Below are positions 1 through 64,000 of a stretch of DNA of 64,000 nt, one piece after another. Source of the stretch: Tribonema minus (Eukaryota; Sar; Xanthophyceae; Tribonematales; Tribonemataceae); contig JAFCMP010000013.1 of assembly GCA_017506865.1 (NCBI GenBank), forward strand, positions 186,001-250,000, read 5' to 3'. Under the pieces are notes generated by a model that was not told the origin of the DNA, ran no database searches, and saw nothing but the letters and a program-made list of their open reading frames with translations. Numbering within the stretch: position 1 is the stretch's first letter; the number at the start of each line of letters is the position of its first letter. The position numbers were made by a program, and so were the translations under genes.

Positions 1-4
1 GCAC

Positions 5-479
5 AGAGGAGCAGACGGCGCAAATGCAGCGCCGTCCCGCAATGGAATTTGTGGAATCTGACTTCCTTTGCCCTTCTTTGCGGTGATCGCCTCCTGCAGA
101 GGAGCAGATGGGGGCAGACAGACGACGGGACTGCCTTCATGCACCTACTTGGGGGTACCCACTGAAACCCATGCACGCCAACCTGTGTGTGCCCGTTTCA
201 CCCATGAATTCATTATATATTACATGCACCAAGTGGGTCCAGCCCTGGTGATAAAAGTGTGTGTGCTGACTGTACCCCCTCTCTGTCCTGCTGTCGTGCA
301 GAGGAGCAGATGGGAGCAGACGGTGTTACTACGTTCATGCACATGGTGTCGGCAGCGGGCAGGCGGCACAAATGCAGCGCCATTTCGTAATGAAGTTCAT
401 GTATATGCTTACTTCCTTAGCCCTAGTTTGTGTATGCTGACTTTCTTTGCCTTGTTTGCGGGGTGATCGCCTCCTGCAG
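5..479 (+). repeat. Acceptor-side copies of the FNTB exon edge
   Basis: The sequence running from intron into exon at 467-520 (CTCCTGCAG followed by AGGAGCA.ATGGGGGC and a TTCATGCAC tract) recurs upstream. Copies start near 5, 88 and 291, spaced roughly 180-200 bases. Each copy contains the same CTGCAG acceptor-like end and about 20-70 bases matching the real exon start, then diverges or hits stops. Only the copy at 480 runs on into the conserved farnesyltransferase reading frame. I read these as decayed tandem duplications across the acceptor site. Confidence 0.75.
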
Positions 480-2454
480 AGGAGCAAATGGGGGCCGATG
501 GCGTGACCACGTTCATGCACATGGTGTCGCCAGCGGGCGTGCACAGCGGCGCGCTTGCCTACAATCAGCGCGACCTGCAGCGCTACGTACTGCTCTGTGC
601 GCAGCAGCCGGAGGGCGGGCTGCGAGACAAGGTGCGCAAGCGCTGCTGAAGGTTTGGTTACTGGGAAAGAGTTGAAGTTATGGTAGGGTTAGGGTTAGGG
701 TTCGGTTGTTGGGGTTTTGGTAGAGTTAGGGTTGCAATTAGATACAGTAGTAAGGTTAGTGACCTCCAGCGCTACGTGCTGTTTTGCGCGCAGCAGTTGA
801 AGGGCAGGCTCCGAGACAAGGCGAGGATGGCTGCTGAAAGTTTGGTTATAGTATTAGAGTTGGGGTGATGGTAGGGTAAGGGTTGGAATTCGGCAGTAGG
901 GGTAATGGTAAGGGTTACGGTTAGAATCAGGCAGTAACGTTTGTGACCTCCAGCGCAACGTGCTGCTGTATGCGCAGCAGCCAGATGGGGGCCTCAGAGA
1001 CAAGGTGAGCGCTGCTGCTCAGGGTTTGGTTGTTGGGGTTGTGGTAGGGTTTAGGTGGTAACGTTGTGACGCCCAGCGCTACGTGTGGCAATGCATGCAG
1101 CAATTGGAGGGCGGGCTTTGAGACGAGGTGAGCGCTGCTGCTTAGGGTTAAGGGTAGCCCTAGGCTAGGGTTGGAGGGGCATGAGCACCAGCTTCACCTG
1201 CACCGCTGCGCACTGCTGTGCGCACAGCAGCCGGAGGGGGGAACTCAGAGACAAGGTGAGCACGGCTGCTGAAGGTTTGGTCTAGTGAATACGGTTAGAG
1301 TTGGGTCATGTTAGGGTTAGGGTTAGGGTCAGGGTTAGGCAGTGGGGGTTATGGTGCGAACTAGAGTGGCCCTGCTCAAGTGGAGATGGCCCCTCACTGT
1401 CAGCGTTGCTGTTTGCACAGCGCAAGAACGTGTCAAGGTCTGGCTTAAGTCACCCAAGCAGCGATCATCCATTGTGTGCGCTCTGACCGTGAACTTCAAA
1501 TATGCCTTGAGAACTGACAGTGCCGCTCTGCAGCACTTGAGGCATAGACTTTGCCTGCGACTATGTCTGTATCCTTCCACCCATGTGCGACCAGGCCTGC
1601 ATTATGCTACTTCACGTGCTACTTCACAAACACAAATGCGCTGTCGCTCCTACCCCTAACCCTCCCTCTCGCGCTTTCTCTCTCGCAGCCCGGCAAGACG
1701 CGAGACTTCTACCACACATGCTACAACCTGAGCGGACTCTCTGTCACACAGCACTGCCTGACAGGTCCGACAATGGCGTTTGTATTGTTTCATCACTTGG
1801 ATTTATCGGTTCTCAAGGCCACATCATGGCTTTACTGATACGACAACGGGCCCCACAAAATGTATTCATGCCACAAACATACTTGCGGTCTGAAGTACAC
1901 TTTGGCGATGTTGTTTAGAAGTGATCGGCAATGTGCACTGCGACACTTTCAAGGTGTTCACAAAGGCACATGCAGATTCTAGTTTCATGCTCGCAAGTGT
2001 CGACATGTGCTGGTTGATCGTGCTCACATATCCATGCTCTGGTGCATGTGGTAACCTTCCTGTGCTCTGCTCACTTCCGCGTGAGGGACGGAAACCCCGT
2101 GACAGTTGCAAGATATGCAGGTTATATGTGCTTTTGTCAAGCATGTGCTCACAGCGCAATGGTGATTGCCGCGAAAAGCAGGTGCTACCTACGCTTACCA
2201 ACCGCCATGTGTCACGCTTCTGTGCTGCCATGTGTCACCCACACTCACTGACCGCCATGTGTCACGTTCCTGTGCCGCCATGTGTTCACCCTCCAGAGAC
2301 GCCCAGCGTTCTCGGCGATAGCGCCAACGAGCTGCTGCCGACTAACCCGCTCTACAACATTACGGAGGTCAAGGCTGCAATGGCCATGGCGCACTTTGCG
2401 AAACTGCCGTGCGAGCACGATGCCCTCATGCAGCAGCAGCAGCAGCGGCAATAA
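480..2454 (+). CDS. FNTB: Protein farnesyltransferase beta subunit, C-terminal part (3 exons; 5' exons outside window)
   Basis: This is the beta subunit of the cytosolic enzyme that attaches farnesyl to CaaX-box proteins. Exons inferred: 480-631, 1689-1764 and 2297-2454 (stop TGA/TAA class; reading ends at 2454). Translation gives a block ending CAQQPEGGLRDK, then PGKTRDFYHTCYNLSGLSVTQ, then a tail with LLPTNPLYNIT. These match the end of the prenyltransferase alpha/alpha barrel in FNTB, where the D-x-x-x-Y-H-x-x-Y run lies in the zinc/peptide site region and the N-P-x-Y-N-I motif is typical. Splice phases agree: exon 1 to 2 is phase 0 and exon 2 to 3 is phase 1, with a codon rebuilt as GAG. 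The protein ends in a short polyglutamine run encoded by CAG repeats. The zinc-ligand Asp/Cys exons and the N terminus lie before base 1. Exon edges are repeated in the flanking introns (see repeats). Family identification is from recalled motifs, with no alignment run. Confidence 0.85.
683..702 (+). repeat. Short TTAGGG-like interstitial repeat
   Basis: Three to four adjoining GGGTTA units lie inside an FNTB intron. A second run is at 1311-1339, and further short runs lie near 15062, 25895, 44822 and 45644. They are telomere-like but too short to be a telomere. Confidence 0.6.
760..1260 (+). repeat. Donor-side copies of the FNTB exon edge
   Basis: Four degenerate copies of the exon end at 570-631 (coding for LQRYVLLCAQQPEGGLRDK followed by a GT donor) occur near 760-830, 941-1003, 1068-1131 and 1190-1254. 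Each keeps the GACCTCCAGCGC.ACGTG..G and CAGCAG..GGAGGGCGGGCT cores and an ending like GAGACAAGGTGAGC, so several still carry a plausible donor. Frames are interrupted or lack a usable acceptor. This mirrors the acceptor-side copies upstream of the same exon. Confidence 0.8.
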
Positions 2455-2459
2455 CACCA

Positions 2460-2825
2460 GTGTAGTACGGCACACGTACCGTTGAATAGCCGTGGCGCGC
2501 TTTGCGAAACTCATGTTGCAGCAGCAGCAGCAGCAGCAGCGGTGGCGGCGGAGGCAGCAGCAGCAGCGGCGACGGTGGCAGCAGCAGCAGTAGCAAGTGG
2601 TGACATTTGACACCTTTGTAGTGCGCCCAGCACACGTACCGTCGAATTGCCATGGTGCCCTTTGCAATATTCGTGATGCAGCAGCAGCAGCATTGGCACC
2701 ACCACCAGCAGCAGCAGCAGCAGCGGCGGCGGCAGCAGCAGCAGCAGCAGCAGTGAGGGCGGCAGCGGCAGCAGCAGCAGCAGCAGCGCCGGCAGCAGCA
2801 GCAGCGGCAACGGCGGCGGCAGCAT

Positions 2826-2874
<49 letters not shown>

Positions 2875-2900
2875 GACGATGGCACCGATGTAATGCGTCT
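2460..2900 (+). repeat. Copies of the FNTB terminal exon with CAG/GCA-rich minisatellite
   Basis: Downstream of the FNTB stop, the block GCCATGGCGCACTTTGCGAA (real copy near 2382) recurs as variants near 2491 and 2648, each followed by a CAG-rich run. A preceding block resembling CACACGTACCGT recurs near 2470, 2630 and 2905. The CAG/GCG-rich runs reach about 200 bases at 2675-2875, with GCG and GCA interruptions. Together these look like two or three tandem copies of the exon 3' end, with expansion of the embedded CAG tract. The long open frames here (poly-Ala, poly-Cys, poly-Leu) follow from the repeat and are not called as genes. Confidence 0.7.
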
Positions 2901-4106
2901 AGCACGTGTACCGTTCGAAACGCGCTTCTGACGATGAGGGGGTGTGCGCGGCGACTGAGCATCATCAGCAGTACCTGCCCTCCCCAGCGACGGCAACATA
3001 CACACACATATGTACATATGTAATTCCTGCGTAACAGACACGCTCTATGTGTGCTCGGAAGTCTGTGCCAGCGTTTGCTTTTTCAATGCTGTACATTGCT
3101 GCAAGACGACTATTAGTAGCTACTTTGATTGTTGCTCGCTGTGTGTCGTGCTTCCGCAGCAGAATGACGCATCCGCTGCTTGTTCACCCCTTGGTTGGTG
3201 ACAAAGTTTGTTGAGCACTGCGGCTCAACATGCCCGATCAGTACAGCGCATTATAATTTTCCTGATGGTGCCTGTGCAGCGCGACAGCACCTCTGCCACG
3301 TTGATCAAGCCAGCTTCTTTCGTGAAACGCAGCAGCGAAGCGCTGCGTTTGTGAAATGCATCGTTTCTTCTCCTTTTTTTTTACGAGCAGGCACTCTTGC
3401 AGCACGTCCTTGTGTGGCACCATTGATTCCAGTGTTGTCGAGAGCGAGATGGCCAAGTAACGCATGCTTCTCTTGCTGAGTCAGTGAGCGTGGCAACTCT
3501 CTGCTCTACTAAAGACTCGATGTCTTTACGTGTAGTCCCCACTTGGCACGTCAAGAAGCCCTCGTCATGGATGCCATAGCCATGCTCTTGTGAATCGCGT
3601 GTGCAAGCGCGCGTTCTCTTTGGCTGCCCATTCTCTGTGCCACTCTCGGCATGTGGACATCAAAGCACTATAGTGACCTACCACATATACATCAGTGAAA
3701 CAGCCAGATGGGGTGCGGCTTCGCTCAAGGCGACATGCTTTTGTACTTGAAGTACACGGTGACACAGCTCAGCATATGGTGTCATGGCTCAGCACAATGC
3801 AACATGGCTCAGCGGTTGTCCATGCTTGCGTGGCCTGAGCACAGCCTCATTGAAAGTGCTATGTCGCGTGCAGGTGTGCGCAGAACCGACTTTCATGGTG
3901 TTTGATGCACACGTGTGCTCTCGGCTGAGGCTGCATCGAGCCAACAGACCACATTGTCTGCAAGCATGTGAGCGCACGCAAAGACCAAGCAACCTGACGC
4001 GATATCTCAAGTCATGCTTGGCGGAAGGCGATTGTGCATGCAGTGGTGGATGCATGCGCCCTCATTGCGAAGGTACTGTGTCATTTCCTTCATGCCAGAG
4101 GCTTTC
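2901..4106. other. Intergenic region, no supported gene
   Basis: Open frames here are short and mutually contradictory, with no conserved motif seen. There is one T-rich run near 3372-3382. I see no RNA gene or element boundary. Confidence 0.5.
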
Positions 4107-4362
4107 AAATATCTACCTGTGCTGTATTCAGGCCAACGGCACTGTGTCACACATGCACGTGAGTGAACAAAAAGGTGGCGATTGCATGCTTACAACATGC
4201 TCGCCACAGCGCAGTTGGACCAAGTGTAGATGCAAGCAGAAATCACATGCCATGCACCTTGTGGGTTGCACAATTCATTGTCACTGCGCCTGCACATGGG
4301 ATCAAACCTCACAGGCAATGCGATTGTACATATGTCACGAGCATAGGACCACAGCAACCATT
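4107..4362. repeat. Left arm of a long inverted repeat
   Basis: The sequence from TTTCAAATATCTACCTGTGC through GGACCACAGCAACCAT matches the reverse complement of 8340-8609 over nearly its whole length, with scattered mismatches (roughly four-fifths identical by eye). The arms enclose about 4 kb that includes the armadillo-repeat gene. I could not identify a target-site duplication. It may be the end of a mobile unit or a dispersed repeat in inverted orientation. Confidence 0.75.
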
Positions 4363-4610
4363 TCGTAAACACAAACAAAAAATTGTCGCCACACTACAGT
4401 ACCGTGCAGTGCATTCATCACCAGCATGGACACTATGACAGCGGTGCATGCCTGCTGTACTGCCTCTGCGTTGCCAGGCACACCTGTCAATTTGTTGAAT
4501 ACTCACCACCAGCGCCTCACATGAGCTTGTATGCTGTTGCGTAGATTGGATGCGTCTCCTCTGTGCGTCCCCTCAGTGTGGCGCGCAAGCGACTTTACTC
4601 ACGACTCCAC

Positions 4611-6098
4611 TCATGCGGGGTCATGCGCTTCGTGCCGCAGTCCACGGCCAAGTTGATGTAGCCTGCTGCCATATGACACCGCACGCCGCAGCAGCTCGCG
4701 GCACCAGCGCTGGATGGCCCACAGGATGAGGCGTGCAGTGTTGTAGCGGATGCGCTGCGATGCGGCTGTAGCGAACTCCTGAATCTCCGCGTCGTCTGGA
4801 TGTGCGCGCATTGCCTCGGCCAGCACATCCAGCGCCCCGGGCCTGCGCAGCTGCACGCGTGCGCCGTCAGCCCATGCCATCTTTGCGATGGCAAATGACC
4901 CGGTTGACTGCACTGCTGCATCCTCCGTATGTGCACTCATTGCCTCCACTACCGCAGCGCACAGGTCACCAGATATGGCAGTCCCGTTTGGAAGAGCTTC
5001 TGACAGTACCCCCACTGTGGTCAGCGCGATGCCGACACTCACCGGCATCTGCTTCCAGCTGCTCTCGAGACCAGGTCCTGTTGTGAGCAGCTCGCGGACA
5101 CCCACCTCCCACAGCCTTGCACAGGCGGTGCTGCTGTTGCTGGCGAGCGTTGAGATGAAGAGAACTCCAGCTTTCTGTATGGACTCATGTGCTGGGTGAG
5201 CCTGCATGGTTGTAATGACGGCCCTGCAGGCTGCTGCTGTGCCAAGCCGTTCCCTATTGGCATCATTTTCTGCAAGCCTAGCTAATGCCACAAGCGGAAG
5301 CCACTGCATGTCGGCATCGTGTCCAATGGTGGTCGATACTGCGAGCAACGCTTGACATGCATCAGCCTTGCCAAGTTGATCCCTGTATGCGGCGCTTCCG
5401 TTGCTCAATAGTAGAACTGTCTGCACTGCTAGTACAAGCTGCTCGTGCCCTACTAGTAGTACGTTGGCCTGCAGCACACTGACGAGCCCCTCGCAAATGC
5501 CAGCCGTTAGGGCTGCCTGGTTTTCTGGACATCGTGCCAGCAACACAACCGAGACTGCTGCAAGTTGAAGTGTCTCTGCGTCCGTGGTGAATTTGCGCAG
5601 TATTACCGCAATTGCTTGGCACGCTCCCGCTGCTCCAAGTGCTGTACAGTTTGCCGCATTCTCAAAGGCAAGCCCCCTAACCGCTGATGCGCCATAACGG
5701 GCCACGGCAACGTCAGAGGCATGGCACCGCATAGCTGCCACTACAGCTTGGCATGCTCCCGCCGCTCTAAGTGCTGTGGCGTTGGCAGCAGTGTGGTAAC
5801 AAAGGCACGTAATCGCTTGTAGGCCATGGCTGGCCACAACAGCGTCAGAAGAATTACGCTGCATAGTTGCCACTACAACGTCACACGCTCCCGCCTCCCT
5901 GAACTTGCGCTGGCGCTCAGCGGCCGCTGTGTCGCCGGCAAGTTGAGCCTCCGCCAGCAGACGACATATAGCAAGAAGACCCCATCGTGCGATGTTGACG
6001 CTGCGAGGGTGCGCTGCCATGCATGACACCACCGCCAGGCAGGGGTCATCCATGCTGTGGCGGATGGAGCGGTATCTTGACAACGAGCAGTCGTCCAC
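4611..6098 (-). CDS. Armadillo/HEAT-like repeat protein, single exon, 495 aa
   Basis: One uninterrupted frame with repeated alpha-helical units of about 42-45 residues. Signatures such as AAGACQAVVAAMR, GAAGACQAIAVIL, GKADACQALLAV and AACRAVITTMQAHP recur, each followed by Asn-Ala or Asn-x-x-x-L segments. This is the armadillo pattern (G-A-x-x-x-L-x-x-L-L), with eight or nine units spanning about residues 20-450. Such proteins are protein-binding scaffolds, and no catalytic domain is visible. The last ~45 residues are basic (RWCRELLRRAV). The first ATG at 6098 is used because the frame is open from there, and a second ATG 15 codons on would also work. The gene is intronless while its neighbours are intron-rich, and it sits between inverted repeats at 4107-4362 and 8340-8609, so a transposed or retro-copied origin is possible. 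The partner is unknown. Confidence 0.75.
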   Translation of the reverse strand: MDDCSLSRYRSIRHSMDDPCLAVVSCMAAHPRSVNIARWGLLAICRLLAEAQLAGDTAAAERQRKFREAGACDVVVATMQRNSSDAVVASHGLQAITCLCYHTAANATALRAAGACQAVVAAMRCHASDVAVARYGASAVRGLAFENAANCTALGAAGACQAIAVILRKFTTDAETLQLAAVSVVLLARCPENQAALTAGICEGLVSVLQANVLLVGHEQLVLAVQTVLLLSNGSAAYRDQLGKADACQALLAVSTTIGHDADMQWLPLVALARLAENDANRERLGTAAACRAVITTMQAHPAHESIQKAGVLFISTLASNSSTACARLWEVGVRELLTTGPGLESSWKQMPVSVGIALTTVGVLSEALPNGTAISGDLCAAVVEAMSAHTEDAAVQSTGSFAIAKMAWADGARVQLRRPGALDVLAEAMRAHPDDAEIQEFATAASQRIRYNTARLILWAIQRWCRELLRRAVSYGSRLHQLGRGLRHEAHDPA

Positions 6099-6644
6099 CA
6101 GTACACGCTGCTGCCGCCCCGCTACCCACCAAAAAAAAACCCCGTTCCAACTTCAACACCTTTGCATCAACTTCAACTTCGTTCTCACTTGAAAGCAGCT
6201 GCGCTGCCGGAGTCCTGGGTCGTAGACCAGACCCAGACCCAACCCGGGTTCGTGTGCGGCTGAGCAACGCGCTGCTATACATTCATCAGCACTTGACTTT
6301 AAGGCGTGTATGTCAGAAAGTGTGTCATGCAGAGCATATTGCATATAGACACAATATCATTGGCGACGGCTCCCATGGCAGAGCATCCCATTCCCACCCG
6401 ACTACAGCTACCACTACGACGACTGCGATACCCTCCCCCTGCAGTTGCGGAAGTCCCAGCAACTGCTGGACTGTAATCACACTCCAGCACACATGTCCGC
6501 CCTCAGCTCGCGGGCGATACTTCAGCACCATGGTGGTTGCAGCAAGCCCCACAATATGGTGCCGTCACAGTTAGGTGCGGCAAAGCTGCTGCTGCCGCTG
6601 CTGCTGGCAAGCGCGCAGGCTTAACGCACTCCAGGCCCCCCTTG
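6099..6644. other. Region upstream of the armadillo gene, no supported gene
   Basis: It contains an A-run at 6131-6139 and a short AACTTCAAC-rich stretch at 6148-6190. It presumably holds the 5' region of the armadillo gene on the minus strand. No promoter element is recognisable. Confidence 0.4.
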
Positions 6645-7345
6645 CATCCTGATACGGGCAACACTCCAAAGGAGTGGCAGCAATCATGGGCGCCATTAAT
6701 CTATAGGCGCCTCTGCTGCAGGTGCGGAACGAAGGTCCTGCTGCTGGTGCTGCTGCTGCCAACGAGTCCACAAGCGCGCTCCAAACCCTAGCGCTGCCCT
6801 GAGCGATGCTGTTGCTAGCAGCAATCCCACAAGCGCGCACCGGCCCCTGTCTCTGTCCTCCACATCCGAGCAACACTCCAGGGGAGTGGATGTATGTAGC
6901 AATCCTGGGCGCCAACAGGATAGTGCCTCTGCATGCCGCTGCCGACACTCCAAACGCGCTCTACTGCATAGGTCCATCCTGAGCTGCCAGCGCAGCTGCA
7001 GCAGCTGTCGTCGATCCCACAACCGCAACCCAAACAGCCACAAGCTCCGTCGTCTGCTGTGAGCAACGAAGTGATGGGTGTGCTGCTGCTGGTGCTGATG
7101 CTGCTGTTGGTGGTGCTGTCGGTGGTGCTGCTGATGCTACTCCAGACGCTGCTGGTATTGCTGCTGCGGCTTCTGGCATGGCTGGTGCTCCACCAACTCC
7201 GTAACCGCGCGCCAACCTTCAGCACGTCCTGAGCTCGCGCTGCTGCTTTCCACAAACGCGCTCAAGCTCCGAGCTCTGTCAGCCGCATGCACTGCAGCAG
7301 AGTAGCCATGCAATCCTGGGCGCCAACAGGCGCCGGCTGCACGGA
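6645..7345. repeat. Degenerate direct repeats within the inverted-repeat unit
   Basis: A block containing GCAACACTCCA..GGAGTGG and a GCAATC.TGGGCGCCA core occurs near 6655-6735, 6868-6960 and, as the second half only, 7285-7345. Tracts of TGCTGCTG lie between copies. Overlapping minus-strand frames are rich in Ala, Ser and Thr and share these repeats. They have no recognisable domain, so I do not call a protein. Confidence 0.5.
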
Positions 7346-8339
7346 GGTCACAGGTACCGTTCTAAAGTGCAGGTGCAGGCCATCGCTGTTGCCAGCAGGC
7401 TCGCTTCCTGCTCTACGCATGACCGTGGTTGCAACCGGCACGCCAGCGAGTTTCCGACTCGAAGTTCCGAACGAGGCGTGAGGCACCGCCGAGCGTGTGA
7501 CACGTGTCAAAATAACACGCGTCACCCAGTGAATCTGCGTACTCTGAGCCTGTCCACGTGCCAATAAAAAAGCCACGTGCCCGCTTCACCGCTTATTTTC
7601 CCTCGTGCCGAGGCACGCGGTGGCCGCAGACGGCGGCGACCCCAGAATAAATTCGCCAGTCCCCTAAGCTCTCGCCCAAGCCCCATCCGACAGCGCCTCT
7701 CGGCCTGCGTCGCTAAACCGTTCTGCACACACACCACCGTAACCAAACTCGACGGAAGCCTGGGTCTACGACCCAGGAACAGAAAGCCCTACATCTATCG
7801 TCCTCATTGCTGAGCACCGATGCCGCACTGCATCTCTCTGAGCACAGCAGGGCTTACGCCTTGTTCACGGCGACAACCTGAAGCGCCTTCACATGTGATG
7901 ATTGTCTGGACCCTTGCCGCTGCAGTCAGTGCGCGCTTGCTTCGCGTTTTTGCGAGCATGCTCGTGCCGACATTGTCTCAGAGCGCCACTACTGTCTCCG
8001 CAGTATCTGCCTATGTAGTACGCAGATGCCCGCTTTCACGATGCTGCACAGTGCTGCGCAACGTCCTTCACCGAGCGCTGCTGCTGCACGCATGGGGGCT
8101 GTCATGATGCCGTGCAGCACTGCACTAAGTGTCGTCAGCTCCCTGACTGCGCTGCGGTCACCGTGTGCGCCCAGGTGTTGTCGATGCAACGCATCTCGGT
8201 GCCTGTACTGGCGTGCGCCAGTTTCCTGTGTGTGTGCCAGCTGCGGTCGACGTCCTGACCCGCTCCTCAGTCATTGCCAACACCTGAGCACTGCACCTCC
8301 TCGTGAGCTGCATGCTGCGTGTGGGCCAAGTGGGCGCCC
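7346..8339. other. Intergenic region, no supported gene
   Basis: Short open frames only. A small CACGTG-containing near-palindrome lies at 7553-7580. No conserved motif seen. Confidence 0.4.
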
Positions 8340-8609
8340 ATGTGGTTGCTGTGGTCCTATCTATGCTTGTGACATATGTACGATTGCATTGCCTGTGAGG
8401 TTTGATCCTATGTGTACGCGCAGTGACAATGAATTGTGCAACCCACAAGGTGCATGGCATGTGATTTCTGCTTGCATCTACACTTGGTCCAACTACGCAG
8501 TGGCAAGCATGTTGTAAGCATGCAACCTTTTCGCTACCTTTTTGTTCACTCACGTGCATTTGCGGTGCAGTGCTGTTGGCCTGATTACAGCACAGGTAGA
8601 TATTTGAAG
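8340..8609. repeat. Right arm of the long inverted repeat
   Basis: Reverse-complement partner of 4107-4362. It starts inside at TGTGGTTGCTGTGGTCCTAT and ends outside at CACAGGTAGATATTTGAAG, about 20 bases beyond the ATP11 stop codon. The arm therefore abuts the 3' end of the ATP11 gene. Confidence 0.75.
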
Positions 8610-8630
8610 CAGTGGACGTTACTTCATACA

Positions 8631-10594
8631 TTACTGCGCTGGCGGCGCGTCTGGCGCGGGCACGGTGCTCATGTAAACTTCAAAGTTGAACTCCGCGGGC
8701 GCGTGGTTGAACGCGCGCACCATACCATACAGCTCCTCGCTGCCAATGTAGTACCTCTGCATCAGGTCCAGAACCCTAACCCCCTCTGCGCGCGACAGCT
8801 GAGCCGTGACGTCCGCGCGCACGAGACCCACCCCCTTGCTCTCCGCCAAGTCCGAAAACAGGCTGACGCTCATGTACGGTTGAGCGCCGCTGGGGTTCGT
8901 CCGATAGTCGTCGAGGAATGTGAGCAAAAAGTGCGAGCCCTGGAACTGGCAGAGCAGCATGAAGTAGCCCCCGTCGGCGCCGCGGTGCACGGGGAAGATG
9001 AACATGGGGCTCTCTTTCGCGCGCTTCAGAAGCTCCTGCAGCAGACGAGGTGCATTGTGGGATTCATGAGGCGCGTTCAGTTGGAACCGTTTGGATATGG
9101 ACAAGACTTCAAGTGCGGTTGGTGGACAATGTTAGGCAGCACCTTGTTGACCTTCCAGGGCTATGTAGCTCATGGTGCAGGTGCATTTTGTGGACAAGAA
9201 CAGGTAGCCCCTTGACCTTTCAGGACTAGGTAGCATATCGTCCATGAGGCACATTTGGTTGATACCAGTTTGAAACGTGCAGGTGTAGATTGCGGACGAG
9301 ATCAGGTAGGTAGCCCCTGGCCTTCCAGGGCTAGCGCCTGACCTCCTGTAAACTGAGTTTATGTGCCGCCCCGGGTGCAATGTAGCTGTACATACCTTGC
9401 GCAACAGGCGCACCTGTAAGTACAGTCTGTCGGGATGGCACAAAGGGGGGCTTGAGGTCACACTTGGCCTTCTACCGTGGGCCTCACCTATCGCATACTG
9501 ACCAAAAGGCTGCTGCATGCACCGAATGCAGGGGTTTGAGGTGCTTCAAAGCTCAGATCCCGAATCAAAGTAGATCACATCGCTCACGGCTGCTGTGGAA
9601 GTGTACTTGAAGTATTCATGAATCTTGACTGCAGGTGAAGGTGAAGTTGGCGCCGCTTGAAGGAGGCAGTGCTCATCAGGGGGTATTCAGTAGGGTGCGC
9701 TGCTGTCACCTGCAGGCCCGCTCCGCTCGCTGCTGTCACCTGCAGGCCCGCTCCGCTGAACATTGCTGTTATGACATACCTACCCACAGCTCTGTTCCGC
9801 TAAGCAATGCCTGCACAATTGAGCTAAGCGTTGCTGCTATGTATGGTATACCTACCTGCAGCGGTGTTCCGCTGAGCGATGCCTGTAACTTGGCTAAGCG
9901 TTGCTGCCTGCAGCTCTGCTGCGCGCTGTGCACTGCTGCTGCTGTGGCATACCTACCTACCTGCACCTCTATTCCGCTGAGCGATGCCTGAAGTCTGGCT
10001 GAGCATTGCTGCAACTCTGATGTGCTGAGCACTTGCTGCTGTGGCATACCTACCTGCAGCTCTGATCTTCTAAGCGATGCATACAACGTGGCTGCGCGCT
10101 GCTGCCGGCAGCTCCCCTGCGCTGAGCGTTGCTGCTCTGGCATACCCTATCTGCAACTCTAATCTGCTGAGCGTTGCCTGCAGAACTTGGCTGAGCGTTG
10201 CTGCCTGCAGCTGTGCGGCGCGCTGAGCACTGCTGCTCTGGCATACCTACCTACCTACAGCTCTATTCAGCTGAGCGATGCAAGTTGCAAGATGGGCTGA
10301 GCGTTGCTGCATGCAATTCTGATGTGATGAGCACTGCCGCTCTGGCATACATACCTGCAGCTCCGCTTCGCTGAGCGTTGCTCCGATTACATACCTACCT
10401 ACAGCTCTGATGCCTGCGACTGAGCGTTGCTGCGTGAAGCTCGCCTCTGGCATACCTGCAGCTCCGCTCCGCTGAGCGTTGCTCCGATGGCGTCCTTGCG
10501 CGCGTCGTGAAACTGCCGCCAGATATCGCTCACGATCGCCGGCTCCTCCTTCTCCAGCAGCGGCAGGTTGGTGATCTCGCTGAGTTTTCGCGGC
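8631..10594 (-). CDS. ATP11: ATP11 / ATPAF1-type mitochondrial F1-ATPase assembly factor, last two exons
   Basis: ATP11 binds the F1 beta subunit in the mitochondrial matrix and prevents its aggregation during F1 assembly. Exons inferred: 10456-10594 and 8631-9035. The first encodes PRKLSEITNLPLLEKE and a DIWRQFHDARKDAIGA block, matching the family's R-K-L-x-x-I / I-W-x-x-(Y/F) opening. The second encodes KESPMFIFPVHR, FLLTFLDDYR, and the end region YYIGSEELYGMVRAFN then FNFEVYMS, matching the conserved ATP11 C terminus. Joining at the acceptor CTGCTGCAG|GAG is phase 0 and gives a gap-free alignment to the family as I recall it. For this reason I prefer it to the in-frame ATG at 9104, which lies in the intron. 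Exons for the N terminus and transit peptide were not found upstream. The donor of exon 10456-10594 is repeated many times in the intron. Confidence 0.85.
9140..9330. repeat. Tandem repeat in the ATP11 intron
   Basis: CCTTCCAGGGCTA or close variants (9150, 9213, 9317) occur with GCAGGTG.A.ATTGTGGAC.AGA spacers, giving three imperfect units of about 70-100 bases. Confidence 0.6.
9700..10455 (-). repeat. Array of ATP11 exon-donor copies
   Basis: On the minus strand the real exon ends with codons for ATLSGAELQ followed by GTATGCC. About nine or ten copies of this junction (forms like AGCGGA.C.GAGCTGCAG then GTAGGTATGCC) fill the intron with variable spacing of ~40-110 bases. Copies are seen near 9715, 9740, 9775, 9850, 9950, 10050, 10140, 10245, 10345 and 10395. 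Many keep a full CAG|GTAGGTATG donor-like sequence. The open frames on both strands here (repeating LQASLSGTELQVG-like peptides) are the decayed exon edge in repeat form. Confidence 0.85.
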
Positions 10595-10953
10595 CTGTGT
10601 TACAAAGGCATCGTCGTTGAACAGCCGTGAGTTTTGTATGTCGCAATCAGGAGGAGGTCAATGAAGCGTATGCGGCTGAACCGTAACCCTAGCCCTAGTT
10701 CTATCGCTAACCCTACCCGAGAGTGATGATCGTTCCTCACAATGACCGAATGCTGCGACATGCAGTGCGCCACATGACTGCCGCGTGAGCGAGTCCGCGC
10801 AGTAACTTCAGCAGTGAAACTTCAACTGCAACAGCGTTTGCAGCGCTCCGGCAGCAGCAGTGGTAGCAGTTGAAGTTTCAGCAGCAAAGTCAGCAGTCAG
10901 CACATGCGGGTGTGACTTCTGCTCTGCCTGCCGCATGCGGCGAGACAAAGTGC

Positions 10954-11507
10954 TGCGGCAGTGCAGCTGTGCCTGTAAAAGTGGACTTGATCTGCCCCAA
11001 GTGCAAAAGGTGGGCACTGTACGCGCATGCATGAGGCGCATACAGGGGCATGTATGTATACACAAATGGTGTCGATTTTGCGATGTTGTACGGTACGGCA
11101 CACCTGGCCTCAGAGGGGCTGAAACTTTTATTCTGCGGAGCTGCAACGACTGCGTGCGTTGATGATGATGCAGGTGATGTGTGTGCGCCCAGCAGCAGGA
11201 CTGTTCACAGGGCTTCCAAGCTGATGCTATGCGGCAGTGCAGCTGTGCCTGTAAAAGTGGACTTGATCTGCCCCAAGTGCAAAAGGTGGGCACTGTACGC
11301 GCATGCATGAGGCGCATACAGGGGCATGTATGTATACAAAAATGGTGTCGATTTTGCGATGTTGTACGGTACGGCACACCTGGCCTCAGAGGGGCTGAAA
11401 CTTTTATTCTGCGGAGCTGCAACGACTGCGTGCGTTGATGATGATGCAGGTGATGTGTGTGCGCCCAGCAGCAGGACTGTTCACAGGGCTTCCAAGCTGA
11501 TGCTATG
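10954..11507. repeat. Near-perfect tandem duplication, 276-bp unit, two copies
   Basis: The copy at 10954-11229 and the copy at 11230-11507 differ by a single base that I could find (C at 11058-11060 region versus A at the matching site near 11335). The unit length is a multiple of three, so frames run through both copies on each strand, including a 272-codon minus-strand frame with the same 92 residues twice. The low divergence indicates a very recent event, or an assembly duplication. Confidence 0.9.
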
Positions 11508-11509
11508 AG

Positions 11510-11689
11510 GTGGACAGGGAAGCGAGGACACTGCTGCAGCAGATACAACGCTTTGAGGTTCACTGTGCAGAGGGGATCGCGGTCAATAGAGTGAATGAAC
11601 AGGAAGTGTATATTGACGCCGCACACAGCACGGCGGCAGTGCCGAGCACTGATGCTGCACTAGCGGCGACATCGTGTGTCATACCATGA
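11510..11689 (+). CDS. Possible terminal exon of an unrecognised gene
   Basis: Frame from GTGGACAGGGAAGCG to a TGA near 11689 encodes VDREARTLLQQIQRFEVHC, then a segment with VNRVNEQEVYIDAAHS and an Ala/Ser-rich end. The composition is protein-like and is preceded by an AG directly at the end of the 276-bp tandem duplication. An upstream exon could lie in the duplicated unit, where a Cys-rich reading of 10901-11008 ends at AAAAG|GTGGGC, but I cannot prove the join. No family recognised. Confidence 0.3.
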   Translation: MDREARTLLQQIQRFEVHCAEGIAVNRVNEQEVYIDAAHSTAAVPSTDAALAATSCVIP

Positions 11690-12587
11690 GAGGCAGCAGC
11701 ACCGTTTTTCTCTGGCAGTGCGAGTGCTGAAGCTTCTGTTTGGACGGCCCTACGGGCCTTCGAGCCTACCTCTCGGGTGCACTACACGATACAGAGCGTC
11801 TCTGCTGCTGCAACACAAGGCTTTGCAAGCGCATGTGTTTGAGCCAGCATGGTCGCTTGTTGTGGAAAAGCTGCCCGGGCTTTCTGACCAACGCTATGTG
11901 CGCCAAATCATTGAGTTCTTGAGAGGTAGTTGCGCACTTCGTTCAACGAAACCTCCACACAGACTTGCGGTGAATTCAGTTCATACTTATTTTTCAAAGT
12001 TTGATCTTGAGAAGTGGCTGAAAATGCCTTCTGTGAACACATGAACACAAAAACCATGTGGGTACTGCTCAGCACTGTACTGCATTCTTGGCTCCGACCA
12101 TATACACTGAGAACTGGCACATGGCTTCGAAGTCATGCAGCGGCGGCAAACCTAACTAAAGTAATTTCCACAATGACGAGACTTCAGAAAACGGTACTTC
12201 AGTGGGCAACCAAAGCTGACGTGCGTTGATTGTCCAATTCGGAAAAGGCTACTCACCCTGGATAGCTGAAGCTGAGGTGCCTGCATTGTTGCCACGGACG
12301 ACGACTGCACGCCGGCACCGCCGCCCAGTTTCCTGCATATGCGCCGCCAGCCTCAAAGAATCCCCAGCTCCGGCTGCGAGTGCTCCGCACCGCCGTCCTC
12401 ACCGCCGCCCTGCATACGCTCATCATCATGCACCACCGATGGGTCCGGACGTGAACTTCAAGCCATCACTTCAACCAATCAAAATAGGGTCACGCTCTGG
12501 CTGAGAGGCCCAATTTGAGAACCTAACGATTGAGCGAGCACCGGTGTCAGCAGGAGAGGCGCATAGTTACAGGCGTATACCTCGAGC

Positions 12588-15500
12588 ATGGTGAGTGCAT
12601 GTGCGGCTCGGCCCGGTTCGTCCGATCTTACGCCTGCCCTCCAAGCCATCGATTCCAGATGAATGCGACCACTTATAGACTTTCTTGCTGACCAGCGCGC
12701 CACCCTGCTGCTGCTGCTCGTTTCGCAGAGGCCGATCCTGCTCAAATCGCACGAGCGCGCTATTACCTGCGTCATCTACAACGCGGACGGCGATCTGGTG
12801 TTCACAGCAGCGAAGGACAATGTGCCCACGGTCTGGCGGGCGGACACAGGAGAGAGGCTGGGCACATATATCGGTCACTCAGGGGCGGTGTGGGAGCTGA
12901 GCTGCCGGTGGGATTCCAAGTACCTGCTGTCGGCATCAGCAGATGCCACAGTGAGGCTTTGGGATGTGCAGACGGGGGAGAGCCTGGTGTCATACCCGCA
13001 CAGAGGACCCGTGAGGAGCGTTTGCTGGGCAGAGGGGGGGCAAAAGTTTGTGTCTGCGAGCCAGCCGTTCATGGACTCGCCGGGGTTCATATCGATCTAC
13101 GATACCCCCAGCGATGTGGACCCGTCACAGTATCAGCAGGTCGCCAGCAGGGAAATATCCATTCCCAACAAAGAAAAGGTGAGCGCACACTTGAGAGCAC
13201 AACACAACGAGTACACAGCGCAACAGGGCGTTACATCAAGCAGAGTTTGTGAACTGAGTAGCTAAACGGCAGTAATCACATGACCGGCGCCGCGCACTCA
13301 CGTTGGCATTGCGGCAACATGAATGCTGGGGCACCAGTGTACTTCCCATCTGGCTTTATTATCGCATCTGCGGTGAGCGAAACCTCTTAGGTCAAGTAGC
13401 CAGGGGACTTCAGGATGACCAGATTCATCCATAACCGCGAGCGACAGAATTCATGTGGCGCACTGTGTGCGGTTTTCGCAGGTATAAGCAGGTATAATTA
13501 GACAATGTAGTCGTGACAGGAAAGCTTGATGTGAAAGGCGCACAAGTTTTCATCGAAGATAGGCATAGACCCTGTGACGGCAACCTTGCAGGGCGGCGTG
13601 TGTGAGCTTGCAGAGGCTGGCAGCATCCGCACTTCGACGCGCCGACCCTGACGTTAACCCTAATTGTGTGCACTGGTCATCATGGCTGCTGAGGTACCCC
13701 AAGTGCACTGGCCCTGAGTGCCGTCGCTACCTCCAGCGCCACTGGCGGCTGTCTCAGCGCAGCAGGCGAGCCGTTGAGAGTAATGCTGCAATGCTTCCCT
13801 GGTCAGCTCACGTTTCTTCATCTGTATCAAGTTAGATGAGCTGCATATCAGCTCTCAAGTCAGTGCTCCCGCACCTGACGCCTGATGTGGTGCAGTCCAA
13901 ATGCAGTTCAAGGAGACTGGTCGCGCTCATACAGTGACTGTACCGCCACTGTACTGCAATGTACTTACAACCATGATCCTAGATGTGTACACACCCACCC
14001 TCTCATGGCAACGCTCAGCCACCTCACACCACTCAGCACGCTCTTGCACACTTTTGCATGCGCTTTTGATGTAGCAAGTAGGAGTTGCGCCAAAGCCTCT
14101 GCTCCCTGGCGTTGAGCTGCCAAGCATTAGGGGTAGGGTTAGGGCTGGGGTTTGCAGCCGCAGGAGCATACTCTGTTGGTGTCAAGGTCTTGATCGCAGA
14201 AGTGGCGCATCTGCCTCCACTGATCTTAGGCCGTCTTTTATGGCAATCAAATTGGGCGATCGAAATCGGGGCCCAAACGCCCCTTTTAAATCCATGCCAG
14301 TTTCAAAGCAAAGTGACCTGGACTTTTGCGTGAAAATGAGGCCAACAGAACGGCCACGCAAATCGGGCACAGACTCTTCGAGACGAACAGGCGCAGAACT
14401 GCTGACGTTTGCATGGCGCAGGCTCAATGCGGCGACGCCCGATCCGTTTTGAATGGGACTTTTGTGCCCCATAAAAGATGGCCTTAGTAATGCAATGACC
14501 GCCTACTGCTGTATGCATTACACAGCAAGTTACACATATACGTGTTGGACAGTCGCTCAAGTGCGATGCTGTTGGCCAAGTCTGTGAGCGGCAGCAGCGG
14601 GCTGGGGAGAGGTCTCAAACAGCTACAATGGATGCCGTGATCCTGCAACAGCTCTCAAATATCTCTCATGAGAAGCACAAACACAACTTCAACATCTCCG
14701 ACGCAGCATACTGTTCTTGCAGTTTGGATATCACTGAGTGTTGGTGCTGTATGTGAAGGGGTGCAGTAGCCTAGCAGGCATGCACTTCAAATATTATTGG
14801 TGGAAGGCATTCAATTGGACGGCTAACCACACCTTGTCACCTAGAGCTCTGCAATCTTTTGATTCGTTTCCATGGAAGTACTGACTCCATGTTAGGGGGC
14901 TAGGGCCAGGGTTTCAGATTACCTGCACTTTCCCCTGAACCCTTGCATTCAGCATTGCTTCGTGATGAATGTGAAGCCAGCAACACCCTTTTGCGTATAG
15001 CAGACACGTGATACCTGATTTAATTGACTTTGCACCATTCAGTCAAAGACTGGCCACCTCTAACCCTAACCCTCCCCCCCCCCCTCCCCCCACCCCGTTG
15101 AGCGCATGGAGGTCCCCTGGTCGGCACTCAACGTCCGCATCCTTGCGGCATTTGACGATCAGTCCGCAGTGGTGGCTATTACTCTGTGCCCTTCCCCTGC
15201 GCCACGACTCATTGTTCTTGTTATGGCTGCCGTACTCACAACCCAGCCCCCCCTCCCCTGCTTCCCTTTTACGCAGTGCACGGAGGTCCTTTGGTCAGCG
15301 CTCAACGATCGCATCCTGGCGTCATTCGAAGACGGCACGATCCGCGTCTTTGACCCCGAGACGGGGGAGCTGCTGAGCACTTCCACGCCGCACTCCAAGC
15401 CCATCTCGCGCATGTACCTCAGCACGGACCGCACACTGCTGCTCACCTGCAGCAAGGACTACACCGCCAAGCTGCTGGACGCGGACACCCTGGAGGTAAC

Positions 15501-18305
15501 ACTTGAAGTTGAATTGCAGGCAGTGTTGAAGTTGGATCACGGATCGCACGCTGCTGCTCACTAGCAGCAAGGACTACACCGTCAAGCTGCTGGACGCGGA
15601 CATGCTGGAGGGAGACTTGAAGTTTATAGGGAGAAGTTGAAATGGGTGTGTGCGTGTGTACATAATCTGGAGTTGGGCGGTTGCAAAGTTACAGCGGTGG
15701 GGGCTCATGGAGTTTATTGTGGTTGTGGGGGGGTGATGTTCAAGCATAGGGGTCTTTGAAGTTGGATTGTGGAGTGTCATGGAAGAGTTGGAGCATGGAG
15801 GGCTGGAGTTGCGCGCAGCACGGACCGAGCAGACTTGTGCGGGGTTTGGAGTGGCATGCAGTACGCGCTGATCAGACCTGGGTGTCTGACCTTGCCTACT
15901 CAAAACCTTCGTGCACCAAAGTCTATTATTTTCATGTTGTGAAGTGCGCCACTGACAGTGTCAATGGTGCCACTGACAGCGAAGCGACAACCGTATTGGT
16001 TGAACCTGACTTCTATCCACAAGCTGCATGTCACCAGCAGCAAGGACTGGTTCGGGAAGCGGCCACATGTCTTGAAGTTCAAATATCGATGTCACTTGCG
16101 GCTGTGATGGTAAGGTGGACGTCAGGGCATGTGTGGGGACGTGCAGTAGAGCGCTTTCTGTTACTTTGTGTTAACTGTGCCGCCGCCCCCTTCTTCGCTC
16201 GAATTGAAGTTACATTTGGCGCTCGGTTGCACCTCCATGTTGACGCTCGGTCGCAACTGCCCAGTCAGGTGCTCAGGTGTGCGCCATGGAGCGGCGGGTG
16301 AGTGCTGGCGCCGCCCGTTTCATGTGCAAGTTGAAGTTTGTGTGACGCACCTTTTTTATGTGACGCACAGCGACGGGTGAACGCCGGCGCCGCCCGTTCC
16401 ATGTGCAAGTTGAAGTTTATGTGACGCACCGCCCCTCACTTACTGCTGGTTCCAGGTGCTCAAGTTGTACCCCACTGAGAGGCCGGTGACCGCTGCCGGT
16501 TCCTTGTTCAACTTGAAGTTTACTCATGCCGCCTTGATATTGGATGTTTCAAAAAGAAGTGTACTGCACACCTCACGTTACGTGCGGCTGTAACTGCTTG
16601 TAACTGTATGCTTTCAGGTGCTCAAGGTTTACCCGACAGAGTGGCCCGTCAACGCCGCCCCCCCCCTTTCCTTGTTCAAATCGAAGTTTATTTGATGCAA
16701 TTGAAGTTTATCTAATGCAAGCTTCACATGTGACGCACCACTGGTTTCAGGTGCTCAAGCTGTACCCTACGGAGCGGGCGGTGAACGCCACGGTGATTCA
16801 GGAGCTGCTGCCGCCCATTGTTGATCCAACTTTGAAGGTCATTTGTATCGGACCTTCACAAAGAAGTGTACTGCACAACTCGACACACAGTAGCAACTGC
16901 CCATTCGTATGCTCTCAGGTACTCAGGTTGTACCCACGGAGCGCCCGGTGAACGCCGCCGTCCGTCAGTGCTTTCTTCAACTTGAGATTTCTCCTGGACG
17001 CCTGGTGGCGCACAAAATCAAGCAACTTCACACCTCACACTCGACGCCTGGCTGTAACTGCCCACTCGTATATGCAGGTGCTGAAGGTATACCCCACGGA
17101 GCGGCCCGTGAACGCGGCGGTGATCCACCCTACCAAGGACCACATCCTGCTGGGCGGCGGGCAGGACGCCATGAGCGTAACCACCACCGGCTCCAGGGTC
17201 GGCAAATTCGAGACGCGCTTCTACCACATGGTGAGTCGGACACACTGAGTACTGCTGCTGATATTACAGACTTCCCCCCCCCTCTTCCATGTACAAGGGC
17301 TTTTCAATGTACAAGGGTGAGTACGACCAGCGTTTGCGCCTTGCTAAGACTTGATGAGCGTCACCAGCACAGGTTTTAGGGCCGTCGAGTTTGAGACGTG
17401 CTTCTACCACATGGTCAGTCAGACACTTTGATCTCTACTTTTAGTTCTTTTACTTGAAGTATGTACTTCTATGTGGGTGCACATGCAACCAGCACTTGCA
17501 CTGGCTGGGTGGTTGAGCATCGCCACTGAGATCAGGGCCAGCTCGAGACGAGCTTCTACCACATGGTGAGTCTGACCCGCTGAGTATTACTACAAAATCA
17601 CTTTTTGATAATGTTTCCCCCTTCACTATATGTTCAAGTGTGGAAGTGCGCGCAGCCAGCACCTGCGCTGGCTGGGTGGTTGAGCAATCACCATTGCTGA
17701 CTCCATGTGAGTCGCGCTTTTACCTCATGGCGAGCCACACACTCTGAGTGTTACTACTAGCTGACACTATAATTAACTTTTTAGAATACACGAGCTTCAC
17801 AGCCATGTACTTTGGAGTCAGTGGGTGAAGTATGTAAGCATATTGGTGTACCACCAGCATTTGGCTAGATTGGTGAAGGAAGGACTTCGGCCGTGTCAAG
17901 GTGCTCCATCAACTCAACCTGACCCTAAACCGACCCCCAACGGCAGCAGAGAACACAAGAAGTATATGGAGGGGAATATTACTCAAAGCAAAGCATCAAG
18001 TACCATGAGTGTACAGCGTACATGACCAAGTAGTGCAACTGAATGACCATGTGACCCCCCCCCCCCCCCCCCTCCCACCGCAGATCTACGAAGAGGAGTT
18101 CGGCCGCGTCAAGGGGCACTTCGGCCCCATCAACGCCCTCGCCATCAACCCCGACGGCCTCTCCTACTGCAGCGGCGCGGAGGACGGCTACATCCGCCTG
18201 CACCACTTTGACCGCGAATACGTAGACAAGCAAGACGAGGTTCCCGATGAGCTGGAGGAGCTCGACGAGACGGAAGCCGACCAAAAGCCCGACTTGGAGG
18301 AATGA
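12588..18305 (+). CDS. EIF3I: Translation initiation factor eIF3 subunit I (WD40), complete, 5 exons, 348 aa
   Basis: eIF3i is a seven-blade WD40 propeller in the eIF3 complex and works in 43S pre-initiation complex assembly. CDS exons inferred: 12588-12590 (ATG only), 12729-13178, 15277-15495, 17078-17230 and 18084-18305. Every intron is phase 0 with GT-AG ends. The protein starts [14 protein letters not shown], as in the family (MRPILLKGHER). It continues through [80 protein letters not shown] and [15 protein letters not shown], all close to the metazoan and fungal protein. It ends in an acidic tail after [10 protein letters not shown]. Length is slightly above the usual ~325-347. The start codon is the last three bases of exon 1, so the in-frame ATG at 12663 belongs to intron 1 and is rejected. 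Introns 2-4 carry a MITE and many copies of exon edges. Confidence 0.95.
14229..14483. mobile_element. Tourist-like (PIF/Harbinger-type) MITE, 255 bp, in eIF3i intron 2
   Basis: The left end GGCCGTCTTTTATGGC and right end GCCCCATAAAAGATGGCC are inverted repeats (about 15 of 16-18 positions pair). Both ends are flanked by TTA (14226-14228 and 14484-14486). A TTA/TAA target duplication with termini starting GG(G/C)C is the hallmark of PIF/Harbinger elements and their Tourist MITEs. No transposase is encoded. Frames running through the element on both strands have no known domain. Confidence 0.7.
14795..14882 (+). repeat. Dispersed repeat, copy 1
   Basis: It shares the core TTGTCACCTAGAGCTCT with a preceding GG(A/C)GGCA.T.. 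block and a following GATTCG.TTCCAT with copies at 46856-47040 and 61885-61982. Located in eIF3i intron 2. Confidence 0.7.
15100..15175 (+). repeat. Upstream partial copy of eIF3i exon 3
   Basis: GGAGGTCC..TGGTC.GC.CTCAACG and CGCATCCT.GCG.CATT match the real exon at 15281-15330. The copy then leaves the frame. It is an acceptor-side half-exon without a clear AG acceptor. Confidence 0.8.
15535..15615 (+). repeat. Downstream partial copy of eIF3i exon 3
   Basis: It matches the real exon end at 15425-15497 (ACGG.CGCACGCTGCTGCTCAC, AGCAAGGACTACACCG, TGCTGGACGCGGACA, ending CTGGAGGG). The intervening sequence has a stop (TCACTAGC). A weaker third relic, CACCAGCAGCAAGGACTGG, lies near 16030. Confidence 0.85.
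16254..17077 (+). repeat. Six acceptor-side copies of eIF3i exon 4
   Basis: The real exon start at 17074 (CAG|GTGCTGAAGGTATACCC.ACGGAGCG.CC.GTGAACGC) is preceded by copies near 16264, 16370, 16455, 16618, 16749 and 16918. Several start with CAGGTGCTCAAG and code for [15 protein letters not shown] peptides. The copy at 16749 extends to GTGATTCAGGAGCTG, the longest match. Spacers are rich in AAGTTGAAGTTTA. The copies have intact acceptor-like CAG but no matching donor. Confidence 0.9.
17375..17770 (+). repeat. Three donor-side copies of eIF3i exon 4
   Basis: The real junction at 17210-17245 (TTCGAGACGCGCTTCTACCA.ATG|GTGAGTC.GACAC) recurs near 17385, 17540 and 17705. These keep GAGACG.GCTTCTACCACATGG or GTCGCGCTTTTACCTCATGG followed by GTCAGT, GTGAGT and GCGAGC respectively. 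Spacing is about 155-175 bases. One copy therefore keeps a consensus donor. Confidence 0.9.
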
Positions 18306-19261
18306 GTAGGGGAGACTTGGGGGGGGTTGGGGGGGGTTGCTGCCCCATGGTTGGTGGTCGTATGCATTCTTAGCGAGGTGGGGGTTTGGGGGGGGGGGGG
18401 GGGGGGGGCAGTGTTTGATGGCAGCAGCGCGTGAGGGAAGTTCATGCCTCAGATGCACTGCAGTGCGTCGGCAGCCCGTGCATGCCAGGCTGATGCTTAC
18501 ATAACACATTGCACCTACACATACCCCGTGCCACACAGTGCTGCGTGGCCACTGCTCCTGCTCTCCGTGCTTCGCTTGAAGTCGCAGCTGCATATATGTA
18601 TGACAGTCATCAGTAGCATGCAATCTTCACTCTGGTGGCTTCAACCCATGCCTCAAAAATGCACGCCAATTGCAACTCATGTGACCCAGTGTTGGCTGAT
18701 TTCAAATCAGGGCGCGCATGATTCTTTGTACAAAGCACGTGTGCTCTGTGTGCCCTGCAAAATTTGAGCATCACCATACACACCACCGATGAAATAGGAA
18801 TATACTCAAAGTATACCACAAACACGTGCACAGGGTGAACAGCCATCAACTTACATGTCAACCACTGCAGCAGCAACAGGAAGCAGATGATTGACCACAG
18901 CAAAAAACAGAGCGTGTGCCGATGCAGTACACCTTGCGTTGGATGTGGTGGGCACTGTCATTATCGATACTCACAGACGACTCTACATGTATGCTCCGCT
19001 CTGTACAGCAAACGCGCCATGTGTTCTCTTCGGTGCACACCAACACGCACCGTGCTTACTGCACAACTACCAACACTACTATCCACACATTTCAAGAGCG
19101 AGACAGGGGGATGCAGGGGGGGCCTCGAAACTTGGACACACACAAGCCCCCCCCCCCCCCCCCCTTGGAGCTAGCTACGCAACGCTGTGCTCTCTCTTAC
19201 CCCCTTGGGGAAACCGAGAAAAAGGTCACACACGTTGCTTGTTTTTTGTGATTGTGGTAGT
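18306..19261. other. Gap between convergent genes, no supported gene
   Basis: Lies between the 3' ends of eIF3i (+) and the next gene (-). Contains a G-run at 18390-18410 and a C-run near 19147-19163. No conserved frame seen. Confidence 0.5.
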
Positions 19262-22200
19262 TCACGGGTCACGACCAGTGAGATCGGGGTCATCCAAAGC
19301 GTGCTTGGCCCACTTCTTGGCAAAGCCAAATGACTTGCCAGGCAGCACCTTGGCCAGCTCCAGATTCTGGCACACGAAGCATGGCGACGGAGAGAAGGCC
19401 GACCGTCAGATGCCTGCTGCTGTTGTTGTTGAGGCAAGTGTTGAGGTGGCGGACTTCAAGAGGAGACACCCCTGTTTTCTGCAACAACTGTAACGTTCTC
19501 TGGGTGCCGGTGGGCTGCCGGCATGCATCTTGCACGCAAGTATAGATGCTTCACACATATGATTGCCCGGAATCAGAGCACACGGGAAGCACAACAAGGT
19601 ATTCATGTTGCATAGCAGCATGTATATAGGTTGGGGCGTGACAAAAGAGCCGGCAGCCACAGCTGTTCAAACAGCAACAAAGCGCCGCTGCATTTGTACT
19701 GTTCCCTACTGCTGCAGTCTCAGCGACCGACGCCGAGCACTGACATGCACAACGAAGAAGCTGCGGCCCCGCCTGACAATGACGCCTTTAAAACAAAAGA
19801 GGATTTAATAGTGACAGCACCATCTCGCTGTTGTGTCCAGCACAATTCGCGAACGATACACACACATTGTGTGCGTCGGCTGCGTTCACCGCGCCACACT
19901 CGCGTCAATGAACCGACTTGCGTAATGTATGGATGATTGGAGGTAAATGGCACTGTGCAAACGGCACACTGCTTAGTAGTAGAAGTACAGCTTATGTGGA
20001 TCACCTCAGAAATGCGTGGCCGCAGCACTGCGACGATTGCGCAAGTGAACGTCCTCACCTCATGCGCAAAGGACTTGAAGTTGGGAGTGAAGTTTGGCAG
20101 CGCGCGCGACCAGAAGCTGCCCATGGCCTTGGCCTGCTTCTGCATGGCGTCGCCGCTCTTGACGGCGAATGCCGCGAGCGTGTCAGGCCAAGGCTCCTCC
20201 TGCTGCTGCTGCTGTCGCTGCTGCTGCTGCGAGTCAAGACAATGCAGCCCTTCGGCAGTTGAGTATGCTAACTATAGTGCACTGGTGTGAAATCATGCAG
20301 TCAAAAGCGTTCGAAGCGTGTCATTGGAACCTGCTCTTGACGGCAAATGCCGCGAGAGCGTCGGGCCAGGGCTCCTCCTGCTGCCGCTGCCGCCGCTGCT
20401 GCTGCAGGTCAGAGCAGAGAGCCGTTCGGCAGCTGAGTACTTCACCCACAAGCCGCACACTCATGAAGTAGACAGTGAAGTCAAGTGTGTCATTGGAGCG
20501 TTGCTGGAGCCGCAAGGATAAGGTCGGCCGTGCCATGCACTTCAACAGGTACACCTCAACCTCAACTGTGTGACCTCTCACGCGCCGCCGCTGCTGCTGC
20601 TGCTGCAGGTCAAAGCAAAAAGCCGTTCGGCAGTTGATTATACGAACTATAGTGCACTGGTGTGAACTCATGAAGTCAAAAGCGTTTGAAGCGTGTAATT
20701 TGAGTGTGCGTTGGTGCTGCAGGGGTTAAGGTTAGCCATGCACATGAACATCCACAATTAACCTCAGCTGTTTGACAGCTCTTCATTGGTCACTACACAG
20801 GACTGGTGACTGCTGGAGCTGCCAGCGGATAAAACGACCTCATGACCGGAATGCACAAGGTTTTAGGGTACACACAGCCTGGCAGAGCATGAACATGAGA
20901 TCATAAGCCCACAACATCAGCCCTGCATGAAACCAAGCTGGGTAATCAAACTTGAACTTACAAACCTGCACTTAGCCTGGTTGATTGCGGAGGCAAACCG
21001 AGTGAGTGCGCTGCGCATCGTCACGTTGCGGCGTGGCTGCTTGAGCGGAAGTCCCATCTGCTCCCATAGCGCAACTGCCGCGACCATGCACACGAACAAA
21101 CTGGGTGCACCCAAGAAAAAGAAAAATATGAAAGATTTTTTTGGGAAAGTTTGCAATTAGTTTATGGAGTTTTTAAAGGTTATGCATCGGAGGGATTTGA
21201 AAAAAAAAGAGAAATCTAGATTTTTTTTTTTTAAATGCTGGTGCAACAAAGCGCAACCCAACGCGAAACTGCCTTCACACTCACCTTCTTGCGCCACAGC
21301 AAAGCTACCCACATCACACGTGCTAGCGCACCATACCCATACCTCGTTATGAGTATGCTGCTGGAAAAAGCTCAGCCGGCGACCTGCCGCGGAACTTCCC
21401 TCAGAACTGTCCATACCGTAGCTAAGTCATGCACGCTGTCCACACGACAACGAAACGACAGGCAGTAATTTCTGTCCATGCGCGCAGTGCCGGTAGCATA
21501 CCTGGGTATGGGTATGTTGCTGAGGCGAGACTGGCCGATCGGGCCCTAGCTCTGCCTGCCTGCTGCCTGCACCCGCTGCTGCTGCTGCTGCGGCTGCGGC
21601 AAAGTCGTGTGTCACGACGTGCGCACCTCCGGCTGTCGCCCTCGTGCCATTCTCATTCGCGTTTGGATTCCTCCTAGCGCGTGCAGTAGGCAACGTGCGG
21701 CAGTGAGCGAACAGTTGAGTTCTCACTCGCGTGAGCGAACAGTTTTAAGTTCTCATTCGCGTTTGGATTGCTCTAGCGGGCGCACCAGTCAAGGTGCAGC
21801 AGAGAGCGAACAGTTGAGGCTAGGCACGAGGTCTGGGTTCTGACACAGCCTTTTCAGCATATAGGCGTGCTGTCAGGTTCAGCATAGCTTCGGTTACTGA
21901 TTGCACTGTGGCAGTCGCATGGGACACCTCAAGTATGCATGAAACAAGAGGCGTTCATCACAGTTGGGGATACCACACAAGTCACACGTGGACACTGAGT
22001 GCTGCAGCCACAGGAGTGTCTGTCCAACAATCGCACAAAGAAGGAGGCAGCTCGAGCGTGACGACAGCCGGTGACTGCGGCAGAGGTGCTGCTGCTGCGC
22101 ATGTCGCAGTGCATGTATCGCAAGGCTTCAATGCGAGAGACAACATGTAGACGATAGCACTGAGACTCCTGCTGCCCGAGGCCTTTCAAGACACTCTCAG

Positions 22201-22580
22201 TATCTTTCGTTCTTCGGAAGTATATCTATAGCCGCGTGCATCTTCGCTTGATCTTCCTGCGTGTCGCTGCACGGATCATGAAAGGATCATGAAAGATTGC
22301 ATTAATTTTGGGCCAGCACCACAACAAGCAGAGCAGTCACTACAGTGACTGCTGACAACACTCAGCACAGCCAGAAAGCCTGCTCACCATTGGTGCACGA
22401 GGATATTCAACTGCCCCCCCGTGGGCATATACCCCTCTTGAAGCATTTTGTCGTTGTGAGCTGACGTCCCCACTGCAAGTTTCACGAAGTCCTGGTCCTT
22501 GTCGAGCACTTCCTCATCCGCTTCGATGTCGACCCTGCCGAGCTGGGAGCGCGAGAAGCCCAGGCACAGTGGCGGCTGGC
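19262..22580 (-). CDS. Unrecognised multi-exon gene, C-terminal and internal exons
   Basis: Three well-supported exons. 22388-22580 encodes LGFSRSQLGRVDIEADEE, then DKDQDFVKLAVGTSAHND and PTGGQLNILVHQW, with a GTGAGC donor. 20059-20226 encodes a Gln run, then EEPWPDTLAAFAVKS, MQKQAKAMGSFWSRALP and NFTPNFKSFAHE, with a GTGAGG donor. 19262-19366 is the terminal exon, ending AKKWAKHALDDPDLTGRDP and a stop. The last two join in phase 0. Whether 22388-22580 belongs to the same transcript is inferred from strand and spacing. Further exons probably lie between 20.7 and 22.3 kb and near 22.85-23.1 kb, where Cys-containing frames end at donor-like sites, but I could not fix them. No domain was recognised. 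The 5' end faces the SIN1-like gene. Confidence 0.55.
20227..20700 (-). repeat. Repeated copies of the Gln-run exon edge and upstream intron
   Basis: Blocks containing (on +) GGC.AATGCCGCGAG and GGCTCCTCCTGCTGC (real copy 20163-20206) recur at 20341-20385. The flanking intron block with CCGTTCGGCAG.TGA and ACTATAGTGCACTGGTGTGAA is present three times (20250-20330, 20420-20460, 20622-20680). It is an acceptor-side duplication that includes coding bases. Confidence 0.75.
21110..21236. other. A/T-rich island
   Basis: About 125 bases with A-runs and T-runs (AAGAAAAAGAAAAAT, a 12-base T run at 21220-21231) in otherwise GC-balanced DNA, inside the unrecognised minus-strand gene. Function unknown. 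Confidence 0.5.
21640..21825. repeat. Imperfect tandem repeat, ~100-bp unit
   Basis: TTCTCATTCGCGTTTGGATT followed by GC.C and later GAGCGAACAGTT recurs near 21650, 21715 and 21753. Probably intronic. Confidence 0.6.
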
Positions 22581-23403
22581 CTGCGCATAGCGGCAATATC
22601 GGCAATATTCTGGTGTCACATGTGGTATCAAGCAACGAGCACGTGTCGCTGGCGCAGAAGGGGAGAGCCGCCCAAAGGAAAACCAGAGGCGTACAGGGTT
22701 GGACTATGCGCGACGACAGATGCGGCCAGCAGTTAAAGCCGTGCTTTTGCCGGGAATCCAAAAGTTGCGGCCTGTTGAAGAAGCGCAGACTGCCCCCCCA
22801 CGACACATAGACACCTGGCGCATGCTACGATTCGCACCTATACAGCAAGAACCGGAGCCTTTGGCCAGGCGACGGCGTGAGCGTGCCCGCAGATGCCGCA
22901 GGTACTCGTTCAACGTTCCGCACCTTGCTTTTTCTTTCTTTTCAAATCCTCACCTCGATTCCGCAGGTGATGTGTGAAGATCGTGATTCCGCTGCAGAGC
23001 GTGCATAGCTGGGCATCCTCCACGGGCTCCGCGCCTTGATTCCGCTCCCGCTGCTGCATCGCCCCACAAACAACCAAACTCTGAAGAAACGGCGCCAGGC
23101 TTTGCGGATACCGTAGGTATACGTGCACGTGCCTAACGCAAATCGATTACACAGACAAGCGCGCAAACAAGCTCTGTGGCGAACCAGGGGCATAAGGGAC
23201 GCGAGTCAGGTGCTGTTGCACGTGTTGGCGAGCGTGTAGGGCCACGCCCTCCCCTGTGGCGGCTATATTCTGGGCCCAACCGCGCTTCCAACAGGAGGGG
23301 ATTTCCATGCGGCGTTGAGTGCGCGCTCCGGTGTGGTGTATGGCAGGCAGCGGCGAGCGCAGCCATAGCAGCAGCGGCGAAAGCAGTGGCAGACACCTCT
23401 GCT

Positions 23404-26400
23404 ATGAAAAAAATCAGCACGGGAGAGAGGGTGAACCTGCAGGACATACGGAGAGGCATCGACCAACTCCGACTTTCGCACACCGATGCCGCAATCGCGG
23501 GGGAGCAGATGCTGGTGGAGGAGCTCATGGATACTACGCCATCAAGCAGTTTCGGCGAGGATGCCTGGCGGGACGGCTACATCTACGATGGCGCAGCCGG
23601 CGGAGCCTCTCCCAAGGACTACAGCGACGACGATGGCGCCGAGGCAGTTGTCAGTGGGTCTTATCCGCCGGAGGGGCAGGAAAGCCAGGATTTGTTCGAG
23701 AAGGTGGAGGTTGCGAAACTGCCTGATAGCCAGGACAGCAACCCCACATCTCTGCTGAGCGGCGCGTTGGCGGCGGTGAAGAGCCAGGAGCAGCAGGGCC
23801 CGGGCATCGGAAGTGCTGGCTGGTCTCCACTGATGGCGAGCATCATGGAGAGCGGGCTCAGCCGCAGCGAGAGCAGGAGCAGCACTAACGATGGCGATGA
23901 GGATGGAGAGGAGGCAGACATGGCGGATACGGGGGGGTGCAGCGCTAGGCAGCTCATATCGGCTGTGCTCAAGGAGTGCCAGGTATGTACGCACTTTGTC
24001 TCTCGGCCTTACTTGTGGAACACCTCCGGCCTTCATCATGACCCATTATACCTTCAGATACACATCTCTAGCATCGAGATCGTTACAAATGTGCATCTTG
24101 TGTCGATAAACGATGCATCAGGCGCCCTTCACGGCTCGGAAACGGATGTGAAGCTGAAAAATCTCATTAAAAACTGAGAATTCGACCTCCCGTTTGTGCG
24201 GCAGGGCAGCAGCAGCTATGATGCTGTTCAAATTATCAGTATTTTCGTTTGTAGTTTGGTAGTATGGAGCTGCTGCCTTGTTCTCTGTCTCAGCCAGCAG
24301 GGTATTCAGATGATGCTGCCAACTGCAGCTTCGACTTGAAAATTGATGCCTCATGGTCATGGAGATGATCACATCAAAAAGGTGCTCAGGCTGTTTGCGT
24401 CACGCAAGAATGCCTCAGCCACGTGCGCCAGCACATTGACAATGTCTAGTGCGTCGATGGCTTTGAGCAACAGGCGCTGAGTTCAGGCAAGTCCTGGAAA
24501 GACGCTCGAAGACAGTAGTTCAAATGGCAGCATTCCAGCTGCAACGGTTTACTTTGGCTCCGAAACGTGCGCTGAGAGGTGGACCCTGTGTCAGCACGCA
24601 GACCCTGTATCAGCACGCAGCTGTGCTCAACCAAGAGGCGTTGGCCAGGCACGATGGACTTAACGCTCAAAACTCTTTCTCGGCAGTTCTGGCAGAGAGA
24701 GTCACTCTCCCACAGGCCTACGGTGTTTTGCTGATCGCGTGTTTCGTGATAGTGGAACCCTAACTTCAACACCTGTCAGGACGTCATTTTAAATAAACAG
24801 AGAGGTATGGCGCGATGCCAGGTCTGGCTTAAATAGCTCTTGTGCTCAGCAGAAGAAGGCTGTTTGTGATTACCAGTAATGAGGGGGTCGCGACTCGTCT
24901 TCAGTGATTCGTGAGTGAAGTACTTACAACTTGTGTAACGGCGTCTTGCTAGTCGTGTGTTCCAAGCAGTGAAGCCCCTAACCTCAATACCTATCTGGAT
25001 GCCATTTTGAATGAACACAGATGTGTAGCCAGTGCCAGGTCTTGCTCAGGTAGCTTGTTCACTCATCACAAAATAGCCGCTTGCGGCAAACACCAATGAG
25101 TGATTCGCGACTGATTGTCATTGACTCGTGATTGAACCACGACTCGTTGAGCGTTGTGAGCCGACTTACGGCGCCGTCGTTGCGGTGCCGCATGGCGCTA
25201 ATACATGCCTTACATGACGGAGTCCCAAGTCATGCTGAGCGTAGCTGTGATGACAGTGAAGCGACGCGATGGGTAATGTTGGCATCATGAGGCACGACAT
25301 CAGTCGCAACATGTGGTCTCGCAGCATGAGTCACAACGTGACTCGCAACATGAGAGTAATATCACGACTCCCAACATTACTCACACATCGGGGGGTGGCT
25401 AGTGGGTTACAGTCAGGGTCTTAGCTCTATTAGGGTATTTATCAATAACCGAAAGTCGATTTTGGGGTGAAGGTTAGGACACGCCAACAGTGTGTTTCCA
25501 GCCAGCCTATCGTTATAGGTGGCGCCACCTGCTGTTGTGGCGGCGCCTGCTGTTGCAGGTGGCGGCACTGGCCCGTCACACTTCAGTGGCTCTTTGTTCA
25601 ATTGAAAGGGCTGCGCTTTGAGCGCGTTACTACTCATTCGACTTCCTTCAGACCCCAACATCCTCAAAGAGTCGACTGATCAAGGCTAGGCACTCTACAC
25701 AGTAGGTGCATTGGGTTGCTGCAAGTTGATTGCGCATTCGAGCGTCAGCCACAGTTGAAGTTTTCCGTACTGCGCGGGACCCCTGACGCCTTGTTCAGAA
25801 CCACTCGCATGCACTGGCGCTTACACTTCCCCGTTCCAGTCACTCACTCACCGACTCACTCGCTTGCAACCCCCACTCACTCTCGGCAGGGTTGATGTTA
25901 GGGTTTAGGTTAGGGTTAGGATGAGGCATTGCGCTGCGCTGTTTCTCATGCTGAACTCTTGGTGGTTCTCACCTTTCAAGGCGTGCACGCATATGACATT
26001 GAGCCCGAATGGCCTCAGCATGCTTCTGCCCTGCGCACTGCGGACACAGCCAACTCACTAACGATGAAGCACCGTCCAATCAATAACAATACATGCCTCA
26101 CCTCTGCCCCCCCCCCCAGGCCTCCGACATTGCGCCGATTTTGCACAACCGGCCGCCGCACGATTTTGACCTGCGCATTGCGGACGACGGCCAGCCCGAC
26201 CTCGACTTCCCAGAGCTCGACAGCGCGGCGGCGATCATCGATGTTGGCGTGGACGAGTTTGTCCTGTGCGAGGCAGGGGGTGCGGTGCCCCTGCTGGTGG
26301 TGGAGGTGGTGGTGGAGGGGGGGGGCGGAGGGGGGGGCAAGGGGGGGTACTCTTTGGTTTTGCAGGTGAGTTGACGGTCTGCTTTCGTTGAGTGAGTTGC

Positions 26401-29400
26401 TTATTGGGGGGGGCTAAGTGACCTGTGCATGAGTGTCGCGCATTAAATTGGGGGTGCCTGCTGTTGTCTTTTTGCTGGTGGTGGAGGCGGAGGTGGTGGT
26501 GGAGGGGGGGGGGGGGGGGGGGGGGTACCCTTTGGTTTTGCAGGTGAGTTGAAAGTCCGTTTTCGTTGCGTTGTTTGTTGAGGGGGGGCGGAAGTGATCT
26601 GTGCGTGGGTGCCGCGCATAGAATTGAGGGTTCTGCTGTTGTCTTTCTGCTGGTGGTGGAGGTGGTGGTGGTGGAGGGGGAGGGCGGGGGGGGGGGGGGG
26701 GCAAGGGGGGGTACTCTTTGGTTTTGCAGGTGAGTGGGCGGTGCGGATTGTTGGTTTTTTTCGTTGGGGGGGAGGGAGGGGTTAGTGTAAGTGATCTGTG
26801 TGTAAGTGGCATTGTGAAATTCCAGGTTTCTGCTGTTGTCTTTCTGCTGGCGATGGTGGTGGTGGTGGAGGGGGGGGACAAGGCGGGGTACTATTTGGTT
26901 TTGCAGGTGAGGTTGAGGGTCTGGGTTTGCTTTTTTTTTTTGTGGGGGTTGTGGGGGTGGCGGTTTGGGGGGGGCAGCGCAAGTGATCTGGGCGTGAGTG
27001 CAGCGCATAAACTCGGGCGCTTTGCTGTTATTCTTCAGCTGGTGGTAGCGAAGGGGGGAAGGGGGGGGGGGGGGGCAGGGGGGGACTGGGGACTCTTTAG
27101 CCTTGCAGGCTAGTTCAAAGTACGGAGTATCTGTTCTGATAAGGATCAACGCAAGCGTACTGCGCACTTCAACGGCCCTGGTGGTCGTGGGCAGAAGGAG
27201 GGAGGAGGGGGTACAGTACTCCTTTGTTGTGTGCCAGTAAGTCGAGAGGCTTACTGGCAAGGCACAACGTGACGGGGTAACGTGAAGGTGGAGGGGAGGG
27301 GGGTTCTTTTGGGCCTAGTGGAGGCGCGCAGAAAGCGTCTTCAGCAGCATGTTTGTGCAACACACTGACAACTCTGGCAGCAAGGTATAGTGCGCAATCA
27401 CCCCAACCCTAAATTCACCCCCTAACCATACGGCCACCATGCCGCATGTACGCGGCAGCTGTTGCCGCAATGCGGCTGTCCTTGCTAGACCCGGTGCGTC
27501 GTGCGCATATTCATGTTGAAGTAGGTGGTGCGGCGAGCACCTTCATGCGCAGGAACCTGCGTCATTGAGGGCAGCCCCCCAGTTTGTGCGGCAGTGGCGC
27601 AGCAGTTACGGCAGTTACGCAGCAGTTGCGGTGTGCCCGTGGCAGCACTCGGCTGAGCAATGGTGCATCGCTCAAAGAGCCATACGGAGCCCTCACTCTC
27701 CAGATCGCCACCATTCCATTCGTCTCTATGTAGGTTCATAGGGGTCTGCCGAGGCCATCGTTGTTTTCTCGTACTGCTGCACATGGATACATTGGTAGCT
27801 GATATGATTACGCCGCACCCGATGCGCAGGTGTCGTTGTTTGAGCCGGGGCGGGAAGATCAGCGCCGCAGCATGTGTTTGCCGATAGAGCTCCTGCCGGA
27901 TCCGTTGTGGTACGGCGCGAGTACCACACTGCAGACGCGACGGCGAACAAGGTCAGCACTTGAAGAAGTTGCTAACCTCAAATTGAAGTTGAAGTGGGTG
28001 TTTATGCGCACTGGTTCACATGTACGGGTTCAGCACTTGGAGTTGATAACCTCAAATTTGATGTTGATGTGGTGTCCGCGTACAGGTGCATCACTTGAAG
28101 TTGGTAACCTCAAACTTGATGTTGATGTGGGTGTCAGGTTCAGCACTTGAAGTTGATGACCTGAAATTTGATGCTGATGTGGGCGTCCGCGTACAGGTTC
28201 ATGCAGCAGGCCTCAGTTCGACCGCTGCGAACGTCTTGGCTTCTGTCAGTTTTTGTAGCTGCCTAACTGTCACGCTTTGCACCTGTGGTGTATGCAACAG
28301 TCTGTATGTATATGCGTACGTATGCGTGTGCGCGCGCGCGCGGTCTTGACAGACTCGCACATTGTTCATTGATGAGGAGAATGACAGACTGGACATGTTG
28401 CTTGTTTATCAGGAGAAGCAGATTGGTCGTGTACATATGCATTTGTTCTTCAGCATAGCTGCAACGTCATGTAGAAGTAGTAGATGCGGTGCAGCACCGG
28501 CGCCAACTGCAGCAAACGCAAGCAGATACGTCAGAACGCCCCCTGTCATGCGGTTACCTACAATGCTCTTTGCGTACCTGCTAATGCCCATGCGTCTGTC
28601 TGCTACGCGTTGCGTGCCCCCCTCCAAATCAGCAGCAGTCGCACCAGTGGGATAAGCGGGGAGGGCGGCAGCAACGACCCATCTGCACTCACGCGCATAC
28701 GCAATATAGATACTGGCGAGGTGAGAGCTGCGCAACCTTTCACTATTCACACCGATGTTGAAGTTTGTTGCATGAGGCAGCAACGACCTATCTGCACTCA
28801 CGCGCATACGCAATATAGATACTGGCGAGGCAAGAGCTCAGCAGGGCCCATCTATGTTGGAGTTTGTTGCATGAGGCAACTGCAGGCCAGCACCTGTGGC
28901 TCTGTGCTTGTCTGCAGATTGCTCAGACAACGCTGCCAGCTTTCCCCTGTCATTTCTGTCAGTTTGTAGATGTGACGCTGTGTTTGTTCTCGTGATAAGG
29001 CACCCAGTTGCTCACAATGCCACGGTCCTATCCAGTTTTCCCGCATTGCCTCGCCAGAGTCAAATGCCACGAACCTCCTGGCTCAGATGTCCACGTTTCT
29101 GATTGCTGCTGCCTGCCCTGCTGAGCTGCCATCATTCATGCTGCATAGCTCCACGTCTACTTCTTCTGTGCCTCCCTTCTCACCTGCCCACCCACCCCCA
29201 CCCGCGCCCACCCCCCCCTCCCACCCCCTGGAGTGTGCAGGAGGCTAACCTTTTTTGAAACCTGCAGGAGTGGTACTCGAGTGCTTGTTGCTCGCACTCG
29301 TCCTGGCTGCGCGCTCCTGCCAAGCTGCCATCATTCATCCTGCAGGCTCCACACCTTCTTTGTGCCTCTCTTCTCACCCCCCCCCCCCCCCCCGACCCCC

Positions 29401-29519
29401 CCTCCTCCCGTGTGCAGGAGATAAACGTCGGGGACTACGACAGCATGGTACCACCGGGCGTCAGTCCGCAGCGCCTGTTTGGCAGAGGCGCATACGCTGT
29501 ACAGCGCGGCAGCCGATAG
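23404..29519 (+). CDS. SIN1/AVO1-like TORC2 subunit with CRIM domain, 5 exons
   Basis: SIN1 is the TORC2 subunit whose CRIM domain recruits AGC-kinase substrates such as Akt or SGK. Exons: (23404)-23982, 26120-26365, 27830-27951, 28636-28720 and 29418-29519, all GT-AG, with phases 0, 0, 2 and 0 that restore one frame to a TAG. The recognisable block is FDLRIADDGQPDLDFPELDS followed by a helix-strand with EFVLCE. It matches the CRIM acidic loop (human form IAEDDGEVDTDFPPLDS...L.E). The N-terminal exon is acidic and disordered (GYIYDG, DEDGEEADMAD). ATG 23404 is one possible start. The frame is open back to 23176, so the start is uncertain. The RBD and PH domains typical of SIN1 are not visible, and only ~100 residues follow CRIM, so this is a short or divergent form. 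The CRIM exon ends in a Gly/Val repeat region that is multiplied in the next intron. Confidence 0.65.
24715..25150. repeat. Imperfect tandem duplication, ~240-bp unit, in a SIN1 intron
   Basis: ACGGTGTTTTGCTGATCGCG...CTAACTTCAACACCT.TC and following blocks (CATTTT.AAT.AACA, GCCAGGTCT.GCT) at 24718-24935 recur as diverged counterparts at 24940-25150. No coding potential seen. Confidence 0.55.
26285..27240 (+). repeat. Donor-side copies of the SIN1 CRIM-exon end with G-rich minisatellite
   Basis: The exon end at 26290-26365 (GGTGGTGGAGGTGGTGG, a G-run, GGTACTCTTTGGTTTTGCAG and then GTGAG) recurs with donors near 26543, 26729 and 26908. A degenerate copy lies near 27105 and a weaker one near 27235. 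Spacing is ~180-200 bases. Each copy keeps GCTGGTGGTGG, a G-run and TTTGGTTTTGCAGGTGAG, so several consensus donors compete after near-identical coding bases. The long proline-rich minus-strand frame across this region is an artefact of the repeat. Confidence 0.85.
27952..28200 (+). repeat. Four tandem units, each starting with GT and ending with AG
   Basis: Immediately after the donor of exon 27830-27951, units of ~50-76 bases repeat: GT.CA(G/T)CACTTGAAGTTG, ACCTCAAATTTGATGTTGATG, GTGTCCGCGTACAG. Unit borders near 28028, 28086, 28138 and 28196 mostly read CAG|GT. Each unit therefore has the minimal ends of an intron. The CACTTGAAGTTGA core is the motif that recurs all over this window. Confidence 0.8.
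28770..28832 (+). repeat. Copy of the fourth SIN1 exon end with decayed donor
   Basis: GGCAGCAACGACC.ATCTGCAC through ATAGATACTGGCGAG repeats the exon end at 28662-28720 almost exactly (one mismatch seen). It is followed by GCAAGA, where the real donor is GTGAGA. The following ~40 bases of intron are also shared. Confidence 0.9.
29105..29245 (+). repeat. Copy of the acceptor region of the last SIN1 exon
   Basis: GAGCTGCCATCATTCATGC..CA, TGTGCCTC.CTTCTCACC, a C-rich tract and GTGTGCAGGAG.(C/A)TAA match 29318-29424 in order. The copy lies ~190 bases upstream and keeps the TGTGCAG acceptor plus the first coding bases. Confidence 0.8.
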
Positions 29520-30040
29520 CACGCGCCAGTCGCATCTGCATTCAGACAAGTACTATACATACCGCATGCGCCCCGCTGCTGCCGCCTCATTCTTCTTCCC
29601 CAGCCGCGCGTTCTACTGGCTGGCATACCCCCCCCCCCCTTACCGTACACAACCGCCCCCCCCTCCCATGTTGGCACCCTTTTGCTCCCGAATACAGAGC
29701 GCACGGCGCTGTGCATTGAGACTGCACCGAGCTCGCACTACGTCTCTCTTTGCTGCCTTGGCTTTGATGTGTGTGCAAGCGCACGTTCACGTGCCGTACA
29801 TATGTCTGTTGCGTGCACTGATGTCAGCATACACTGTGGGTTGCATCCTTGAAAATTGGCTTTGCCACTCTGCAAGCGCATGTTATGTTGTGCTTCTCTG
29901 GGAGTGCACGCGCACAGCATTCACACTGTGCGCATTCACACAGCGCACTCGCAATGCCGGGCATTGATGGCAGGGGGTTCCTGACCATCTTGAGTTATCG
30001 TTCGCCTGGAGCGGTTTGTTTGCCAACATCCTGTACTGAC
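29520..30040. other. Gap with no supported gene
   Basis: C-rich tracts at 29629-29640 and 29657-29668. Short frames only. Probably the 3' region of the SIN1-like gene and then unassigned DNA. Confidence 0.4.
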
Positions 30041-30767
30041 CATGTACTTTTATTTTTATTCTCGCTCAGGGCGCGAAAAAGCCCAGATGAATGGCATCTA
30101 ACTTGAAGCTTGCTGTACGGAATCTACTGTCTTGTGACAGTCTGAAAGTGTCCCAACGACAACCACTCAAACGCCGCCGCCGCCAAATGGCATCTCGGGA
30201 TCCTCCGAGTCCCCTACGTCCTCCTCCCATGTGCCCCCGCCGGATTCGGCCATGAGTGTTATGACACTGCCAGAGTATGCCATGTGGAGCGCTGCCGACA
30301 GTGCCGAGCGTAAGCGCGCCAGGGCGATGCCCTTAAGAGCTTCAGGGCGCGCTCCTCCGGGCACTGACATCCTGCTGGCATACTCCGTCGCCACAGCCTC
30401 CAGCAGCTGCCGCGCCCCTGCGCCCCGATGCTGCCAAGTGACCCGATTGCCATAGTGGCAAGTTTGTAGCAGTTTTGATCATGATGACCAGAATAATGGG
30501 GTGCTTTTGGTGGCCTCTTGGTCGCGGCAGCAACGCTCGGGTCTGCTGCAGTCTTCTGCGCGCACGACGCCACCTGTGCCTCGAAGCAGGCCTCGTGGCC
30601 CTCTTGACGTTATTGTGGACGATGGTGTCGTGCCGTCTTGACGTGTGGCGCATGACACAGCCTGAGCCGTGCATGCAGAGTGCCGCGCGGCGACTTCCCG
30701 CACAGCTTGCAGCCTGTCGTGTGCTTCTCTACTCCGATGGCGCGTTTGACGGCCAGCTGCCAGGATA
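30041..30767 (-). mobile_element. 5'-truncated, internally deleted non-LTR retrotransposon (family 2, copy A)
   Basis: On the minus strand it reads from a Cys/His cluster (CKLCGKSP, H, C then a RHD-like motif, in pieces of different frames) into a segment with HHDQNCYKLATMAIGSLGS and EYASRMSVPGGARPEALK, then a stop after FGGGGV. The 3' tail is GGGCTTTTTCGCGCCCTGAG plus an A-rich end at 30041. Compared with copy B it lacks the part carrying the catalytic aspartates. The C-terminal part aligns with the region after the restriction-like endonuclease core of R2-type elements by pattern. Confidence 0.7.
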
Positions 30768-30778
30768 GGCCATCAAAC

Positions 30779-31490
30779 CATGTACTTTTTATTCATTCTC
30801 GCTTGTACTTTTTATTAATTCTCGCTCAGGGCGCGAAAAAGCCCAGATGATTGGCATCTAGCTGTAAGGAATCTACATGTCGTATGACAGTCTGAAAGTG
30901 TCGCATCGACAACTACTCAAACGCCGCCGCCGCCAAATGGCATCTCGGGGTCCTCCCCTACGTCATCCTCCATGTGCCCCCCCCCCCTGGATTCTGCCAT
31001 GTGTGTCATGACACGGCCAGAGTACGCCATGTGGAGCGCTGCCGACAATGCCGAGCGTAAGCGCGCCAGGGCGATGCCCTTGAGAGCTTTAGGGCGCGCT
31101 CCTCCGGGCACTGACATCCTGCTGGCATACTCCGTCGCCACAGCCTCCAGCAGCTTCCGCCCCTGCTCCCCGATGCTGCCAAATGACCCTATTGCCAAAG
31201 TGGCAAGTTTGTAGCAATTCTGATCATAATGACCAAAATAGTGGGTAGTCTTGGCGGCCTCTTGGTCGCGGCAGCATCGCTCGGGGTCTGCTGCAGTCTT
31301 CGCCGCCCGCGACGCCACCTGTGCCTCGAAGCAGGTAACGTCCACCATGAGCGGTAGGTGGCGTGTCGGGTCGTCGTAGCCGGTCACCGGGAAGGCGTCG
31401 GCAGGCAGCACGATGTCCATCCTGCGACTCCCCGGCGGCCCGGCGGACCCCAGAAACGGCGTGTAGTCCTCATCCACCAGTCCCGTTTTG
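30779..31490 (-). mobile_element. 5'-truncated non-LTR retrotransposon (family 2, copy B) with endonuclease C terminus
   Basis: Open minus-strand frame (ending at 30917) with GSRRMDIVLPADAFP, then LPLMVDVTCFEA, about 26 residues between the two aspartates. This resembles the (K/R)-P-D...D of the restriction-like endonuclease of R2-type retrotransposons (the Pro is replaced). It then has a conserved HYDQNCYKLATLAIGSFGS block. The 3' UTR of ~110 bases ends in the GGGC...GCCC tail, where the end GAATTAATAAAAAGTACA is partly repeated twice (30779-30830). The 5' end is cut at ~31490, directly against the tail of the next element. Confidence 0.8.
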
Positions 31491-31890
31491 AGGTATGTAC
31501 TTTTATTAATTTAGCTTCTTTTCTATGACCTCTTGTGCGACCTATGTATTAGCAAATGGCCCACCAATAGACTACTGTATGCTCAAGAAAAGTAGCAGCA
31601 AAAAGCAACATTTGTGGTGATGGACTATAGATCAAGCAAAGCAATCAGCAGCCCTGGTTGTTTACACAGCCATGTGAGTGCTTATAATTTATATTACAAA
31701 GCGGCCAGATGGACGCGGATGTAGTGGGGGACAGATGCTTTTTGGCGACGTCGTTCAGAAGTGTTTGTCATGAAGACACTTTCAAATTGTCACATGACAC
31801 GTAGTTCTGTACGTATGGACTTGTATTCATAAGGGCCCAAGGGAGGCCGGGTTGCCTATGCAATCGAAAAGCTTGCGTCAACGCAGCAGC

Positions 31891-33536
31891 CTAGTCTGCG
31901 CTGTGCCCTAGGAGTTTGGATACCGGCGCCGAAACACAGCCCAGCATTCGCGCTCCACGTGTGTATGCCATGATGCGCTCCGCCAACTCCCGCGCCAGCG
32001 ATATGCTCAGCTCAATGTGGATCTGACGCTTAGCTAACCCGGCCTTGCGTAACACATCTGCCTTCCCCCCCCCTGAGCACAGTGCTGAGTGCATTGCCAA
32101 CTCCTTAACAAAAAGGCTTGTCTGCTTGCCCAGCCGTCCGTACGACTCCTGCACGAATGGCACAAAAGCCCAAGATGACGTCAAGGTGCCGGTGTGGTGC
32201 TTGACCTTCGCGTCCTCCCCCACCCCAGCAGCATAGCCGTCCGTGTTCGAGGCATTTGTTTTGCCTGTCAGGTACGAGCTCGCTGTGGGCGCGCGCACAC
32301 TTGTGTCTAGCACTATTCCCTTGTTACGGTATGCACTGCTAAAGTGCAGACACCCTGGGTCAATGACTGTGTCCGCCCGATACCCCGGTACCTTGAAGAC
32401 GCTAGCGTCCTCATTGCGGACAATAGAGACATGGTGCTGTCTCAAGATGCGTTGTAGGCACCGCTTTTGGGCAGTGTGTGTCGCGTTGTGCCCCCGTATG
32501 TGCTGGCTGGGGCAGCTGATCGCATGCGTGGAGGTGGGGCTCACGTCACTGCACCGCCATGGGCACACCTCGCCCTGTATGCCCCACCCGTCTATGAAGA
32601 TCGCAACCAAAATCATCGTGGCTGCTGCCATACTGGACATGGGCGCCGCACCCGGGCGGTCATTGGCAGCGGGTGGCACGCTCATCCACGCCATTGCCCC
32701 GGACGCACGCTGGCTGCGCAGCTGCGCCAGGACCCGCGCGCTAGCCTGTTGGCGGCGGCGGCTGGTGTCACGCGAGTCACCAATAAGTGTAGCCTGCGTC
32801 GGCTTGCCCACGGCACCAGCCGAGGCAGCCTCTAGGTCCTCCACCAGGCAGTCCTCGTATTGACGTCGAAGAACATTTGAAAGGCCGGCTTGTAGTCCGT
32901 GCGTGAAGTGACCGCGCCGGCGGCGGGGCACTACCTTCCTGCAGATCTCGTCAGCATAGGCCTCCCAGTCGTCGTCGTCGTCCTCCTGCCCGCCGCTGCA
33001 GCTGCTTTCTTCCGCGCTAGTTTGTGTTTTAGCGGGCGTGGAAGAGGCAGCCGCGGCAGCGGCTTGAGGGCCAGGTACGGTCGCCGCCGCAGCGGCCGCC
33101 TCGGCGCCAGGCACAATGCCGTGGGTGTGTGGGGCTGGCTCAGTGGTCCCCGTCTCCGTGACGGCAGTTGCGGCGTAGATCGCTTGCACCGCAGTGGGGA
33201 GCGTCGACGCTGCGGCCGTCGTATCTGCTGCCCACCGTAGCAACGATGCTGGGAGCTGCTCGGCCACAGCTGTGCGTGATTTTTCGCTGCCATCAGCTGT
33301 CAGCGCTCGCGTAGAGCGTCGCGCCGCCTCGATGATTGGCGGCAGTCCCTGGTCCTCGCGTATTGCGCATGAGTGCTGCGCGAACCAGGTGACTGCGCCG
33401 TGTTCGTCAGTGCCGAGTCTCAGGGCCCCTGCTGCCACAGTGGCATGAATTATTGCAGGCCGCAGTGTTGTGCATGCCTGGGCCGTGTATAATACTATGC
33501 GGCTGGTGCCAGTAGCCCCAAAAGCGGCATGCCCAG
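31891..33536 (-). pseudogene. Retrotransposon CCHC and restriction-like endonuclease segment
   Basis: Open frame of about 550 codons. An Ala-rich linker (about residues 140-200, PAAAAAASS-like) leads to an acidic patch (EDDDDDWEAYADE), then CPWRC followed by H and C (about residues 342-360), a RGHN motif, and RADTVIDP (about 403-410) with D near 428 (GIVLDTSV). The last conserved piece is FVPFVQESYGRLG. The CX3C...H...C, RHN-like and (R/K)-(P)-D...D order matches the endonuclease of R2/NeSL-type elements, with Pro changed to Ala before the first Asp. It is cut off from the RT by the insertion at 33537-33969, hence classed as a broken gene part. Confidence 0.75.
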
Positions 33537-33969
33537 AGGATCCGCTCCGCCCATCCGCGACCCTGAAACCCAAAAAGCAACCGAGCACTTATGCTATAGT
33601 GAGGTCAGTCAAGACCCTCAAACTGTTGAAGTTAGATAATAGTAGGTTGTTGGCCTCACTCAGACGCACCAGAAGAGCTCTTGGTTGTTGAAGTTGAGAT
33701 GGGTGGAGCCGTGCTATTGCACGTTGAGCAGTGACATGACAGTTGAAGTTGGCATGAAGTTGAAGTTTGAAATCACCATTGAAGTTCAATATCACATCAG
33801 GATCAATATCAACTTCAATAAGTGAGTAGTCAGCAGATGCCCCTGACATAGGGCTACAGCATGCCATAACCCAACTTCAATATCAGTTCTGCCCTGGAGA
33901 CTTTACTACTGGACAAGGGCCTCGGTTGCTTCTTGGCTTTCAGGGTCGCGGATGAGCGAAGCGGATCCT
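33537..33969. mobile_element. 433-bp terminal-inverted-repeat element, copy 1, inside the retrotransposon
   Basis: It begins AGGATCCGCTCCGCCCATCC and ends with the reverse complement AGGATCCGCTTCGCTCATCC. The inverted ends pair over about 45 bases (through GACCCTGAAA and AAGCAACCGAG). The inside is AT-richer, with many AACTTCAA/TTGAAGTT motifs and no coding potential. It interrupts the retrotransposon frame between the RT thumb and the endonuclease. About 90% identical by eye to the reverse complement of 37430-37862. Confidence 0.8.
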
Positions 33970-36900
33970 CCAGACCGCCTCGTCGCTCCGGCAACCGTGA
34001 CGCCCGCAGTGGCACTGCGATGTCCGTGAGTTCTGGCGGGCCCAAGCGCGGCAATAACAGCACGCTGCCACTGCTGGCTTGAAGTTCCTCATTGTCACCA
34101 GCAGTGCAGGCGGCCAGCAAGTGTGACTTCATGACTGCCGCGGTAGCGCAGCCGTGCAGGTGCAGCATGCGTTCAAGCGTCCATGCACAGAACCCGTCAA
34201 ATGCGTGCAGCCATGTCTCACTCAAAGCCGTGTCAACGACCCGAGCTAAGAAGCCCATGCGCTTCGTCAGTGACCTGCGCAGAATGAACTGTGCTGCCTG
34301 TAGGTGATGCGGCGCCATTCCAGCTAGCTGCCACGACAATCGCCATGTCCCTGCGTCAACAAGATGCTTGCTCATGGCAGCATGCACATAGGCTGGGTGC
34401 CCTACCGGTAACCCCGACCGACGTAAAGCCCTGACTGGATTCTGGCATGGTGGCGTCCACAAACGGTATGTCAAGGGCGCGCAGGCGTGCTCTGGCCGCT
34501 TCATCAAACACTGTGCCGCGCATGGCGATGGCCAGCGACTTGTCTGGTCGAACGCGTAGGCCCCCTGCCGCAAGCCGACGGATCACCTCTGCCACCCCAG
34601 CGGCCGCTGCATCGTCGAAGTAGGCAGCTTGCAGCACGTTGAGGTCATCCAGGAAAGCGCAGTGCGGGGCTGGCGGTTCCGCTGTGCTGTGGCCGTAGGC
34701 CGGCATACTGCCGGGCGTCGCATTCACTCCATCAGGGTAGAAGAGTAGGAAGGCCGCTGCCACTGCAAAGTACAGCGGCCCTAGAGGGTCCCCTTGCTGG
34801 CACCCTAGGTGGGAGCAGATAATGCGTGCTTCACCGTTCACCTCCACTCGCATCTCTGGGGCAGTGTCACCACAGTATACGGACTCAAAGTGCGGGAGCA
34901 GCTCCGGACAGAAGAGCATAAGTCCCCGCACAATGGCGGCGCGATCCACACTGTTAAATGCGTTCTCACAGTCCAGCTGGATTGTGGTGCCATACAGCTC
35001 GTGCCACACGCGCGCGCGCGCTGCCACATGCTCGACGCCAGACCGGTATCCTACGCCAAACTGCGATATGGAGGCCAGCAGCCCCGATATTTTGCCCTTG
35101 ACACTCCGTGCCGCTGTGGACCCGAGGAGTCTGCGCCAGACACTGGAGCAGGCGATCGCCGCTTCTGTCCTATGCCTGAGAGGGCCGCGGCGCGGAGAAG
35201 CCGTTGCGATTGCTCCGGCAGCAGTTCGGGCTCAACAAGCAGCGTCGTGAACACCTTGGTCAGGTGATGGGCGAATGCCGGTTCCATCACATCCGATTCT
35301 GAATCACCAGCTAGTCCTGGCGAGGCACTGCCCACGGGGCGGGTGGCTGCTTTCACTGGTGTACCAGGCCCAGCGGCCATCAAGAGGTGTTCATAGCGTA
35401 GGCCGTCCAGCCCTCCTGCCTTCCCCGCCCCTGCTGCGGACAAGGTCGACAGTATGTCTGTCGCCTCCACCTCGAGGCGCCGTCCGGCTGCGCTGGCAGC
35501 ATCCTCAGGCCTATCGCTGCGATCATGCCCCTGACCCGATTCGAAGACGGGACTGCCGCTGCCAGCGGGCCCGGCGGTCGTTGCCACCCCTGCGCCGTGC
35601 AAGCAGTGCCGCCGGGCGTCGCATACCAGGCCGCGCACTTGCTCCATTGGCGTATCGACTACCCCGGGCCGGGTGCCAGTTTCAGGGTGCTTTGCTGCCA
35701 GCACCTGTGCCGTGACCTCGTCTGCTGGGGCGCATACTTCACGCGCCTCTAGTCGTGCGGCAGCCAGGCCTACCCCCCGTCGCTTGCCTGAGAGGGCAGC
35801 GCATGCTGTTTGCTGCCTGGAGTCAGCCTCCGTCCAGTCGGCATCGAAGTTCGTTTGTGCCGACGCCGTAGCTGCGTTGTTTGGTTTGGGGGCCCGCAGC
35901 GCCGCTGCTGCTGACAGCGTCTTTCTCAGTAGCTCCGCAAAGTCGCCAGACAGCAACGCTGCCAGCCGGGCCGCAGGCGGCATAGCGGTTCCCTCCGGTT
36001 GCCTACCAAAAGCCATTGCTGCTAGCAGGTGCAGCAGCCTGTAGCCGCGCTGCACTAGAGTCTGAGAAACCTGCTGAGCAAACGCCCCGGCACCATGGTG
36101 GAGGCGCACCCGTGCCGCCTCACGTGCACTGTCTGTGGCGTCCGCCAGTAGTCGTGTGGCGTGCTCCACTAGCCGTGCCCACTGGGTGCACTGCAGCTGA
36201 GTGCGGAAGGGGTTGGCAGTCGTGGTGAACCGTAGCAGCAGTAGATCCGCCTCATTGGTCTGGTCAAGTACGTGGACGACCGAGGGCGTCGAGAGGTCCC
36301 AAGCCAGGGATGCTCGTGCCTGGGGCTTTGAGGGCCTGCCACTGGTGGTGGTGGTCGGGGGGGGCGGTGACGCGGCATCGTCCGGCGGGTCCAAGTCCAT
36401 GTCCGCCCATCCCACGGCCGTCCCGTGGGGGGGGCTGCTGTCCTGCAGCCTTAGGCTGTCAGACTGAGTGCGGCTGCCGGCGCTGCCAGGCGGTGCTGCA
36501 GCAGCTGCCGTTCGGCGCCGGCGGTGCGCGCCGATTGCCGTGGCCGCCGGGCGTTTCTTGCTGGACTTTGAGTTGGCAGCGCCACTAGCCGGCACCGCCG
36601 GTGGCTTTGGAGGTGTCGCTGCGGCAGCCCCGGCCGCCGCGGCCGCGCCGTCGCTACCCGCACCCCCGCCCTCGGACTGGCCCGGGGGTACTGCCGGGCG
36701 TGCGCGCGTGGGGGCGCTTCCATTCCGTCGACACGTGTGGCATGGCGAGGTCAGCGCGCATTGCCTCTGCCCCGCGCTGGCTGACATATGGACCAGACCG
36801 CAGGCACCTGTGCATGCACTCAGCTTCCTTACCGCGCGTAGGAAGTCTTCTGCCGTGCAACCATACATGGTGCTCATCTCCTGCACACGCTTGGCATGGT

Positions 36901-37429
36901 GTGCCCCAGTGTTGCAGGTACTGCTGCCTGAAGGGGCACGGTCACCGGATGGGTTGTGATCTGCTGCCGGGTTGCCCTTGGCGTATGCTGCCGCCGGATT
37001 TTGCTGACAGTGTGATGTGCTCGCCTCAGGGTTCAGCATCGACCTCGTGCAGCTACCACCGTTGAAGTGGTCCACTACCGGTGCCATGCGGCCCGCAGCT
37101 GACAGTTTGCCTCGCTGTTTGCTGTCCTCTTTCTGACCAAGCTGCCAAAATGCCAGTGTGCATAGTGGACACCTCAGTGGCTCAGGCTGCTGTGGCGCCT
37201 GCAGCGCAGTACGGGGCTGTGTCCGACTCGGAGCCGTGATGTGGGTGCTGTCAGCTTGAGTGGTCGCCGACGCTGTCACAGTGGTTGGCAAGGGCGGAGC
37301 TGCCGCAGGGGCGACAAGCAGTTCAAAGTGTCCCACATTTGTATATAGCCCAGGCGGCGTCCACAGCACATCCAGATGGCAGTCAGGCTGAGCTGGAGTT
37401 GCCGGTGCGAATACCGCTGGCAGCCCCTG
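33970..37429 (-). pseudogene. Retrotransposon zinc-finger and reverse transcriptase segment, two frameshifts
   Basis: The minus-strand frame from 37429 starts with the OTU C-terminal part (H-L-D-V-L-W and VGHFELLV, holding the likely catalytic His). It then has CPLC...H...C and a second Cys/His cluster (CHTCRRN), a Pro/Ala-rich linker, and GGLDGLRYEHLL, the RT fingers motif. The frame shifts near 35,155. The next frame has QLDCENAFNSVDR (motif A), CQQGDPLGP (B), CAFLDDL (C, with L-D-D in place of the usual (F/Y)-x-D-D) and VRPDKS (D). It shifts again near 34,405 into the thumb (VGHPAYVHAAMSKHLV). The Asp pair of motif C is retained. A single intact ORF does not exist here. Confidence 0.8.
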
Positions 37430-37862
37430 GGGATCCGCTCCGCTCATTTGCGACCCTGAAACTCATAAAGAAACCGAGCACTTATGCTACAGTAAAGTCT
37501 CCAGGGCAGAACAGGTGTTGAAGTTGGGTAATGGCATGCTGTAGCCCTATGTCAGGGGCATCTGCTGACTACTCACTTGTTGAAGTTGATGTTGTTCCTG
37601 ATGTGATATTGTACTTCAACGGTGATATTCATACCTCAACTTCATGCCAACTTCAACTGTCATATGACTGCTCAGCGTGCAATAGCACGGCTCCACCCGT
37701 CTCAACTTCAACAACCAACAGCTCTTCTGGTGCGTCTAAGTGAGGCCAAGAATCTACCATTGTCAAACTTCAACAGTTTGAGTGTCTTGACTGACTTCAC
37801 TATAGCATAAGTGCTCGGTTGCTTTTTGGGTTTCAGGGTCGCGGATGAGCGGAGCGGATCCT
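37430..37862. mobile_element. 433-bp terminal-inverted-repeat element, copy 2, splitting the OTU domain
   Basis: Ends GGATCCGCTCCGCTCAT on both sides. The inverted repeats here extend to about 66 bases, through GAGCACTTATGCTA. It lies opposite in orientation to copy 1, so the pair brackets the RT segment. The GGATCC at each border could be a target duplication or part of the element. No GT/AG at the borders, so it is unlikely to splice out. Confidence 0.8.
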
Positions 37863-38930
37863 GCCCATCAGTTGTGCCAGCACCAGCCCTGTTGATTTTT
37901 GCGTGCTGCCAGTGGCCTGAGGCTCGGCCTGCCACACCGTCACCGAGACCGCGTAGACCGCTGCAACAAGGGCCCACACAGACAAACCGAGGGGCCGTCC
38001 CCACACGCCCTCTTCCTGTAGGCGTTGCAGCAGGAGCGTGTGCCCACTGTCTGCGCTGCCCGTTTCATTTGTGCCGTACTCGATTGCGAGGCAGCGAGCG
38101 CGTGTCCCGTACGTGTCGAATTGTTCACGTGTACACGCAGGTTGGGCTGCTGCATGCGCGGTCAGTTGACGCATCGATGACATGCTGGCCCCTTGTTTGC
38201 CCGCCCCCTGCGTGACGTATGCCACCATCCCGTCCAGCAGTGCCTCTCGCATGGCAATCACCAGCGCTGGGGCCGGCAGTCCGTGCTCAACTGCGACGCT
38301 GCCTATGCCGTGTAGAGCTGTATGAATCAGGCAGTTGCCGTTGCCCACGTTGCTCACGGGGCGAAGCTCCCCACCACGTGCTAGCGTCGCTGTGTTTTCC
38401 CCAAGCGCCTGTTTGTGGAGTGCCTGCAGGCCCGTGTGCCAAGTGGAAAAACCATAGTTGGTGGCTTTTGCCAGCGCGTCTTGCTGCTCCTCCACGGTGA
38501 CTGTATGGCACACGGTTGAGGGTATCCGGGTCGCCACCGTCACGGTGGTGACCTTCGCCGGCCCGGATATTGGTGCTGAGGGGGCAGAGGCACCGCCCCT
38601 CGGCGGTGTGGTGGCTGGTGCCAGGGGTGCACGAGAATTGTCGCACTGGGCCTGTCGCTCCTGCGTCCGCCGTCTGTGTTTACCTCTGCGTCGACTGCGC
38701 TTTCCACTGGCAACCATAGCCGTGACAGGTGCTGTCTCGGTCATTGTTGCGTGGGTGCTGTTATCACCAGCCTGCGTTACGTCTGACTCACCACGTTTCC
38801 CGGCTGGCTGGCGAGGCGACCTGGCAACGACCGGTTCCCTAAGGGAGAGTTGGTCAAACACCGTTGCCAGGTCATTACCCTCTTCTCGGAGGGAGAGCAA
38901 GTAGTTCTGTACTATAAGCTCTGATATCAA
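37863..38930 (-). pseudogene. Retrotransposon OTU-like cysteine protease segment, N-terminal part
   Basis: A frame of ~355 codons with a basic patch (GKRSRRRGKHRRR), then VSNVGNGNCLIHTALHG, which corresponds to the OTU catalytic-Cys motif (D-G-N-C-(L/F)). Here the Asp is replaced by Asn but the Cys is kept. The rest of the fold (LGLSVWALVAAVYAVSV) leads into the insertion, and the His motif lies beyond it. The open frame begins just after a TGA, with no ATG for over 60 codons, so the true start is missing or non-standard. OTU enzymes cleave ubiquitin or related chains. The role in retrotransposition is unknown. Confidence 0.75.
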
Positions 38931-38990
38931 TCATCGGGGCTTTTTGGCGCCCTGAGCGAGATTTGATAAAAAGTATGTAAGTCATACTGC
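38925..38990 (+). mobile_element. Isolated retrotransposon 3' tail, opposite orientation
   Basis: GGGGCTTTTTGGCGCCCTGA followed by GCGAGATTTGATAAAAAGTA matches the family 2 3' tail but on the plus strand. It sits right at the 5' end of the OTU element and may mark a head-to-head insertion or the element's true border. Confidence 0.6.
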
Positions 38991-40919
38991 AGACTAGGTC
39001 ATTGACAGTGGTAGTGCCAGAAACGTGTGCATGGAAGATACGGTCAAGTGATAATACCGCACATTGTGAGCGCCTGAATGGCATTTCTGCACCCTTCTTT
39101 TGTGCGGCTTCAACAACATGGCTGACCACATGCAGCGTACTGCTGCTACTGCAGTGGTCACAATTCCACAGGGCGAGCAGTCCGTTGGCAGCAGGTACTT
39201 GCCGCCAGAGATCACGCAAGTCACCTGAGTCAACTGTCTACATGAAGCTATAATATACATGCAACCGGGCTTATGCGTTTGGATCCTGAATGCTAGGGCA
39301 TCGGTGCCAACAAGGACAAATGACATTTGTCACGCTTGCGGGCGTGCCGCGCTGGCGCATAGCCGCAGTCACACGTGTGGCGCAATGCCTGCGCAGGTAC
39401 CATCATGTGCCAAGTTAGGCCAGTCAGTCAAGAATAGGAGCGTACCAAGCACCGATCCTAATAAGGCCTGGGTGTTTTATTGGGCATTCCTGTTTAGGCC
39501 CAGTGGCACTTGTTTGTGGTCACCCTATTATGGCATGCACATCATGTGCTACAGGTGAAGCACACGAAGCACAGCATGCAAGCATTGCCGCACTGCAGCG
39601 GCAGATGACAAATGCTACTGTCTTCTCATTGCACCCTGGTCTGTGTTGGTCTCTGGCAGCCTGCTGCTTGGCGTCACCGACCTTCTGTTGATGACCCGTT
39701 AAGCAGTGTGAGAACTGATCGCCTTGTGTTGAAGCAACTTCAAGAAGTCAGAGTTTCTTCCCGGTTCAGTCGCTGATGGTCATATAGTGCCCATTTGATG
39801 GTGTTTTGAGGGCCGTGGGCCGTGTCCTAATTGCGCCTGGTGCTGTTTTTGCGTGATCCTCATTCTGTGTCCGAGTGCTTTTTTGGCCATTCTAGATCTT
39901 TGACCGACAGGCCTAATTTGGCACATGACGGTACTGACATGCATGGCGGAGCTGGGTGGGGGGCAAGATGGACGAGGACGTACACATCTGCACAAGTGAT
40001 GCTATCACCACGAAGAGCATGCCACGCAGGCAATGAGTACGACTAATATTACCAGCGGAAGATGGCACAATTGAAAGCAAGGCAGTTTGCGAGTGGTTGC
40101 ATCAGATGACGCTGGCAAGTGCCTAGCAATGATGTCCCACAACTCATTGATTGCCGGCCACACGAGCAAGGCAACAAACACGTGGCCCTACATGACCAGA
40201 ACTCTAAGATGTGCAACTGAGCAGTACCATCATCTTTCATCCAGCACACCCAGGGCCTACGCAGCAGTCATTGGGAATAGCTACTGACATGCCAACGGCG
40301 CATTGCTTGCATCCAGGGGGGTTAACCAAAAAACACTGCTGCAGAGGGGGAGCATACACATCGTGAACAGCGAGCGCAGATGACACATGCACGCATCACA
40401 GAAGTCATGTACACGTACTGCATTTACCTCATCGTTGAAGACTGGCGGTACCTCTACCGAGCCGCCACGAAGCAAACCCCTTCCACAACCCCCCCCCCCC
40501 CCCTCCCCATCGCAACACGAAAGAAACTAAACTCTACTGCCCCGATGTTCTCCAATACTGTCTCGACCACAAGCAGCAGTGCCATAGGCGTCCCTGCAAT
40601 TATTACACCAGAAAGATACCACCGTATCACACACGTAGGCCTTGGGGAGACGTGTTGAGCGTCGATTGGCTCGTAGCGCCGCAGCATCATATGCTGCACC
40701 CTGATTGTATGCATACGCTGCGTCACGGTCACGCTATGCCACGTTTCGACACGCTGCGATTTATATGCAGCGTCGCCGTCTGATTGTATTGTATGGAAGG
40801 GCGTTGCGCCTCCGGATTAAAGATTGATTACAATTATAACATCCGCAGCGCGACCTGCTTAGACATGTGCAGCACACCACCAACGTCTAGAGCGCGTGCG
40901 GGCGGCCACCGCAGCAGCG
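38991..40919. other. Gap with decayed repeats, no supported gene
   Basis: A block with GA(T/C)GAC.CTGGCAAGTG and CAACTGAGCAG.ACCA at 40107-40235 has a diverged relative at 43320-43475, suggesting an old dispersed element. A minus-strand frame at 38875-39219 has a CDHC cluster but no recognisable domain. C-run at 40490-40503. Confidence 0.4.
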
Positions 40920-41824
40920 TCACTCACTCCTACTGATCTGACCGTCGCACTTGCCAAAGTACTCCACACACTTTTTACAACAGTTACTCTGAGGGCACGC
41001 ACGAGTAACCTCTATGGGGCCGCCCCCCAGGTCGACCGTGTGAGTGGGGTCGCAGCGGCCTGCAATCTTCCACGCGGCACACTCGGGGGCTTGATGGAGG
41101 CAGCCCAGTGTGCAGACGGGCACCGTCTCGTTGCACTGAGTGCCCATGGTCTTGCTGCAGTAGTTGGGGTGGCAGCCATCCAACAGGCGCCAGCACTGCT
41201 TCATTGGGAGGGTGCCAGCCACGTAGTACACCGCCTTCTCGTGGTGCTTCTGCGCAGCAGCGTCTTGCATGCCAGCATCGACCTGCGAGGTTGTGCGAGA
41301 GGGCGGAGGGCGATGGTGAACATGAGCACAGTGAGAAAAACATCAGCAAGGTTTGTGGAGGAATGCTGTCCAAGATGCATGTCCCAATGCACATCAAAAA
41401 GCACATGGCAACATCGGCCTCACCAGGCTGAACTAATCATGAGAAACGTGCAGTGATCAGAACGAAACGTGCAGTGCCTTGTCGTGCCGTCTGAAAAAGA
41501 AGGACCCCTGTACTCCGCACATCGTCCATCTGTCGATCGCTTTACATGCATCGCTGACTCAGTAGCATGTTGGGCGCCTTGTGCACCGCTGAGCCAAGCG
41601 AGCGTCATGGCGATAGCGACAACAAGCAGCATCGGCAGAAGCAGCAGCGGCATGCAAGCACTCACCTCGCCAATCGATGCAGTAACGTTATCGAGAGCTC
41701 CACTTGCTGTGCTGATAGTTGATGAGTCTTGCAGGAAGATGCGGCATTTCACGTCAACATCCGGACACCTTCCTACTGCCGCAGCAATCAGCGCCAGCAG
41801 GGCGATGTGCACCTTTAGCATCAT
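40920..41824 (-). CDS. Secreted cysteine-rich protein, 2 exons, 173 aa
   Basis: Exon 1 (41666-41824) starts MMLKVHIALLALIAAAVG, a clear signal peptide, followed by RCPDVDVKC. The donor is GAG|GTGAGT. Exon 2 (40920-41282) starts after CGCAG|GTC, phase 0, and runs to a stop. It carries 13 cysteines in ~120 residues with CWRLLDGC, CTLGC, CPQSNCCKKC and YFGKC. The final block resembles small disulfide domains such as ShK-like folds, but the spacing is not decisive. It is likely exported or cell-surface, with disulfides throughout. Exon borders are inferred from frame and consensus. Function unknown. Confidence 0.65.
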
Positions 41825-42030
41825 GTCAGTGGTGTGAGTGGATGTGCTGGCTGCTGCCGCTGCTGCCTCTGTCTGCTATGAGTGGTGAGACCTCACCTTG
41901 TCAACCAAAGGTCATGATCACGCACCACCAGATGGACTGACACAACGACATACGATGTCGGGCCACCGTTTCCGCGAGCAGTCGACGACGCAACTCGCGA
42001 TGGTGGCGATGCTCAGCACTGTCCACAAGC

Positions 42031-42468
42031 TCACCCGCTGACATCAGTGGCTGCGGCTGCACAGAACACGAGGGCTTGCAGCATCTGGCGGCAGGCGCAA
42101 ACATCACGATCCTGTCGGCAAACAACCCCGACAATCATGTGCAGCTGCAGAGCTGTGGCGGCCATGCGCGACGCCTCCGCAAGCGCACCAGCACGCTGCA
42201 GGGTCATGCAGGCGGTCGCGTCTGAGCTCATGACACAGGTCAGCAAACGGTCCCGGAGTGTGTGTGGCAGCGCGTCTCGCCCAGGCGGCCAGGCCTTGTG
42301 AGTGCTGTCCACTTGCATGTGCGTGCACCCGGTGGGCCAGTGCGCACACGCGCTGTGGTGCGCATTCGCAGCTCTGCTCAGGGCTGGTGAGGGTCGGGCC
42401 GCTGCGCACATGCTCCATCCGGGCGGGTTTCTTGCGCTCCCGTCTTGGCAGTTGGGCTGGGGTGACAC
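42031..42468 (-). CDS. Possible protein-coding frame, unrecognised, 145 codons
   Basis: Open frame, rich in Ala, Cys and His in its first half, then a helix-like second half (MTLQRAGALAEASRMAATAL, then CACRQMLQALVFC). No family recognised, no splice evidence, and the opposite strand also has an open frame. Listed only as a candidate. Confidence 0.2.
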   Translation of the reverse strand: MSPQPNCQDGSARNPPGWSMCAAARPSPALSRAANAHHSACAHWPTGCTHMQVDSTHKAWPPGRDALPHTLRDRLLTCVMSSDATACMTLQRAGALAEASRMAATALQLHMIVGVVCRQDRDVCACRQMLQALVFCAAAATDVSG

Positions 42469-42499
42469 GCGGTGAGGGTGTGGTGCGTGGTTAGGGCTA

Positions 42500-45156
42500 G
42501 GATTAACCGATTAGACACTCATGGACGCTGCAGATGCGCAGCAGCAAAAGTGTTGTTTGCGGTGTGCTGACGCCGTGCATGCGCAAGCGCACTGTGCAAT
42601 CGTAGTGCGCAAAGCGCAGTGTGACAGTGCACGTGACGCGCTGCTCTTGCAGCAGTGTCACTGCTCAGTTGATGCTAGTAAGCGAACGACAACGTCTCAA
42701 CGTTAACAATTGTCGTACAACGTTGTGCGCATCTGCTGGCTTGAGCCGCACAAGAGTTGCGCTGTACATGACCGTGTATGTGGTAATCAGCAGTGTTGAT
42801 GATGTGCTGCGCGCGGTGAGCGCGCTGCCTTCTACTTGTACAGAGCCCAATCATACTTAGCAAGAAGAATGCAGCAGTGGCATGAGTATCATTGAGATCA
42901 ACACATGAGATCATCTGGCATGCAAAGCACTGACATGTAAGAGCAAGTCAAGATCATGATGCAGGTGTCGCCTGTTGCCTTGTGGCACACATGTGGTGCT
43001 GCTTCATAGCGCAAAACCAAGTTTCCAGAGGCGTCGGACAGCATGCTTAGGCATGGCAGGGCGCAGTGTCTCAATGCACTAGAATCGCTGCTTTGTGTTT
43101 CATGACCCCGACAGGCGCCACTTCTAGTCATGTATGTCGTCGCTAAAACCAATTGTGCAGAGTGCCACTTTCAGACTGTTGACGTAAGCAACACGTTCAG
43201 GCCCAACGGTACAATGATGCAGCGCAGCATAGCTATAAGCAGATCTGCTGCACCTTCGGAATGAATTCGACTACTAGTAGTACTTCCGGTGGAACAGACT
43301 CAGAGACTATTGCACTTGGCATCCGACGACACTGGCAAGTGGTTACCAAATTGAGGACCCAAGACATACCTGATACTAATAGCCATCCATGTGCACAAGA
43401 CAATAAGCATAGGGCAATACATGGCTAAACCTCTCGGGACTTGCAACTGAGCAGCACCACCGTGTTTCAGTGACTCCTGCGACATCCACTGTGCAACACA
43501 AATTGCTGCGTGTACTGAGTGGTGATGTGACATCACCGCACACCTTTGGTATACCTATCAGTTGTGGTTGATGAGGACCACGTGCTGTTCAGGGGAGCAC
43601 GCTGCAAACCAGTGACATTTGGCGAAGCACAGCATCTGCACACCATGCGAGACTTGCAGCATCGGCATGACGGCTGATTTTTTTATTTATTTTCTCTGCA
43701 ACCACAGCACCTTTTGTTGTATATTATCATGTTCTACAGTCAAATCCTGAATGATCCTGGAAACTACAGCCCAATTACTGGACTTGTTCACAACTAATCA
43801 GACTTGATCAATGTTTAACTAAGTAGTTAAGTTAGACTTGGTTCAGATTTGTTCAATTATAGCCAATATTGAACAGGTCCAGGGAACCAAGTCTAACATT
43901 CAAGGTGAACATAAGCACATTGGACGGCTCAGGTGTGGAGGGGCAGCAGGATGAATATGACTCATCGGATGCTGAGGCGCCATTGCACATGCTACTCGCA
44001 GTATTGACAGCGGAAGCATCACATCTTTCCAAACAAATCTGTTTTGTGGCAGAAGCCTCTTGTTAGGACCTGCAGGGGCAGCAAGCTCATGTGCCACAAA
44101 CCCGGGAGGCAAGCAAGCGGCTGTCCTAAGCTCCATTCTGCAGTGCTTAGTGATGTGCACTGCAAGCGCGTTTGTGCAGAGGAAGTTCTGTACGGGCTCT
44201 GATCAAGCGCCCCAGTGCTCTCACGAGCGCCATGTTTGCCTGCAGCAGCACATCCCAATAACATGCGCACAATAATATGAGGGCACACGGGCTGGTGCAT
44301 ATAAGGAAACTGATTGAGGTTGGCGAGAAAATTGCTATGGATGAGTGCTGGAGGTCATAGAAGGCCATATGCGTCGACCTTTGTGACAAGCGTGCCTCTC
44401 CAGGCCTCAACAAAGTCAAGTAGACAGTTACGTCTCCACTTGACAAACTCGGGAAGACAGTTACAAGTGGCGGTTGTAGGTTCAAGCACCATTGATTAAT
44501 GCCCTTCTCTTGCTTATGCGCAACAACATACCTGCTCTCATCCGCAAACACACAAGACAGCTGATGAATGGGCGATTTACAGCTCAAACAGGTAGGTATG
44601 CCATACTGGGGCCAGCCTACATATCCCCTCCCCCTTCTCCCCCCGTCGGAGGGGGGGGGGGGGGGCACCTTGATTGCGCGCAGCCACAGTCGCTCGGACT
44701 TCATCTGACACACAAGCATGCTGCAGGGTCCCGGGGGGGGTAACACTCAATGCAAAGGCCTGTAGAAGCACCTCCAGTTGGGTCGAGTGCAGGGAATGTG
44801 CATGCGACCCTGACCCCAATCCTAGCCCTAACCCTAGGTCTGAGGTGAACAATGAGCGACAGTGATACACGCACGCACATCGATCACCAACAGATCTGCC
44901 AATCAGAAAGCTAGCCCGAAAGCACATCCGGGGTGCAGCAGTATTACAGGTCATTGTGAACAGAGGATGATGCAAGTCAATATCCACACTTGAAGTTGAA
45001 GCATCACACAAGGCACACTATACATGGAGGTGGAGTATAGGCATGACCTGCAGGTAGGCACTCGTGCTCATAGAAATCAACGAACTGACAAAACGCTTGC
45101 CATTTTTCAGCACAACACCTGGTACACTCAGCACGGCACCGGAGAACACGGGGGGG
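42500..45156. other. Gap with no supported gene
   Basis: It holds a diverged dispersed repeat (43320-43475), an A/T-rich stretch (43680-43870), a G-run at 44648-44664 and a short TTAGGG-like run near 44822. Frames are short or spurious. Confidence 0.4.
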
Positions 45157-48111
45157 TCACGGCATCTTGGCCAGCGGCCGATTGAACCCGCCCCTGCGGT
45201 TCATGTACTGCCGGTACTTCCTCTCCTTGTGCTTGCTGACTGCCCCCTTCGCTGCCCCCTTCTTATTATCCTCCACCGCCTTCCCCTTCGTCGAGTCGAA
45301 CCCCCCGAACCCCAGCATGCGCATCATCTGCTGCTCCTCGCTCATCGCCTGCAGGTCGCTATCGCTCTCCGCGTCGCTGTCGCCGCCGCCGCCGCCGCCG
45401 CCGCCACTGGCCTCCGCCGTAACGCGCTTCGCAACCTCGAGCCGTGCGCGCAGCTTGTCTGCGTCAGTGCTCAGCGCTGCGAGCGCCGCCGCTGGGATGC
45501 GCGACGGCGGCGGCGGCGGCAGCCCGCCGGTGCGTTGCCTGCAGGGGAAGGGGGGGGGGGGGGCAGCGCTCGGCGGTCAGAAGAGGATACTGGGGGTAGG
45601 GCTAGAGTAGGGCTACGTCAGAAGACGGACGCCGGCGGACAAAAGAGGGTTAGGGTTAGGACTAAGGTAGGCTTAGTGTTAGGGTTACGTCAGAAGAGGG
45701 GTGGTGGGTGGCCACCTGACAGCTGGTAGGGGTAGGGTCGGGGTTACGTCAGAGAAGGGGGGGGTGTTGGGTGCCCGCCTGACATTTTAGGGTTGCGTCA
45801 GGAGAGGGGTGTGGGTGGCCGCCTGGCCGCTTGCCGCAAGCGCTGCACAGCGTATGCTGGGGTGGTGATGAGGTTGGAGCGCGGGTGTAGCAGAAGGCGG
45901 CGATACGTCATGGCATGGGTGCCTGACTGAGAAAAGTGGCAACTGACGATGCCCATGTCGCCATGCACTTCAAAGGTGAGGGCGCAGCATTCGCGCACAC
46001 ATGCCATGCCCCAGTGTCCGTTCTCATCGCCTCCGCCTAGCCCTGACTCTTAGCCTAACCCTGACCCTGACTCAAAATACAGGACCGCATGAGTACCTGT
46101 GCAGGCAGACGATAAGATTGTCTCAGTTACGGCCATCATGCTTGCCGCAGTAGCGAGACAACAAGCGCGTTTGAACGCCTTGCATCCCCGCCTTGCACGC
46201 ACCCCCGCAAAGCAACCTCGTGCGGCAAGCATGATGCTTCTGGACGTCGGAGAGGGCAACAGCGAGCTCGCAGAAATGGCATCAGCCGTGCGACATCACA
46301 TGCATCACAACGGGCCACCATGACGTTAGAGTGTGCTCTGCGGAAGGAGCCTGACCCTAACCCAAACTCTAACCCGTGCCCTTACCCTAACTGATGACAT
46401 GTCACGCTGACCGCGCAGTCGAGGAAGCACCGCGTTGCCAGGAAAAAGCGCATTTGCTGAGACCAATACCGGCCGCGGTCATCGCGCTCCCGCTCATGGA
46501 CGAGCGCGTTGCCCCGTGGCGCTGCGTCATGACATGATTTTCTTTAAATATAAAGGATGAACGTATGGTGCATTTCTACAATTGAGCTGAACACACGAAA
46601 ACTCGCATGGCAGGAAGAGAAACAGTTTCTTCGTACCTGTCTCGTTCATCCCGCTCCCGCCTTTCGCGCTCTTCGCGTTCCCGGGTCCGTTCCCTGCGCT
46701 CGCGTTCCTCGCGCTCCAGGTCCCTGGGCTCGGGAACTTTCCTGGCGCTGTCGCGGTGCCGCCGCTCCCTGCTGCGGCTGCGGCTCCTGCTACGGGATCG
46801 CCTAAGTGACACGGTGCAGATGGAGCACATATTACAATAATATAAAGACAACGGTCATTGGCGGAAGGCATTTGCAGCCAACCACAACTTGTCACCTAGA
46901 GGTCTACGATCTTCTGTGCAGGTAGAGCATATATTACAATAATATAAAGACAACGGTCATCAGCGGAAGGCACTTGCGGGCGACCACGCCTTGTCACCTA
47001 CTTGGAGCTCTACGATTTCTTGATTCGGTTCCATGAAGCTGGTTGTCTGTTTAAGCATGGATGAGTGCACCATTTGGGTACGTGAGCAGGCTGCGCGTGG
47101 CCGGAACTGGTGCAAAAGTCGGGTGTCTCAAATTTGAATTGAAATTGGGGCAGAGCGTGCATCCACCTGCAACTATTTTCAGCCGCAGAGCAGCGCGATA
47201 AACAGTGCCTTTCTGGCAGAATGCCAGCTGCCTCATGGAGGCCAAGTGGTGCGCAGGGCATTGACTGATGTCTGCGTAAGACTGGGTGAACCGCGGTGCA
47301 ACTCGCACCCAAGCTACTCTGGCAGTTGAATGCAAGCCTCACTGCTGACTGCATGGGTCGCTGCCGGCATGGCATAGAAGATAGCATTACCTTGCATCAA
47401 TTGTACGTGGACCAAGGCAACCAAATTTGTTGACCATGAGTCTGTGCATCAAAAATCTAACTGCAGAATCCTTGAGTCAGCTGTGTCCCATGATTGCAGG
47501 TGCACAAGACGGTGCCAACACATCAGGTCAGCAACGAGGAAACCTGTTGCTTGCGCGTCCGTTGGATCACAACTTATCATGCCATTCAGCAGCAGCTGCA
47601 ATGCCATACCACTGTTGCTGGCACTGCCAGTGTATGGTTTCATCGAGAGCAGAGTGTCGATTGATTGCTGGACAGCGCTGAATAGCATGCTTCACTACGC
47701 AGCAGCTTGGCTACTGGGTAACCCACATGCATTGGCATCTGAGTCATCAAACTCCATATCAGTGCCGCATAGGTGATGTAAACTGCCGTTTGCAGATCAA
47801 TCAGCCATCTTCCGTTCGTTAGATAGCTGCATCCTATGAATTAAAAGTGGAGGCAGTGTTTCACATTGAGGTTAGAATTGATAACCAAAGGTGCATTCAT
47901 TGGCCTTGCTGATCTCACAGATTCCAGCTCGCTGAATGCGCTGCACGAGACCTCGACAAGCGCTGATAGACTTCCGCCAAATGCACCTTCGCTTTCTCCT
48001 TTCCCTGTCCCGATCGCCATCAACCGCCTCTTTCCTGTCCCGCTCTCTGCTGTCCTCGCGGTGGCGTTTCCCCTCTTTGCGCCCAGGGCTCCTGCTCCTG
48101 CTCCGACCCAT
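45157..48111 (-). CDS. SNRNP27: U4/U6.U5 tri-snRNP 27-kDa protein, 3 exons, 223 aa
   Basis: A splicing factor of the tri-snRNP that acts in spliceosome activation. Exons: 47987-48111, 46637-46801 and 45157-45538, joined at GT-AG sites in phase 2 both times, with a codon AGG rebuilt at each. The protein starts MGRSRSRSPGRKEG and has an RS/RE/RD-rich first half (about residues 1-97). It then has a Pro run, an Ala-rich helix, a Gly run and an acidic segment (DSDAESDSD). It ends with the diagnostic C terminus: MLGFGGFDSTKGK, then KYRQYMNRRGGFNRPL. That block is near-identical across eukaryotes, so the name is secure. In most species the last residues read DFI/DFV, here AKMP. The initiator is the first ATG of the RS frame. 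The intron before the last exon holds a G-rich tandem repeat. Confidence 0.93.
45575..45835. repeat. G-rich tandem repeat in SNRNP27 intron
   Basis: Four or five imperfect units of ~60-80 bases built on GGGTTACGTCAGA.GAGGGG and GTGGGTGGCCGCCTGAC, mixed with TTAGGG-like runs. Confidence 0.75.
46856..47040 (+). repeat. Dispersed repeat, copies 2 and 3 in tandem
   Basis: Two adjoining copies (near 46810-46915 and 46920-47040) each with ATATTACAATAATATAAAGA, CAACGGTCAT, GGCGGAAGGCA and TTGTCACCTA..GGTCTACGAT. The second runs on into GATTCGGTTCCATGAA. Same family as 14795-14882 and 61885-61982. Confidence 0.75.
47041..47980. other. Rest of SNRNP27 intron 1
   Basis: About 0.95 kb up to the donor at 47986. 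No repeats or coding evidence stand out. Confidence 0.4.
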
Positions 48112-49514
48112 TGCTCTTCTCCTGTCTCTCTGCCTGGCTTTTTACAACACACACACACACACACGCTTCAACTTCGTGCTTGAAGTTTGCGAAAGTGACA
48201 GCAGAACACAGCAGAACAGGAGCAGCAGCAGCCTGGCAGGAGGCCCGATTCATCGTCGATGCTGTGGCAATGCTGTGGCGTTTGCTCACCTCCTCCCGCC
48301 CTGCTCAGTTGCCATCGCTAGGCGCGCTTCGAGGCCCCTTCTGCGACCGATTGCACAAGTGCAAACTGCGCCAGTGCCAGTGCCGGCCTGCACCCTACCT
48401 GGTCCAGGCGGCACCGCGGCGGCCTTAATTGCTGCATCTACTTTTTTGAAGTCTAACTCATCGGGTACCTCGGGAAGGCAATTAGTAAATCTAGGTGAGC
48501 CGGTGGAGCCGCCGGGCCTGTCGGAGCAGGCCATGGACATGTACAGTCACTGCTGGTCTGGTGCCAGGAGATATATGCCATGCATTTCATGATGGGCGGT
48601 TCATGTCGGCTGTATATCAAAAGTAGGGACCCATGCTAGCCCTCTAGGTAAAACATTACCTGGCGCCACAGCAGCAGGAACGGCCGCCGCAGCAGTACCG
48701 CGGCACTCGGCGCTGTGCTCACATACATGTATGTATGTATGTATGTATGTATGTATGTATGTATGTATGAATGTCGTACAGGTACCGAGACACGTGCATG
48801 GCACTGTATGTCGTACAGGTACCGAGACACGTGCATGGCACATGTGTCGACAACACCTGGACGCACAGCACCGGTGGATCGATGTACATGTGTGGGAGGC
48901 AGATGTCAGAGCGTCAAGTAAACTCTATTGGCACGCCTGCAGTGTGGTGCATGAGCTAGTTTGGGAATGTGCACCTCTACTGTTGAGCTTGATGGCGACG
49001 TGAGTGAAGTACTACTTCAAGCGCGCGCTATGATCATATGCTGGTGCTCCGAATCCAGTTGAATATTGCCATCCTCGAGCTTCGCCTGTGACGACCATGT
49101 ATGTCTCCAGGGTTGTGTGGTGCCACTGAATTGTGCCACCTGCTTCAACTCTCTGTTTCTTCAGGATCAGGACAGTTCTGCTCCTATAGGCTGGCGGTTA
49201 CAGGAAGTTGAGCACGCATTGGTTGTTTTCTGTCACTTTCAGAGTGAGCGACAGCCTGATAACACACACACTCAGCTTTGCTTGAGTGCTGCTGTGGGTG
49301 TCAGTGTGCTGTCTGCTCTGTTGGTCACCGCTCATGTGCAGTGAATTCAAAGCACGTCACTCCACCAATGGGTTTGATGCTGGGTCCCAATATTCCAAAT
49401 TCAGGCCCCATTTTTGCTATTCAAACCTGCTGGTTCCCATCCTGATGTACCCCGGCTACGCCTCAGGCTGCTGCAGCAGTACCTACTGTAACACTGTCAC
49501 TAAAAAAATCACTT
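48112..49514. other. Gap upstream of SNRNP27
   Basis: It contains a CA-rich run (48148-48164), an ATGT tetranucleotide repeat (48727-48769) and a 37-bp direct repeat (48771-48845). A minus-strand frame at 48286-48540 (PEVPDELDFKKVDAAIKAAA) is protein-like but unassigned. Confidence 0.45.
48727..48769. repeat. (ATGT)n microsatellite and adjacent 37-bp direct repeat
   Basis: About ten uninterrupted ATGT units, followed at 48771-48807 and 48808-48844 by two copies of a unit with TGTCGTACAGGTACCGAGAC. Confidence 0.9.
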
Positions 49515-50290
49515 TTGTTTTACTTCAAAGTACTTCAATTCTTGCTTAGGGCGCAAAGCCTTTACAAAACCCACGCAGATGGTGGATGTGCAGCTGGCTA
49601 TCAGGACCTACATGTTCCTTACCAATTGTGGCCACCATGAAAATGTCTCAATGCGCATTGACAATCACGCCTGCTTGGACGACATTGCCAGATATTGCAA
49701 ATTGCATCTCCCCGCCCTCTTTCAGTAAGTCCTGATTCAGTGACATCTGCCCCCCCCACTAGCCTCTGCCATGTGTGTCATAACGCAACCAGTACGCCAT
49801 GTGAAGCGCTGCTGACAGAGCTGAGCATATGCGCGCCATGGCTATGCCTTTCAAGGCTAGACAACTGGCCGCTTCAGGCACTAACTTAAGCTAAACACCC
49901 TGTTCGCAATATTGCAAACTCCGCGGCAACAGCCTCAGGCTCCAGCAGCTTCTGCCCCTGCGCTCTGATGCTGCCACATGGCCTAATTGCCAAAAGCAAG
50001 TTAGTAGTGACTCTGATCATGCCAATATTGACCAAATAATATTGACAAATAAAGTAGATCTTCAATAAGTTGGCGGCCTTTTAGTCGCGGCAGCACCGCT
50101 CGGCATCCTCTGCTGTCGTTGACGCCCGCGACTGCGCCTGCAGCAGCTGCCTCAAAGCAGGTGGTGTTCACCATATGGCATGAGCGGCAGCTGACAAGAC
50201 ATATGTCATTGAAGCCCGGCCCGGTTCCCAGTGATTGAATTCGTCGGCAGGCAGTACGATGCCCATCCTGCGATCCTCTAGGGGTGCCAG
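49515..50290 (-). mobile_element. Diverged family 2 retrotransposon 3' end (copy C)
   Basis: On plus, a tail-like AATTCTTGCTTAGGGCGC precedes blocks matching copies A/B: TGCCATGTGTGTCATAAC, AGTACGCCATGTG.AGCGCTG, CCAGCAGCTTCTGCCCCTGC, TTAGTCGCGGCAGCACCGCTCGG and GGCAGGCAGTACGATGCCCATCCTGCGA. Many substitutions and an inserted stretch near 50020-50060. No open frame remains. Confidence 0.75.
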
Positions 50291-50725
50291 TACTGCTAGC
50301 ACTACAGTAAACATTGCAGATCATATGATCATGATGCAGCATGAGATCATGGGCTGCAACGTCCGACGATTGCGCAGTATTGAGCTAGCTGATACTTTGC
50401 TATAGCAAACAAACACAGAGACGTCTGGCACAAAGATAGCTACAAATGTCAAAGAGTTGTTGCATTACTACATGGTCATGTGCCTCAACGTTTGACAGCA
50501 AAGCCGGTCCGCAACGCGGTGCACACATAATAACATGCGATACTCCTGAGCATCGGCTTGTATAATACAATGCCCGTAGTCACTACGGTACTTCAACGTA
50601 GTACAGTATTACTGTACTACAAAGGAGATAATTATTAATATATACACAAATTACGGCACAAAAATGTCATGCCCTGTTCGCTGGAATTGAACTAGAGGTG
50701 AGGTGCTGCACACCCAAATGTCACT

Positions 50726-52624
50726 CTAAACCGCATCTGCCACAGGCAGTTCTGACGGAGAGAGCTCATCAGAGTCAGACTCTGCACGAGGGGTAGGGGG
50801 AGCGGTCGTCGCCACTGGCTCGTATATCTCAGCCTCAGGCTCAGGTTGGGATCTCTTGAACTTGCTGTAGTAGCTCTCGCTCAGGCACCTGCCCACCATG
50901 AAATATGCGACACGCCAAATCATTGAGCCTGTGAACTGGCCTCTCACTAGCGCACCTGCATGCATGATGGAAGTACACAAGTACCGGCAACGTCATGATG
51001 TTGTATATATAATTTAAATTGTCAGAATCCTATGCAGACTGTCTGCATGCATCATGGCAGATGGTGCATGCTCACAGTGTCACATAAGGGATGACAGCTG
51101 TCACCTCGCGGATGACATCATGATGGCATGCATGGGCATACATAGTAGAGACTCGTCATCGAATACATGCAGTACTGCCAGGTCTTACTACTAGTATGTT
51201 TTAATATAGTAGTAAGAGGGTACTTGTGGAATTGCAGTAAGTTGTGAAGGCCCAAGGGTGGCTGGGTGTCCTGTGCAATTATGAAGTCGGCTTCTGTGCA
51301 GCAGCTTAGTCACTAAAATCTGCACTGCGCCCTGTATTATATAGGATCATATGCATGATGGCATGCATAAGCGTAATCAAGGCTCGTCATCGAACATATG
51401 CAGTACTACCAGGTCTTACTAATGGTATAATTTCACTCAAAGTGTACCTTTTGCTGATTCTCGCTCAGAGCGCGAAAAAGCCCAGATGGTGGATGTCAAT
51501 GAAATTGATACTTCTATTAGAATCTACGCCGTAGTACGTGTCTTTGTGAGCACCTTGAAAGTGTCTCAAGGCGCTGAAAGTGTACTTGTGGACTTGTACT
51601 TTTTATTAATTCTCGCTCAGGGCGCGAAAAAGCCCAGATGATTGGCATATGCTATCTAGCTGTAAGGAATCTACATGTCGTATGTCAGTCTGAAAGTGTC
51701 GCAACGACAACCACTCAAACGCCGCCGCCGCCAAATGGCATCTCGGGGTCCTCCCCTACGTCCTCCTCCATGTTTCCCCCCCCCTGGATTCTGCCATGTG
51801 TGTCATGACACGGCCAGAGTACGCCATGTGGAGCGCTGCCGACAGTGCCGAGCGTAAGCGCGCCAGGGCGATGGACTTGTACTTTCGTTAATTTCGCTTT
51901 GCAAGTGGACTTGTACTTATCTATCACAAATAAGAGCCCCATGGTGGACAGGTGTCCTATGGAATCGTGAAGTTTGCTTCTACGCAGCAGCCTGCACTGC
52001 GCCCTACTAGTGTACAACCTGTGACATGCGTCATTATGCGTGTGCACGCGTGTGCACACGTACGTGCACTACATGCATGTGCATGCCAGTCTTCGATTGG
52101 TCACTTCATGAAATTTATATGCTCATGGCATGTCTGCATGCCTATCAGGACGCCGGTCAGCCCCGCCGCTCCTCACCTGCAGCTCCCCAGGTGACCGCCT
52201 CTGCAAGGCTCTTCCACAGCAGGACATGGCTTGCAGCCCCCAGGTAAGAATCTTTGTAGAGGCCCCAGATGTTGCCACACAACCACAGGATGAGGAAGAG
52301 GCCCCAGAACACATCTGCTGATGTCGCCCCGCTGCCTCCGCTGGCTTTGGCCATCCCTTTGCACAGGACACCAAGCATGACGCCGTCGAAGAGCACCAAC
52401 ATTGTCCTCCGACATAGCGCTGGCGATGCAGGTCCGTGTTGGGTGCTGTCAGCTCCTGTGTCTGCTAGCAGCGCTGTGTCTGCTTCTGTGTCGGTGGCAC
52501 TGGCACCAGCGTCTTGCTCTCCTACCGCTGTGGCGCCGTACGTGCTAGCAGACCCTGGTTCCTCCCAGCGTCCTGCTGTGTATAATAGTCTCGCCTCGTC
52601 GTCGACGTTTACCGGTGTTGACAT
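50726..52624 (-). CDS. Small multi-span membrane protein, 2 exons, 225 aa (paralog A)
   Basis: Exons 52177-52624 and 50955-50726 (complement). Donor GCAG|GTGAGG and acceptor TGCAG|GTGCGC are phase 1, rebuilding a Gly codon. The first ~65 residues are hydrophilic and rich in Ala, Thr and Asp. Hydrophobic segments follow (TMLVLFDGVMLGVLC; VFWGLFLILWLCGNIWGLY; LGAASHVLLW), with another in exon 2 (MIWRVAYFMVGRCL). Next comes a basic YYSKFKR motif and an acidic Ser/Pro/Glu tail. About 60% of positions look shared with paralog B at 61349-62613. I recognise no family. LWLCGNIWGLYKDS followed by YYSKFKR would be the search key. The intron is 1.2 kb and holds several truncated retrotransposon tails. 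Confidence 0.75.
51222..52012 (-). mobile_element. Cluster of serial retrotransposon 3' ends in the paralog A intron
   Basis: Tails on plus start near 51222, 51440, 51594, 51876 and 51903 (forms GTACTTTTTATTAATTCTCG and GTACCTTTTGCTGATTCTCG, often then GCTCAGGGCGCGAAAAAGCC). The piece 51594-51875 ends in the family 2 C-terminal coding region (PEMPFGGGGV stop at ~51715). The pieces at 51245-51345 and 51924-52012 share GAAGT(T/C)GGCTTCT..GCAGCAGC and CTGCACTGCGCCCT with the family 1 3' UTR (31830-31910). Each copy is cut at its 5' side by the next tail. Confidence 0.75.
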
Positions 52625-52639
52625 GAAACCTTGAACCTC

Positions 52640-55600
52640 GCCCCTTCTGCGCTTCTGGCGCGTATAGTTAGCTCAGGCATTAGCTCAGGCAACACGGGGG
52701 CAGTTCCGGCATGAAGAACTCTCTCCGAGAAAATTATTTGTGCCTCGCAGGAAAGCTCCTAATTAGCCCAACAAAAAAAATGTATTGTACTGGCTATCGC
52801 TTTCTGGTTTTGTCTGATCAGATAGTGCGCATATACATAGCAGTACAGTTAGAAGCGCCCCTCAGGCTGCCTCAACTGTTGGTCACCCACCAGCAGCAAC
52901 AATTGTTGAACGCGGCGACGCAGCGCTCCGGTGCATCACAGCTGTGCACAGTCCATCGAAAATATCGATGGCTCAGCGGCCGCCGCTTCGCCGATGCGGC
53001 GCCAGCGCAGCGCTTCAGCGCAGCTTAGTCCACTGGCAGCGGCATTCTTGAGGCAGCGATTGACTCAGCGACGCAGCGCGGCAGTTTGGCGCAGCGCGAT
53101 TCGGCGGCAGCAACCGATGTCAGACTCTGTGGGACGGTCGGACTGATACGGCAGCAGCCTGAGCGGCTCTCAGAGGCTCCTGCGCAGCGAGGTCCAGCAG
53201 CATTGTTGGCAGCTCAGCAGCACACCATCAAAGTGCGGCGCAGTGCGCTCAGCCACTGTAACGTCGTACAACGGTGGAACGCGGCAGCTGAGCGCAGCGC
53301 CAAGTTGAACAAGGGAGCCTATGATGGATATCCGCAAAGTTATAAACACCATGCATCATGATAACGCCGGTTTGGAAGTGCACTTCTTTTCATTTCCAGT
53401 CACTAAATGTCAGATGCTGCCGCCGCATCCCGCTGCGCATAGATACCTGTAAGTGATCATGACTTGTGCGGTGCACGCCCATGTGCACAATGCAGAGTTC
53501 ATTTTTATGCACGTGTGTACTACAGTGTTGCAGTATTGTGACCTTGGGCTAGTACTGTAGCCTAGTAGGTCACTCAGTTTAGGCTCACTGACAGGTCAAA
53601 CACTCAGGCAGTCAGCAGGCACACTGAGCACTGCATCTTGAAGCAGAGCACGCAGAAACACCAACATGGCCATGTTGTGTGGTTTACTACATGGTATGCG
53701 TCAAACTTAATAATTATGCTGTCACAGTGGCTCTGACTTGGGAAGTGAGCCGCTACCTCAAAACAGGGCCCAGAAACTGCAACTTTCTGCTCATTGCTTA
53801 ACACAACTTCAAGAACAGCACCTCAGCCAGGTGACACCCTCAGTGTCAACGCAATTTCACTGCAGGTCTTTGAGTGTTTGGCGCAAAAAACGGTACGTGG
53901 GGACCTCGCCAAAAACGGTATGTGGAGACCTCAAAGTTCCAGCAGCCAGAGAATATATCAACCCGTGTAAACTATTGCGGTGAGCTAGGCTGGGGTCACG
54001 ATGTCTGATTGCCTCCAGCGGTGGTCTTGCTGCACATATCATGATGTTGACAAAATGTCCCATCATGCTGCTGGTTGAGGTGACGAGCTTCGTTGATCCT
54101 GGGGTGCGTCTCCTCCAGTGCTGCAACGTTACAGTAATCCACCATTCAAGTCTAACATTTAATTTATAATATGCATATATGGTGAAGACTGTCCGGGACT
54201 ATCTACAGCTGAGTAAACTTCAAAGCACTCAGGTTCAGCTTGCCACTTCAGCTGCTGCGGGTGCTGCAGCATGCGCTTTGCTGCATGTGGCATTGAGCAT
54301 ATATGCTTGAGGACCATAAAAACCTCAAAACGAGATGTTTGAATCTTTCTGTTGTGAATGGGCTGTTCAAGATCTGAGCTTTTTCCGCCCCGAGGCCCTC
54401 AGCAAGAAGTTCTCTGAGTAAGTTGACCATGAAAGAGGTGTACGACACGTCACGGTGTCGCACGTCACAGTGGCCTGAGCTTCGCTTGCGCATCACCTAT
54501 CTCACACATAGGTGTAGACAACGCGTTGTTGTGAATTGCAATTCGTGTACTGCTTATGAACTCTTTGTTGCTGCCACCGCTCTTTGCTTTCGCACGTGAC
54601 TGCCATGGTGCCAACCAGGGAAGCTGTATTCCGGCATTATGATATTGCAGCTGGGTTGCCCAATGCATCCTGCCGCTGGTGCACTTGATAACTTGGAGTA
54701 AAGCTCCTGCAGTGCATGCTGTGACGTCAGCTTTGATCAAAGTATGGTATGGGCAAGCTTTAAATGCAATTGCTGCAGTGCCAGCACAACAAACAGCAAG
54801 CCTTGGGGTTATTGCAGTGCGCAAAGAGACCAAGCGCGCTGCCAACTGGCGAAATTCATTGTTATGGGTGATGGCAGTGTGGCAATGCTAGCCAGGACCG
54901 AGCATTTCCGCTTGCAAGATGATTGACTGTGTGTGCTATACATTATATACACATTTAAAGGCAGTGTCCATGGTCTTTAGCTTGCAGCGCGCTCAGCATA
55001 ATGCTAAGCACACTGCCAGGTGGTATCCCCACGCACACTGCCACCCCTCTGTGTTTACCACTGGTAGTGAAACTACTACTATGACTGGTAATGAAACTGC
55101 TATCATGATTGGCATTCTCTTCTCACAACTTGAAGAAGCAGTGCTCCAGCCGCTGTCGCTGCTGCCTGACCAAGAATACGACCCTTCAAGCACTCGTGCT
55201 TGTGCTGCTGGCAGTGAACCAGTACAATTATGCACTGGATGCACCCAGAAATGCATCATGCCTGTTTGAGCCGACGGCTGATTGGCACGGACGCAGAACG
55301 CAAGCCTCATTCCTGCACAACGCAGCCAATGGAATAAAGGCGCAGGCAGAACATCAGCTCAGAGTCTCACGTCGCGGCAGATGTAGAGTGTCAGGTAAGG
55401 TAAAAACTGTGGCGTACAAGTGGGTTAACAGGTGTTTTCGCGACATATACATATGTACTTCTTACTATTTCTCCAGCAGGGCGCGAAAAGCCCAGGTGAT
55501 TCCAGTTGATGCCCATGGGCAGTGCAGTTTGATACCAGCAACTGCATGTACCATATGCGACAATCTGATTTAAGTGCCTCTATGCATCTTGTCGATCAGT

Positions 55601-58461
55601 TCTACACAACATTGCCAAATGGCATGTACGTCCACTTGCGGGGCATAAAAAGCTCTAAAAAGCACTGTCTGCAGCACTTGGGAACACAATAAACACGTCA
55701 GCATTATGACGCAAAACCATAAATGCCCCTCCTGCGCAACATCCGCGCATGTCACTTGTATGCCAGCATCAATAAATGATGCAATGGACATGCGTTAACT
55801 GTTTTAACCAGGTTGCAGGAGAGCGCTTCGTGCGCTGCCTGTTTTATCTTTCAATGAATATATGTCATATATGTCTCTGACGTCACTGCAGCAGCATGTG
55901 TTGCTACGTAACTGCCACCAACAAGAAACTATGGACCTTGGGTTATGATCGACCTGGGGAGATTAAAAAGGGACGCAATAATTTAGGAAAGGCACGATGG
56001 CTCTTGAGCTTGAAGCAAATCTGCCCTTATGTTGGTCGAGTTCCCTCAAGTCTCAGCAGCAACCTGTGGTCTGTCGTACGACGTTCGATGCAAGTTGCTT
56101 TGCTGCCTGTAATCCACGTTGTTGCGAATGCATACCATGACAGGGCAAGCGGAGCGCACCTTAGAGAAAAGTAGTGGCTTGTGGCTGCATGGCAGTTGAC
56201 AAAGTTGCGGGTGCGGAGAACACAGTGACTGCCGATGGGGCTGCTGTGGTGATGCTGTCACCAAGTGCTGTCACAGTGTCATTGTAATGCGGTGAGCACG
56301 TGAGCTGCTGCTTTTATGAGCTACACATCGGCGGCAATGCCATCATGGTGGGGCTGATGTCATCATCGAGTATGCACTTAGTGGCATGTGGCTGCATGGC
56401 AATTGACAGAGTTGCGGAGAACACTGCCGATGGGGATGCTGTCATATAGGCTATCACAGCTCTAGGTGCCTTATGACGTAAGCTCTTCTCATTTGAAGAA
56501 CAATTCACATCAAGTGGGGACTCCGGAAGTAGATGCACTGAAGGAAGGAATTTCATGAGTCTCGACGAAGATGATGAGTTTGCAGGGCTGTGGACAATGT
56601 AAAGCAATGGACTATCGGCCACTCTTGGCAATTTTCAGCAAACATTGTGAAACACATCCACCAAAGCAGCAGTGCTATGTGAAGCTGCTGCAGCTACTAG
56701 TAGCTGCTGCAGGCTAGTAAGACTGTCAGTGAGCACACTTGGCAAAATAGCAGAGGCTGCCGTGCGGCACACACTTACTTGCTGCAGCGAGGGCGGTGCG
56801 TCCGCTATGGCTCAAGCAGTGCCGATGCAGATACTCCCTCAGCGCCCTCTGAACCCTGTGGAACTGAAGATCTGAGATGACGTGTTGCAGTCAGGCGACC
56901 AAAGTGAAGCATCTGATCTTAGTTTGTCGATCACATGGGTGGAGGATAGTGTGGCAACACAGGCAGTCCAGTGTCAAGGTCACCAGCTACAGTGCATGGC
57001 AGGAGCCTTGCTGTGATGCCTAAGATTGCATGCTAACTCACGTCGCTCACTGAAGCTCACAACGCCAAGTGGTCTGCTGCCAATAACCGCATCAAACCAT
57101 CTCGCATTTGATGTGTTGAACTGCTGCTGCGCAAGTTGAACTCGCCTGCTGCAGTCGCTGTCGCAAGGGGCGTGCTGCAACATGTGCTTTGCGGACAAAG
57201 GCAGGGCCCTGGGGTATACTGTAGCCAGCATGCTGCGCAGCTGATCTCATGTATATTTGCAATTGATGCAAGTTCAGCTGTGCCGCTGACGTGATGCAAA
57301 ATAGATCTGGGCTTCAAGTCATGGCCATGCGCAGATGTCGGCTCACGTCATGGCCCTACGCTGTAAGGAAGCATATCGGATGTTGGCTCGAGTCCTGACC
57401 CTCAGCTATGAGGAACACAACTGAATGTACTCCGAGCACTGCCAGCGGCAACGAACAGCAGCCTAGTACAGCAAAAAGCGTGACTTAATTGAACATACCT
57501 CAGCGAGTTCCGCAAAAGTGAGGCCCGGGACAGCCGACTCTGAGACTCTGCCGACTTCGTTTTCTTCTGCTTTGTGTTCCTCTGCTTCTGAAAACAGTGC
57601 CTTTCCTGTCTGCACACGGGCAAACAGACCGAGCAAAGACTATTCAGACGTTACCAAACTGCACTCATTATCATTGTCAACTCTGTCAAGTTCTCAAATG
57701 TTTATTGGTGAGCGTACATTAGCATGTTTTTCGGTGAGCATACAATGCACTTGTGGTGAGCTCGTCTTCCAAGTTGTTGACCAGCAGCTCCTGCTATATG
57801 GCAACTAATTACGCTGGACCAGGTACGGCCAAACTGCCCAACACCATCCAGCTCTAGGCCAGATTGCCGCGAAGCATTGAAGCATGGAGAGATTCAGTTT
57901 GCAACGTCGCAAGCAAACGCACCGTCTGAGTTCTTCACTGCACAAATCGATGCGAGATGCAACACGTGCTTTCATACATTGACCACATCTGCACCAGATA
58001 GCGAAGCACTCACGAGCCCAAGCAGAACCTACCAAACTTGGACTCAGTCCGTCACTTAGTACACAATGTCCGACATATAAAGGCAAAGAGTTGTATAATA
58101 TATATGCATGAGTGCTCGTACTACCAATGGGTGCAAGGCCGTGCACAACAAGCTCTATGCACGTGCAACTGGCACATGCCTTGCACAGGCAGCACGCCTC
58201 AATGGCGGGAAGGCGGCCATCACAACAATCGGTTAGGCATGGTGGCACTGCATGAAAGTGCAGGATAGTTGGTTGAGCTCGTTGACAAAGGGAACTGATC
58301 GAGAAATGCAGGTCAACGTGGCTGGCCTCTGACTTATAGTGAACATCATCACAAGCCAATATAACAGCAATGACCTGTAAGGTTTGAAGCGCTAGACATG
58401 GTGCGGATACAATCTCCAATGTGGCCTCCCTTCATCCCCGACCCGTCTGATAACAGAGGGA
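52640..58461. other. Long region without a confident gene
   Basis: Features seen: CAGCGC-rich sequence at 52905-53300; a 27-bp direct repeat (AAAACGGTA.GTGG.GACCTC) at 53884-53938; a retrotransposon-like tail (CAGGGCGCGAAAAGCCCAGG) at 55470-55495. A minus-strand exon-like frame near 57495-57620 reads ALFSEAEEHKAEENEVG and ends FAELAE at a GTATGT donor, unassigned. I support no complete gene here. Confidence 0.45.
55450..55512 (-). mobile_element. Isolated family 2 retrotransposon 3' tail
   Basis: On plus: GTACTTCTTACTATTTCTCC then CAGGGCGCGAAAAGCCCAGG. It matches the conserved tail with the GGGC/GCCC pairing. Nothing coding is attached. Confidence 0.6.
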
Positions 58462-59148
58462 CTATTGTACATACAACCTGCGCTTGATTTCGGGAAGACT
58501 GAGACGCACCTCCTTCCCTATGGCCTCGGCCTCCTTCGTGCTGTACACTCGTCTCGGGAGCTGGTCGCTCGTGTGTTCAACTGCTTCTGCCACCGTGTCC
58601 GTGAGAGAATCGATTTCCGCAAACATGTGAGTCTTGAACTCCTCGAACTTCTGCTCTGTCACTTCATTCATTTTGTCGGACATATCCACCATCACTGCAC
58701 TCCAGTCCGCCATAACGTCCCTAAGGGCCAAAGCAAGAGCCCGAGATCCTGCGCTCGTCCTAGCGAGCGAGGCAGCAGGTATTGCGGCATCAAATTCTGC
58801 AGCAGCCACAGGAGCAGCATTGGAGCGGCGCTCCGCAGCAGCTATATCGGCTGAGCTGGCTCCAGCAGCGTCAGCGGCGGCGGTAGCGGTGGCAAGATGT
58901 CGGTCCTGTGCCATTGGTGCACCCAGGCAGAGGTTCAGAAAGTTGCCCATGAGGCCTATATTCTTGTTAGCTAAGCTCAAGCCTTTTTTAAAATCATCCC
59001 CCGTTCTCGGCAACCGAGAACAATCTTTGGCGCGCTTGGAAAAGAAACAGCTTGGCGATATATTGGCGTAGAGGGGCCGTTGCGGAAGCGCGATCAGCAT
59101 TTTCATTGCATCTGGAGAAGCGGCACACGCCACCGCCTCATCAATCAA
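58462..59148 (-). CDS. Unrecognised single-frame protein, 228 aa
   Basis: Open frame with a basic segment (FFSKRAKDCSRLPRTG), an Ala-rich middle (DAAGASSADIAAAERRSNAA), then a long amphipathic helical stretch (MVDMSDKMNEVTEQKFEEFK, AEIDSLTDTVAEAVEH) and a charged end (KEVRLSLPEIKRRLYVQ, stop). The heptad-like spacing suggests a coiled coil at about residues 140-195. No signal peptide or membrane span. The upstream start (59148) is the first ATG. The N-terminal part could instead be intron. No family recognised. Confidence 0.5.
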   Translation of the reverse strand: MIDEAVACAASPDAMKMLIALPQRPLYANISPSCFFSKRAKDCSRLPRTGDDFKKGLSLANKNIGLMGNFLNLCLGAPMAQDRHLATATAAADAAGASSADIAAAERRSNAAPVAAAEFDAAIPAASLARTSAGSRALALALRDVMADWSAVMVDMSDKMNEVTEQKFEEFKTHMFAEIDSLTDTVAEAVEHTSDQLPRRVYSTKEAEAIGKEVRLSLPEIKRRLYVQ

Positions 59149-59149
59149 G

Positions 59150-61348
59150 CAACGCTGAGCAGGTGCACCATGGGTGCCAAGATGATTTCAATATGCTCTT
59201 CGTGCACACATCCTCAGCCTAGGCTGCCAATCTGTATCCATGCAGCATTGCCTGAAGCCTGGTAGCATACTCATGGTGAAAGTGAGCGTGACGGTGATTG
59301 CATACTGATTGTGCTTTTACCAAGTGATGCTCTGGCCAAGTTGCGCTCAATCTACGCTGCCTCTGATGCGTGCTGCTTGCTACAGCAACAACGCCATGTC
59401 TGTGGCAACAGCGCAAGCTGTTCTGGACGTGTTGTTGCTCCACGGCGTGGAATTTGAATGTCTCTGGAATCAGCCATCGTTAAAGTTTGCCGCAAGGAGC
59501 TTGTGCTGCACAGCAGATACGGTAACTACGTCAGAGGACCACATGGCAATAGGATCGGAGTCCAGCTACTAGTACCGTGTCCATGGTGCTGCAGCAACAA
59601 GCACGCCCACGTGGCACTGCAGGTTCAGCAAGCAGCACTGCCGCGTTTACCGCACACTTACAGGAGTTTGTGTGAGCGTCACGTCTCTCTACAAGTGCAC
59701 TAAATTATCCGATTGTCAATGAATCCGAAGTGGAAGCCTGAGGGCCCACGGACGGAAGGCAACGCAGCAGCATCAGCTCCGGCAGTTGCGTATGAGGACC
59801 AGCCACTGGCAGTGGACCGGCAAACCCTGCAGACCACTCCAGCACCAGGGCGCGCATGCAGGGCAACAACTTGACATTGAATGGCAATGCAATGCACGGC
59901 CAGCAACGGTGTCAAATGCAGCAGCAATTGCTTGAGCAAAGCGCGCCAGTTCCGAAGAGTCAGTCCACACCTCCGATAGCTACTGTACCATGCGGTTCCT
60001 GACGAGAAATCATTGCGCGCTTCAAGTCCTTGCACTGCAGTAGACTGCAGCAGCAACTTGAAGGCGCGTTTCGCAGTGTAGGTGGCGCGGTTTCTGCTCG
60101 ACGAGTATGATCATCCCACCAGTCATCAGCAACGCTTGCTGGAAGCGCTGGCACAAGGACGACCGAGCAAGGGAAAGCTGCGGTATGAGGCGTTCATAAT
60201 ATTACAGAGGATGGCAGACACCGTTGCGCCGTCATCATTCATGCCATGGCACACCTGATGGGGGATGCCTTGCTCTATCATTCGAGAAATTACTGATGGC
60301 ATCCGCGGCAGCAGCATGCACTACAGTAGCAGCAGCACCAGCCTGAGCAGCCCGTGCGGGACAACAGATGTTGGCGGTCACAGCTTCACGATTAGCATGG
60401 CTCAGCGGCAGAGCGTGGCATTGGCAGCGCACGCTGTTCGTTGCCGTGGTATACGGCGCCGGGGCGCAGGGCGGCAGCACACCTCAAACAGGTCGGGGAG
60501 GCTGCGGCGGCAGCAGTGACGGGGCACGCAGACTCTGAGGCTCTGCTGGCAGAAAAGGGGGCGCAATGTCGTTAGCGACCAGCCCCTGCTTGAAGAGTTC
60601 ATGATACGGGCCCTACACTTGAGGAGCTGCTCCCGGCCCGCATTCCACGGTCAGTGCAGGGTGCAGCGGGTAAGGACTCACTGGCAGTCTGCTGGAGGCA
60701 TGAAGTGCGTGCAACAGACTGGCTCAGCCCAAGAGTTGCTCCAAAAGCGCTCAGCTGGTCCTGTCGTTGATCCTGGTGTAATGTTTATACATGGGCTATG
60801 CTTCTGCACTATCATGACTATAGTATATGGTATGATGATAGGCTGCAACTTGAACACTATGGCATCAACACCGTGACGGCTGTCATGACCAAGTCCACGC
60901 ATGCGCAGCAGTGTCACCGTGACAACGGTTGAGCAGATGTTCAAAAAAAGAGTTCTCCAGCAAGAATGCACACTGTGCAAAGACATCTGTCACAATGGTG
61001 CTTTATTTACTTCCGCCTGGGGGCAGAAACCACAGCAGTACCCACAAAGGTTGCACTGCAGTCATAACTTAGGTCATGCTTGTACTAGTAGTAGGCTCAA
61101 AAGCGAACTGTCAATCGTTGCGCCAACGATCTATATACACACGCAGTGCGACACCGTGACTGTGGCACTCCTGAGCATCGGCTTGTGTGATGGAGGTACA
61201 CTTCACGTACTTCCAAGGCACTGTAAGTTAGTAAGATGCAAAATTTACGGCACGGCGTTGCGATAATCCCCCTATTACTATAGCCCTGGCTGAATTTCAA
61301 GTTGAAGATGCGCATACCCCTTGAAGTGCTACTGACAACTGTCATTGC
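59150..61348. other. Region without a confident gene
   Basis: Plus-strand frames that look partly coding occur at 59815-60001 (Gln-rich: MQQQLLEQSAPVPKSQS) and 60085-60258 (LLDEYDHPTSHQQRLLEALA then GKLRYEAFIILQRMAD), with possible exons near 60540-60667 (PLLEEFMIR). They could form one gene with the intervening sequence as introns, but I could not make a consistent splice model. Confidence 0.35.
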
Positions 61349-62613
61349 TCAGACCGCAACTGCCAATTCTGGCAGAGAGGGCTCATCTGCGCGAGGGGTA
61401 GGAGGGGGGGTTGCAGCCGCTGGCTTGGATTGGATTCTCTTGAATTTGCTGTAGTAGCATTTGCTCAGGCACCAGCCTATCATACCATACGCCATGAGCC
61501 CGACCGCCGCCAGCTTTTCCAAGCTGCTCAGTGAGCCTTTCAATAGAGCACCTGCATAAAAAGTGTACAGGTTGCAGCAATGAGGCTTTTCATGATGTGC
61601 ACATGCAGACTGCCTGGTGAACGGTGCACGCTGTCACATGCTAGTGAATGATGGTGTCACCTTCAAGTTACGGATGACAAGGCATGGGCATAGTAAAGGC
61701 TCATTATACACAGTAGGTCTTGGAAGGCATTGCCGGTATCGTGTGTAGTGACACCTGGGTGTGCGTACAAATGCACACTTAGGATGCTGCAGCATGCATG
61801 CATATGCCGCATGTCTGCTGCAGATCCATGGCATCAACTTGATGAACAGTGACAGCCAATTTATGGCAATGACATGCATGAATCTAAATGATATTACATG
61901 TGAGTTCAATTTGACAGCTAACCACACATTGTCACCTAGAGCTCTACAATTCATCCATAAATCTTGTGATTCGTTTCCATATACAGTCTTATGTAACAGG
62001 CTTAAGAATTCTAAGTTCACTTTGAAAGTAAGTGTTATTTCATCAGTCTCACAGTAATGGCATGTCACCTGGCCTCTGAGATTGATGTCTGCTGCAACTT
62101 TGTCATGTCCACATGACCATACTGTACAGGTAAAGGCATCAACACGCGATGACGCTACTCACCTACAGCCACCCAGCAGAGCATGTTGCCGACGACCGTC
62201 CAGAGCATGAGATGGCTTGCGGCCCCCAGGCTAGAGTCCCTGTAGAGGCCCCAGATATTGCCACACATCCAGAAAATGAGGAAGAGGAAGAGAAAGACGT
62301 CTCCTATTGCGCTCCCGCTGCCGTTACTCGCGTCGACGGCGGCTGCCCAAAATGTATAGCACAGGACACCAAGCACGACGCCGTCGAAAAGGAGCAAAGT
62401 TGTCCTCCGACATAGCGCTCGGGATTCAGGTCCGTGTTCGCTGGTGTCAGCGCCTTGCTCGTCTGCTCCTGTGTCTGCTCCTGTGTCGGTTGTGCCAGCG
62501 TCTTGCTCTCGTACATCACGAATGCGTGCCGCAGACCCTGGTTCCCAGCGTCCTGCTGTGTCCCCAATGTGTAATCGCCTCGGCGCGTCGTCGGTGCTAA
62601 GCGTTGCTGACAT
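61349..62613 (-). CDS. Small multi-span membrane protein, 2 exons, 217 aa (paralog B)
   Basis: Exons 62163-62613 and 61551-61349 (complement). Donor GTAG|GTGAGT and acceptor TGCAG|GTGCTC are phase 1, the same position as in paralog A. Same plan as A: a hydrophilic Asp/Thr/Gly N terminus, then spans (TLLLFDGVVLGVLCYTFW; VFLFLFLIFWMCGNIWGLY; LGAASHLMLWTVVGNMLCW; in exon 2 VGLMAYGMIGWCL). YYSKFKR and a Pro-rich acidic tail follow. The shared intron position and shared flanks (GAACTCTCCGA.AAAA near 62695 and 52722) show a segmental duplication ~10 kb apart. The intron is half the length of A's and lacks its retrotransposon tails. Confidence 0.75.
61885..61982 (+). repeat. Dispersed repeat, copy 4
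   Basis: AACCACACATTGTCACCTAG then AGCTCTACAATTC and GATTCGTTTCCAT. It lies in the intron of paralog B, opposite to the gene's strand. Confidence 0.7.
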
Positions 62614-62699
62614 GATGTTGTGGGCCTAGTCTCTTGTTCAGCGTGTAATGCAATGGCCTAGGCACCGGGGCAGGGGCCTCGGGTCTAGTCTCGAGAACT

Positions 62700-63031
62700 C
62701 TCCGAAAAAACTTCTGTAGCGCAGGAAAGCTCTGAAATTCGATGGTTCGTTAGGCCCTCGCTTCACGAATCGATGTGCATGCAAATGCAACACTCATTGT
62801 ACTCAAAGTCGCACTGATGCATTTGACGAGTCATGTGATCACATATGATGCCACAGTGACCATTTTGAGCTCACTAGAGCGCAATGAGGCAAATCTGGTT
62901 GGACACACCAGTGTGACACACAAGCATCCCCTCCTATGCCGATGTCACAGGCTATGTACGGCATCTGGTTAGTCACTTCAGAAGTCCGACCGCAAAATGC
63001 AGTGTGCATACCGTCAAAGTTCAAACGAATG
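62700..63031. other. Gap before the CAG tract
   Basis: Upstream region of paralog B, then unassigned sequence. No promoter element identified. Confidence 0.4.

Positions 63032-64000
<969 letters not shown>

Follow-up and report, generated by a model that had tools for sequence, protein, structure and literature searches.

Exon-edge copies in introns of Tribonema minus: probable short tandem duplications that passed selection on splicing and on the protein

Many introns of Tribonema minus carry direct copies of the edge of their own adjoining exon together with its splice site, and probably these arose by ordinary short tandem duplication that was filtered by selection on splicing and on the protein. 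Such copies were originally predicted for five genes of a stretch of 64,000 nucleotides (the window), and they are real beyond these genes: in 354 kb, outward copies of exon edges in the adjoining intron were found at 42 of 78 donors and 37 of 89 acceptors, as compared with 0/78 and 1/89 for non-cognate introns. Inward copies occurred at 7/78 donors and 11/89 acceptors. The predicted polarity, with acceptor-side copies upstream and donor-side copies downstream, is borne out by 69 junctions with outward copies only versus 8 with inward copies only. The proposed comparison with shuffled exons also gave an excess over chance: shuffled queries matched at no donor and no acceptor, reverse-complement queries at 5 donors and 2 acceptors, both counts being upper limits since any match was accepted.

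The main sample comprises four contigs, or 0.2% of the genome. Exons were called by script from codon usage and splice matrices, without RNA; candidates were removed if they were of low complexity, repeat-masked or longer than 1500 bp, and 26 of the 197 candidates with a score of at least 9 were removed as copies of stronger candidates. The main counts use an exon score of 12 and a junction score of 4. At exon score 9, outward copies were found at 48/96 donors and 44/112 acceptors (inward 11 and 16), and at exon score 20 at 23/43 and 18/47 (inward 0 and 2).

Self-BLAST of the window yielded 62 local direct repeats, 52 of which start before 30 kb; the single acceptor at 30-64 kb is without a copy. 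No junction copies were detected in 30 kb of contig C1 (9 junctions) or in 30 kb of contig C38 (2 junctions). Three protein-family searches added at least seven copies of partial exons, every one of this polarity, from six genes located on six further contigs; these are lower bounds, as only the best candidates were scored, and the tally left out 17 overlapping, not fully contained pairs and one pair consisting of two copies of the same exon. The "genome-wide habit" of the original prediction thus extends to several contigs, but it rests on 354 kb plus seven family-search copies and not on a full count. Its claim that introns are lengthened holds insofar as the copies add intron sequence, but intron length and repeat coverage are uncorrelated (r 0.09).

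The repeats of the five genes are listed in Table 1. All were recovered, but the junctions of the SIN1-like gene could not be fixed with confidence, and its array of about 180 bp units is G-rich with an uncertain junction. The donor-side copies of FNTB begin at 761, 945, 1074 and 1196; the decoy donor near 821 reads GC and the one near 1005 GT. The deposited FNTB model passes through two decoy segments; in that of eIF3i no decoy is used. A further acceptor-side copy in eIF3i, near 16268, was read by eye.

Table 1. Exons and their copies in the window (positions in nucleotides)
Feature	Position	Strand	Remarks
FNTB exon, copies on both sides	480..631	+	CAG before 480, GT at 632; matches NCBI T. 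minus FNTB protein
FNTB acceptor-side copy of 427-520	48..144	+	79.8% identity
FNTB acceptor-side copy of 472-538	294..360	+	86.6% identity
FNTB donor-side copies of 572 onward	761..1050	+	spacing about 189 and 373
FNTB donor-side copies three and four	1074..1355	+	decoy GT near 1128 and 1255
FNTB copy spanning the stop codon, downstream of the stop	2430..2752	+	partly GCA repeat
ATP11 intron array, 3' end of exon 10456-10579 with donor repeated	9725..10482	-	
eIF3i exon, copies on both sides	15277..15495	+	joined exons 100% identical to NCBI T. minus eIF3i
eIF3i acceptor-side copy of 15247-15332	15078..15158	+	74% identity
eIF3i donor-side copy of 15423-15510	15538..15624	+	88.6% identity; decoy GT lost
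eIF3i exon, copies on both sides	17078..17230	+	acceptor is CAG|GT
eIF3i acceptor-side copies	16447..16961	+	matches from 16447, 16609, 16741, 16895
eIF3i donor-side copies	17354..17757	+	17354-17426, 17543-17586, 17652-17757
Unrecognised gene (19-22 kb), exon	20059..20226	-	computed call only
Unrecognised gene (19-22 kb), acceptor-side exon copies	20333..20703	-	spacing 178 and 376; located at 20333-20439 and 20584-20703
SIN1-like gene, array at the end of exon called 26120-26365, units of about 180 bp	26291..27124	+	
SIN1-like region, duplication around GCGAG|GT	28667..28878	+	spacing 109
SIN1-like region, duplication before exon called from 29418	29108..29409	+	spacing 198

The junction copies are contiguous tandem duplications, direct and next to their source, with a nearest spacing of 77-219 bp in 68 of 74 junctions and units that typically take in about 50 bp of exon as well as intron sequence. 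Only 0.8% of the donor-side and 2.2% of the acceptor-side copies extend to the end of the query on the exon side (up to 100 bp). BLAST alignments ending soon past the splice site had suggested that only exon edges are copied; window-wise homology argues against this, as it runs on into the intron part in all tested windows between +5 and +110 (z at least 5.6) and, at z>2, in 42 of the 56 single pairs. The presence of unspliced intron inside the units rules out an origin from spliced RNA.

Intron-only repeats show a spacing spectrum similar to that of junction repeats, and copies spanning the stop codon, sites without a splice site, were found at 2 of 13 gene ends. The duplication process is therefore not splice-specific, and the proposal that the junction as such is the duplicated item finds no support. 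Acceptors reading CAG|GT are real (17/89) but show no tie to copies, which accompany 8 of these 17 and 29 of the 72 others; AG|GT acceptors are thus not enriched among copy-bearing junctions, and the suggested link to intron birth by duplication of AGGT segments finds no support.

Acceptor-side units contain at least 66 bp of intron (n=29; a threshold set post hoc on data already seen), donor-side units at least 20 bp (n=40; Mann-Whitney p 0.003). The acceptor minimum is enough for the branch-site region; TAAC and CTNAY peak 30-45 nt before acceptors. Donor breakpoints are non-uniform even given the 20 bp minimum (p 0.009). Units consisting mostly of exon are scarce (4/69 above 0.6); a mechanistic bias was considered as the reason and dropped, the scarcity at acceptors being consistent with the minimum-intron filter. 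Microhomology of 2-5 bp was present in three of four young two-copy cases.

We propose that gene bodies gather direct tandem duplications of about 80-220 bp with near-random breakpoints, for which the microhomology suggests slippage or microhomology-mediated repair. A duplication within an exon would damage the protein and be lost. One that straddles a junction would leave an innermost copy, continuous with the exon remainder, from which the normal protein could still be made, and would be nearly neutral if this copy keeps its splicing signals; at acceptors the unit would need about 66 bp of intron or more, including the branch-site region, and at donors less. If the exon is recognised as a unit, the spliceosome would prefer the innermost site, and successive events would yield introns built partly from decaying pseudo-junctions. 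The polarity arises because the copy continuous with the exon remainder must be kept, and it is by itself no pointer to a special mechanism. Less easily squared with this reading are the excess divergence of the intron parts of units, the greater spanning of junctions than of deep-intron points or points far from genes, the non-uniform donor breakpoints and the uneven spread of private changes over codon positions.

Copying might instead be directed to junctions or transcribed DNA by a transcription- or splicing-linked process, such as one acting through breaks or R-loops at exon-intron junctions; we regard this as unlikely. It would explain why junctions are spanned by repeats (39/78 donors, 32/89 acceptors) more than deep-intron points (82/713 and 94/713) and far more than points far from genes (8/357 and 7/357), and why introns of contig C13 hold 1.84 repeats per kb versus 0.30 per kb far from genes. 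However, exon-anchored copies are easier to detect, only 25 of 63 known junction duplications being recovered from the intron part alone, although after a rough correction for detectability junctions are still ahead about two-fold. Sequence distant from genes may be of younger, transposon origin and only partly masked. The similarly spaced intron-only repeats and the copies across stop codons also speak against directed copying, and the unspliced intron excludes a spliced RNA template.

That the copies serve as alternative or recursive splice sites, or as decoys that tune splicing, is improbable to a still greater degree. Decoy splice sites are present in the copies, as predicted, with GT intact in 83 of 105 and AG in 67 of 81; the exon parts are better kept than the intron parts (median score of the latter 0.23, over-diverged relative to the 0.50-0.59 predicted from exon parts in three simulations), and the deposited FNTB model includes decoys. 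Yet the expected retention is near 0.81: the decoy sites disappear roughly as fast as neutral loss would have it, and the copies decay as non-coding DNA. In 217 copies, the differences at the three codon positions (315/277/624) come close to the 1:1:2 ratio expected for a free copy and a constrained exon, and of 81 indels within exonic parts, 67 have a length not divisible by three and break the frame; both argue against copies that are still coding, and the eIF3i model is at odds with decoy use. Private changes are unevenly distributed over the codon, with an excess at position 3 (p 9e-6). Chaperonin copies had appeared almost purely synonymous by eye; they came from a protein profile, which favours synonymous-looking copies, and the pattern failed over the 217 sample copies.

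An assembly artefact is hardly credible: an assembler could collapse or expand young copies that are almost identical, but few copies exceed 95% identity, divergence between the 5th and 95th percentiles is roughly 4-26%, indels being present too, and conserved genes of several contigs contain the copies. Mobile elements with splice sites, introner-like or other, would account for the many introns affected and are equally implausible, since the copies match their own exon and practically no other intron, and repeats are local, in tandem with their source and direct (437 versus 17 inverted in C13:86001-350000); an inverted-repeat or transposon origin was rejected on the same figures.

Ordinary duplication with a survival filter could carry a wider, for now doubtful reading, in which introns of this lineage have grown to a large extent by junction-straddling duplication, a process tied to gene bodies and more frequent at junctions, with breakpoints that footprint splice-site needs and true sites told from decoys by exon-unit recognition. 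Even without that reading, the duplications give introns a transposon-free way to lengthen, one that owes its neutrality solely to the workings of splicing. If genome-wide, they would offer many natural tests, within one species, of how the true site is chosen among near-copies, and duplication boundaries would map splicing signals (here a minimum of 66 bp of intron for acceptors and of 20 bp for donors). For annotators, the decoy segments in the deposited FNTB model are a caution.

As in AGGT-type intron gain, within-gene tandem duplication adds splice sites in T. minus; there, an exonic AGGT is duplicated to give a new intron, whereas here the units straddle an existing junction and the intron grows, a new intron between duplicated exonic AGGT not being evident. 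Introners place the same element in many genes, which was not seen here. Internal gene duplications are reportedly common (Gao and Lynch 2009) and may include exon-intron boundaries. In dual-specific splice sites AGGT can serve as either site (PMC10809524), which bears on the CAG|GT acceptors; in T. minus AG|GT acceptors are not tied to copies and no such use is evident. Tandem exon duplication also leaves exon sequence in the adjoining intron (PMC9013439), but as whole exons with both splice sites, whereas T. minus copies are partial exon edges with one splice site. The potato RdRp gene carries a similar intron-exon tandem duplicate that includes the branch site, the polypyrimidine tract, the 3' splice site and a short stretch of exon (PMC4974935); there the duplicate at one locus became a used new intron, whereas in T. 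minus many junctions are affected and the copies are apparently unused. The T. minus copies agree with intragenic tandem duplication in being direct, adjacent and contiguous repeats of their source, and as far as our searches show, they differ from the literature found in their scale and in the survival filter.

The sample comprised 354 kb of the 158 Mb Tribonema minus genome (554 contigs), namely positions 86001 to 350000 of contig C13, which carries the window, and 30 kb each of contigs C1, C38 and C553; a further 1 kb of contig C51 was used in addition. Exons were called from codon usage and a splice-site matrix, and the junctions of exons scoring at least 12 were counted (78 donors and 89 acceptors). 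Joining the window exons of eIF3i yields a protein that matches an NCBI Tribonema minus protein with 100% identity over 348 amino acids. Copies had to contain at least 15 exonic bases and to lie within 2 kb after the donor or 2 kb before the acceptor.

The window contains 62 local direct repeats, and such repeats are present in all five genes named for junction copies: FNTB, ATP11, eIF3i, the SIN1-like gene and the minus-strand gene at 19-22 kb. Local repeat pairs in the 264 kb of C13 are direct in 437 cases versus 17 inverted. Outward copies, located in the adjoining intron, occur at 42/78 donors (39 spanning the junction) and 37/89 acceptors (32 spanning), versus inward copies at 7 donors and 11 acceptors, and 0 and 0 for shuffled exons. 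Outward-only copies were found at 69 junctions, inward-only copies at 8 (p = 3e-13). Reverse-complement queries matched at 5 donors and 2 acceptors, and the intron of another gene gave matches at 0/78 and 1/89, respectively. Regional counts are listed in the table; in C1:100001-130000 (9 called junctions) and C38:150001-180000 (2), where junction copies are absent, local repeats are also very few.

Splice junctions with copies, by sampled region
Region	Donors with copies	Acceptors with copies
Window, 1-30 kb	5/8	6/10
Window, 30-64 kb	none called	0/1
C13, left of window	23/35	20/36
C13, right of window	6/18	7/24
C553	8/12	4/12
C1	0/4	0/5
C38	0/1	0/1

Searches with three families (chaperonin, kinesin and tRNA synthetase, with 56, 132 and 28 exon-by-exon matches), in which at least 0.94 of the shorter match had to lie inside the profile range of its longer neighbour, delivered seven copies adjoining six exons on contigs C51, C135, C5, C246, C511 and C445. 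Three are upstream with a common exon start, four are downstream with a common exon end, and none has the opposite arrangement. On C51, two copies precede the exon that starts at L032:561; they begin at 191 and 378, each behind a CAG of its own. The donor of this exon, at 828, is followed by one copy with an exonic part ending at 969.

The junction copies are contiguous tandem duplications. With longer queries, copies that span the junction were found for 74/167 junctions. The distance to the nearest copy is 77-219 bp for 68 of these, 44 bp for one and 352 to 1589 bp for five, and the exonic part of copies within 230 bp measures 13-106 bp. Homology fades about 70-100 bp into the exon and runs on through the intron part of the duplicated unit (z of at least 5.6 for all windows between +5 and +110; z>2 in 42/56 individual pairs). 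Spacing is similar in 186 intron-only repeat pairs and 167 pairs at exon edges. Among four young two-copy tandem duplications, breakpoint overlaps of 5, 2 and 4 bp occur in three and none in one. A young 276 bp tandem duplication without a called exon is located at 10954-11510 (99% identity, 5 bp overlap).

The duplication process is not splice-specific. Tandem copies spanning the stop codon occur downstream of FNTB and of a gene outside the window (end at 122284 in window numbering), two of 13 candidate stop-codon ends, of which 10 have no spanning copy. A match to the end at 99652 was not counted, as it is 860 bp away among open frames that we read as transposase- or reverse-transcriptase-like. 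Other counts fit this reading less well: copies span 82/713 and 94/713 deep-intron points, versus 8/357 and 7/357 points far from genes. When only the intron part is used as query, 25/63 known junction duplications are recovered; allowing for this, the lead of junctions over deep introns shrinks, by our arithmetic, to about two-fold.

The minimum intron length within a unit is taken as the strongest argument for random duplication followed by a selection filter. This intron measures at least 66 bp in 29/29 acceptor-side cases, versus a donor-side minimum of 20 bp (n=40; Mann-Whitney p = 0.003); with units of these lengths and breakpoints placed uniformly, the probability of 29/29 is about 7e-9, for a threshold set post hoc. 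TAAC and CTNAY peak at 30-45 nt upstream of acceptors. A uniform spread of breakpoints fits at acceptors with a 65 bp minimum (p = 0.48), does not quite fit at donors with a 20 bp minimum (p = 0.009), and fails at both without a minimum (4e-7 and 1e-5). This pattern is expected from survival of functional junctions. CCCCC occurs 135 times at 12-60 bp before the 89 called acceptors, versus 32.5 expected from farther-upstream sequence, and many polypyrimidine tracts look C-rich.

A drifting copy, with an exon accepting mainly silent changes, would be expected to differ at codon positions 1, 2 and 3 in a ratio of about 1:1:2; the 217 copies show 315, 277 and 624 differences; of the codon changes, 469 are synonymous and 546 non-synonymous. 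The rate of changes found in a single copy is not flat over the three positions (0.064, 0.061 and 0.093; p = 9e-6), and the third-position excess is tentatively attributed to base composition and to changes that the exon acquired from one duplication to the next. Of 81 indels in the exonic parts, 67 have a length not divisible by three. Decoy GT and AG are retained in 83/105 and 67/81 copies, close to the fraction of 0.81 that mismatches at positions 1-2 predict, so that these dinucleotides are neither purged nor kept; donor positions -3 to -1 are retained more often (321/336). Identities above 95% are rare among the sampled copies, a hint of either an older duplication wave or collapsed young repeats. 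Less easily reconciled with the proposed process is the divergence of the intron parts of units, which exceeds that predicted from their exon parts (median score 0.23 versus 0.50-0.59 in neutral simulations), although 0.78 of the 63 score above the 95th percentile for unrelated introns. Possible causes are gene conversion from the exon and a higher mutability of intron sequence.

In the 85 gaps that separate exons on the same strand, detectable local direct repeats make up 28% of the sequence; repeats are present in 80-90% of gaps per length class above 600 bp (n=74) and in 27% of shorter gaps (n=11). At 63055-63739, GCA is repeated about 228 times without interruption. The deposited NCBI FNTB protein model P0121 (525 aa), compared with window positions -1104 to 640, is 65 aa longer than our FNTB exon model and contains segments mapping to one donor-side and one acceptor-side decoy copy. 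Its second GGKEGGAIRPEHGESPEPGN and a GADGSRRCYYVHAHG map to decoy copies, in a stretch that, in the seven aligned relatives, is shorter or has unrelated sequence; judged from sequence, these segments may reflect either mis-annotation or real splicing. The FNTB intron also contains telomere-like TTAGGGTTAGGG at 689-700 and 1311-1328 (three matches versus none expected).

Among the titles and abstracts listed by searches of open-access full text, none describes junction copies as a systematic feature. The nearest single-locus precedent found is a case from potato (PMC4974935).
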